A DNA stretch of 64,000 nucleotides from Pegea sp. RAD2-039. Taxonomy: Eukaryota > Chordata > Thaliacea > Salpida > Salpidae. The stretch lies in the NCBI GenBank assembly GCA_034620365.1, contig JAQGEQ010000254.1, forward strand, positions 434,001 through 498,000. The letters run 5' to 3'. The translations under genes and the position numbers were made by a program. Positions 1 through 64,000 of this stretch are shown here, piece after piece. Within the stretch, counting starts at the first letter, position 1. Each line of letters begins with the position of its first letter. The notes under the pieces were generated by a model. It was not told the DNA's origin, did no database searches, and saw nothing but the letters and a program-made list of their open reading frames with translations.

Positions 1-93
1 ATTAAATGATGTATAATTTAAATTTCTTAATTATAATTTTTAAAAGTTAATTTACAAATACATAAGAAAAAGTAAAAATCATGTTTTACTTAC

Positions 94-1029
94 AGGGTGT
101 ATTGATTCGACTTCTACAATATTTTGGCATTCCTTCTCTATTCAGTAAGTAGGGGACAGTGGAAATCTGTACCTCATGTTTTAATGTCTGCCTCAACGTT
201 GTACAATCATCTACAATAAACTGTGCCTGAAATTAATTTAAAACTTGTTATTAGCTTGAAGAACAAGATTTGAACAAATCTTTACGTCTTCTTGCCAGTA
301 CTTGTATGACTCAGGAGGATATATTTGATAATGATAGTCGTACCAATCAATGAAATATAAGAGACGAAAAAACTTAGGTTTTCTCAATTTATTTGATCCT
401 AAAAATTTGAAGTAAATCTAAAACAGTAAATCATCAATTTAAATCTTAAATTTTAAATTTGATGTCTCTAGTGATCGATCAATTTTAAACATCTTTAACA
501 CCTGGATAAGTAAAATTGATGACTATTCTATTATCATTTTGATAAGGTTCATATGTAATTGAGCAGTCTATAGGCCGGGGTGTGGCTATAGTTTTGTTTC
601 TTGTAGGTTTAGAGAAGGTAAAGGCTTCTACAAAAACATAAATCAATGAATTTAAATAACTATTTGAAAAACTTTTAATTTTTTAACCAGTAAAACTAGA
701 AAAAAAGTTCTTGTTAGCTTGCTAAGTTCATTACACAAACCTTCTTTAAGACACAGAATAAAATTATAAGAATTGAAATACTTTAAATAAATTAGATTTT
801 GAGCTTGTATAAAAATGATTTATAAAGACACAAGCTAAAAAAGTTTGATTATTTCATCTTTATTTTGTCTAAAAGTTTATTGAAACTTACGTTTAGTGTA
901 ACAATTATCTGAACGTTTCCAATGTTCACATAAAGAGCATCTATATACTTTTAAAGAACTTCCAAAATTTGTAATGACAAATAAAACAAAAAACGACAAA
1001 AATAAACTTATTTTACATTTTTTTTCCAT
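94..1029 (-). CDS. Partial gene for an unrecognised secreted protein (four exons, runs off left edge)
   Basis: Reconstructed on the minus strand from four phase-compatible exons: 1029-891, 627-502, 398-286 and 226-94. Each is bounded by good GT and AG sites, and the last has a GTAAGT donor, so the gene continues left of the window. Exon 1 starts with an ATG and encodes a signal peptide (short basic start MEKKCK, then a Leu/Phe/Val-rich core). The mature part has scattered cysteines (CSLCEHW, DNC, DCS, DDC, KYC), two possible N-glycosylation sites (NKT, NFT) and a Tyr-rich stretch (DWYDYHYQIYPPESYKYW). All junctions keep the frame, which is the main support. I do not recognise the family; the N-terminal CxxC pair after a signal peptide only loosely recalls small secreted Cys-rich folds. 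Each exon is too short to stand out on its own. Confidence 0.6.
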
Positions 1030-3059
1030 TTTGTTTTTAAGGTATTCTGTCTAAGACACACTCATTAAAAATTTAATTAAAGAATAAGCTTTTATCTCAG
1101 CTTTTTAACCTAAATTTAAATTAAACCACTGTTTATTTTTATAAAATATCTCAACAATTTTACTTTAAAACTGCTTTAAGTAGTTTTAGAAACTTTTACA
1201 GCAAAGTAAAAAAACATATGATTATTTAGAGATACGCAGCTTATATACTTATCTGCTTTCTTTGAAGTTTACTTAAATTGCTATGAATTGCAAGTAAATA
1301 AATTTCTTAGCTTTTGAAATATATTACTTAACAAACATTTAGAAGACTGTTTACAAAATATTTTGCTAAAACTAAATAGTAAGACAAACCTTTATAAAAA
1401 CTTAAAAAGAAGAAATAAATTTGCTTTTGTAGTTCTTTAAATAATTAGTTTCTAAGATTTTACAAAAAGTAGTTTTTAATGTTTTAATTCAATGTCATAA
1501 ATAGATACCCGAAAACTTCACATAATTTCTTAAAGATTAATAATTATATCCACTTCTTCTTATATAATAAAATGTAACTGTTAGACATCAAATATCAATT
1601 TCAAGTTAGTTTGCTGTAGATACAAAACTCCGATTTGTAGTAATTGAAATTTCATGTTTTACTATCGAAGTGAAAGATTGCTTTTTCGGTAGTTCACAAT
1701 TCAAACTTTAAAACACCAAATTCATAAACCTTCAAATAAATCGATTATTTGATTAGTTGAAAGACTATTTGAGCGCAAACTTTGCTGATCAACAATTATT
1801 GACATTTAAAAAACTTCTTCTTATGTTGGACAAGTAAACAGAAAAGTTGTATTGATATATTATTGAAGTTAATGTAAATATTTCTCTGACTTACAATTAG
1901 AGAAACTATTTTCTAGAAATTAATTTGTAAACACTGCAACTATTCCCTATTTTTTGATTTGGAAACTGTTTGGAAATAATAATTGAAGAAATAACTTTAT
2001 GGTTTAAATTTTAGATATCCATATTTTTACAAACAAAATAAAAATATAAAATGATTAGATTGAAAAATTATCTATCTTATAATAAGTACGTTTTTAGTTG
2101 CTCTAGAATTTATAAAAACAGATAATAAGTAATTTCAAAATATTAATAAGTATATACGTTAGATCCTTGTGTACATGTTCTTATCAAGGAGTCTTTAGTG
2201 ACTTTTTAGAGACTAATCTTTAACTTCAAAGGGATACTTTTGTGATTGTTATTTAATTAATTCATCTTTGACGTCAGGAAAGTTTGCACTTGCATATATT
2301 CTAAATCATATATAATTTGAAAAGCTGGATAAAGCTACAAAATGTATTGTCAATTGTTTTGTAAATTAATTTAAATGAAACAAAAAAGTATTTAATATAC
2401 TTTGAAATTATAAATTGAAATAATCAAGAAATTGCACGCATTTTAATTTTTGTGGATGTTGCAATTAAATATTTTGCTAAATTTTGTTATAATTTTTTCA
2501 ATTAGACAAAAATGTCTATTATTAGATTTAAAAAATATTGTTTACTGTTTTAACTTTTACTTTTTTCAATTCAAATTGATAGTTTAATCTAAAGAACTCA
2601 TATTTTGAAGAAACGTTTTATTGAGAAAGAAACTGTTTAATATTGTAGCTTAGCAAGATGATTTAGCAAATAAACCAATGAGAAACCATAAAAAATTACA
2701 ATATACTTTAGACTAAAATAAACTTTAAGTATTTTGATGAATAATTTACTTAATCTACAAACTTATTGAAGTACAGTTGATGAAAGTTGAATCAAGTTAA
2801 AAGTAAATAACCTAGGATAACAAATCAAAATTAAAATGTTTTAAACTATATTTGTACTAATTTATTACTAACATTACAGAGTTTAGTTATTCAGATGTTT
2901 TATTCTTTAAAGTAAACAGTTTTCTTATATTGAGAGATCAAATTAACAATATTCTATGAGCTATAATTCAAAACTAATTGTTAAAAAAGCATATTTAGAG
3001 GAAAAAAACACTGATAGTTTCAAAATTTCATTTTCTTTCTTGATAAAGATTTTTGATTT
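1030..3059. other. Intergenic AT-rich DNA
   Basis: No long open frame and no recognisable repeat or RNA gene. It presumably contains the promoter of the leftward secreted-protein gene next to 1029, but no clear TATA box could be assigned. Confidence 0.6.
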
Positions 3060-3412
3060 AATTTATTCAGTGCATGGCTGCAGATAAAGGATAATAGAGA
3101 TCTTACAAACAAAAACACAATATCGGAGTCGCTCGCGTTGTTCAAAAAGAAGTTGAACCATTATAATATTGCCAACATTGTCATTTCTAAACTATGATTT
3201 TTTTTTTTCTCTTTTTTATATTATTAACATTCTATGCAATTGTTCACTGTTATATGCTTTGAAGACCACTGAAATGCCATGTGTTACATTTTTTACTTTC
3301 CATATTTTTGACTAAATAGATGTTATTTGTGAGAATGTGTGTTAGTGAGAGGTACTCTCTTCAGGTACCCTCCTTCGCATTTACTGTAATAAATAAATAA
3401 ATATGAGCAGGA
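3060..3412 (+). mobile_element. 3' end of a CR1/Jockey-type LINE
   Basis: The 3' terminus (around 3350-3400, CAGGTACCCTCCTTCGCATT followed by TAAATAAATAAAT) recurs in inverse orientation at 35148 and 61467, and partly at 45165. Upstream, 3123-3197 encodes the typical end of a LINE reverse transcriptase ORF (ESLALFKKKLNHYNI, then a short tail and stop), matching the reverse strand near 35330-35400. The element is 5'-truncated to about 350 bp, as is usual for target-primed LINE copies, and ends in a TAAA microsatellite. Confidence 0.75.
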
Positions 3413-4606
3413 AGTTAATGAAAACGTCTTGATCATCACAATTTAACATAATTAAAGTAGAAGAAATAAAAATGAAAGGTAAATAAAGCATTAAGATGAT
3501 GAAAACCATTATTACTTTTAAAGAATAGTACAAAGTCATGAAAAAGCGATTCTGCGTCTGTCATTGTATATCTCACATATCTAAAGAAATGCTGATTAAA
3601 GCTTTACATATGGATTGTTGATAAAATCTTTTCGAATGAATGTTTTTTGATAGTTGTAATACTTAAAGTTTTGTAGTCTCAATAAAATTTAATTATTATT
3701 TGTCGTAATCAGTTAAGCTTATTTTTTTGACACTGAGTAACCTTAGAGCAAATGTTGCAAATTTTGAATTAAACTATCTTTCAATAACTTGCAAAAAAAT
3801 CTTAAGTAGATATCTGCTTGCCTGTCAGCTTAAAATATAATAGTAATCAAAAGTAATTGATCAATGAAACTAATTAGTTATTCATAAAGATAAATTAAAA
3901 AATAAAATTCTTGAAACACTCACAGGTCTTATGACAATTAGTTTAGAAATTTTACAGAATCTTTTACTGGTTGAATCAAATTCAAAAGATGAGGTAAAGA
4001 CATAAAACATTTATATGTACTTTTCAAACTGTTAACTAGACATTACCCAAAGGATAAAAAAGTAAAATTTCTTCAGTGAAAATTTTGAAACAATTTTTCA
4101 ATTTGAGTAATATACTTTTTTATTAAAGTTAAATTTATAAGTACAAATAGGTTTTTGAGTGTATTCTTTTAAACAGCAAATATAAATATTATTTCTTTAG
4201 AGTTTCTTCATTTTAATTTCTAGTACGTTTCTGCTTATTATCATGTATTGTCTTTCCTTTTTATATATCGTTAATAATTAAGATTTTCTTTTTTAGTTAC
4301 TAATATTTCTTCATAATAAGCAAAGCTACAAAGTTCTGTAAATCTGTTTTTAATTTATCGTTTTATGGAAGGAATTTTCATCTTGAAGAAATATTTTTTA
4401 AGTTTTCCCTGGTGCAAATTAGTTTTATAACTATTTCAAGGAATTTAGATTAAAAAAGATACTTTTGAAATGATTTTTTCCCACTGAAAGATTACTTCTC
4501 AAAACTTAATTCCTATTAATTAAGGTGAAAATTATCAAAGTTTAATTAAAAAGATTTTTGCTATTTTGAGTTTGTACTTCTGAATGTGAATGTAGAAGAG
4601 TTTTTG
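3413..4606. other. Intergenic AT-rich DNA
   Basis: Nothing supported beyond AT-rich sequence. No ORF with codon-like composition and no repeat recognised. Confidence 0.6.
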
Positions 4607-5165
4607 TAAAAAAGGTTTATGTGTCCTTCTGCTAAAAAAAAACATCTGAGAACTCACAATTGATTTTATCAAACTTTCATTTGTTTAAATTTTTATTGGT
4701 TTGTTAAAACTGTTCACTTTGTTGTTTAATTAAAAATCGTTGGACGAAAAGATCATCTCGACAAGCATATCTCAAATTCATCTTAACAAACATAATGATT
4801 CAGTTTACTTAAAGAAGACTTATCAATACGAGATTTGCAAAAAATCTTTTAGTCATAGAAGTAGCAAACAAAGACACATTCGTACTACTCACAAGAAGCA
4901 AAAAGCTTTTGTTTGTAGGGAATGTGGAAAGTCATTTGAGCAATCAAGTCAACTCACAAGACACAAACGAATCCACACAGGCGAGAAGTTGTTTCATGGC
5001 AAGTTTTGCTCAACATGATTTACAAATTCATCTAGTTTGAAACGACACGAAGTCATGAACCACGCCAGAAATTTCCCAAATAACTGCAGCATTTGTAAAA
5101 GTACTCAAGATTTTGAATCACTGAAAAAGTGATCCTTCCAAGCAAGACCTGAGTTTAAAAACAGG
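4607..5165 (+). pseudogene. Scrambled PRDM9-paralogue zinc-finger pseudogene
   Basis: Two joined pieces resemble the terminal exon of the intact PRDM9 gene at 11130-11800. Positions 4607-4740 match its last zinc finger, stop and 3' UTR. Positions 4741-5165 match an earlier part of the same exon, from the end of finger 3 through fingers 4-7 (QRHIRTTH, FVCRECGKSF, HKRIHTGEKL, NNCSICK). The 3' end therefore precedes the fingers, as after a tandem duplication that lost its middle. Defects include a frame change in the finger-3 remnant, a TGA at 5016-5018 inside finger 6, a missing cysteine (FHGKFC) and a stop before finger 7 is complete. No SET or KRAB region is visible nearby, so this is a broken paralogue and not an alternative exon of PRDM9. 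Confidence 0.8.
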
Positions 5166-8100
5166 CAAAAGTTTACAATCAAAATTCTTTATGCAAATTG
5201 ATTTACTTTTGAAAGCTTCAGTTGGTAGAAAATTTGACTTCAAATAAAAATATCTCCAAATCAGCAGTTGGAAATATTAAATATACTTTGCACATTCAGT
5301 CAAAACCATTTTCTGAAAAAAATCCTTTCATGATATAATTTGAATAATAAAATATTACAAAAGTAAATTTATAAATTATGATTTAACTTGAGTGGATTTT
5401 TCTAAAATTAAAACTTTATTTAAGAAGAAAAGTAATGTTACATTTTGTGTATGAATCACAGAAAGAGTTATTTTATGAATCAATTGGCTTTTTACTGTAA
5501 CCGTTCAAATGAATAGATTTCAAGTTATCTTCGTAGAATACAAAAGCAACAAATTGTTATATAAAATTTTAAAATATTTTTGTGTTAAATGCGTTTAATA
5601 TAAGTTTGATTTGGTTGGTTGTAAATGTTTACAAGTCAAGATGACAAATTGACTAAATAACTTTTACAAAAAATTTTATGTTTCACAGAGTTTTTAAAGC
5701 AATTTTTGCTGATTGGTAAATTCGGAAAGAATTTTTGAATAATAAATGTGATGAGATGAAGTTTCGCTAAAACACAACTAATACTCAAAATTTAATTAAT
5801 TAGATATTAATATATATAATAATATAAAAAAATATAATACATAAAAATGTATGCAATATTATTAAATTATCTTTAAAACTAATTACTAATAATAAAAATT
5901 AAAAAGTACAAACCTGTTTTCGATACATTGAAAAACGGAATCTAAGATAGAATATTTGCTAAAGATTATAAATAAATATAAATATTCTTGTATTTATTCC
6001 TTTGAAAAGTATCTTTATTATTTTCCAATATTTTAGTGATTTTGATTTAAAATCTTTTAAACTTTATTAAATTCTAAAAAATATCGAGTCAGATAAATCC
6101 TCAAAGCAAGTTTGTGACAACAAATTAGCGCGCAAACGAAATAACAATTTGAAATGGTTAAAATTGGCTTTTTTTGAAATTTCTCTAGATATCAATTGTA
6201 AAATGGCAACTAAATTCACAGGAGATATACTATAAAAGTATCATTTTTATATGATCTCTTTATAACCAGTGTTAAAAATTTGTCTGAGGACAGTAGTAAG
6301 AAATTAGTGCAGTAAACATTATAAAGTAAATATTTAAACAAATTGTTTAAACATATTAGGATAAATAATATAATTTTATTCTTGAAGTTTACAAGTTGTT
6401 ACTTAGAAAGGTACTTTAATAACTAAGATCATCATAATATTTAATATCTAACAGTAAGCAAAAATTTTTTTATCTGCCAATATTGAATTACAGAAATTGA
6501 TATTTTTTAATAAAATTTCATAAAATTCAAAAAACGTTACTTACTATCGACGTTGATATAGTAGGCGTTTAACTAAATCACATATAATAATGGTTAATGT
6601 ATAAATGATTTTCCTTTAGTTCAAATTCCTTTTAATATCAGTTTGAATCTTTAAAGATATTTTGTTCTATACCCATCCAATAAGTTCATTATACTTGAAA
6701 TCATCATTGCTTAAATTAATTGTTACTTTGTCAAATCGATTTATACTTGATATAACTTTAATACTACTAATCTATTTTTGCAACTTTTGCAAATTATTGA
6801 CTCATATTATTTTTGCAACAGTGTTAAAATTATTTTTTATTATTTCAAAATCAATATATTTGAATAAAACAATTTATCTTATCAACAATAACATCTCCAT
6901 AAAAGTTAATTTCACCAAGTTTGTAAGAAAATTAAATAGTTTTCACTGCGTTTGTATGATTTATTTTTCTGGTTAACTTTTGTATTATATAAACAACTAA
7001 AAAAGCTTTTAAACAATTAAGCAGAAGAAACTACTTACTTCATAATATTTGACGTATAAATATTAGTAGTGACGCTAACGGTTGTTTCGGTAGACACTTG
7101 TTGGATAGTTGCTGATTGATAGATTTTAACTGGTAAACGAATCTTTATTATTGGTGGTATATGAATGGTGATTGCTCAAAAATAGCTATTATTTGTTTAA
7201 AAATGGTTGCCGTTTGGTTTATATATAGTGTTTAGTATTCTTGTATTAAATTGCTGTTTGGTTTGTAAATGATTTTAGAGAAAGTTTGTTAGTTTTAAAA
7301 TTGTTGGTAGTTTATTTATAGTGTGGTTGTAACGCCTTCTGAAGAAATTAAACATAAAAACGAAGTTCCATTCAATCAAAATTCTAACAAGACCCAGTTT
7401 AATAACAGCTTTTCCAATAGAGTGATTATAGTTTAAAGTTATCTTATAGAATCATTTACTGCGCTATAATCCACCAATTCTTAGAAATTAATGTTTAGAA
7501 AATACGATTTAGTAATGTTGTTGATAATCAAAAACACAAATGTTAGTTTCTTTAATTTCTTGTTTATTTTGTAATCATAACTTAAAATCATTACTTATAC
7601 TGTTGTATTCATACTTTTCTATATTAAGAAAGCAAAACTGTTGTACATAAGGACTTACATTCTCTTAGTGAATTCATAATATTTTTTATTGATGTGAGCT
7701 AATTAATATACAACCTACAGCCATATGTTGAATAAAGTAGTCATAATTTTCCATTTAAAAATTCAGTCAGTCAAAAATTAAAAGTTTTACTAATCCTTTA
7801 TTATCTTTAAATTACATTACTGAAGTATAAAAGATGGGTATGCTGGATTTCATAATTTGAACTGTCATTTAAGAGATTGTAGTGTTTTTAAATGTAGTAA
7901 TAACTGAAGAAAAATTTAAACCAGTATCATTGAAAGCAAAAATACTATAGTCTGAAAATGTCAAAGACTGGGTCATATCTAAAACTCTGAATTACGAAGT
8001 TATGAGTAACTGCTAGTTAAAGTTCACTGATTAACATTTAATATTGTTATTATTTTCTTTTTATAAAACACTAGACAGACTTTGTTGTCAAAGATCCTAG

Positions 8101-8242
8101 AATTCACGGTAAAGTATATGAAATGCGTTTTTCTGTAGTTCCGTAAAGACTAAATAAGTTAGGGACACAAAATTCCTGTAAAAGTGTAACAATTACTCAT
8201 CGTTAGTTTCAAAAATCTACTTTCCAAATTATTTTTATTAGT
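5166..8242. other. Intergenic AT-rich DNA
   Basis: The only longer frame (6662-6976, 104 codons) is Ile/Leu/Phe/Asn-rich, lies in AT-rich sequence and has no recognisable domain, so it is not called. No other feature is supported. Confidence 0.5.
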
Positions 8243-8775
8243 TTTCAAAGATTGTTGGCTTAAAAAGTGGTCAATGTTATCGCTAAAAAACAAATTTGAA
8301 CAGTTGATTATCATCCTTTCAATTTCAATTTTAATTTACTATTTGTTACTTTTATGCTGTAGAAAATAATTATTCGCTCTTGTATAAGTTTAAAAATTAG
8401 ATAAATCTTGGAATATAAATTAACTGTACGAGATATTTTCATAAATCTATTAATTTTCTTATAAAAATGACACTTTTATAGACGGTTGCAGAAATTATAT
8501 TAAATCATAAGAAATTAGATTTCAAAGATTGTTGGCTTAAACAGTGGTCAACTTTATCCCTAAAAAAAATTTGATAAGTTAATTATTGACATTTTTATTT
8601 ATTGCTTTTATGTTGTAGGAATATAATTATATACTTTTTGTGAAAGCTTAGAAGTTAGAAAAAATTTATGTAAAATGAATTAACTTCACCAGATTTTTTC
8701 ATAAAAATATCAAATTTATTTATAAATAAGATTTTTATAGATGGTTGCAGAAACTATATTGAAGAATAAGAAATT
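8243..8775. repeat. Two-copy tandem repeat of about 275 bp upstream of PRDM9
   Basis: Copy 1 starts at 8243 and copy 2 at 8519. Both begin TTTCAAAGATTGTTGGCTTAA or a close variant, continue through a GTGGTCAA block and a TTTATGTTGTAG/TTTATGCTGTAG block, and end near TTTTTATAGATGGTTGCAGA. They are clearly diverged. Copy 2 ends less than 200 bp before the PRDM9 start codon, so the repeat may overlap its promoter; no regulatory function is shown. Confidence 0.7.
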
Positions 8776-8952
8776 ATATTAAACATTTTGGTGTAAACTA
8801 AAAAATTGTTTAAACTTTATATTTATTCGAGATACTGAATTGTGATTGGCTGATTGATATATTTCATTTTTATCAATTTTGAAGTTATTTCAGTCAGACG
8901 TGATTACAGTAATTACTGAGTTAATTTCAAAAGCTCTTTGAACTTTTCTAAA

Positions 8953-11728
8953 ATGTCGAAAATTGCAAAAATTTTAAGGAAAGGAGGTGATGCTGCCCAA
9001 GAAATAAGAGATATCATTGACAGTTGGGATGGATTCACCTATATAAATATAGAGGAAAAATTTAAACAAGTGAAAGAACGGGTAGTCGTTCAAAAACTAC
9101 TTAAACCTGGCGAATATGAGAAGTTAAGCAAGTTTGAAAGAAAACGAATAAGAAAAATGAATAGAGAATATACTATGTTGTGGGTGTTGGGTAAGTTAGT
9201 TTTGTTGTTGTATTTTTTACGCTTGTTATTTAGTTTGTGTTTGTTGACAATGAAAACAAGTATTTTTACTGTCACCATTTCTTAAAAACTAGTTAAAAAT
9301 TGTTCTATTATATTAAAAGTTTGATAAAAAAATTATTTTATTTATTATCTACTAAAAATATTGATTTTATTAAAATTAAATAATTTTACGATTTAATCAA
9401 ATTTCACTTTTTAAATATTTCATAGTTGATGGCGTAAATGATAATTGTTTTTCAATCTTTTTGTTTAATGATAAATGTTAAAATAAAACTATTAATGATA
9501 GAACTTCCTCTTCCAACTGAGAGGAGTATTAGAGCGCTACTTGGTTTGCCTCCAAAAAAAGGATTCCAAGTTAATTTCACTTCTGATGAAGAAAGTGATG
9601 AAGATTGGACTCCTCAGAAGATTAGTAAGAAGAGAAGTAAAGATGAAGTGAAATTAAGTAAAAGAAAATCTGAATTTAATAATTTCTTATTTAATAAAAT
9701 CAAATTTTTTTCTAAATTATTTTAGCTTTGAGGGATTTTGCAAAACGAAGAAATTGGGTGGAAAAAGTGAACAATTATTTACTTGAAATAAAAATATTTG
9801 TAATTTAAAAAGTTTCTTAATAATTGTTTAATTAATCAACTAATAATCAGTAATTAGTTATTTTACTAATATTGTTCAAAAATTTAACAGAAGTTGATGA
9901 CTGGTCTGACTAAAAAAGAAAATGTTCCAGTTAAAATATCTGGTTTGTTTTAACTTTTGTCTAAATAGTTTTATTAAAAAGTGATTTTTTAGGTCCTAAA
10001 AAACAAGCAAACCCGAAAAAACAGGATGTTGTAAGTAGAGATAAAAATAATTTCTGATTTTTGTGAAATTTATCAATTAAACTTTTCAATTTGAATTTTT
10101 ACAGAAAGTTGAACCAAGATATCCCAAGCGAGAAGTGGTAAGAGTAAATTATGAGGATGAGGGTGCAGATGAAGATGATTATTTGTGTAAGTTTCATTTA
10201 CTACATTAAAATAAAATTACTAATATTTCAAATAAACAATTTTCAATAAAATAGATTTTTTTTTTACAATTTAGTTTGTGATAAATGTAATAAGCTACAT
10301 TTTGGTGATTGTCCTGTACATGGCAAAATGAGTCAAGTTCCAGATACCAAAATCAAAATGGTTAGTTTCAAATATTTGTTTTGAAATAATTTCAAATTTT
10401 ATCGATTTATTTAATTTGGAAAATTAAAATTTATTTCTTTTTTAAAATTGAGAATTTGATGGGACGAGCAAAACTTACTTGCCCAAAAGGGCTCAGAGTT
10501 GCTAAATCCTCTATAAGATGTGGTGGTGAAGGAGTTTGGACAGATGTTACTATACCAGAAGGTATTGTATTTGGACCATATGAGGGTGAAAAGATTCATC
10601 GTCAGGATGTACAAAAATTGAAACATGTGTATGAAGGAGGATGTGCTTGGCAGGTATTGATGAATGATTTTCAACATAAATTAGTTTGTAGAAATTTGAA
10701 ACAATTTGGTTTTTTAGATTTACAAGAAAGGAAAGTTGTCTCATTATATTGATGGGAAAGATAGAAGATGCAGTAATTGGCTGAGTTATGTCAATTGTGC
10801 AAGGTGATTGGTTGTTATTTGTAAGTTTTGACAAAAGTTTGATTCTTAATTTGTTTTATAGATTTGAACAAGAACAAAATCTTATTGCTTTCCAATACAA
10901 ACAAGCAATTTATTATAAAACGTTTAAAAAGATAAAAAAGAATTCAGAATTGCTTGTTTGGTACGGGAAGCAATATGCTCAAGAGTTGGGGATCTCAGTT
11001 AATAATGAGACTCCTCAAATGAAGATCAAAGAGTTGAAAATGAACCCAAAATTACTATTAAGAAGTAAATTGAGATTTTTTCAAGTATTTAAATAAAAGC
11101 AAATTTGTAAAAAAATAATTTATTTGCAGCTGATCTCTTCATATGTAAGTTATGTGTGGAAATTTTTGGGAATAAAGAAGCTTATGAAAATCATATAAAA
11201 AGGAAACATCAGAGTGGAAAGAAAAAGCATTCTTGCAATCTATGTGATTATTCTACGGATATAAAAGCCAATCTCATACAACACCAGTTGACTCATAGTA
11301 AAAAGAAGGAATTTGTTTGTCGGCTGTGTGGAAAATGTTTCGGAATGAAAAGTAGCCTCAAGTTACATCATAAATCAATTCATTTAAAGGAATCTCATCC
11401 ATGTGAGATTTGCAACAAATCATTTAGTCAGAAAATTAATTTACAAACCCACATTCGTACTGTCCACGAAAAGCAGAAAGCTTTCGTTTGTATCGAATGT
11501 GGAAAGTCATTTGGGCTATCAAGTAATCTCACAACACACCAACGAATCCACACAGGCGAGAAGTTATATGATTGCAAGTTTTGCTCAAAATCTTTTTCGG
11601 ATCCATCTGGTTTGAAAAGTCACGAAATCATGATGCACACCAAAAATTTCCCACATAACTGCAGCATTTGCAAAAAAGGGTTTATGTGTCCTTCTGCTCT
11701 AAAGAATCATATGAGAAGTCACAATTAA
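8953..11728 (+). CDS. PRDM9: PRDM9-type histone H3 methyltransferase with KRAB-like, SSXRD, SET and seven C2H2 zinc fingers
   Basis: In animals that retain it, PRDM9 binds DNA through its fingers and trimethylates H3K4 and H3K36 to mark meiotic recombination sites. The exons I can place are 8953-9190, 9502 to about 9660, a possible short one near 9890-9940, 9994-10030, about 10105-10187, about 10275-10360, 10453-10653, 10718-10803, 10862-11064 and 11130-11728. In order they encode a KRAB-like region (FERKRIRKMNREYTMLWVLG), the SSXRD signature (DEESDEDWTP) and the pre-SET zinc knuckle (CDKCNKLHFGDCPVHG). The SET domain follows, with GEGVWTD, FGPYEG, YIDGKD, SNWLSYVNCAR, EQNLIAFQY and the active-site segment ELLVWYGKQYAQELG. 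The terminal exon has seven C2H2 fingers, only one junction carrying the TGEK linker. All catalytic landmarks are present and junction phases agree. I start at the ATG at 8953; the frame is open a few codons upstream without an ATG. AATAAA lies at 11794. Confidence 0.92.
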
Positions 11729-11803
11729 TTTTATGAAACTTTCATTTGTCCAACTTTTTGTTTATTTGTTAAAATTGTTTAATTTGTTGTTTTAATAAAA
11801 GTT

Positions 11804-11935
11804 TGATTTACTCGATTTGTTGTGATGTCAATTTGAATATTTGAAAAAGTTCAAAGAATTGTATTTAAAAAAGATCTAAGCAAATAATCAATAAACAAAT
11901 AATTTCAAATAGTTACTTGCTAAAATGTTTAAACA
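11804..11935 (+). repeat. Boundary repeat copy 1 (left edge of array)
   Basis: Begins TGATTTACTCGATTTGTTGTG, about 10 bp after the PRDM9 AATAAA signal, and ends in AGTTACTTGCTAAA. It matches 18392-18540 and 23272-23420 directly and 27811-27956 inversely. This copy is the most diverged and lacks an internal TTATTAATT segment seen in the others. Confidence 0.75.
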
Positions 11936-12054
11936 AACTAATATGAGTTGAAATATAATTTATTTGAAGATTTGTGATGATTAAATATGAATATAGTAAT
12001 AGTTAGTTGATAGAAATACTTAGTTTTGTAAACAATAGATAAATATTAGGCAAT

Positions 12055-13500
12055 TTCACAAAATCTCGGAACTATTACTTATTAACTCTTTTTCGAGTAA
12101 GTTTAATAGAGTTAAGACTCAAATAGAAAAGCTGATATTGAATCACAACGCTGTTTTTTAATCAAGCAAATGATGAATATTTAATTTTGTGTTCATCTCC
12201 AATACGATTACAGAAAACAATATTTTCACTTCTTTATCTTATATAATTTCAACGACATTACTTATAAGGGTTAATACATCGAAAAAGACTTCAATTACTT
12301 TGTCATCCTTATCTTTTATTAGTTTTCTAATTTGATATTTTCTAATTACTGTAAGTTCTCTAGGTTTTGAATAGAAAATTTGTTGATTTGTTAGATATAA
12401 TCTCAAAAAATTAATTAGGTTTGAGATAGAACGTGTGACAAAGAAAAGACAATGTATTTGACAACGATACACCAAGAAACAAAATGAAAAACAAGAAGAA
12501 GGTGATCCTTTTTGAGAAGACTTTAATAAATAAATTAGTCAATCTAATTTAGTACAAGTTACTCTCTAACAGATTTTCAACAGGGTTGTGATAAATGCAG
12601 TTGCAAGATGACAATGGAACCCTTATCTGTCTCGTGTTTTCTTCTTTTTCTATAGCAATTGATTTAGTTTTTGCTCACAAAAGACGCACTGTTGATAAGA
12701 CTTTTCCGTGCTGCACAGATCTAAAACAAGTTGAGACAACTGAGTGTGTTGTGTTTACCTATTTCAACAAGAGTTTTACTTGATCTTTAAGCTCTTTGTT
12801 GGAAAATCTCTGTTTCTACAGCCAATAAGAATTGGATTGCAATACAGTTTATTTTCTTTGTTTTATTTTCTAATTCAGATAATAAATTATAGTTTTAAAA
12901 TCACTTAAATTTGATAAGTTAATTTTATTTTAATAAGTTTCAAGTTATAGTTTATATTCTATTTGAATAAGTACTTATACGTTGAGATACAGTTATTTCT
13001 AGGAAGTGATTTGTATATTATATACTGTAGTTGGTGACAGTAAAAATCTTTACGAAAACTATGATGGTTCCAAATAAAACCAACAAGACCTTATGATCAA
13101 ATATAAAGATAAAAAATCCTGAAAAAATCTAACACAATTTACTTCACAAGGTTAATAATAATTGAATACAACTAATTGAATAATGATTATAAGTTGAAAT
13201 AAGATTATTTTTATTAATTGATTTGTACTTGTGATAAATTATTCTATGTTGTGATGAAATTATTTTTAGTACATGATTTGTCTATTACTTTTGGTAAATT
13301 ATTCTATCTGGATATAAGTTCGATTCGAACTATTTCTATTGGTTACACTAGAAATTTTTCATGAAAGTAAAAACTATGGTGGATCTAAAAAAGTAGCAAG
13401 ACCTTACGTTTCAACGTACAGAAAACTTCTGACAAACCAACTTCATCAAAACAAGTTTGCAATGGCAATTGCTAACCCTACAATAAAGTAATAGTATACG
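12055..13500. repeat. Array module 1 (outer left arm)
   Basis: Matches 26495-27680 in the same orientation and about 32870-34560 inversely. It contains a 78-codon minus frame (12475-12239), still open in the right arm but carrying a one-base deletion in the 26.7-kb copy. I do not recognise that peptide and it may not be expressed. The rest is AT-rich with no known TE domain. Confidence 0.7.
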
Positions 13501-13581
13501 AAACTTAAATCTGAAAGTGGCAACGATGTTGCCAAGATCAACGAAAAAAATTTTAGTTTGTCTAAATTAATGGATTATTAA

Positions 13582-14108
13582 ATGAATGAACTGGATGATT
13601 CTACAAAGATACCTGTCATATGTACCTCGGTTGCCCGACAAAAATGTTAGCAAGGTGCAACTTCTTATCATCAAGGCCACCAACACTCACTAATCTTATA
13701 TTGGGCCGTGATGACAGAGAAAACATTGCCATCATCTTTAATATCTGTGAGACTAATGAAGATGAGGACAGTAAATATTTTAACCAAATGTGCTCTCAAA
13801 ATTTTGTGGACGTTCCAAAGGTATCGATGAACAGACTTGGAACAAAAAGCTCAGATCACCAAAGACCGTTGAAAGTATCCTTTCAGGAAAGTTGGAACAA
13901 ACGCAAGTTTCTTGCCGAGCTGTATAAGCTAAGGCTTGACAAAAAATTCGAGCGCATTAGAGTAACACATGACATGTGTGATTATCACTTAGAAAATAAA
14001 CGTCTTCTAAAAGATGCGTATAATCAACATCAGAAGGAACAACCGACTGATTTCAAATACAAAGTTGGAGGTTCACCACGGACCTTGAGAATTGTCAATT
14101 TTTTTTAA
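13582..14108 (+). pseudogene. LINE ORF1-like fragment, left arm
   Basis: The 163-codon frame from 13620 ends in a C-terminal RNA-binding-type segment seen in many LINE ORF1 or gag-like proteins: RPLKVSFQESWNKRKFLAEL, then a basic helical stretch and FKYKVGG. The probable original start (MNELDDSTKIPV, 13582) lies in another frame, so the copy is frameshifted. The right-arm copy is at 32800-32279. The start shares a flank with the endonuclease fragments elsewhere in the unit (AATGGATGAACTGGAT-like, then CCTGTCATATG), so both pieces probably come from one LINE family. The assignment rests on domain resemblance only. Confidence 0.6.
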
Positions 14109-14753
14109 ACAAGCAAATCAAGCAATTCAAAAGCTCCTATACAAACAAAATAAAACAGACCCTTCCATCAAATCTCTGTACAATGACATTTGTATAGCTT
14201 AAAAGAAAACTATTTCCAGTTTCTATTTAGGAAGAGAAAGTGCAAACTCACCTGACAAGAAAACGTTTTATGGCTTCATAAATCACAAGCTTACAGTGAT
14301 ATCTAAAATACCTCCAATAATTTCTCGAAAACTATACTCTGGGTAAGGCATCATTAAACGTGATCGCATAAGTTTAAAAGAGGTGATGTCTCCTTACTTT
14401 ATAAAAGTGACCTAAAGTTCAACAGGTTGATATTAATTGAGATTTTTTCTATTCTGCAAGAACAGTTTCAAACTTATTTGTAGTGATCTTTTTTAACTTA
14501 AAATTCACATTAAGAATTTGTTTTATTTATCTCCATTTTGTAACATCTAGAAATCGATTCAGTTTATCTGATATGTACAAGGTTATTAGTACATTACGAA
14601 TTGTATTTATTTGATTAGTTTCTAGCTGCGACAAATACAGTTATTTACAGAAAACAACACAGATGAAACAAGATAAAATGGGTGACAAAATTTATTATCA
14701 ATAATCGGTTTTATAATTAACTATAACAACAGATACAAGTTATTATCAGACTA

Positions 14754-17126
14754 CTAAGAACTAAGAGATAAGTCTTCTGGTAGATCTTGAAGGTTACCGA
14801 AAATGTTTTCAAAACTTAATTCTTCTTTATTGATTTTAGAAATGGTTTGTATAACCAAACAGCATTTATATAAAAATTCCAATTGCTGTTTATAAATGGA
14901 GTTGTTAGAACAAATTTTGTTTACTTCTGTTAATGTTACTTTAAGGCAAGTTATCAGTTTAAAAAAACATTCTTTATTAGACATAGTAATTTTGCCCTTC
15001 AAAATATTTGGCAGTTTCTTTAAATAACAAAAAAATTTGTTTATGCTTCCAATAACCAAGTTAACAGAATCTGGAGTTTTTTTCATCAAATATCTTATCA
15101 GTATAAGCCATCCTTCAAACATAATTAAACTGACATTATTCCATTTGATACCATCCACATTATCCATTGCGTTAACAAAAAATCCTTCCATTATTTCTAC
15201 GACTAACTTTGGGTCTTCTGTATATTCGACAAACTTTGGAGCAGTCACAGCAAACAAGCAAAGTTCACGTTTTAATGAAAAAATTAAATTTAAAAAAATC
15301 TTAAGAAATTTTCTTTTAAGCATTTCATCTTTTTGTTTCCACGGCTGTTCTTGAAACTCACTGTTGAAATTGCACTTCCTTTCTATAAGGGTTTTGGATA
15401 ATTGAGCAATGGAATATTTCGGTAACGTTAAAAAACCACTCTGTGCCCGGGGAATAGTTGAATTAAAAAAGCATTCAGCTATTTCATCCTCAATTATATT
15501 AATGAAACAAACTAAGTCTAGATAGCAGGTTGAGAATTGGGCCTTTTCGATTTCAAAATTTGTGTATTCAAACGGAAATTCAAATTGGCATAAAAGTCTG
15601 AAGTTAGTTGTTGATGTTGAACACAGAAGAACATTATCTAAACAATGACAAAATAGCAAAAACGGCAAGTACTGTAGGAACAGATTTTTATATTTTTTGA
15701 CTTCATCAGCAATTAAATAAATATTTTTATCTATGATACAACAATTTTCACCACCTAAGTTGTTCATAGAATCTTCATTTAGCAAACAATCCTGTGACTG
15801 ATTTAAAGCATTCTGATCTGATACATTTTGTAAACATAAAAACAAATAACGCTTTACTGTAAAAGCTAAGCAAATGAGAAAAAAAAATTTTCTATTACAG
15901 TCAAAGTTCGATACTGAGACGTTTTGAAGTTTCAAACATTTAGAAATATTTGAGCTTAATACTGAGACCAAGAAAAATTTGCTGATGACAGATTTCAAAT
16001 TTTTATTGATAAGAATAAACTGTTTGTGGTTTTCTTCAAGACTTTCTTCCAAATCGCATACATAACTACTGACATCTAATTTTTTGTACAAAGTTTTGTT
16101 TACATACAAACCAGTTACAACATTCTTATTACATTCTGTTGTTTCAAAGTTTTTACACTTCAAATAACAAATTAGCTCTATCAGCCCATCAAAACAAACC
16201 AAAGCTGACGAAAGTGTGGTAATTAAAGATCTGTCGGTTTCAATTGCATGATTGCTGAATTCAGTTTTGCACAATGTGTGTATTCGTTTTGAGCAAACGG
16301 TTTGTCTAAAAATATATAACTGATCTGCATTTGAAGATTGAACGAATAATAGCAAGTCACAGAACATCACAAGTTCTTCAATTAAAGTGAATGTTTTCAA
16401 AAAAACTGGCAAGTAACAAAGTTGGTGTCCAAAACATTGTTTTTTTAAGCTGATAACTTTGCAAGCATAACCATCTAAGAATGACAGATACATTTGTAAT
16501 TTGACCAAACTAACTTGATTGTGTGAAAAGTTGAAGGAAGATGAAGAAAAAGAAAACTTTTTTATCAATTCAGAAATTATCTTCTTATTTTTTTTAAGAT
16601 TTGCTTTTGATGTTGTTTTAAACACATTTATAACTTGTGACAAAAAACAGGAAAAAGCAATTACTTTAATTTTTTGTTGAACTTTATTCAACTCCAAACC
16701 CTCAGCAATGATTAAACAATTTTTCAATAGTTCCAAACAAATGAAATGAATTCTTACTGATTTGCTATTCACTAATGCAACTCCTAAATAAAGAAAGATT
16801 ATGGCCAAAATTATTTTGTAAGAAAAGTTATTAACTTTGAAATCTTTCAATTTATAGATATTAACAAAATATCCATTCTGAGAAATCCAGTAAACACATC
16901 CCGGTAATGCAATATTATCCTTGACCAGTGAACTAGAAATACAATCAAATACATCACCATCTAGATGATCAAGTTTGTATTGATGTTGAAATTCGATCAG
17001 TTCAATGCCTGTTTCATTTGTAAAAATTGAATCAAATATATCTCCTTGCAACATGTAAAAGTTATTTTCTTTTATCTTGCAAAGTTTTACAAATCTGGAA
17101 AATTGATTTACTTTTGAACTAGACAT
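14754..17126 (-). CDS. 790-aa orphan protein, copy A (left arm)
   Basis: An uninterrupted 790-codon frame starting MSSSKVNQFSRFVKLCKI and ending LPEDLSLSS. I do not recognise the family. Composition is rich in Leu, Phe, Lys, Ser and Cys and looks largely alpha-helical. Hydrophobic stretches (about residues 104-122 and 415-435) could be buried helices; there is no signal peptide. No transposase, integrase, polymerase or nuclease motif is visible. Copies B and C differ from A at a handful of positions in residues 1-464 and almost none in 653-790, but at roughly 35 positions within 465-640. All three are intact despite this divergence, which argues for selection to keep the protein. A TATA-like box is conserved about 360 bp upstream (17491-17484) and an acceptor-like TTTTACAG or TTTAACAG just before the ATG suggests a spliced 5' UTR. 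A mobile-element or selfish gene and a recently amplified host gene are both possible. Confidence 0.8.
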   Translation of the reverse strand: MSSSKVNQFSRFVKLCKIKENNFYMLQGDIFDSIFTNETGIELIEFQHQYKLDHLDGDVFDCISSSLVKDNIALPGCVYWISQNGYFVNIYKLKDFKVNNFSYKIILAIIFLYLGVALVNSKSVRIHFICLELLKNCLIIAEGLELNKVQQKIKVIAFSCFLSQVINVFKTTSKANLKKNKKIISELIKKFSFSSSSFNFSHNQVSLVKLQMYLSFLDGYACKVISLKKQCFGHQLCYLPVFLKTFTLIEELVMFCDLLLFVQSSNADQLYIFRQTVCSKRIHTLCKTEFSNHAIETDRSLITTLSSALVCFDGLIELICYLKCKNFETTECNKNVVTGLYVNKTLYKKLDVSSYVCDLEESLEENHKQFILINKNLKSVISKFFLVSVLSSNISKCLKLQNVSVSNFDCNRKFFFLICLAFTVKRYLFLCLQNVSDQNALNQSQDCLLNEDSMNNLGGENCCIIDKNIYLIADEVKKYKNLFLQYLPFLLFCHCLDNVLLCSTSTTNFRLLCQFEFPFEYTNFEIEKAQFSTCYLDLVCFINIIEDEIAECFFNSTIPRAQSGFLTLPKYSIAQLSKTLIERKCNFNSEFQEQPWKQKDEMLKRKFLKIFLNLIFSLKRELCLFAVTAPKFVEYTEDPKLVVEIMEGFFVNAMDNVDGIKWNNVSLIMFEGWLILIRYLMKKTPDSVNLVIGSINKFFCYLKKLPNILKGKITMSNKECFFKLITCLKVTLTEVNKICSNNSIYKQQLEFLYKCCLVIQTISKINKEELSFENIFGNLQDLPEDLSLSS

Positions 17127-17483
17127 TCTTAGTGATTGGTAGTCTGTAAAACAATTAATAACAGCTTTTAATTATGTAGAAATACAATAAAAAAATAACC
17201 TTGCTTTTAGTTTAAACTTTATTTGTTGCAATTATTAATTTATCAGTTTAGCTACATAATCAAAAATGACATCAAAAGCAAAAGTAAATAACAACATAAA
17301 TACATTAGTTTAAATCTACTTTTGATACAAGAAGCTAAAACAATTAAGGTAAGAGTCAATCTACAAGAATAGAGTGTAATTTATATGATACAAAAAATAG
17401 CATCTCTTCATCGTTTACAACAAACTTTTAATATATTAAATAAAACTGATTAAATAACACAGCTTGAAAACTTTTCATTCAGC

Positions 17484-17491
17484 CTTTTATA
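17484..17491 (-). promoter_or_regulatory. TATA-like box upstream of 790-aa gene copy A
   Basis: TATAAAAG on the minus strand, about 360 bp before the ATG. The same motif sits at the same relative place in copies B (22372-22365) and C (28858-28865) within a well conserved upstream region. Function is inferred from motif and conservation only. Confidence 0.35.
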
Positions 17492-17874
17492 AACAAGTAC
17501 TTAAAGTTATGATATAAGTTAAACCCAAATCTGTTTAGTCAAAAGTATTTAATACAAGAAAAACAGTTGTTAAATAGAAGTTATTAAAGAGGCTTCTAAC
17601 TGTACAAGACAACATAAAAGTAGTTGACGAATTTGTAAGAATTTTTGAAGTATGCTTAATAAAGGCAGTTGATTAGTTTTATGTATAGTAACCCTAAAGT
17701 TTCAAAAGTTGTAAGAATTGATTATTTTATGAGCAAAAAATCAAACATTTCAATAACAAAAATTGTTAACAACTTTTGTAATGATTTTTTGAGACTATTT
17801 TGAAAGCCTATAACGCTTAGAAATAAATTTTTAATAAAAGATACTTTTTAAAAACCAGTACCAAAATTTATAGT

Positions 17875-18265
17875 TTGCCTAAATTAATGGATGAACTGGA
17901 TACTTCTAGAACCTGTCATATGGGCCTCGGTGGTAGATGATTCTGATTCCAAAGAAAATGCAAAAGTGCGTGAGTTGTTATGCCTTCGTTGTCATCTAGA
18001 CCTTTGACTACTGACAACAAACCCATATTCCCTGCTTCGTTATCAGGCTTTCTTGACAGAAAAAGTGTAACCTCTTTTCATTACGGAGCTTTGGCCGGCA
18101 AATGACTTGGCCTTGGAGGCTTATATGTTGGAAGACGGCAATATCGACTTTTAGTTGATTGTTGTTTATGATGACATTTTTTCTGAAGTCGTGAATGCTA
18201 CTGACGTTTGTATCCATACCAGTGGTAATAGTACGGAAGTTCCAACTTCCTAGTTTAAGAGTGTA
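17875..18265 (-). pseudogene. RTE-type LINE endonuclease fragment, unit A
   Basis: Across two frames it reads like the N-terminus of an RTE endonuclease (the type often annotated craniofacial development protein 2-like): a degraded LGxWNxRT start, IHDFRKIVIINNNQLKVDIAVFQ-like text and SLQGQ in one frame, then a KPDNEAGNMGLLS-like segment in another. Stops and frame changes make it non-functional as an endonuclease. It lies upstream of the 790-aa gene in all three units, in the same orientation as that gene. Confidence 0.6.
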
Positions 18266-18391
18266 AATCTCAGATTTAGTTTCTAACTTATTTCTAGGAG
18301 AAATTTACAGTCTGCTTATGACAGCAGAGTAATCCCCAGACTTCTAATAAGGAAGGCAAACTGTCCCAAGTTAACCCAATTCGAACAACAC

Positions 18392-18540
18392 TGATTTACT
18401 CAATTTGTTTTGATGTCAATTTGAATATTTCAAAAAAAAGTTATTAATTCAAAGAATTGTATTTTAAAAAGATCTAAGCAAATAAAAATTAATCAATAAA
18501 CAAATGATTTCAAATAGCTACTTGCTAAAGTTGTTTATCT
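18392..18540 (+). repeat. Boundary repeat copy 2
   Basis: Starts TGATTTACTCAATTTGTTTTG and ends with TAGCTACTTGCTAAAGTTG. It separates unit A from unit B and is nearly identical to 23272-23420. Confidence 0.8.
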
Positions 18541-19065
18541 AGGTGACAAAGATTATATCAGGTATTCTGGAAGAATAGTTTACTGAACTTAGCTGTGCAT
18601 TAAACAAATTATAATCAACAAGGAAAAAGTCAGAAAAAGGATACTTAATGTTACAGATGCAAGTTTAAGGAGAATACTTGGTTGTCAATTATTCCAAAGC
18701 AAATGATTCGATAGAAAGGTAGGATAGGCATATGAACCAATTCGGTATTCAAAAAGTACTGAATTATTTATTAAAGACATCTACTTCAACCTTTCGATTT
18801 ATATCTGTAATCGTTAATCTCTTATTTCACAAGTTTCCAGGTTTGTTTCTGAGTTATTCCTATATTTACAAAACATTTTCATTTATCTCTTAGACGGCAT
18901 ACAACTTCACCGTTTCAAGAAGTTGTCAGTAAAATCCTAACTTAGTTAATATTTTACTTTTAAAATTCTATTCACAATAAAAGATCACTTTTGTTTGTTC
19001 TTTTGCATTTCACTGTGTTCTGCTTTATTTTTAAAATCATCAACCATAGCACATCAATAATTTCT
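18541..19065. repeat. Array module X, copy 1
   Basis: Matches 23421-23945 in the same orientation and includes the block around the 69-codon frame at 23612-23821. At 19065 it joins directly to sequence equivalent to 14218, so unit B lacks module 1 and the ORF1 fragment. No recognisable protein. Confidence 0.7.
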
Positions 19066-19636
19066 ATTTAGGAAGAGAAAGTGCAAACTCACCTGACAGG
19101 AAAACGTTTTTTGGCTTCATAAATCACAAGCTTAAAGTGATATCTAAAATACCTCCAATAATTTCTCGAAAACTATACTCTAGGTATGATATCATTAAAC
19201 GTGATCGCATAAACTTAAAAGAGGTGATGCCTCCTTACTTTATAAAAGTGACCTAAAGTTCAACAGGTTGATATTAATTGAGATTTTTTCTATTCTGCAA
19301 GAACAGTTTCAAACTTATTTGTATTGATCTTTTTTAACTTAAAATTCACATTAAGAATTTGTTTTATTTATTTCTGTCTTTTAACATCTAGAAATCGATT
19401 CAGTTTATCTGATATGTACAAGGTTATTAGTACATTACGAATTGTATTTATTTGATTAGTTTCTAGCTGCGACAAATACAGTTATTTACAGAAAACAACA
19501 AAGATAAAACAATTTATGATACGTGTATACAATAACAAGAAAGTTGTATACCAAGATAAAATGGGTGACAAAATTTATTATCAATAATTGGTTTTATAAT
19601 TAACTATAACAACAGATACAAGTTATTATCAGACTA
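19066..19636 (-). repeat. 3' module of unit B
   Basis: Matches 14218-14753 (left arm) and, inversely, 31596-32150. It contains the 3' flank of the 790-aa gene, including an AATAAA signal in gene orientation shortly after the stop codon. Confidence 0.65.
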
Positions 19637-22009
19637 CTAAGAACTAAGAGATAAGTCTTCTGGTAGATCTTGAAGGTTACCGAAAATGTTTTCAAAACTT
19701 AATTCTTCTTTATTGATTTTAGAAATGGTTTGTATAACCAAACAGCATTTATATAAAAATTCCAATTGCTGTTTATAAATGGAGTTGTTAGAACAAATTT
19801 TGTTTACTTCTGTTAATGTTACTTTAAGGCAAGTTATCAATTTAAAAAAACATTCTTTATTAGACATAGTAATTTTGCCCTTCAAAATATTTGGCAGTTT
19901 CTTTAAATAACAAAAAAATTTGTTTATGCTTCCAATAACCAAGTTAACAGAATCTGGAGTTTTTTTCATCAAATATCTTATCAGTATAAGCCATCCTTCA
20001 AACATAATTAAACTGACATTATTCCATTTGATACCATCCACATTATCCATTGCGTTAACAAAAAATCCTTCCATTATTTCTACGACTGACTTTGGGTCTT
20101 CTGTATATTCGACAAACTTTGGAGCATTCACAGCAAACAAGCAAAGTTCACGTTTTAATAAAAAAATTGGTTTTAAAAAATTCTTAAGTATTTTTCTTTT
20201 AAGCATTTCATCTTTTTTTTTACTCGGCTGTTCTTGAAACCCACTGTTGAAATTGCGCTTCCTTTCTATAAGGGTTTTGGATAATTTAGCAATGAAGCAT
20301 TTCGGTAACGTTAAAAAACCACTCTGTGACAGGGTAATAGTTGAATTAAAAAAACATTCATCTCTTCTATCCTGAAATTTATTAATGAAACAAACTAGGT
20401 CTAGATAGCAGGTTGAGAATTGGGACTTTTCGATTTCAAAATTTGTGTATTCAAACGGAAATTCAAGTTGGCATAAAAGTCTGAAGTTAGTTGTTGATGT
20501 TGAACACAGAAGAACTTTATATAAACAATAACAAAATAGCAAAAACGGGAAGTCCTGTATGAACAGATTTTTATATTTTTTGACTTCATCAGCATTTAAA
20601 TAAACATTTTTATCGATGATACAACAATTTTCACCACCTAAGTTGTTCATAGAATCTTCATTTAGCAAACAATCCTGTGACTGATTTAAAGCATTCTGAT
20701 CTGATACATTTTGTAAACATAAAAACAAATAACGCTTTACTGTAAAAGCTAAGCAAATCAGAAAAAAAAATTTTCTATTACAGTCAAAGTTCGATACTGA
20801 GACGTTTTGAAGTTTCAAACATTTAGAAATATTTGAGCTTAATACTGAGACCAAGAAAAATTTGCTGATGACAAATTTCAAATTTTTATTGATAAGAATA
20901 AACTGTTTGTGGTTTTCTTCAAGACTTTCTTCCAAATCGCATACATAACTACTGACATCTAATTTTTTGTACAAAGTTTTGTTTACATACAAACCAGTTA
21001 CAACATTCTTATTACATTCTGTTGTTTCAAAGTTTTTACACTTCAAATAACAAATTAGCTCTATCAGCCCATCAAAACAAACCAAAGCTGACGAAAGTGT
21101 GGTAATTAAAGATCTGTCGGTTTCAATTGCATGATTGCTGAATTCAGTTTTGCACAATGTGTGTATTCGTTTTGAGCAAACGGTTTGTCTAAAAATATAT
21201 AACTGATCTGCATTTGAAGATTGAACGAATAATAGCAAGTCACAGAACATCACAAGTTCTTCAATTAAAGTGAATGTTTTCAAAAAAACTGGCAAGTAAC
21301 AAAGTTGGTGTCCAAAACATTGTTTTTTTAAGCTGATAACTTTGCAAGCATAACCATCTAAGAATGACAGATACGTTTGTAATTTGACCAAACTAACTTG
21401 ATTGTGTGAAAAGTTGAAGGAAGATGAAGAAAAAGAAAACTTTTTTATCAATTCAGAAATTATCTTTTTATTTTTTTTAAGATTTGCTTTTGATGTTGTT
21501 TTAAACACATTTATAACTTGTGACAAAAAACAGGAAAAAGCAATTACTTTAATTTTTTGTTGAACTATAGTCAACTCCAAACCCTCAGCAATGATTAAAC
21601 AATTTTTCAATAGTTCCAAACAAATGAAATGTATTCTTACTGATTTGCTATTCACTAATGCAACTCCTAAATAAAGAAAGATTATGGCCAAAATTATTTT
21701 GTAAGAAAAGTTATTAACTTTGAAATCTTTCAATTTATAGATATTAACAAAATATCCATTCTGAGAAATCCAGTAAATACATCCTGGTAATGCAATATTA
21801 TCCTTGACCAGTGAACTAGAAATACAATCAAATACATCACCATCTAGATGATCAAGTTTGTATTGATGTTGAAATTCGATCAGTTCAATGCCTGTTTCAT
21901 TTGTAAAAATGTAATCAAATATATCTCCTTGCAACATGTAAAAGTTGTTTTCTTTTATCTTGCAAAGTTTTACAAATCTGGAAAATTGATTTACGTTTGA
22001 ACTAGACAT
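19637..22009 (-). CDS. 790-aa orphan protein, copy B
   Basis: Second intact 790-codon copy, same length as A and C with no net insertion or deletion. It begins MSSSNVNQFSRFVKLCKI. Within residues 465-640 it agrees with copy C against A at many places (KFQDRRDECFF where A has IIEDEIAECFF; STITLSQSG versus STIPRAQSG) but also has its own replacements (KCFIAKL, KNFLKPIFLL). The upstream region with TATA-like box at 22372-22365 is conserved. Being tandem with copy A in the same orientation, it shows that tandem duplication occurred as well as inversion. Function unknown. Confidence 0.8.
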   Translation of the reverse strand: MSSSNVNQFSRFVKLCKIKENNFYMLQGDIFDYIFTNETGIELIEFQHQYKLDHLDGDVFDCISSSLVKDNIALPGCIYWISQNGYFVNIYKLKDFKVNNFSYKIILAIIFLYLGVALVNSKSVRIHFICLELLKNCLIIAEGLELTIVQQKIKVIAFSCFLSQVINVFKTTSKANLKKNKKIISELIKKFSFSSSSFNFSHNQVSLVKLQTYLSFLDGYACKVISLKKQCFGHQLCYLPVFLKTFTLIEELVMFCDLLLFVQSSNADQLYIFRQTVCSKRIHTLCKTEFSNHAIETDRSLITTLSSALVCFDGLIELICYLKCKNFETTECNKNVVTGLYVNKTLYKKLDVSSYVCDLEESLEENHKQFILINKNLKFVISKFFLVSVLSSNISKCLKLQNVSVSNFDCNRKFFFLICLAFTVKRYLFLCLQNVSDQNALNQSQDCLLNEDSMNNLGGENCCIIDKNVYLNADEVKKYKNLFIQDFPFLLFCYCLYKVLLCSTSTTNFRLLCQLEFPFEYTNFEIEKSQFSTCYLDLVCFINKFQDRRDECFFNSTITLSQSGFLTLPKCFIAKLSKTLIERKRNFNSGFQEQPSKKKDEMLKRKILKNFLKPIFLLKRELCLFAVNAPKFVEYTEDPKSVVEIMEGFFVNAMDNVDGIKWNNVSLIMFEGWLILIRYLMKKTPDSVNLVIGSINKFFCYLKKLPNILKGKITMSNKECFFKLITCLKVTLTEVNKICSNNSIYKQQLEFLYKCCLVIQTISKINKEELSFENIFGNLQDLPEDLSLSS

Positions 22010-22744
22010 TCTTAGTGATTAATAGTCTGTTAAACAGTTAATAACAGCTTTTAATTATGTGGAAATATAATAAAAAATAACATGGTTTTAGTTTAAACTT
22101 TATTTGTTGCAATTATTAATTTATCAGTTTAGCTACATAGTCAAAAATGACATCAAAAGCAAAAGTAAATAACAACATAAATACATTAATTTAAATCTAC
22201 TTTTGATACAAAAAGCTAAAACAATTAAGGTAAGAGTCAATCTACAAGAATAGAGTGTAATTTATATGATACAAAAGATAGCATCTCTTCATCTTTTACA
22301 ACAAACTTTTAAAATAATAAATAAAACTGATTACATAACACAGCTTGAAAACTTTTCATTCAGCCTTTTATAAACAAATACTTAAAGTTGTGATATAAGT
22401 TAAACCCAAATCTGTTTGGTCAAAAGTATTTAATACAAGAAAAACAGTTGTTAAATAGAAGTTATTAAGGAGGCTTCTAACTGTACAAGACAACATAAAA
22501 GTAGTTGACGAATTTGTAAGAATTTTTGAAGTATGCTTAATAAAGGCAGTTGATTAGTTTTATGTATAGTAACCCTAAAGTTCCAAAAGTTGTAAGAATT
22601 GATTATTTTATGAGAAAAAGGCAAACATTTCAATAACAAAAATTGTTAACAACTTTTGTAATGATTTTTTAAGACTATTTTGAAAGCCTATAACGCTTAG
22701 AAATAAATTTTTAATGAAAGATGCTTTTTAAAAACCAGTACCAA

Positions 22745-23145
22745 AATGTATAGTTTGCCTAAATCAATGGATGAACTGGATACTTCTAGAACCTGTCATA
22801 TGGGCCTCGGTGGTAGATGATTCTGATTCCAAAGAAAATGCAAAAGTGCGTGAGTTGTTATGCCTTCGTTGTCATCTAGACCTTCGACTACTGACAACAA
22901 ACCCATATTCCCTGCTTCGTTATCAGGCTTTCTTGACAGAAAAAGTGTAACCTCTTTTCCATACGGAGCTTTGGCCGGCAAATGACTTGGCCTTGGAGGC
23001 TTATATGTTGGAAGACGGCAATATCGACTTTTAGTTGATTGTTGTTTATGATGACAATTTTTCTGAAGTCGTGAATGCTACTGACGTTTGTATCCATACC
23101 AGTGGTAATAGTACGGAAGTTCCAAGTTCCTAGTTTAAGAGTGTA
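22745..23145 (-). pseudogene. RTE-type LINE endonuclease fragment, unit B
   Basis: Same content as the fragment upstream of copy A. Here a 61-codon frame (22981-22796) reads KEVTLFLSRKPDNEAGNMGL, and an overlapping 69-codon frame (23097-22888) carries the DFRKIVIINNNQLKVDIAVFQ-type segment. The two frames together mimic one continuous RTE endonuclease N-terminus, so at least one frameshift has occurred. Confidence 0.6.
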
Positions 23146-23271
23146 AATCTCAGATTTAGTTTCTAACTTATTTCTAGGAGAAATTTACAGTCTGCTTATG
23201 ACAGCAGAGTAATCCCCAAACTTCTAATAAGGAAGGCAAACTGTCCCAAGTTAACCCAATTCGAACAACAC

Positions 23272-23420
23272 TGATTTACTCAATTTGTTTTGATGTCAAC
23301 TTGAATATTTCAAAAAAAAGTTATTAATTCAAAGAATTGTATTTTAAAAAGATCTAAGCAAATAAAAAATACTCAATAAACGAATGATTTCAAATAGTTA
23401 CTTGCTAAAGTTGTCTATCT
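23272..23420 (+). repeat. Boundary repeat copy 3
   Basis: Near-identical to 18392-18540; it marks the far end of unit B. It lies close to the midpoint of the whole 11888-34713 block. Confidence 0.8.
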
Positions 23421-24690
23421 AGGTGACAAAGATTATATCAGGTATTCTGGAAGAATAGTTTACTGAACTTAGCTGTGCATTAAACAAATTATAATCAACA
23501 ATGAAAAAGTCAGAAAAAGGATACTTAATGTTACAGATGCAAGTTTAAGGAGAATACTTGGTTGTCAATTATTCCAAAGCAAATGATTCGATAGAAAGGT
23601 AGGATAGGCATATGCACCATTTCGGTATTCAAAAAGTACTGAATTATTTATTTAAGATATCTACTTCAACCTTTCTATTTATATCTGTAATCGTTAATCT
23701 CTTATTTCACAAGTTTCCAGGTTTGTTTCTGAGTTATTCCTATATTTACAAAACATTTTTCATTTATCTCTTAGACGGCATACAACTTCACCGTTTCAAG
23801 AAGTTGTCAGTAAAATCCTAACTTAGTTAATATTTTACTTTTAAAATTCTATTCACAATAAAAGATCACTTTTGTTTGTTCTTTTGCATTTCACTGTGTT
23901 CTGCTTTATTTTTAAAATCATCAACCATAGCACATCAATTCATAATCAAAGCAGACATTATTATTTTTAAATTTTTCAAAGTGTCTTTAATAGAGAAAAG
24001 AATTCCAAATGATGTTCGCTTTCAGAAAAGTTGCATAAAATCATTAAAACGTGGAAAAAAACATTTTTTTGTAATTTTTATGTTTATACCAAAGAAATCA
24101 CCAACTAATAATACTTTTGATATTTCAAGTTTACTGTTTGTAAAATTATTATTCTATTTTCCCTAAATATAATATATGATGTTACATAGGATCCTCAAAC
24201 AAAATTCAAATTTTAGTTTACGTCTATGTCATTGTTTCTTTAAAAGTTTATATCTAATAGTACTCTCTATAGACCAAAATAGGACATTTACAGCAACAGA
24301 CAAAAGTGTTAGGATTGAATGTTTGGACAAACTCACCAAGTTGCTTACTTGTAAAATAAAAATAATAAAAAACAATATTTTTTTGTTTTCAGCTACATTA
24401 AAAGATTTTCAAATTCTGTAGCAAATTTTTAGCAGTTCAGTGAAATTCCTTAAATCCGTGTAATAAAAAATTGTGTTATCTTTGAAAACCTTAACCATTT
24501 TTATTGCTTTGAGGTTATAAATCATTATCATTCAACATCTTAAATTAAAAATATAGAACTTCATACTTTTTCAACAAAAAAAACATAAATAATAATGAAG
24601 CAAATGTTAGTATAATCAAGTTAATAAGCTTTTAAAACACTATCCGCGAAAGAAGTATCCTCTGTGATTCGGTTTGTTTGTTATATTACA
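23421..24690. repeat. Array module X copy 2 plus unique extension
   Basis: Positions 23421-23945 repeat 18541-19065. Beyond that the sequence is single-copy in the window and carries two modest plus frames (about 23882-24166 and 24176-24421), Lys/Phe/Ser-rich and 246-285 bp long. They resemble the 790-aa protein in composition and could be the tail of a related decayed gene, but no alignment could be made by eye. At about 24691 the sequence rejoins the 3' flank of the 790-aa gene in right-arm orientation. Confidence 0.5.
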
Positions 24691-24882
24691 AACCAATTAT
24701 TGATAATAAATTTTGTCACCCATTTTATCTTGGTATACAACTTTCTTGTTATTGTATACACGTATCATAAATTGAGAAAAGATGGAAGACCTATCTTTTA
24801 ATATTTGTTATTTTTCATCTGTGTTGTTTTCTGTAAATAACCGTATTTGTCGCAGCTAAGAACTAATCAAATAAATACAATT

Positions 24883-25985
24883 CTTGATTAGAGTCGTTTT
24901 AATAAATTCTAATTTTCTTTGTGTCCTTTTAGTCATCAGTTTACTTTCATATTTTATCGTTCGCCTCCGTAGCGTAGCATGTATCACACCCGCCTACACG
25001 CAGAAAGTTTCGGGTTCATGTCCCATGCCAACACATCTTTAAATTGCAACAAGAAAAAGTCTTTGAAGAGTTTGGGTAGAAAAGCCTCGTTAGTTCAGTT
25101 GTTAACACGATTTGTCGGAGAAATAAAACTCTGAATTAAAAGCTGGAGCTAGATCCTAGTAGGTAGATGTTATACTGTAGCTGTTGCGATGCCAGCATGG
25201 CGTAGCTGCATCAGTTTATGTGTTCCACTGCAAACTTTAATTTAGTGGAGAGTGGCACAACTGGATCTTTATCATTTTTACCTCGTCATATAAAATGGCC
25301 GATTTCAACTAAAACTTACTATTACTTTTTCGTCTAATTTTGTGATGTTTTTAGATTTGTGAATAATAATTCCATTTGTATGTACTGACCTTTAAAAAAG
25401 CTTTTCTTATGCAACAGTGTTGCAAAGATAAAAGTTTCTGGTAAACAAAATCATAAAAGTTCTGAAAGATATTTTGTAGCTCCTTTCTTATAATTTAAAT
25501 CAATTAAAGTTTGTTTAACAAACGAAACAAAAATTACAAGAATTGTATGAGATAATTTGAAATTGATATTACTGACAACAGTGAACAAAGCCATTCATAA
25601 AATTATATTTTTTCTGCTTTCAGAACAATACTCTTACAGATGAGGTCTGTGAAGACTTTGGTTGAAAAGTTCAGCTTTTTTAAGATCATTGAAATAAACA
25701 TTTTCATCAATAATGGTTGGTTTGGATGAAGTTTGAGTTTATATTTGATTTTTAAAATCTGTAAGGTTTGCGTGATGAGCCGCTGTGGTTGGTTTTACTT
25801 TCCTTATATCAAAGCCACTAATTAACTTCAATTAAAATTTATTTACACTTTGCTACGTTTGAGCCTTCTATTTTAGAATAGTTTAAACTCTAAAGAGATG
25901 CTTTTCAATTATAAAAGATTTTGTAAGGTGGAAGTTTAATACGATTAATTAACTTTGAACACAATATGTATACTTATATACTATT
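24883..25985. mobile_element. 1.1-kb insertion carrying a SINE
   Basis: Flanking sequence (ATAAATACAATTC before, ATATACTAATAACC after) is continuous in the right arm at about 31790-31810, so this block was inserted after the unit was duplicated, or lost from the other copies. It contains the tRNA-headed SINE at 24960-25300; the remainder to 25985 is AT-rich without a recognised element. I could not identify a target-site duplication. Confidence 0.6.
24960..25300 (+). mobile_element. tRNA-derived SINE, copy 1
   Basis: The head (about 24964-25034) has tRNA promoter boxes: box A-like TAGCGTAGCATGTATCAC and box B-like GGGTTCATGTCCC, with an anticodon-loop-like CGCCTACACGCAG between. It is not a functional tRNA, since the arms do not pair well. 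The body contains AACTCTGAATTAAAAGCTGG and GCCAGCATGGCGTAGCTGCA, shared with the copies at 45545-45790 and 61467-61935 on the minus strand. Confidence 0.7.
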
Positions 25986-26494
25986 ACTATTATTATTATA
26001 TACTAATAACCTTGTTTATATCAGATAAACTGAATCGATTTCTAGATGTTAAAAGACGGAAATAAATAAAACAAATTCTTAATTTGAATTTTAAGTTAAA
26101 AAAGATCAATAAAAATAAGATTGAAACTGTTCTTGCAGAATATAAAAAATCTCAATTAATATCAACCTGTTGAACTTTAGGTCACTTTTATAAAGTAAGG
26201 AGACATCACCTCTTTTAAGTTCATGCGATCACGTTTAATGATGCCTTACCCAGAGTATAGTTTTCGAGAAATTATTGGAGGTATTTTAGATATCACTTTA
26301 AGCTTGTGATTTATGAAGCCATAAAACGTTTTCTTGTCAGGTAAGTTTGCACTTTCTCTTCCTAAATAGAAATTAGAAATAGTTTTCTTGTAAGCTATAC
26401 AAATTTCATTGTACAAAGATTTGATGGAAGGGTCTGTTTTAGTTTGTTTGTATAGGAGTTTATAAATTGCTTGATTCGCTTGTTTAAATCACAA
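25986..26494 (+). repeat. 3' module fragment in right-arm orientation
   Basis: Matches 31800-32280 directly and 14600-14150 inversely. At about 26490 it stops and module 1 begins in the opposite (left-arm) orientation, an inversion junction inside the array. Confidence 0.65.
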
Positions 26495-27680
26495 TATCTC
26501 GGAGCTATTACTTATTAACTCTTTTTCGAGTAAGTTTAATAGAGTTAAGACTCAAATAGAAAAGCTCAATCACAGCGCTGTTTTTTAATCAAGCAAATGA
26601 TGAATATTTAATTTTGTGTTCATCTCCAATACGATTACAGAAAACAATATTTTCACTTCTTTATCTTATATAATTTCAACGACATTGCTTATAAGGGTTA
26701 ATACATCGAAGAGACTTCAATTACTTCGTCATCCTTATCTTTTATTAGTTTTATAATTTGATATTTTCTAATTACTGTAAGTTTTCTAGGTTTTGAATAG
26801 AAAAATTTTGTTGATTTGTTAGATATAATCTCAAAAAATTAATTAGGTTTGAGATAGAACGTGTGACAAAGAAAAGACAATGTATTTGACAACGATACAC
26901 CAAGAAACAAAATGAGAAACAAGAAGAAGGTGATCCTTTTTTAGAAGACTTTAATAAATAAATTAGTCAATCTAATTTAGTACAAGTAACTCTATAACAG
27001 ATTTTCAACAGGGTTGTGATAAATGAAATTGCAAGATGACATTGGAACCCTTATCTGTCTCGTGTTTTCTTCTTTTTCTATAGCAATTGATTTGGTTTTT
27101 GCTCACAAAATATGCACTATTGATAAGACTTTTCCGTGCTGCACGGATCTAATACAAGTTGATTTTTCAGCAAGAGTCTTACTTGATCTTTAAGCTCTTT
27201 GTTGGAAAACCTCTGTCTCTACAGCCAATTAGAATTGGATTGCAATACAGTTTATTTTCTTTGTTTTATTTTCTAATTCAGATAATAAATTATAGTTTTA
27301 AAATCACTTAAATATGATAAGTTCATTTTACTTTAATAAGTTTCAAGTTATAGTTTATATTCTATTTGAATAAGTGCTTATAAGTTGTGATAAAGTTAAT
27401 TTTAGAAACTGATTTGTATATTATATACTGTGGTTGGTGACAGTAAAAATCTTTGCGAAAACTATGGTGGTTCCAAATAAAACCAACAAGACCTTATGAT
27501 CAAATATAAAGAAAAATCCTGATAAAAATCCGCCACAATTTACTTCACAAGCTTAATAACATTTGAATATATATTATTGAATAATGATTATAAGTTGAAA
27601 TAAAATTATTTTTATTAATTGATTTGTACTTGTGATAAATTATTATATCCGATTAAGAAATCGATTCGATCCATTTGAGT
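26495..27680 (+). repeat. Array module 1, internal copy
   Basis: Same orientation as 12055-13300. Small deletions and substitutions are scattered through it, including a frameshift in the equivalent of the 78-codon frame. 27540-27760 then matches 33240-33480 inversely. Confidence 0.65.
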
Positions 27681-27810
27681 TGGTGGCACTAAAATAATTT
27701 TCCAGCAGAATAGTTTGATGAATAAAAATGCTGTTTTTAATAAACATCAAAATCTAGCAAGTAACTAATTCTTTCTTCCAGAATACCTGATATAATCTTT
27801 GTCACCTAGA

Positions 27811-27956
27811 TAAACAACTTTAGCAAGTAGCTATTTGAAATCATTTGTTTATTGAGTATTTTTTATTTGCTTAGATCTTTTTAAAATACAATTCTTTGAA
27901 TTAATAACTTTTTTTTGAAATATTCAAATTGACATCAAAACAAGTTGAGTAAATCA
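27811..27956 (-). repeat. Boundary repeat copy 4
   Basis: Inverse of copies 2 and 3. It marks the inner end of the right arm. Confidence 0.8.
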
Positions 27957-28084
27957 GTGTTGTTTGAATTGGATTAACTTGGGACAGTTTGCCTTCCTTA
28001 TTAGAAGTCTGGAAATTACTCTGCTGTCATAAGCAGACTGTAAATTTCTCCTAGAAATAAGTTAGAAACTAAATCTGAGATTTA

Positions 28085-28480
28085 CACTCTTAAACTAGGA
28101 AGTTGGAACTTCCGTACTATTACCACTGGTATGGATACAAACGTCAGTAGCATTCACGACTTCAGAAAAATTGTCATCATTAACAACAATCAACTAAAAG
28201 TCGATATTACCGTCTTCCAACATATAAGCCTCCAAGGCCAAGTCATTTGCCGGCCAAAGCTCCGTAATGAAAAAAGGCTACACCTTTTCTGTCAAGAAAG
28301 TCTGATAACGAAGCAGGGAATATGGGTTTGTTGTCAGTAGTCGAAGGTCTAGATGACAACGAAGGCATAAAAACTCACGCACTTTTGCATTTTCTTTGGA
28401 ATCAGAATCATCTACCACCAAGGCCCATATGACAGGTTCTAGAAGTATCCAGTTCATCCATTGATTTAGGCAAACTATAC
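28085..28480 (+). pseudogene. RTE-type LINE endonuclease fragment, unit C
   Basis: Right-arm counterpart of the endonuclease fragments upstream of copies A and B, with the 69-codon frame at 28131-28340 (MDTNVSSIHDFRKIVIINNN start). It is preceded by a degraded LGxWNxRT-like start, and its closing frame is disrupted. Confidence 0.6.
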
Positions 28481-28857
28481 ATTTTGGTACTGGTTTTTAA
28501 AAAGTATCTTTTATTAAAAATTTATTTCTAAGTGTTATAGGCTTTCAAAATAGTCTCAAAAAATCATTACAAAAGTTGTTAACAATTTTTGTTATTGAAA
28601 TGTTTGATTTTTTGCTCATAAAATAATCAATTCTTACAACTTTTGAAACTTTAGGGTTACTATACATAAAACTAATCAACTGCCTTTATTAAGCATACTT
28701 CAAAAATTCTTACAAATTCGTCAACTACTTTTATGTTGTCTTGTACAGTTAGAAGCCTCCTTAATAACTTTTATTTAACAACTTTTTTTTCTTGTATTAA
28801 ATACTTTTGACTAAACAGATTTGGGTTTAACTTATATCATAACTTTAAGTATTTGTT

Positions 28858-28865
28858 TATAAAAG
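28858..28865 (+). promoter_or_regulatory. TATA-like box upstream of 790-aa gene copy C
   Basis: TATAAAAG in a conserved upstream region, about 360 bp before the ATG. A donor-like AAG|GTTATT near 29148 and acceptor TGTTTTACAG near 29204 could define a 5'-UTR intron of about 55-60 bp, matching intron sizes seen in other genes of the window. Confidence 0.35.
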
Positions 28866-29222
28866 GCTGAATGAAAAGTTTTCAAGCTGTGTTATGTAAT
28901 CAGTTTTATTTATTATTTTAAAAGTTTGTTGTAAAAGATGAAGAGATGCTATTTTTTGTATCATATAAATTACACTCTATTCTTGTAGATTGACTCTTAC
29001 CTTAATTGTTTTAGCTTCTTGTATCAAAAGTAGATTTAAATTAATGTATTTATGTTGTTATTTACTTTTGCTTTTGATGTCATTTTTGATTATGTAGCTA
29101 AACTGATAAATTAATAATTGCAACAAATAAAGTTTAAACTAAAAGCAAGGTTATTTTTTTATTGTGTTTCCACATAATTAAAAACTGTTATTAACTGTTT
29201 TACAGACTATTAGTCACTAAGA

Positions 29223-31595
29223 ATGTCTAGTTCAAACGATATTCAATTTTCCAGATTTGTAAAACTTTGCAAGATAAAAGAAAACAACTTTTACATGTTG
29301 CAAGGAGATATATTTGATTACATTTTTACAAATGAAACAGGCATTGAACTGATCGAATTTCAACATCAATACAAACTTGATCATCTAGATGGTGATGTAT
29401 TTGATTGTATTTCTAGTTCACTGGTCAAGGATAATATTGCATTACCAGGATGTGTTTACTGGATTTCTCAGAATGGATATTTTGTTAATATCTATAAATT
29501 GAAAGATTTCAAAGTTAATAACTTTTCTTACAAAATAATTTTGGCCATAATCTTTCTTTATTTAGGAGTTGCATTAGTGAATAGCAAATCAGTAAGAATA
29601 CATTTCATTTGTTTGGAACTATTGAAAAATTGTTTAATCATTGCTGAGGGTTTGGAGTTGACTATAGTTCAACAAAAAATTAAAGTAATTGCTTTTTCCT
29701 GTTTTTTGTCACAAGTTATAAATGTGTTTAAAACAACATCAAAAGCAAATCTTAAAAAAAATAAAAAGATAATTTCTGAATTGATAAAAAAGTTTTCTTT
29801 ATCTTCATCTTCCTTCAACTTTTCACACAATCAATTTAGTTTGGTCAAGTTACAAACGTATCTGTCATTCTTAGATGGTTATGCTTGCAAAGTTATCAGC
29901 TTAAAAAAACAATGTTTTGGACACCAACTTTGTTACTTGCCAGTTTTTTTGAAAACATTCACATTAATTGAAGAACTCGTGATGTTCTGTGACTTGCTAT
30001 TATTCGTTCAATCTTCAAATGCAGATCAGTTATATATTTTTAGACAAACCGTTTGCTCAAAACGAATACACACATTGTGCAAAACTGAATTCAGCAATCA
30101 TGCAATTAAAACCGACAGATCTTTAATTACCACACTTTCGTCAGCTTTGGTTTGTTTTGATGGGCTGATAGAGCTAATTTGTTATTTGAAGTGTAAAAAC
30201 TTTGAAACAACAGAATGTAATAAGAATGTTGTAACTGGTTTATATGTAAACAAAACTTTGTACAAAAAATTAGATGTCAGTAGTTATGTGTGCGATTTGG
30301 AAGAAAGTCTTGAAGAAAACCACAAACAGTTTATTCTTATCAATGAAAATTTGAAATTTGTCATCAGCAAATTTTTCTTAGTCTCAGTATTAAGCTCAAA
30401 TATTTCTAAATGTTTGAAACTTCAAAACGTCTCAGGATCGAACTTTGACTGTAATAGAAAATTTTTTTTTCTGATTTGCTTAGCTTTTACAGTAAAGCGT
30501 TATTTGTTTTTATGTTTAGAAAAAGTATCAGATCAGAATGCTTTAAATCAGTCACAGGATTGTTTGCTAAATGAAGATTCTATGAACAACTTAGGTGGTG
30601 AAAATTGTTGTATCATCGATAAAAATGTTTATTTAATTGCTGATGAAGTCAAAAAATATAAAGAGCTGTTCATACAGGACTTGCCGTTTTTGCTATTTTG
30701 TTATTGTTTATATAAAGTTCTTCTGTGTTCAACATCAACAACTAACTTCAGACTTTTATGCCAATTTGAATTTCCGTTTGAATACACAAATTTCGAAATC
30801 GAAAAGACCCAATTCTCAACCTGCTATCTAGACCTAGTTTATTTCATTAATAAATTTCAGGATAGAAGAGATGAATGTTTTTTTAATTCAACTATTACCC
30901 TGTCACAGAGTGGTTTTTTAACGTTACCGAAATATTCCATTGCTCAATTATCCAAAACCCTTATAGAAAGGAAGCGCAATTTCAACAGTGGGTTTCAAGA
31001 ACAGCCGAGTAAAAAAAAAGATGAAATGCTTAAAAGGAAAATACTTAAGATTTTTTTAAATTCAATTTTTTCATTAAAACGTGAACTTTGCTTGTTTGCT
31101 GTGAATGCTCCAAAGTTTGTCGAATATACAGAAGACCCAAATTCAGTCGTAGAAATAATGGAAGAATTTTTTGTTATCACAATGGATAATGTGGATGGTA
31201 TTAAATGGAATAATGTCAGTTTAATTATGTTTGAAGGATGGCTTATACTGATAAGATATTTGATGAAAAAAACTCCAGATTCTGTTAACTTGGTTATTGG
31301 AAGCATAAACAAATTTTTTTGTTATTTAAAGAAACTGCCAAATATTTTGAAGGGCAAAATTACTATGTCTAATAAAGAATGTTTTTTTAAACTGATAACT
31401 TGCCTTAAAGTAACATTAACAGAAGTAAACAAAATTTGTTCTAACAACTCCATTTATAAACAGCAGTTGGAATTTTTATATAAATGCTGTTTGGTTATAC
31501 AAACCATTTCTAAAATCAATAAAGAAGAATTAAGTTTTGAAAACATTTTCGGTAACCTTCAAGATCTACCAGAAGACTTATATCTTAGTTCTTAG
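29223..31595 (+). CDS. 790-aa orphan protein, copy C (right arm)
   Basis: Third intact 790-codon copy, in the opposite orientation to A and B, starting MSSSNDIQFSRFVKLCKI and ending LPEDLYLSS. In residues 465-640 it is a mosaic: C-like and B-like text shared (KFQDRRDECFF, STITLSQSG), but A-like at KYSIAQLSKTL, with private changes (NSVVEIMEEFFVITMDN). Residues 1-464 carry few differences. AATAAA at 31653-31658, 57 bp after the stop, is a likely polyadenylation signal. Three copies keeping one reading frame in both orientations is hard to explain by chance; the biochemical role is unknown. Confidence 0.82.
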   Translation: MSSSNDIQFSRFVKLCKIKENNFYMLQGDIFDYIFTNETGIELIEFQHQYKLDHLDGDVFDCISSSLVKDNIALPGCVYWISQNGYFVNIYKLKDFKVNNFSYKIILAIIFLYLGVALVNSKSVRIHFICLELLKNCLIIAEGLELTIVQQKIKVIAFSCFLSQVINVFKTTSKANLKKNKKIISELIKKFSLSSSSFNFSHNQFSLVKLQTYLSFLDGYACKVISLKKQCFGHQLCYLPVFLKTFTLIEELVMFCDLLLFVQSSNADQLYIFRQTVCSKRIHTLCKTEFSNHAIKTDRSLITTLSSALVCFDGLIELICYLKCKNFETTECNKNVVTGLYVNKTLYKKLDVSSYVCDLEESLEENHKQFILINENLKFVISKFFLVSVLSSNISKCLKLQNVSGSNFDCNRKFFFLICLAFTVKRYLFLCLEKVSDQNALNQSQDCLLNEDSMNNLGGENCCIIDKNVYLIADEVKKYKELFIQDLPFLLFCYCLYKVLLCSTSTTNFRLLCQFEFPFEYTNFEIEKTQFSTCYLDLVYFINKFQDRRDECFFNSTITLSQSGFLTLPKYSIAQLSKTLIERKRNFNSGFQEQPSKKKDEMLKRKILKIFLNSIFSLKRELCLFAVNAPKFVEYTEDPNSVVEIMEEFFVITMDNVDGIKWNNVSLIMFEGWLILIRYLMKKTPDSVNLVIGSINKFFCYLKKLPNILKGKITMSNKECFFKLITCLKVTLTEVNKICSNNSIYKQQLEFLYKCCLVIQTISKINKEELSFENIFGNLQDLPEDLYLSS

Positions 31596-32278
31596 TAGTC
31601 TGAAAATAACTTGTATCTGTTGTTATAGTTAATTATAAAACCGATTATTGATAATAAATTTTGTCACCCATTTTATCTTGGTATACAACTTTCTTGTTAT
31701 TGTATACACGTATCATAAATTGTTTTATCTTTTTTTGTTTTCTGTAAATAACTGTATTTGTCGCAGCTAGGAACTAATCAAATAAATACAATTCGTAATA
31801 TACTAATAACCTTGTACATATCAGATAAACTGAATCGATTTCTAGATGTTAAAAGACGGAGATAAATAAAACAAATTCTTAATGTGAATTTTAAGTTAAA
31901 AAAGATCAATACAAATAAGTTTGAAACTGTTCTTGTACAAAAGAAAAAATCTCAATTAATATCAACCTGTTGAACTTTAGGTCACTTTTATAAGCAGACA
32001 TCACCTCTTTTAAGTCTTAGCAATCAAGTTTAATGATACCATACCTGGAGTAAAGTTTTCGAGAAATTATTGGAGGTATTTTAGATATCACTGTAAGTTT
32101 GTGATTTATGAAGCCAAAAAGAGTTTTCCTGTCAGGTGAGTTTGCACTTTCTCTTCCTAAATAGAAATTAGAAATAGTTTTCTTGTAAGCTATACAAAGG
32201 TCATTGTACAGAGATTTGATGGAAGGGTCTGTTTTAGTTTGTTTGTATAGAAGCTTTTAAATTGCTTGATTTGTTTGT
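31596..32278 (+). repeat. 3' module of unit C
   Basis: Inverse match of 14110-14753 in the left arm. Contains the gene C polyadenylation signal; otherwise AT-rich with no ORF. Confidence 0.65.
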
Positions 32279-32800
32279 TTAAAAAAAATTGAAATTTCTC
32301 AAGGATCGTGGTGGACCTCCAACTTTGTATTTGAAATCAGTCGGTTGTTCCTTCTGATGTTGATTATACGCATCTTTTAGAAGACGTTTATTTTCTAAGT
32401 GATAATCACACATGTCATGTGTTACTCTAATGCGCTCGAATTTTTTGTCAAGCCTTAGCTTATACAGCTCGGCAAGAAACTTGCGTTTGTTCCAACTTTT
32501 CTGAAAGGACACTTTCAACGGTCTTTGATGATCTGAGCTTTTCGCTCCAAGTCTAATCATTGATACATTTGGAATGTCCACAAAATTTTGAGAGCACATT
32601 TGGTTAAAATATTTACTGTCCTCATCTTTATTAGTCTCACAGATATTAAAGATGATGGCAATGTTTTCTCTGTCATCACGGCCCAATATAAGATTAGTGA
32701 GTGTTGGTGACCTTGATGATAAAAATTGCACCTTGCTAACATTTTTGTCGGGCAACCGAGGTACATATGACAGGTATCTTTGTAGAATCATCCAGTTCAT
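32279..32800 (-). pseudogene. LINE ORF1-like fragment, right arm
   Basis: A 173-codon frame that is the right-arm partner of 13582-14108, with the same KVSFQKSWNKRKFLAELYKL segment and VTHDMCDYHLENKRLLKDA. Here the 5' part (PRLPDKNVSKVQFLSSRSPT) is in frame further upstream than in the left arm, so the left-arm frameshift is not shared. No reverse transcriptase follows. Confidence 0.6.
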
Positions 32801-34560
32801 TCATTTAATAATCCATTAATTTAGACAAACTAAAAAAATGTTCGTTGATCTTGGCAACATCGTTGCCACTTTCAGATTTAAGTTTCCTATACTATTATTT
32901 TATTGCAGGGTTAGCAATTGCCATTGCAAACTTGTTTTGATGAAGTCGGTTTGTGAGAAGTTTTCTGTACGTTGAAACGTAAGGTCTTGCTACTTTTTTA
33001 GATCCACCATAGTTTTTACTTTCATGAAAAATTTCTAGTGTAACCAATAGAAATAGTTCGAATCGAACTTATATCCAGATAGAATAATTTACCAAAAGTA
33101 ATAGACAAATCATGTACTAAAAATAATTTCATCACAACATATAATAAATTATAATAATTAACTTATTCAAACATAATCGATAGAATCTTATCAAATAGAA
33201 GAATTATATCTTTAGAAGATTTAAACTTTCTTTCCTTCAATTGATTGAATGAGATTTAAAGATTTTAATATTTATTAAAAACAGGATTTTTATTCATCAA
33301 ACTATTCTGCTGGAAAATTATTTTAGTGTCATCAACTCAAATGGATCGAATCGATTTCTTAATCAGATAGAATAATTTATCACAAGTACAAATCAACTAA
33401 TAAAAATAATTTTATTTCAACTTATAATAATTAATCAATTATATATTATCAAATGTTATTAAGCTTGTGAAGTAAATTGTGTCGGATTTTTATCAGGATT
33501 TTTCTTTATATTTGATCATAAGGTCTTGTTGGTTTTATTTAGAACCACCATAGTTTTCCTAAAGATTTTTACTGTCACCAACCACAGTATATAGTATTCA
33601 AGTCAGTTTCTAAAAATAACTTTATCACAACTTATAAGCACTTATTCAAATAGAATATAAACTATAACTTGAAACTTATTAAAGTAAAATGAACTTATCA
33701 AATTTAAATGATTTTAAAACTATAATTTATTATCTGAACTAGAAAATAAAACAAAGAAACTGTATTGCAATCCAATTCTAATTGGCTGTAGAGACAGAGG
33801 TTTTCCAGCAAAGAGCTTAAAGATCAAGTAAGACTCTTGCTGAAAAATCAACTTGTATTAGATCTGTGCAGCACGGAAAAGTCTTATCAATAGTGCATAT
33901 TTTGTGAGCAAAAACCAAATCAATTGCTATAGAAAAAGAAGAAAACACGAGACAGATAAGGGTTCCATTGTCATCTTTCAACTGCATTTATCACAACCCT
34001 GTTGAAAATCTGTTAGAGAGTAACTTGTACTAAATTAGATTGACTAATTTATTTATTAAAGTCTTCTAAAGAAAGACAAAAAGGATGATGCCATCCACCT
34101 TCTTCTTGTTTCACATTTTGTTTCTTGGTGTATCGTTGTCAAATACATTATCTTTTTTTTGTCACACGTTCTATCTCAAACCTAATTAATTTTTTGAGAT
34201 TATATCTAACAAATCAACAAATTTTTCTATTCAAAACCTAGAAAACTTACAGTAATTAGAAAATATCAAATTATAAAACTAATAAAAGATAAGGATGACG
34301 AAGTAATTGAAGTCTTTTTCGATGTATTAACCCTTATAAGCAATGTCGTTGAAATTATATAAGATAAAGAAGTGAAAATATTGTTTTCTGTAATCGTATT
34401 GGAGATGAACACAAAATTAAATATTCATCATTTGCTTGATTAAAAAACAGCGTTGTGATTCAATATCAGCTTTTCTATTTGAGTCTTAACTCTATTAAAC
34501 TTACTCGAAAAAGAGTTAATAAGTAATAGTTCCGAGATTTTGTGAAATTGCCTAATATTT
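32801..34560 (-). repeat. Array module 1, right arm
   Basis: Inverse match of about 12055-13570. It includes an open 78-codon-equivalent frame around 34140-34362 on the plus strand. The 33130-33250 interval lacks a visible counterpart in the left arm, a small insertion or deletion between arms. Confidence 0.65.
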
Positions 34561-34713
34561 ATCTATTGTTTACAAAACTAAGTATTTCTATCAACTAACT
34601 ATTACTATATTCATATTTAATCATCACAAATCTTCAAATAAATTATATTTCAACTCATATTAGTTTGTTTGAACATTTTAGCAAGTAACTATTTGAAATT
34701 ATTTGTTTATTGA
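34561..34713 (-). repeat. Outer end of right arm with truncated boundary repeat
   Basis: Inverse of 11888-12055, ending ATTTGTTTATTGA at 34713. The left arm continues outward for another 84 bp of boundary repeat (11804-11887), absent here, so the two outer ends are not equivalent. Confidence 0.75.
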
Positions 34714-35147
34714 ATTAAATATATTATTAAAATAATTTAGGAGGTAGAATTTTGAAACTAACGATGAATGCTTGTTACGCTTTTACAGGATTTTTTGTGT
34801 CCCTAAATTATTAAATTTTATCTACTGAAGTTATCTAGTTAAAAATTTAGACGCATCACAAATCATGTTTTCGTTTTTCAAAATAATTTCTTTGAAGTTT
34901 GTTTGGATCAGACTTATAAAGAAATAATCAATCTTTAAGAGTAAGATAAACGTTTTTTTAGAAATATTTTTCGACTTTTCTTTTATTTGTAAATTTAATG
35001 TGAATTTACAATAAGATGTTTTATAAATTAGTACTTTATTATACTTGCAAGACTTTCAGCTTAACTTTAAACAAACTTCTTTTTTAAAACATCGAAAATA
35101 CGTTGTTTGATATAGTTTTATATAATAATAAAATATATACAATAAAT
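34714..35147. other. Intergenic AT-rich DNA
   Basis: No feature recognised between the right edge of the array and the LINE fragment. Confidence 0.6.
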
Positions 35148-36127
35148 GCGAAGGAGGGTGCCTGAAAAGAGCATCTATCGCTAACACACTTTCTAACAAA
35201 TAACATCAATTTAGCCAAAAATATAGTAAGTAAAAGATGTAACACATAGAATTTCAGTAGCTCTCAAAGCATATAACAGTGAACAATTACATAGAATTTT
35301 AATAATATAAAAAGAAATTCACAGTTTAGAAATGACAATTGTGGTGATATTATAACGGTTCAACTTCATTTTGAACAACGCGAGCGACTTCGACATGACA
35401 ATGTCTGATGGCAGCTGGTTCCTTGAATTAATTGTGCGGTATGAGAAAAAAATAGCTCTGATTAACGTAACAAATGATATAGACTTATTAAGATGTAATG
35501 TGTGTCGTCTAGGCTGATATAACTTGAGGGAAGGACTAATGGAAAAGAAATCATCAAACTGAAGTCAACTAGATTGTGGATAATTTTAAAAATAAGAATT
35601 AAGTCGTATTTAATCGGTCGGATTTCCAAAGTATCTAAAATGAAAAAGCTGAGGCGACGTTTATAACTATCATATTAATAATACGTTTCCTGCATACTAA
35701 TCTCGTAAATGTGGCCTGAACAGACTCGATTTTTTTGATATCACTAACTTGATATGGCATCCATGCACTGACATTATATTCAAGAATTGGACGTACGTAC
35801 AATTTGAAAAGATTGATAAAAAAGCATGGGTCCTTAGAATTAAAGGTCTTTATAATTAGGTAGAAAAGGTTGATTGATTTTACAAAGATAATTGCGCCAT
35901 TTAAAGTCAGATGATAGAGTAATGCCAAGGTCTAGGACCGAAGATACTCGTTGAATAATAAATCTATTGATGGAGTATTGGTTCAAGGAATTTACAGCTG
36001 GTGTACGAGAAAAAGTTATAAGTTTAGACTTTGTTAGCTGGATTCTGAGATGCCAGTTCATAGACCAGTTTTCTACAGTGTGTAGCGCAGCTTGAAGTTT
36101 TGAAGGATTACAAGATAATAGCTTCAT
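35148..36127 (-). mobile_element. CR1/Jockey-type LINE fragment (C-terminal half of reverse transcriptase and 3' end)
   Basis: Minus-strand translation gives the palm/thumb end of a LINE reverse transcriptase: KLQAALHTVENWSMNWHLRI, KSKLITFSRTP, LDLGITLSSDFKWR, then in another frame LYVRPILEYNVSAW and DIKKIESVQATFTRLV. Frame changes between blocks make it dead. The 3' terminus at 35148 (CACCCTCCTTCGCATTTATT on the minus strand) is shared with 3350-3400, 45165 and 61467. The 5' end is truncated at about 36127, the same place as in the 45-kb copy. Confidence 0.85.
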
Positions 36128-36169
36128 GCTTGCTTACTTAGCTTTAAGTACAAAAGTTGCAAAACAAAA

Positions 36170-36665
36170 GCGATAAATTTAGAAGCATTCAAAAAGAGTC
36201 AATAAACAAAGAGGTAAATTTATGAGAAGAATAAAAGAACCAAAAAGAGAGGCAATAATTTCAGAGACAAAAATGGAGAAAATAAAAAGAATCGTTTAAT
36301 TAAAAAGCAGCATAAAGAGACAATAATTTAAATGACCGAAAATAGTGAGGATGAAAAGAGGTGTTTAATAAAGAGCCAATAAGTTAGGAGAATTTTTAAA
36401 GAGGCAAGATTATAGAAGACAGGATTAATATCACTAGAAAGGAATCACTTAACAGCCAAGAATAAAAAATCCAGGAAAAAATAAATTAACCAATAAGAGG
36501 CAATAATTTAAAAGATTCAGTTATTTAGGAAGCAATAAAAAGGTGGCAAGAATCAAAGGAAAAAAATAACAACAAGGATGTCAAAAATAAAAATAGGCAA
36601 TTGTTTAAAAGACACAAAACGAATGGAAAAAATAAAAACAGACAATAAAAAGAGACTCAAGGACA
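36170..36665. repeat. Purine-rich degenerate minisatellite
   Basis: About 500 bp with a strong A+G bias on the plus strand. It is built from imperfect repeats of a GAGGCAATAATTTAAAAGA-like motif alternating with AAAATAAAAAGA. The repeat length is irregular (roughly 35-45 bp) and the copies are diverged. Confidence 0.6.
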
Positions 36666-36900
36666 TTGTGACCCACTTTGTGAGTTGCCTTAATAGGAAT
36701 ATTATCAAGAATATCATCTAAATGTCCGTAAACAGATTGCTGCTCATTATAAATTTTGTACTGTATTTTGTACTTTTGATTATACTTGGTATAGATGATT
36801 GCTTGCTCTTCAATATCGCCTTGAAAGTATTCAGTAATGCGATTCTCATATAAGAGCTGAGTTTGCAGTTTTAAGGCAAATTTTTGGTTGCAATGAATGA
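36661..36900 (-). CDS. Possible coding exon, unrecognised
   Basis: An open minus frame with codon-like composition (KFALKLQTQLLYENRITEY, then GDIEEQAIIYTKYNQK and GHLDDILDNIPIKATHK) but no ATG at its start. A possible acceptor lies at the upstream side (AAACTCAG). No family recognised and no firm splice partner found; the purine-rich minisatellite beyond its 3' side argues against a long continuation. Confidence 0.3.
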
Positions 36901-36912
36901 ATAGATGTTGAA

Positions 36913-37391
36913 ATGGAAATTTTAGACAGCATTAAAAGGGAAGTTTTAAGAATGAAAGATTACTTGACAGCTAAGCAATTTGATAATTATTTTTCAAAAA
37001 TAAAAGAAAAGTTGAATGAAAGAAGAAGTAATATCAATACATCATGTTTAGAAACAAAAGTTGAAGTTGTAGGAAGTGAAACACAAAACGAAAGTTATGC
37101 TACAGAAGACTGCAACTAACAGAATTGTTTTTTGATTTTTTACTTAAAAGCTATTTCATCATTACTTAAATATTCTTTGTTAAAGTATGTACCTAATAAT
37201 AATAATCCCTTTTTTGTTTAGTGGATTCCGTTTCAATGCGAAGTTTACAAACACCAACGTTATCAACAAAAGAAACTGAAAGATTTACGAGAGTTGTATA
37301 TAATTCAGAAGCAAATCTGCTACAAGACAATGTTTGTTGCAAACTAAATGGCTGGAGAAGAAGTTGTTGTATTGCCATGCAATCATCATAT
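36913..37391 (+). CDS. Possible small two-exon gene, unrecognised
   Basis: Exon 1 starts with ATG at 36913 (MEILDSIKREVLRMKDYLTA) and is charged and helical. A donor at GGAA|GTGAAA (about 37075) can join the acceptor TTTTTGTTTAG at about 37221 in phase, giving a second exon (MDSVSMRSLQTPTLSTKETE onward) that ends at a stop near 37398. Unspliced, exon 1 reads to a stop at 37119 (68 codons). The protein would be about 110 aa and is unknown to me. An overlapping minus frame (37378-37193) is also open, so strand assignment is uncertain. Confidence 0.35.
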
Positions 37392-37399
37392 TCATAAAA

Positions 37400-39290
37400 A
37401 TTACCCTGAAAATTTGTTTCATTGTCTGCGCAATAAGTGACGAAATTTGAAGAAAATGAATAATTGAATAAAAAAGATCAAAATCGAAAATGTCAAATAT
37501 TTTGAATTGATTATAATCTGCGTTTAACTTAAATAATCAACTATTTTCTCTTGTAGCGGTGCTTTTTTTTTAATTTAGAAAAAAAATTGTAAAAGGTTTG
37601 TTTTGCAAGCTCTCAACTTTCTTACATATTTCTGATTATTTTTGAAAATGTTGATTCTTAATAAAATTGTGTTGATTTTGAATTTAATTAAGTGTAACAA
37701 CAATAAGTTCCACAAAATAAAGTTCAAAAGTAAATAGGTTTTGAAAATTCATATTTATAAATTTGATATCTTTAAACTAAATTTTTTTAGGAAACTAAAA
37801 TATCATAAGTTCATTAACAACAATTTCAAAGATGTAATTCAGTGTAAAGAATCGTATCTTTGATATTAAGGTTCCATTTGGTTACCGTGAAGGTATCAAA
37901 GTAGAACTAATGACGAAGTGCTTACTATGAGCATAGTTCCTTATGAAGATATTCTAAATTTTTTTGACTTTACCATGAATAACTATCACACTACGAGATG
38001 AGTTTAGCCTTCTTGGTGTCGTGAGCAGAAATTCTAGTCTGTAGTAGTGTTTTTGGACATTCATGAACTTTTACAAGGTACACACGTGGTTAGAAATTTC
38101 GATTATTTGATGTTTAATCAACCCACAGAAAATTCAATATCAGCACATAGGGCACCTAATTTTTAGTCCAACTCAACAAAAATATTTTTTTATTCCATAT
38201 CATCAAATTTTTGTAAGTTTAATAAAGAAGAGTATACAATGATCTTATATTGTAATATAATAATATCTTGTCTTCACAGGTGTGTATTCACATATTAATT
38301 CGTGGTATCTATTCGAATATGTTTTAGCAAATGACAATAAAACAAAAATTCTAAATCGCTAAAACGACTAACTACAAGTAATAAAGAATAATAGATTTTA
38401 AGACTTATGTCATTAGAAGTTATCAAATTTACTGTAGAAAAAAGCTTTTAATTTAAACTTTTTTAAATATTCATTTAAAATGATTTCACCATCTTTTGTA
38501 AAAAAATGTAATAAGGTTGTTTTTGAATAAAACTATCAAATTATTTGCAGTGTGCTAAACTGAGAGTAAATTTGAAGTGATTTGAAAATCTTGTCTGAAT
38601 CTATCTTAACATTGAAATTAATAATGTTGATTCATTTGATATCCAAAATCTTAGAAATAAATTTCTATTTATCAACGTCTCTAGATGCAATAACTGCAGA
38701 CGACTTTTAGTTAAAAATTGAACAAACTTTAAATATTTTTATATTTAAACGCAATTTTTAAACTATTCCTTAGAAGATGATACAGATGGAAGACATTTAA
38801 GTTTACTGAAATCTACATTTAAATTATTTACTAAATAAATGAGATTAAATGATTTTCTTTAACTTTTAGAAGTTTTTGTCTTTCAACTGTAAATAGAAAA
38901 TATAATTTACTTTTCTCTAATAACTGATCATTTTAATAAACAATTCTTCTAATTGTCTCAAGTATAAATCATTCCAAGATATACAACAACTATGATATCT
39001 TCTACTAGTCACTTGCTGAGTTTAAATTAATCATGAAACGTTTTAGTAAAAAACTAATTGAAAATCAATTTATTAAAACTTTTTCTTCTAAAAAAAAGGA
39101 TTTCCTACAGCAGCTGAAGGTATAAATTTGATGAGGTAAACGTAACTTAACTTACAGGACACTAGATCAAATACAAGAACCATCCAATGAACAAAGATGA
39201 CACGAAATCTTGAAGAACGAATATTCTTGTTTACATCTTTTAAAATTTATAAAAACGAAATGAAATCATTGAAATCTCTAAAATAAAACC
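37400..39290. other. Intergenic DNA
   Basis: AT-rich. A slightly less AT-rich stretch at 37860-38170 has short fragments reminiscent of decayed coding sequence, but nothing identifiable. No RNA gene seen. Confidence 0.5.
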
Positions 39291-44465
<5,175 letters not shown>

Positions 44466-44510
44466 TTTTTTAAAGTTTAAAAACAAAAAACCTAAAAAAC
44501 GGTTAATCAA

Positions 44511-45164
44511 AATGCAAAGAAGTTAAATATATATTTATATATTATTAGAAAGAATGTTTAACTTAGATTAATAAATCCAAAATAATGAATTATAACAAAT
44601 GAAAAAATAGTTTTTAACAATTAAAAATTAACTTCAATAATTTGGATTTATTAAATTATCAATTTGGAGAAAACTTTGATAAAAATAACTCTTTTTGTTA
44701 ATTTGCTAAAACACAATTATAATACAGATAAATACAATTAAAGATAATAAAATTTAAAATTTGTAGAAACTATTTAATAATTAATTTATTTAACTATACA
44801 ACTGAATCATGCAACAACTTAATTTAAACTTCATAAAACAACAAATAATTTCAAAAATAAAATTATCAAATAATCAAAATCTAATTATTTACAAATCTTC
44901 AGATATAGATAATTAGATCAGCAATACATTTGAAAATACTGAAAATTACAACTTCAATAATGTGCTCATAGATCTTCATTTTGTAGGGAAAGTACCTAAA
45001 AAAAGAAATTTATTTTAAAATTATGATTTCGTAAAATTTAGTCTTCTTTGATGAATATTGAAAAAACTTTATAATAAATATAATCATGTTTAATAAAGAC
45101 AGACTAAGGTATTAACTCATTTAGAGTTTTAACTAGCACAACTAAAAGCAAGTTTTGAGCAAAT
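44511..45164. other. Intergenic AT-rich DNA (5' flank of WRN)
   Basis: No ORF or repeat recognised. It presumably contains the WRN promoter. Confidence 0.5.
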
Positions 45165-45420
45165 GAGGGTGCCTGAAGAGAGCACTTCCCGCTCAGACGA
45201 TAAGGTAATGCCAAGATGTAGGATCGCAGATATTTGTGGAATAATAAATCCATTGGTAGAATACTGGTTTAAGAAACTTACAGCTGGCTTATGGGCGAAA
45301 CTTATAAGTTCCGAATTTGTGGGCTGGATTCTGAGCTGCCAGCTTATAGACCAGTCTTCTACATTGTGTAGTGCAGTTTGAAGTTTTAAAGGATTGCAAG
45401 ATAATAGCTTGATGTCTTAC
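45165..45420 (-). mobile_element. Internally deleted CR1/Jockey-type LINE fragment
   Basis: Positions 45165-45198 match the 3' terminus of the 35-kb LINE (GGGTGCCTGAAGAGAGCA). From 45200 the sequence jumps to the part equivalent to 35906-36127, missing roughly 700 bp. The end near 45417 (GATAATAGCTTGATG) coincides with the truncation point of the 35-kb copy (GATAATAGCTTCATG). Confidence 0.8.
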
Positions 45421-45544
45421 AAGATTTTTTTTTCACAAATGTGCAAGTCAAAGAATCAAATTTTCAAATAATTATGTAACTAGTTTTAAAGTATCTGGCT
45501 AAAATCATTATATCGTTACAAATAACTTTTGTAAGTAGTAAAGC

Positions 45545-45790
45545 AGTTTGGACAAGAGCGAAACAAGCAAAGGCAGCTGCGGCCAGAACGACACTGAGAG
45601 ACGAACTACTTACAAGGTTTCAATTCCAGCTTTAAATTCGGAGTCTTGCGTCTTCTAGAAGTGTCGTCATAAACCAGGCTAACAAATGCCTTCTGCACTA
45701 GTTCTTAAGAAACAATTCCTTGTCGCAAATATGTTTCCGCCTGGGCACAAGCTGGGCCCGATCTCAAACCCAGGACTTTTCATACGTAGC
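45545..45790 (-). mobile_element. tRNA-derived SINE, copy 2
   Basis: On the minus strand the head has a box B-like GGGTTTGAGATCGGGCCC (around 45750-45778) and the body shares TAAAGCTGGAATTGAAACCTT-like and GCAGCTGCCTTTG-like blocks with the copies at 25 kb and 61.7 kb. The tail seen in copy 3 is not visible here. The 64-codon plus frame over it is not a gene. Confidence 0.65.
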
Positions 45791-45799
45791 AAAATGCGT

Positions 45800-47685
45800 T
45801 TTGCTTTTCTTTGTAGTATAAAAGCTGAGATGTTATTCGTTAAAAAAAGTTCAAAACAAGTCGTGATAAAACTTCATTAATTTTAAAGGTTATAAAACCT
45901 TAAAACAATAATTGACCAGATAGTTTTTAAAGAGCAATTGAAAGTATTTTTTACGTATATTTTTTGAGTATTTTAGTTATAATGCCATTTGCTCTGGTTT
46001 TCATCATGAATTTTGAAATATTTTTAATCAGTTTTTTTAACAAGTGACAATGTCAGTTTTCTCGCTTTCTTCTTCTATTTAGTCATATCAAATCTATGAT
46101 AATAATAATTCAATTTTTATTGACACCTTTTGTTTCTAATTTTGTTTCTATTCTTTCTATATTAACTTTTAATTCTGATACCTATAACCTTTCAATTGTC
46201 TCTTTGCTCATAATTTTTTTCATTCGCTGTAAGATCTGTTGAATTTGTAATTGGCAGCCACGCGTTGAATAAATAAACAGATAAAAGTAAAGAAACATAA
46301 AATATTTCGTTTACAGTTTACCCTTTAGCTAATTTATCTCAATTCTAGTAACTATAGATACAAGAATAGCAAGTTAAAAATGAAGTTGGAGTAAAATTAA
46401 AATTGTTTTCTCTTTGATCACTGATAATAATAATTAAACTAGTTTTAAAAGCGTCCAAGTCAAGAATAAAATGAAAAACATATTCTAACAAAAATATATT
46501 TTATTATTATAAATTATAACCTGAAATAGCATTTACTTTTTAAACGATTTTTTTCATATACAATTTTTTATCATTAAAATTTGTTTTTTTTATGAAAATT
46601 ATAACTAGCAGGTAATAAAGAGTTCATTTTGTTAAAGTCAGTAAATGCAAAGTTCAAAATGTTACAACTTTGAAGCTAACAGAAAAGTTAAATATTTTCG
46701 AAACAAGTTTTTGTAAACTTTTGTAAATTTCATGTTGCCCTGGTGAACTACTGCTTTGATGAAGTTAACTTTTTACTTTAAATTAAAGTTTAATCTATTC
46801 ATGTTTAACTTACCGAATATTTTCTCTGACTTTCGAATTTCTTACGAATTATTTTTATACCTCAAAAGTCAAAGAAGAGAAAAATATAAATTAATTAATA
46901 TTTATCTAACATGTATTATTCTAGATATTTGTTACTTTATCTATATATGAAATATATATTATAATAAATAGAAATATAATTTTTTTGCCTTATAAAACTT
47001 CTAATTTATCTTATGCTTACTTTTTTCTAAATGAACTTTTCAGAAAACATTTTTTCATAATTAATTTTATTATTTAATTTAAAATCTTTAATTATCAGAA
47101 TTTAATTAATTATTTAGTCTGTTGAATAACATTTATCTATAATTTTTCTTTTAGTTGTTGTTATTTATCATATTTTTTACATGATTAAAAATTCTGCTTA
47201 TTTTTTATCAAAAAATTATTTTCAATAATAATTTTTATTTATTTTCTATGTCTTGTTTACCGTTTTACTATTTCATTTTAATATTTTTAATAATCTTTAC
47301 CTTGTTTTCAATAAACTAAAAAGTATTGTTAAAAGCTTTGTTTATAAACTTGTTGTAGTTGTCAATATAGTTTCACAACTTGTATTTACTATATAAAAGT
47401 ATTGTTTTTTATCAAAAAATGATTTTAAAATATAAGTAAACTTGTTTAAAGTTTCATGAAAAGCATTTTTCATTTTTACTTAAAAGCACAATATTTATAT
47501 AACTAAATTTTCTTTCATAACTTATTAATTTATATATCTATTGCTATCTCTTCAGATTTATATTATAATTCATCTATTTTTTATCTTTTTAGTAAATATA
47601 AAGTTTGTGTTTATTTGTTTTTATTTATTTATTGTTAATTAAATACTTATTTCTATACTGTTTATTTAATTTTTGTAAAATGATT
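45800..47685. other. Intergenic DNA upstream of PUF60
   Basis: Very AT-rich; 46050-46230 is pyrimidine-rich. No coding sequence supported. If the acceptor at 47703 belongs to a 5'-UTR intron, a short non-coding first exon may lie here but cannot be located. Confidence 0.5.
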
Positions 47686-47703
47686 TTTTATTTTATTTTT
47701 TAG
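47686..47703 (+). promoter_or_regulatory. Splice acceptor 8 nt before the PUF60 start codon
   Basis: A T-rich tract ending TTTTATTTTTTAG at 47703, followed by AAATTCTC and the ATG. It fits the 3' end of a 5'-UTR intron or a trans-splice acceptor. Confidence 0.55.
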
Positions 47704-47711
47704 AAATTCTC

Positions 47712-49193
47712 ATGTTTTTCTATAAAACTCATGTTAAAATGATACCAATAAAAAATAATGGTAGTAATGGCTTGCCTATACTTAATCCAACTCAAGTTGA
47801 AGCCTTAAGTAGAGCCAAGCAGTATGCTGTTCAAGAAAGCGTGAAGCATGTTTTACAAAAACAACAAGCACAGGCGAAACAAGCTTTAGAAAATGCTGTA
47901 TCTTCTCAAGATGTAACATGCATTGGAGGTGAATCCATGCTTCTTCAGAAACAACAAGCTTTAATTTTAATGTGTCGTGTATATGTCGGTTCAATTTATT
48001 ATGATTTAAGAGAAGAAGTTATTAGAAATGCATTTTCTCCCTTTGGCCCTTTTAAATCGATAAATATGTCGTTTGACCCAATAACTGGTAAGCATAAAGG
48101 TTTTGCTTTTATTGAATATGAATGTCCTGAAGCAGCTCAGCTTGCACTTGAGCAAATGGGGGGTGTTAATATTGGAGGACGGTCTATCAAAGTAGGAAGA
48201 CCAGCTAATATGCCCCAAAGTCACCCAATAATTGATCTTTTGTTAGAAGAATCTAAACAACAAAAAAGACTTTATGTATCTTCAGTTCATACAGATCTTA
48301 CAACTGCTGATTTGAAATCAGTATTTTCAGCTTTTGGTAAAATCTTATCTTGTAGTTTAGTTCCTGATCACCTTACAGGTAAACATAAGGGGTATGGATT
48401 TTTAGAATATGATAATTTACAATCTGCTGATGATGCTGTGGGTTCTATGAATTTATTTGATCTTGGAGGACAATTTTTAAGAGTAGGTAAAGGAATAACT
48501 CCTCCTGGTCTTATTATACCTCCAGGAAGTTCATTTGGTATTGGCGCACTTCCAGGAAGCTCAATTTTACAGTTAAGTCAAATTCCACCATTAGTACCAA
48601 CATCATTTCAACCAGTTTCAAGTAAATTCCAACCACCACCAGCTACTGTAAACATTCAACCACCAAAAGTTGTCAGTATTTCCCCTCCTGGTGTAGTGAC
48701 CCCAAAAGTTGGTGGTCTGCCTCCACCAGGTATTGCTGTCCCAACAATGCTTGGTTCATGTGCTGAACATATAGCAAAAAAACAAGAAGCTACAACTGAA
48801 CTACCAAACACACTAAGTGCTCAAGAAGATGTTAAGTTATCTGGAGTTGGAGCTAGACATATGATTATGCAAAAATTGATGAGAACTGGTAACACTTGTG
48901 TTATGGTTTTAAAAAATATGGTTGGGTATGAAGATATAGATGATGATCTTCAACAGGAAGTCACTGAAGAATGCGGCAAATTCGGACAAGTTGATCGAGT
49001 TGTTATTTATGAAGAAAAACAAAGTGAAGATGAGGGTGCTGAAGTTGAAGTGAAAATATTTGTCAAATTCTCGAAAGGAACTTTTTGTTCTGAAGCTATT
49101 AGAGCATTAAATGGGAGGTGGTTTGGTGGTAGAAAAATTGAAGCCTTGCCATTTCCACAAGAAAAATTCAATAATCAAGATCTTACTGATTAA
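47712..49193 (+). CDS. PUF60: Poly(U)-binding splicing factor PUF60, single coding exon
   Basis: PUF60 (half pint in Drosophila) is a nuclear RNA-binding protein that helps U2AF recognise 3' splice sites. The 493-codon frame matches the family throughout: N-terminal NPTQVEALSRAKQYAVQESV; RRM1 at about residues 88-163 (RVYVGSIYY, KHKGFAFIEYE); RRM2 at about 186-261 (RLYVSSVHTDL, KHKGYGFLEYD, NLFDLGGQFLRVGK); a Pro/Gly/Val-rich linker; then ARHMIMQKLMR and a C-terminal UHM domain (CVMVLKNMV, DIDDDLQQEVTEECGKFG, and NGRWFGGRK with the Arg-X-Phe signature). Length is close to that usual for the family. The coding region has no intron, unlike neighbouring genes. Start 47712 follows an acceptor; Met10 is an alternative that also fits the family. 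AATAAA at 49452 is the probable polyadenylation signal. Confidence 0.95.
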   Translation: MFFYKTHVKMIPIKNNGSNGLPILNPTQVEALSRAKQYAVQESVKHVLQKQQAQAKQALENAVSSQDVTCIGGESMLLQKQQALILMCRVYVGSIYYDLREEVIRNAFSPFGPFKSINMSFDPITGKHKGFAFIEYECPEAAQLALEQMGGVNIGGRSIKVGRPANMPQSHPIIDLLLEESKQQKRLYVSSVHTDLTTADLKSVFSAFGKILSCSLVPDHLTGKHKGYGFLEYDNLQSADDAVGSMNLFDLGGQFLRVGKGITPPGLIIPPGSSFGIGALPGSSILQLSQIPPLVPTSFQPVSSKFQPPPATVNIQPPKVVSISPPGVVTPKVGGLPPPGIAVPTMLGSCAEHIAKKQEATTELPNTLSAQEDVKLSGVGARHMIMQKLMRTGNTCVMVLKNMVGYEDIDDDLQQEVTEECGKFGQVDRVVIYEEKQSEDEGAEVEVKIFVKFSKGTFCSEAIRALNGRWFGGRKIEALPFPQEKFNNQDLTD

Positions 49194-49451
49194 TATTTTT
49201 CTCATTTTTTGTTAAATTTGATGTTGAAATTGGATGTTTTTTTTTGAGAAAAAGACATTAATATTAAATGTTATCGATAAAAGCAACCTTTGCAAAATAT
49301 TTCATTATTCTTACCACTTGGTAAACGTAAAATAGCTACCTTTCTGCCTTATTTCCTCAGTTTGTTAAGATAGTTGTCAAAATCAAACAATTATGACTAA
49401 CAATTATTAGATAGTGTTTCCGAAGTTTTTTTTAACAATTGTTTTTAAATG

Positions 49452-49457
49452 AATAAA
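49452..49457 (+). terminator. Probable PUF60 polyadenylation signal
   Basis: AATAAA about 260 bp after the stop codon and 68 bp before the TTC12 start. A second AATAAA at 49495 lies only 25 bp before TTC12 and would overlap its leader. Confidence 0.5.
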
Positions 49458-49479
49458 TTTTAGATTGGGTTGATTGCCA

Positions 49480-49493
49480 AGTTTTTTTTTAAG
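49480..49493 (+). promoter_or_regulatory. Splice acceptor between PUF60 and TTC12
   Basis: A G followed by a run of nine T and AAG ends at 49493, 26 nt before the TTC12 ATG and about 36 nt after the PUF60 polyadenylation signal. The spacing resembles intercistronic regions of trans-spliced operons; an ordinary 5'-UTR intron spanning PUF60 is the alternative. Confidence 0.45.
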
Positions 49494-49519
49494 AAATAAA
49501 AGTTTTTACATTTGAAAAT

Positions 49520-52500
49520 ATGAACTCTGATAAAAAAGATATTGAGAAGTTTATGAAAAAAGTTGAAAATATTGGTAAGAAAAACATTTTTTATTAACCT
49601 CATTGACATATGATGAAAATTAATTTAAACTTTTATTAAAAAAGATTTCAAAATTAGTTCTTGGAAATTTTCAACCAAAATCTTCTTAGTTCAATTAATC
49701 AAATAAATTAATTTTTTAATTGATAGAATCAATTATCAAAGGAATGACTTCTGATGATTTAGAAACTCAAAAGAAGTCTTTAGAAGAAGCAGATAAAACT
49801 TTACATAAACTTAATGAAAATAAAAATATTGGTTTTGATAAAACTGTAATAAACAAGAAAGCTTATGATAAGGTTCAACTTTATGTTTTGTTTTTAAAAG
49901 TTTTATGAAAGCTAGTGATGGATAAAAAGAGAAACTTTCCTAAAATCTTGTAACATTAGTTTTGTCGTAAAGAGTTTTATCTGTTTTATACAGATGTTAA
50001 GTTGCTAATCTCTTCTTCAGACAAACCATCATACAGACCCAGAAGTATTTATGAAAGCTCTGGAAAGTGATGCCAACAGAAGATCAGAAGAACGAAAAAA
50101 GAGACATAAAGAAGCTGAATCTTTCAAGTGTAAAGGGAACATTCTCTTCAAGGAATTAAAGTATACAGAAGCTCTTGAATGTTACAATGAAGCAATCAAT
50201 ATTGCGAAAGATATTGCTTCACTGTATACAAATAGAGCTTCAACTTATATAAAGCTCAAACAATTCGATGAAGCTGTAAAAGATTGTGATTTCGCTATCA
50301 TGGTAAACAACTTTTAGGTTTAAATGTTGGAATATTTTTTATAAACTTTTTAATGAAATAATTTTGATATTTTTTGGTATATTAAACAAATTACAACTAA
50401 AATATTTATCTTCTTTATATTTCTTTTTATATTCATTGAACTTTTATAAATTTTACAGATAGATGAAAATTGGATTAAATCATATTACTTGAAAGGAATG
50501 GCTTTGAAAAATCAGCATCAATTTACTGAAGCTAAATCTGAGTTCAAAAAAATTCTATCTTTTGATGCAAAGAAAGAAGAAATGGTTAAAGGTGACCTTA
50601 ATGTTTCCAAATTATTTTCTCCAATTTAATTAATTTTAAATATTTTATTTTAATTTCTAGGGTTACTAGAAGAATTAGAAAATAACGAAAGAGATTTCAA
50701 GTCCGAAGTACAAGCCAAAGATTGGATGAAGAAGAAGAATATGAAAGCAAACGAGATTTGTGAAGTGATTAAAAAACTGAGATCAAAAAATCTTGAAGGA
50801 AAGAGCAATGTAGAAAACATGATGTATTTTATTGGAGGTTTAAATGTTTTATCTACACTTTGTGTTGATGGTAAGTTGTTTTTTTTTGTTATTTAAATAT
50901 TTATATTTGAAATTTGTAACTCAAACTTTTAACTTGAAGAAAAATCAAGGACATTGTTTAGAATTCAAGAAGGATTTCAACTGATCACTAAAGATATTCA
51001 GTTGATTAAAGATTGTCTGACTGAAGATCCTAATGAGTTATCTATTGAGTTAATCAAATCATTTTTCTCACTTATATCAAATACATGTGAATCTTTACCA
51101 ACTAATTTCGAGTCTTATTTACAATCTGAAAACGTTCCTCAGGTTCATATTCTTCTTAAAACTTCTATCAAGTTAATTCTAATTTTATTACAGATTTTAG
51201 AATATCTTTTCCAACAAGACGATATCAAAGTGTCTTCTATTTTAATTGATTTATTTTATATTTATTCATTAGATGAATCTTACCGGAGTTTATTAGGGAA
51301 ATATTTAAACACCGCCAAGTAAATATGAAAGTTTAGAAAAAGTTCAACTTTAAACAACTACTTGTGTCGTTATACACTTATCTAAAATTTATTATTTTAT
51401 TTCTAGTGTTGTTTCATCTCTTTTAAGAGTTGACAAAATACAGAAGCATCACAAAGCTGTTTTTATTATTCATAATTTATTACTTGAATCAAGGTAAATA
51501 AATTTTATATTCTTTTATGATATTTATATTTTGCTGTTAATGAATGTTTTCAAAGATTAATTTGTCTGAGATACTTTTTATCTTTTAATTTTCTCTGTTT
51601 TTTAATTTAATTCAATCATGAAATTTATCTTATTTTCAAGCAATTAATTTCATTTTTACTATTTTTTTATGTATTTATATTATATTCTATCTTATATCCA
51701 AGAATTTATACTTTCAAATAGTCTTTAAAGTTCAAATGTTTCTTCTCCAAGCTTTTCTTTTTTCTAAGAATCCAACTTAAATCTTTTTTTTAATTAAAAT
51801 ATTTTCTTTTTTCAGCTTTCAGACAAAACTAAAAACTTCAAATAACACCAGACTGTTTGATAACTCTTTAAACGTACTTGTAAGTTTGCAAATTACTTCA
51901 TCAAATTATTAACTGATTTAAAAGAGTTAATATCTTGTTAGAAATATTTCCAAACTTTTGACATCGAAGTTCAGATGACTTTATTGAAATCATTCAAGAA
52001 GTTGTTCATATATTTGCGATTAGAAAACCTTTTAAGTCTTAACAAAGATCTTATGCAACATATTCGTGAAATACTGGTTTGTATATTTTCTATTCTAACA
52101 TCATTTAGTGTTTCTAGGATTAAAAAATTGATATTTCAGATAAAAACTCGAGCAGAAGAAGAAAAGAAAATAGTTGAATTACTCAGCATATGCCTTAGTC
52201 TTGTAAACTTAGAAGAAACGTTTGATGAATGGCTATTATCGCACTTGCAGAAGATTTTAGTTAATGATTTATGTGAAGATGTAAAACTGGTAAATGATTT
52301 TCTAATTATCAAAACTCTGATTGATATTAAATCTTTAAAGTTTACCATAAGCTGATATTTACTTGAAAACTTAAGAGTTTTTCTAAACGGGGAAATAAAT
52401 TTTAAAGACAAATCTTTAAACATATTTCTAAATACAAAATTATTTTCTATTTAGACGATGATTCGCATCTTTGCAAAAATTTTAAAACAATTTTCGAACT

Positions 52501-53134
52501 TCGCCAATAATTTAGAAGATCATATTTTAAAACAACTTTTCAACTTTGTCTTGGTAACTATTTAAATTGGATTTTTTACTTGAAACGAGTCAATCATCTA
52601 TCTGATAGATCAACAACAGCCAGTTGAGAGAGAGTTCTTTACTCATCCTCTGTTATGTTGCAAAAATATCTCCTGAACGTCTAGTTTTTATGTTAGAAGA
52701 AGATAAAGGTTTGTACTTAATCTTCAAGTCACTACAAGTTGATATCTCTTAAAAATCAGTTGAAATTGTACAGAATACAAACAAATAAATCAAATTTTAT
52801 CATTTGCTTGTGACTCAACCCAAAACCACCTTGTACTACTTTTTGGTTACTTATGTAAGCAGCCAAAATTGATTGAACCACTGGTCCACAATGATGAAAC
52901 TTGCCAAGCATTTGTCCGTCGACTATTGGTCCTGTGCCGAGATTTTAAACTGGTCGGCCAAAGAGAGAATTGTGCAATTACTATTGGCAAAGTGGCCGCA
53001 ATTAGTCCAAGGTATCTTTGTTTACGAGTCAGTTTTATTTGGATCATTATTTAATCTACTTTTTCAGATTTCTGCATCATTTAAGAGCTAATGATGGAAT
53101 CAATATACTTTCAAAAGAGTGTCACAATATTTGA
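49520..53134 (+). CDS. TTC12: TTC12, TPR and armadillo-like axonemal dynein assembly factor
   Basis: TTC12 is a cytoplasmic factor for preassembly of axonemal dynein arms. Exon 1 (49520 to about 49574) encodes MNSDKKDIEKFMKKVENIG. Further exons give DLETQKKSLEEADKTLHKL (49727 on), then DPEVFMKALESDANRRSEER and three TPR-like repeats (FKCKGNILFKELKYTEALEC, ASLYTNRASTYIKLKQFDEA, IKSYYLKGMALKNQHQFTEA) up to about 50590. Helical exons with a RTLFRIQEGFQLIT segment follow near 50960, then several alpha-solenoid exons. The conserved end lies in two exons (QPKLIEPLVHNDETCQAF, RENCAITIGKVAAISPR, then FLHHLRANDGINILSKECHN), with stop at 53132-53134. The order and wording match TTC12 from end to end. 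Some middle exon edges (51350-52700) are approximate because that part is poorly conserved. Confidence 0.88.
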
Positions 53135-53916
53135 AAACTATTTCATGATTTCATATCGTAACAATTCATTTTATAAAATATTCGAAGTAGTCTTTAATAA
53201 AACTGTAGAAGCTTAGAACTTAACTGTGAAAATAAAAGTTAGTTTTGGTGAAACTATTTGATGGTAAATGTATCTTTTAAGTCTTAGCAAAAATTGTGAT
53301 TTCTTTGAAAAGTTATCATCAGCAAAGCATTCATCTGCAGTTTGATTTAAGAATATTTAAAACATCAAACGATCAGAAATTTAGGATTTATTTACAAAAC
53401 TTATAAAAACACTTTATTGAGTTCGTTTTGTAGTTCTTAAAGTTAAGAAATCTACAAATTAATTCTCAAAAAATTAACGATTCCAAAAAACAACTCTATC
53501 AAACAGAAACAGAGTTGTAATTCGCTTTATAATAATTTATAATTATTATTTTGTGAAATTCAAGTTAAATCAAGACAATAAAATTTATGCTTCAAAAACC
53601 ACTTCCTTCTTTTATTAGATTAAATCAATGTTCCAAACAATAATGACAGAAACAGAATAACTATTTGTTAGTTTTTTAAATATCACAAGGTTTTATGAAC
53701 CAAGTTGTTAGTTTCAAATTTTATTCCAACTTTTCTATGGTATTGTTTTTATTAGCTATTAAAAGTTAATATGCAACAGAGCATAGTCGGATAAATAATC
53801 TTTTATATTTTAGTATTAGAACAATTACTTTAAAATAAAACATTTAAAGAAATTTGAAGTTTAATTCAAATGTTGCAATTTGTTATTTAAAGTTAAGTTT
53901 AATCTTAGCCAGTAAA
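53135..53916. other. Convergent intergenic region
   Basis: AT-rich region holding the 3' UTRs of TTC12 (plus) and the next gene (minus). Nothing else recognised. Confidence 0.55.
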
Positions 53917-54999
53917 TTATTTTTTCAAACTCTTGAAACAATCATCTTTTAAAACAGCTTCTTCATTGTATAAAGCTTTATGGAGTAATGCCTGAATAGT
54001 AATCTTGGCTTGGCTTTTTTCTTTTCCGTTTAATGACTTCAATAGTGGCAGCATTTCTTTAATAAATGATTCATCTGAAGAATTTCAAATAATCAAATCT
54101 TGAAATAACAAATTTTAAACTGAAAAACCAACCTTCATCAAGTTTTTCAGATTTTTTATAAGTTGATTTTTTTGAGGCTTTCTTAGAGGTTATTTGACTT
54201 GAAGGATTAGAACTCGAATCAAAACTAGAATCGTGATCATCACTAACATAACTTGACGACCACAATGAAGACGAATAGAACGAGCTCGGAGTCTTCATAC
54301 TTTCTCTTCCGCTACAAATTTCGAATTCATTGCTTGCTTGAGAGCGCGCTCTTTTAGAAAGCAATTTGAAAATTAGAACTTTTCCAAATGACTGTCTTCA
54401 ACTGGCTTAAAACTTACTTGTCGTCACATTCTTCAGGTAGATCTTTAGAAGAAGCCAAGAAGCAAGCAGAATCTTTTTTATCGGAGCAAGAAGCATCTTG
54501 ATTAGATGAAGAAATCTGTTGAGTTTCAACTGTATAAAATACAAATAATTCATCATTATCATTATCCTCATCACTTTAAATATACTTGACAAACATCATA
54601 ATATAAACTCCTTAATTTGAATTAAACAGAAAATGAATGATTTGAAAATACTTCCAGATATAAAACTGATTTTAACGGTTACTCACTTGTTTGATCTTTG
54701 TCTTCAGATGAACTGGAAGATACTTTGAACATTTTCTTTTGGTTTGGAGAATATTGTTGGTCTTTAGGGTTTTGCAAAATCTGGTTATCTGTTGGATTAT
54801 CAGTCTATAGATAAGTGATTTGATTTGTTAAATTTCAAATTTATTAAAAACTTTAAGTTGTTGAAGCATTTAAAAGATGATCAAAACTTTAAAATTTACT
54901 TCTTTGAAGGATTGAAAAACCCTTTTGAGGGTCATGTAGGTTTCTACATCGATCTTCAAACTTACAAATACCTTTAAGGTAATAGACACAAATGGTCAT
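53917..54999 (-). CDS. Probable gene with N-terminal CCCH zinc finger, Ser-rich middle and BESS-like C-terminus
   Basis: The exon at 54999 to about 54922 starts with ATG and encodes a CCCH finger at the very N-terminus (MTICVYYLKGICKFEDRC, then RNLH; spacing C-x7-C-x5-C-x3-H), recalling the start of NUP42 and similar RNA-related proteins. The exon near 54808-54693 is Gln/Asn/Ser-rich (KKMFKVSSSSSEDKDQ). The exon near 54530-54419 is Ser/Asp-rich. The exon near 54365-54133 starts SKRARSQASNEFEIC and continues Ser- and Lys-rich. The last exon (about 54077-53917) encodes ESFIKEMLPLLKSLNGKEK and AKITIQALLHKALY, resembling a BESS protein-interaction motif, with stop at 53919-53917. Donors and acceptors are good for the last four exons. 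The join of the CCCH exon needs a weak GTTTTT donor, so it could belong to a separate transcript. Confidence 0.5.
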
Positions 55000-56209
55000 T
55001 TTTGAATTTGCCTAAAAATCAAGTAAATAAAAAGTCAATATTTTATAAAAGTTGTTTAGAGATAACAATATTCATGGATAAAAAATTGTTTAGATCTTAT
55101 TTTTAAGTTATCTAGAAACCTTTTATTCAGTATAATTATTTTACTATTTTTATATTGAAATAAAATAAACTATTTCTTTTATTAATAACTAATAGTAGGC
55201 TGCTAGAGCTATTTAATTTGACCAAAACAAAAGTAATTTTGATAATTTTATTGTTATATTATTCAAGTATATTTATTTAGAAAATATTTTCTAAATCAAT
55301 AAACAATCCGTTCAAATTAACAAAATTCAAAAGTAGAAACAAAACTTTCCAAAACTCAGAATAAAGAATAAAAATCAGTCAAGTAAATTTGTTTTAAAAT
55401 ACTTTTATAAAAAAGCAAATATTGCCACATTTATATTAAAGGTAAATAAATAATATTGATAATGAAAATTATAACTAAAAATATATAAAAATAAACTGCA
55501 AGAATAACATTCTGCTAGGTACATAGATAAATAACTAAACCTAAATATCTTTCAACTAGCCAGCAGCCTCATATTTTTATAAAAATACTTATCTGTAAAA
55601 TCTAACAAAATTCTATCTTAGGCACTACATACATAGTACTTCTGGAAATAGAAATGTGTTCAAAACTTGTAATATTCTTTTTTAAAGACTCGTTCTTTAT
55701 TATAAATACAACTTTTTTATTAATATTTTTGTAGAAAACTTTTTAAAATATATTTACTCAGAAAAATTTATTTTCAAATTTGAAAAACTCTACCAAATTA
55801 AAAAAAGCAATTTCTATCAAAAAACTATTAAAATAAATAAAAAGAAACAAATATTTCAAAGTATAAGCCCACCAACTGCTTAGTTGATACTTTAAATAAA
55901 TCTCTGAGTTTTACATTTATAAAATTTATATAGATAGTTTTAAACTAAAGTTTTTTTACTTCAATCAAAAGTTTTAAAACATATTTTACAATTTTTATTA
56001 ATGTAATAACAAAAAACATTACTGAAATAAAATCAATAAATATGACTTTCAAACTATTCATATACAAACACTACATACTACATCTATAAACATCTATAGA
56101 TTTACATCTCATCTATTAGAGCTTGAGGACCTTATAACCCTGAAAAATAGTTGATTGATGCAAATCTATTAGTAATTAAATAATTATATAAATAACTTCT
56201 CGCGTTTAA
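55000..56209. other. Intergenic AT-rich DNA
   Basis: No feature recognised. A GATTTTTAG acceptor-like site at about 55011 lies just upstream of the minus-strand CCCH start codon, so a non-coding 5' exon may be present. Confidence 0.5.
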
Positions 56210-56720
56210 AATAATAATAACAGGACTGTGTCTCGGATGAGGACATCCATGAGAGATGAACAGGGAGTGATGATACTTCAGATAAATCAAGACACAGCCT
56301 TTAGTTGATTTTTGAACTTTTTCTGTAGATGACACACAGATTAAATCATTTTTGTAGCAGAGAGTTTTGATCTAAAACCTCTTTGTGATCGAGAATATCA
56401 TTTTTCAGCTAATATTTGTGGAAGAGGAAGTAGTTCATGAACAAATGCTTCGTCTACAATGTTATGCGAATATATACCTTTATTGGTCCTGGCACCCTTT
56501 GTTTTTGTACAATATTTGCATCGTGCATGTTTTCCGAAACTTCTTTCCAAAATTTGATTAAAGTATCGTAGAGAAGAGACAGAAAGAAAGTTTTAAACTG
56601 ATTTATTAGGACAGATGGTAGACCGTCGCTACCAGGTGATTTTCTGCAACTTATTGTAGAAATGTTGATCTTATTCTGTTAAATTAGCTATAAGAGCTGA
56701 ATATTTTGTCACTCGCAGCC
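56210..56720 (-). mobile_element. Degenerate RTE-like LINE reverse transcriptase fragment
   Basis: Minus-strand frames give KSPGSDGLPSVLINQFKTFF, then YKNKGARTNKGIYSHNIVDE in another frame, then a KGCVL segment near 56290. These correspond in order to conserved reverse transcriptase blocks of RTE-type LINEs (the SPGxDGxP block, a YKNKG block and the GCVLxPxLF block). Frameshifts, a stop and missing segments make it dead. Confidence 0.55.
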
Positions 56721-57299
56721 ATACTATAAAGTTCTAATCATTTTTAAAGACTTGATCGAAGGTAAGAAGACAAAAACTATTTATACTCAGATTAATAAAA
56801 GTTAAATTTAAAACCAACTATTTAAGAATGAAATAAATATCAGCTACAACATAAACATGTTTAATATAAACAATTCAAAGCTCTTTTTGTCTACTCCAAT
56901 CTTGCTAAGAATACAATTTCAGATATGACATCATCATATATATAGTTTGATTTATGATGACAATTTACAAATGTAAGTTTTATGAATTTTTTTTTTAATT
57001 TTGAAAGTAACATGTTTCCAAAAATCTACAATTTCAGTTTGCTTTATTAGAAAATAACAGAATAAAAAGTATAAGGATATATACCTTCAGAGGAAGTTTT
57101 AGAACAGGGGATTTTTTTTGAGAAATTTAGTTTTTGTTTAGTAAATGAGTAAATATTTGGTTTTAAAATCTTTTAAATAATTATTTTTTTATATTTTTTG
57201 AATACTTATGTTGAAAAGAAAAGTTAAAAAGTTTTAATAACATTTTTTCTTCTGAAATATTAGGATATTTATATCAGTGTTAGAAACAACAGAAAGATC
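56721..57299. other. Intergenic AT-rich DNA
   Basis: No coding sequence, repeat or RNA gene recognised. Confidence 0.5.
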
Positions 57300-57923
57300 T
57301 GTTTGAAGTTTTCCTAGTGATGTTCCCGTAGAAAGGGGCCATTTATTGACCCTCTTTTCTTTTCGATTTTTGTATCAATGACATTACAGACTGTTCTTCA
57401 TCAATAAATGGTCCTTCAAATTCAATGCTCTTCACCTACTCTTCAATCTTATTTGGAATCTACCAATTTATAGATTTGGTTCAGACAACACAAGCTAGCT
57501 ACCGATGAACTACAAATGAACTTTCAAGCTCTAACCAAATATCAATTTACTTTATTACAATAAAATTACCCGATGTATAATCAGTAAATACGTCGGTGTC
57601 TTCACCTCTCACCACGTAACTTATCTACTTTGTTCAGAATTGGTTCATCTACTTCATATCAAATTTGGAATTCTTTCAAAGTTATGTTAAATATTTCAGG
57701 TACATATAGATTTAATTTCGAAATAGATAAACTTAACTTAATTTTCAGCTTGTATAAAAGGCTTGTGTTTTGGTTGAAGATTTATATTCACAGAATAAAT
57801 TTTAATCGAATGAATAATATTTCTAGTAAGCAGATGTCTCTCTTCGAAATTTTATATCAAACTCTTGAAATATCTTCCACAACGGCTAGAATAGGAGGAT
57901 TTTTGGCTCCTTTTATAATCTGA
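57300..57923 (+). pseudogene. Decayed coding remnants, end possibly SLC22-transporter-like
   Basis: 57310-57400 reads SDVPVERGPFIDPLFFSFFV, reminiscent of the VPQGSxLGPLLFxxF block of a LINE reverse transcriptase. The separate frame 57630-57923 ends EISSTTARIGGFLAPFI, which resembles the SSxxARIGGxxAPF segment of SLC22 organic-ion transporters. No other transporter segments are found and the surroundings contain stops. Both identifications rest on short matches. Confidence 0.3.
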
Positions 57924-60400
57924 CCTCAGGATTCTGTGAGATGGTTGCCAAATGTAATTTTTTAATTGAGTATATTTAGTTTTAATAACAGCGAGGTTGA
58001 TTAGAATTTCACGGAAATCAAAACAATCTGAGAAATTAATGACTTTGAACTTTGAAACGTCTTGACTTACAAAAAATAAACCAAAAAAAGTCTGAAAACA
58101 ATTTAAGTTAAAAACGGTTCAACTTTTTCTGTTCGCTAGATGGCGCTATAAACACAATATTTCTTCAACAAGACCGGATTGGAACCAACATATCAACAAC
58201 AGTCAATCACTCTCCTTCAAAACTCAAAATAATAATAAGTAAATACAAACAAGCAAATTAAAGAAGTATCTTTTCAAACTGAATTAATTGATTTTAGCAA
58301 TAAAATTAATTAAAACCAAAACTTGTCGAATTTCTTTATTTATAAAAAGGTTTACTTTTGACATAATTCGTTTTTGCAAAATAGATGTAACAATACAGAG
58401 CTTGAAAGTTTTCTCATAAAACTCGATAAAATAGTTCTACGAGCTAAAATTGCTAATCTTTCATTTTAGAATATAATTAAAAGTGAAACGTTTATTGCAA
58501 CATTGTTTAGTGTCATGTATTAGAATATAGGTAATGAATGTCAATTCAATTTACAAATCTCAAAATAGTCTGTAAGCTGTTAGAAAATATTCTTAACTAA
58601 ATGTTTTTGTAAATTGATGTTAAGATGAATAAGATTTATTAAAGATTTGAAAAATTCTAAAATATCTATTCAAGAATTTGATTAAGTGATTGTTTTGTCA
58701 AGTAAGTAGGTTGAAGATAAGCGCAAAGATTACTTTTATTTCATTCAATAATATTTCATTTTCAAAATTCTTTTTCTTTTATTCAGATGTTATATTAAAA
58801 GAAGTAGCGAGAATGTATTTGAAGTATTTTATTTGGTTGTGTAAAGCTTGATTTTAACAAACGAAAGTTTTGTGTCTAATTATTCATTATAGAAATTATA
58901 GAATTTGTAATTTTGCTTTCAAAACTAGGTGAAGTAAATTTTAATGATAATTTTCTTTTGTATTTTCTTTTTATTGCTGTTGGCTTTATTAGCAATAGTA
59001 TTTATTAACAACAAACAAGATTAAAAAACTTTCAAAAGTTAATCTACAAACGATAATAACTACGTAACAATATGAAATTTCAGCTTATTCTATTTGGATA
59101 AAACGTTTTCAGTTTGATTCAAAATTAAAATTTATAAAAGTGAAAATATAACTGAAAAAGATGCAATCATCACCTCATTACCAACTCTTCTATTGATCCA
59201 AATCTTCCTGAAAACCAAATTTGAAACTTATTGGTGTCTTTTAAAGATTAAAATATAAAAGATGCTACTGGTAGAAAAATTGAAGAAAATTTATAATAAT
59301 TAAATTAAGGAAATAATTATTGTCAAATTTGAATAAAATATTTGAAAAATTTGTTTATTTGTTATTCGTTGCTACAAATTTCTGTCGATTGTAAAAATTG
59401 TAAATAAATATTTAACAAAAGCTAACATAAAGTTGCTGTGTAAGATCATCATTAATATCAAACATTAGGTTTTATGCAAACAAACTGTTTTAATAAGAAG
59501 AAAGTCGTTAAGAAAGTAATATCAATTTTTTAGTCATACAATTATTTCAATGGAGTTTTGTTATTGAACGTCCAATGAATTTTTACTTGAAGCATTTTAG
59601 AATTTACCATTTGAAAATGGTTTCTAAAATTACCTAGCCAGACTTTATTGTAAGAAAACTTTTGATTAATTTAGAATATGTAGAAAATTTGTAAAAAGGC
59701 AGAACTGGTAAGATATAGAAGCTGTAATATCTGGAGTAAAAAATACCTAGAGTATTAAAGATGAAATTTCAACAAGAATTGGTTTAAGTGAAATTGTTTA
59801 ATGTTCAGAAAACTTTTTTGTATGGAACCTACTTTTAAAAGTTTACTTTTTTTGTAAATTTCATTATTAACATTCAGTAAAAAGTAGATCTTTAAAAAGA
59901 TCGCTTTTTTAATAAAAGTATAATAATTTTTTTATAAACTAAGCATCATTTTTATTGAAATTACTCAAGCTTTACACATAACTTTTCAAACTTGTTTTCA
60001 AGTACAAGATAAAAGTTGGTAAAGCTTCTTAGTTATCTCGATAAAAATTAAAACTCAGCTTTTGAATCAATTGAATCAATCATGTCATTAATTCAACAAC
60101 TTTAACTCTTATTAAAAGATCTCAAACCAAATACTGAAAGATTCAAGTTTTTTAATCAATAAATTTTACTTTTAAATGACACAAAGCATGCCTCAAAAAT
60201 AAATTTAATCTTTGAACATCAATAATCCACAAAATTGTCAAATCTCAACCTAAACTATCAGCTTCTAAATATTCTGATGTTTAAAAGTAATTAAAAATCT
60301 TTCACTTTTTCAACAGCTTCAAAACATTTGTAACTTCAAGAAAACTGGTTAAAATCGCGAATAAATAATAAAATGTAATTTGCTTGACTTAGCACCTTAA
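57924..60400. other. Intergenic AT-rich DNA
   Basis: No gene recognised. A CGCTAGATGGCGCTATAA sequence at about 58133 is notable but isolated. Confidence 0.5.
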
Positions 60401-60412
60401 CAAGTAAAAACA

Positions 60413-60475
60413 CCGCGGCGTGGAGGACCCGCTTCTCTAGTAGGCGCACCTTACATTAGGTGCAATAGAAGAGTT
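60413..60475. other. Small GC-rich patch with hairpin
   Basis: GC-rich against its surroundings (CACCGCGGCGTGGAGGACCC). It includes an inverted repeat GCACCT-TACATT-AGGTGC able to form a 6-bp stem with a 6-nt loop. It lies about 100 bp upstream of the possible gene at 60568; function unknown. Confidence 0.4.
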
Positions 60476-60567
60476 GATCAGTTTGTAGGATTTTTGGATA
60501 ATCATCAAAATAAATGAGATTTTTTTGAAAGTCTTTTAAAACTGAAGCTCTTTATTTATTTCGAGAA

Positions 60568-60907
60568 ATGAGAGATCAGAAAAATGAAAATATTAGCGAA
60601 TCATCAACAGTCGAGGAAGTCGGCGGCCATCAGTACCCCCAAAGTAAGTTGAGGAGTAATCTCAAAATCCGGGGCCTCAGAATCACTGTCAGTGTAGCGA
60701 TTGCAATAGATGAAATATTGACAAACTTTAGCAAGTACATGAGATCTGTAGAAGATTTGCAAAAATTAAACTCCGATTTTTATCAGTTGAAAGAAATAGA
60801 AAATTCGAAAACAGCTTCAAATGAAGTTTTTATCAACATGTCTTTAAAACACTTCAACTCTAATATTTCAGAAATTTCAAATCTTAAAGCTCACGGTATC
60901 TCTCCGA
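60568..60907 (+). CDS. Possible small gene with coiled-coil-like segment, unrecognised
   Basis: The frame starts [20 protein letters not shown] and continues to a stop at 60912. A strong donor (CAAA|GTAAGTTG at 60643) and an acceptor at about 60697 (GTGTAG|CG) would remove a 55-bp intron and keep the frame, joining to [20 protein letters not shown] and a charged helical stretch. A second donor (CCGAA|GTAAAC, 60908) could avoid the stop; the frame after the stop stays open for another 51 codons. No family recognised. Confidence 0.35.
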
Positions 60908-60912
60908 AGTAA

Positions 60913-61466
60913 ACTTCATTACTTTCATTTTCACAAAACTGTCCACTTAACATTGATTTGATAGTCTCAGAGATCAAGACATATTCTCGTTTGATTATAA
61001 ACTCGAATTTATCTGATGAAATCAATTTAACAAAGACAGAATTATGTCCTTTACAACCTCCATAAGTTTGTTCATCTCCTTGAAAATAATAAATAAAGTT
61101 TTAATTAAAATGATAAAATCTCATGAAACTTTGAATGAGTTTTATGTTGGTACTTGCTACAGACTTTATTTAAAAGTCACCAACATCAGTAAAGTTAGAT
61201 TAGTTGGTGTAAATACATCTTCTTTTTCTATCTTTATAAAGTAATTTAGTTTTTATTTATTTACCAATTTGTATTTAAAAAATATTCAATATTAAATAAA
61301 TATTTGTCATTGTGCAACTCATATAAGGAATAAGATTTTACAGTAAGATTAAGATGGTTAAAGATAAAGTTTAAGCAAGATCAAGTGAGAAGCTGTAGAA
61401 GTTGTTGCTTTAAAATATTAAGTTAAAAAAACTTTTGGAGGAAAAAAATAAGTTTTATTACAATAA
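60913..61466. other. Intergenic or possible continuation of the 60.6-kb gene
   Basis: Positions 60913-61064 stay open in the same frame as 60568-60912. 61044-61244 holds a 66-codon frame of ordinary AT-rich composition. Nothing more can be supported. Confidence 0.4.
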
Positions 61467-61935
61467 ATGTAGAGGAGGGTGCCTGAAAACAAAAATGATA
61501 TTATATATAATAATAAATGTTTTATAAAACTAGAATACATATATAGAAAGAAAAAGATGTCTTATTTTAGTAGTCCCTATACAATATAAGAATGAATAAT
61601 TAATAACGTCAAAAAGAGAAAAAGAAGCAGAGTTTAGAAATGAAAGTTGTGGCAACAGACAGCCTGATACAGCTGCGCCCAGCTGGCGTCTCAAGAGCTG
61701 GCAGAAGGACATTGAGTACAGTGACAAACTACCTAAAAGGCACCAACTCCAGCTTTAAATTTAGAGTTTTGCATCTCCTAGAAGCGTTGTAACTTTACCA
61801 GACTCACAGGGCCCTACTAAACAGGTTTTATATGGACTTTTCCTTGTCACTAACCTTTATCCACAAGAACCTGGAATGCCCTGCTTGGTAGGCAGGATGG
61901 TAACCGCACAAATGGACAGATGTGGAAATATAATT
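61467..61935 (-). mobile_element. tRNA-derived SINE copy 3 with LINE-derived 3' tail
   Basis: On the minus strand: a tRNA-like head (61870-61935) with GCGGTTACCATCCTGCC and box B-like CAGGTTCTTGTGGAT, and an anticodon-arm-like CCTGCCTACCAAGCAGG. The shared SINE core follows (TTTAAAGCTGGAGTTGGTGC, GCCAGCTGGGCGCAGCTG). The tail, 61650-61467, resembles the 3' end of the CR1/Jockey-type LINE at 35148-35345 (CAACTTTCATTTCTAAAC versus CAATTGTCATTTCTAAAC, ending CAGGCACCCTCCT). This is the most complete SINE copy, about 470 bp. Confidence 0.75.
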
Positions 61936-64000
61936 TAGTCAAAAGTTTGGAGACTAATTTCATGAAATATAATCCTAAACTTAAAACAACTTAAAATCAG
62001 AAGATAAAAATACATAATAATTCGACAGACAGATAAAACGAATAGTTGGTAAATTATATATATTTGTCAAAAAATCATAAAATTACCCGTAGATTTCTGT
62101 TTATCATCAGCCATTATGTTTATGGATAAAACTCAATACTACAAGTTCAAAATGCTGTAAAAAATGATTTTTAAAAGAATACTGGAAGCATGCAATCCAG
62201 CATAAAATGATTTTTAAAAGTACTAAAAATTGAAAAGTTGGATTACCAAAACACTTTTATTATAAGAAAATTAACTCAGATAAAAAAGTAATAATTTCAG
62301 TAGTCGTAACTTATATTACATATTTTAATAAATAAAATAATTATAGATTAAATCGCTTATAATTAATACCGATTTAAAGATTATTTTTGTAATTTCAGTG
62401 ATAAATTTAAACTTTTGTTTTAAAAAAATTAAGATTTACAAATTTAAAATCACTTGAGAAAACTTTTAGTTCTTTTTATTAGCGTAATTCGGTCTTTTTC
62501 ACTCGATATATTACTCAAAACCAATAAAACTTTGTGTTTTAATCCTAAAAGTTATTTGATAATCTTCTTTATATGAAACTCAGATAATGAATGAATATTA
62601 ATTTAAAGATTAAATAATTCAAAATTTATTTCTTTAATTTTATTAACTACTTTTTAAAGTTGTTTTCAAAGTTAATTTCTCAAATTCTGATGACTAATCT
62701 ATAAAACTAAGATAATCGATAAATGTTATTTAGAAATTTATAGATTTCTAATTTCATCTATGTTTCAAATTGAAACTAAAGACTCAAATGTTCCACTAAA
62801 TGCTCACATCTTTCAAACTTTTCAGTTATCAGTTAAATAATAACTTTCTGAAGACTGTTTCAACTTTTGGTTAAAATAACTAAAAATCTCTTTAAAAAGG
62901 AATCAGTTGCTGAGATTAAGTCATTTATCGAATTTTGAATTTATCAATAAAATTAGTATTTACGAAACATTTTAATTATGAATTTAACAAATTATCAAGA
63001 TAATAATTTCTTTTAATTTTTTATCTAAGTTTTTTTAATTGTAAATTTTTTCAAACTTTTTAAGAATAAAATTATTTCATTAAAAAGTATTTTTTTAAAT
63101 CGTAATATTCTTTAAGCGAAATTTTGTTATCAGTTTTGTTGAGTTATATTTTTAGCACAGAAAAGTCACTTCTTCAATTTTTTACTCAAATGTTACGATT
63201 AATCAAATTTAATCAATTTATTAAAACTAATTTGGACGGTATTAAAACATAAAAGCTACCAGATTATTCAATCAACTATTATAATTAGATAGTAAATAAA
63301 ATATTTTCCTATTTATTTTTCTATTTTAAAACTTTATTTTATTTTTTTAAACACTTAATTCCTTCATTGAAATATTTTATTTATTTTATCGAGTTTTTAT
63401 CTTTCAAAGTAAATACTTAATGAAAAGTTTATTGTTTAAAACGGAAATTAAACGATCAGTAAACAAATTCACAATTTTTTGTTAATATTTTAAAAACTGT
63501 TTTAAATCTTTAAACTGTTTCCGACTTGAAAACTGTTGGAGAAAGTTTTGATTTAAACTATTTGATTCGAGACTTCGAGTTTTCGAGACTTAATAACGCA
63601 CTAATTCATTTGCTTCTATTATGTTTGCATCAACTACCCATAAAAAGACTTCTAGAACCCCTAAAAGTTGAATCGTAATTGTGGGTGTCAGTTCCACCAT
63701 CTTTACATAACTATTTAAGAAGTATGTTCGCTGACATACTTTCTCCATAGATGCAAATATAAACTATTCATCAATAGACTTTCTGCGCTCGTTAGGTGGC
63801 GGTATTTAGCCGAGTGTATTACCGACACAGTGAAATTCGAACCTAATCGCGAAGAAGAAAAACTCTAACTAATTTCAAGAACTGAAATACCATAAAACAT
63901 TTGGACATCAAAATGACATCTTTTTAAAGTCTTCAGATGTATAATCTAAAAAATTATCTATCTATTTAACTAAAAGCAAATATAAACATATAAGTTAATT
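61936..64000. other. Intergenic AT-rich DNA to window end
   Basis: No gene recognised. 63600-63860 is less AT-rich and could be near a promoter or first exon of a gene beyond the window, but no ORF is supported. Confidence 0.45.

Follow-up and report, generated by a model that had tools for sequence, protein, structure and literature searches.

An inverted array of an orphan 790-codon gene in the salp Pegea sp., probably a local amplification of a large nuclear gene family under coding constraint

An array in the genome of Pegea sp. RAD2-039, in which an orphan gene is repeated in inverted and tandem order, raises the question of how such copies were multiplied. The initial annotation of this DNA had offered two readings: a composite mobile or selfish element of a new kind, or a rapidly evolving and recently amplified host gene. 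The stretch analysed (the window, 64,000 nucleotides) corresponded to bases 434001-498000 of contig C67, in a genome of 105.7 Mb and 387 contigs. The features used below were the following:

10390-11728, plus strand: neighbour outside the family, with a PR-domain-like frame (PF21549) and a C2H2 zinc-finger frame (PF00096), from Pfam
11804-11931: boundary repeat of 130-150 bp, with others at 18392-18537, 23272-23409 and 27811-27956 (82%)
11888-18621: left inverted arm, from self-comparison
14754-17126, minus strand: gene copy 1, left arm, 790-codon ATG-to-stop frame
19061-23939: tandem unit between the arms, a direct repeat of 14220-19058, from self-comparison
19637-22009, minus strand: gene copy 2, in the tandem unit of the spacer, 790-codon ATG-to-stop frame
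25985-27755: spacer pieces repeating arm parts (14104-14605 inverted, 12056-13260 direct), from self-comparison
about 27282-27550: interspersed repeat piece within the array (31 of 55 genome-search rows, on other contigs)
27715-34713: right inverted arm, from self-comparison
28610-28840: upstream block, about 400-600 bp before the gene, about 70-80% identical to the copies of contigs C75 and C95, from alignment
29198-29222, plus strand: splice-acceptor-like sequence TTTTACAG, its end 17 nt before the ATG of copy 3, from upstream alignment
29223-31595, plus strand: gene copy 3, right arm, 790-codon ATG-to-stop frame

Comparison of the window with itself bore out the architecture initially described: inverse arms of about 6.7 kb, a tandem unit in the spacer, three intact 790-codon frames of equal length and boundary repeats of 130-150 bp at four sites. 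Inverted pairs were found at 12930-18621 / 33471-27715 (93.4% identity), 11888-13260 / 34713-33354 (92.0%) and 19058-23501 / 32170-27715 (96.8%), and a direct pair at 14220-19058 / 19061-23939 (96.6%); the outermost 494 bp of both arms were 99% alike. The array had the form of a palindrome, with inverted repeats and the gene present in both arms, and the spacer carried arm pieces in a different order, indicating that the locus grew through several duplications and inversions. Identity of one window protein to the other two was 96% and 94%. The interspersed pieces inside the array were presumably debris of RTE LINEs; Pfam gave nothing above its cut-off for five frames from these LINE-like pieces, including the frame 28044-28337, whose match to DUF3232 (E 0.064) lay below it. 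The absence of transposase, integrase and polymerase frames from the array, noted at the outset, was found again among the window-array frames, and extended to the sampled stretches of contigs C95 and C173, LINE-like debris being all that was seen.

Mapping of further copies in the same genome, proposed with the initial annotation, returned dozens of intact and broken copies on many contigs. The 790-aa protein matched at least 57 rows of its own genome (E limit 0.001); 16 of the 57 rows listed were full-length and stop-free, on contigs C67, C75, C91, C95, C254 and C266, and the remaining rows were stop-bearing, cut, or members of a second, short type. This short type (about 430-470 aa) was revealed by a search with the first 459 aa, which gave at least 95 rows (E limit 0.01). 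A short-type member used as query gave at least 102 rows (E limit 0.001), and among the 102 listed, 40 rows on 14 contigs started at residue 1 and were open for 426 aa or more; in 34 of these the match reached residue 420 or further. Some rows of this recount included stops close to where the match ended. These copy counts are lower bounds, and alleles on separate contigs could inflate the numbers; the members of C87 and C272, which differ at 13 coding bases, are possible alleles. Four broken copies (C261, C275 and C286) carried stops and frame shifts; many related copies, intact and broken, lie in one genome, as in birth-and-death families. Eighteen intact members aligned co-linearly, and identity to window copy 3 was 66% for a C75 copy, 47-48% for eight copies of the C91/C95/C254/C266 type and 27-32% for six short members. 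Some of the copies on other contigs also stood in tandem or inverted order: two long-type copies of C95 lay 5.7 kb apart and were 96% alike over 1.8 kb (a comparison covering the part of both units present in the stretch), and two short-type copies of C173 lay 6.7 kb apart and were 78% alike over 2 kb.

These frames evolve fast, yet under purifying selection. Under a codon model, omega was 0.53 for 12 long genes, 0.64 for four genes of C67 and C75, 0.67 for eight C266-type genes and 0.66 for six short genes, and omega = 1 was rejected in all four sets (p of 1e-19, 3e-4, 5e-4 and 1e-5 respectively, with kappa scanned from 1 to 6). Coding indels were absent from all three pairs of window copies, and about 2 kb of flank held 3, 7 and 8 events. 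Pairwise dN/dS among the window copies reached 0.87, and rose to 1.2-2.8 between copy 1 and the other two in alignment columns 505-707, a segment in which constraint may be weak or selection diversifying, or which may have been imported as a tract. Eight neighbouring gene stretches, taken for comparison, spanned the values seen at third codon positions and at fourfold sites, and G+C at first codon positions was slightly lower (0.32-0.34 vs. 0.35-0.53 in the same stretches).

The three window copies are block-wise mosaics of each other. Across 196 sites at which one copy differed from the other two (one three-state site was omitted), the odd copy changed in 87 runs against 128 ± 6.5 expected, and none of 20000 permutations gave a value as low. 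Switching of the odd copy in blocks is the pattern that conversion or crossing-over would leave, and this mosaic would point indirectly to conversion between copies, as in ampliconic families. A FastTree of 26 long-type copies, both intact and broken but excluding the broken C75 copy L036, and read without branch supports, showed several nearest relatives that sat on different contigs, for example L015 (C91) with L016 (C266), and L025 (C95) with L029 (C254), an arrangement which is also compatible with mobility or with separately assembled haplotypes.

A short motif just upstream of the gene was also kept. Following T-rich sequence, an acceptor-like CAG stood at -17 in all 18 distinct upstream sequences of the long type, copies 1 and 2 on the minus strand having it at the same distance before the ATG as copy 3. 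In the short type, TTTAGCAG was present at about -31 in seven of seven sequences and TAG at about -16 in six of the seven. This conserved CAG/TAG can be read as a candidate splice acceptor, acting in cis or in trans; no conserved 5' splice donor was seen in the upstream alignment. Between the C75 and C95 types, likeness was confined to the gene and one upstream stretch. With regard to the status of processed retrocopy, the feature examined was the acceptor-like site, and it was retained before the ATG. Elsewhere in the window, a three-RRM gene at 47712-49193, which we take to be PUF60, formed an uninterrupted 493-codon frame and had an acceptor-like TTTTTTAG 8 nt before its ATG. This gene, the PR-domain-like and C2H2 frames of the neighbour and rRNA of eukaryotic type are all in keeping with an animal genome.

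Profile and structure searches of the protein, the other check proposed initially, gave no Pfam match over the cut-off for the window copies, with no zinc finger or other domain, and an unusable structural model. Over 18 members, the best of the scattered Pfam matches, ranked by E-value, were to DUF6331 (one member, E 0.0033) and to CCDC53 (two members, E 0.0087). The best PDB E-values were 0.045 for copy 3 and 0.19 for a short member, and three PDB profile searches gave 0.82, no match and 0.65. NCBIfam gave no match for three proteins and PHROGs none for one, though PHROGs is limited to bacterial and archaeal viruses and its silence says little. No relative was present among 25 pattern matches in IMG/VR viral contigs or among 58 in prokaryote genomes. 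A convincing relative thus appears to be absent from Pfam, PDB, NCBIfam, PHROGs, the viral contigs and the prokaryote genomes, and the protein may be called an orphan with respect to these sets. AlphaFold2 models of the three window copies had a mean pLDDT of 33 and no residue at or above 70; their mostly helical output is weak evidence. By eye, the protein showed no signal peptide and a few hydrophobic stretches. Visual inspection had suggested an internal duplication between the N- and C-terminal parts, but hhalign gave it no support (probability 0.1%).

On its left side, up to about 12054, the array consisted of the 3' flank of the adjoining PR/C2H2 gene, itself repeated in the genome: the stretch 10950-12054, containing its last frame and 3' flank, gave 46 genome rows on 18 contigs, several of them on C67, and six rows, including that of the window, were at 95-100%. 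Contigs C67, C70, C87, C253 and C272 carried both this repeat and family members (an overlap of lists, without statistics). A 198-bp tandem satellite was observed on the short-type contigs C87, C173, C272, C358 and C159, and it recurred on C4 and at the beginning of C11; the loci L061 and L062 were the ends of C87 and C272 and carried this satellite. Contig C67 ended in a fold-back, an inverted copy of 57571-58771, which is either a genuine palindrome or a join made in assembly. The rRNA gene copies were rearranged: in locus L066 (1-630), a long simple repeat lay where the 5' part of 18S was expected; in L072, an 18S piece was seen by eye twice amid other sequence.

How the copies spread was examined by comparing 27 loci with one reference. 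Eleven (the reference included) matched up to their own start, nine broke at a single shared position, five each at a position of their own, and two C75 loci shared the gene, one of them also an upstream piece; matching resumed past most of the breaks, which are therefore inner gains or losses. Unit ends of the long-type loci were not found within the 1.5-kb fetched flanks, which are too short to show them. The gene could in principle be the cargo, or the sole gene, of a mobile element of a new kind spreading through the genome, as the number of copies over many contigs would allow, and as would the finding that several copies have their closest relatives on other contigs; a large unit is possible, since in most long-type loci homology continued as far as the fetched flank did. 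We consider this unlikely in view of the tandem and inverted order of the copies, the retained acceptor-like site and the stretches of C95 and C173, where no frame longer than 94 aa was found outside the gene. A family of selfish drive genes (a killer or a poison-antidote system, for example) that owes its amplification to its own transmission advantage is less probable still: fast evolution, amplification, copy exchange and broken copies are all indirect indications, as are the amplified zinc-finger neighbour and the satellite near short-type copies, while omega was below 1, as in ordinary genes, and the sampled stretches of C95 and C173 showed no partner frame. The more specific proposal of a new selfish animal gene family of unknown fold, spreading by germline or meiotic drive beside counter-evolving amplified PR/zinc-finger genes, would be a long shot.

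Two further explanations seem very improbable to us. Genes remaining from an integrated large DNA virus and later multiplied would account for a coding part without intron and for the lack of a homologue in the libraries searched, but IMG/VR held no relative, an acceptor-like site was present, and inspection of the frames, with Pfam scans of some of them, revealed no viral gene in the window or in the three stretches sampled. Equally improbable is a repeat structure produced in part by assembly, with haplotypes joined or kept apart. The final 1.2 kb of C67 were a 99.5% inverted copy of window 57571-58771 and the near identity of the outermost arm ends would fit as well; most of the arms, however, differed by 3-8%, each with its own indels, and the array is therefore hardly a fold-back copy made during assembly.

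Amplification of a host gene, the second of the two readings offered initially, is supported at the level of sequence by the large family within the same genome, the constraint on the frames, the mosaic copies and the acceptor-like site; the composite mobile or selfish element found less support. The array is probably a local amplification of a nuclear animal gene family whose coding part is one exon and which evolves by birth and death in ampliconic arrays. In such a family, a leader would be spliced (in cis, or as a spliced leader) shortly before the ATG, copies would arise and be homogenised through unequal exchange, inversion and gene conversion, and the product would be a mostly helical intracellular protein.

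Comparable arrangements exist in other genomes. C2H2 zinc-finger genes form tandem amplified clusters; the Pegea family shares with them the amplified arrays, and a repeated PR/C2H2 gene borders the present one, but in the 790-aa protein neither a zinc finger nor any other Pfam domain exceeded the cut-off. Ampliconic palindromes of the primate Y type likewise carry intact gene copies in each arm of an inverted repeat and show signs of exchange; most of the Pegea arms, however, are just 92-97% alike, and copies of human Y families are more than 99% alike according to PMC6772104. Palindromes of the parthenogenetic Adineta vaga and Folsomia candida, as portrayed in PMC7953838, also place inverted gene copies on one chromosome with possible gene conversion, but they hold many-gene blocks where the Pegea array holds one orphan gene with repeats; the same source warns that assembly errors can imitate palindromes. 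Sex linkage left aside, the array would behave like ampliconic birth-and-death families, its copies kept by constraint and homogenised by exchange.

By analogy with other ampliconic families, the product of the amplified host gene could tentatively be regarded as a germline or genetic-conflict protein, the likeliest role though a doubtful one, suggested by evolutionary rate and arrangement. The family, whose long open copies number in the dozens and show no recognised domain, is a good case for the amplification of an orphan gene under constraint, and if it were germline-specific or driving, it would add a protein to the short list of conflict genes.
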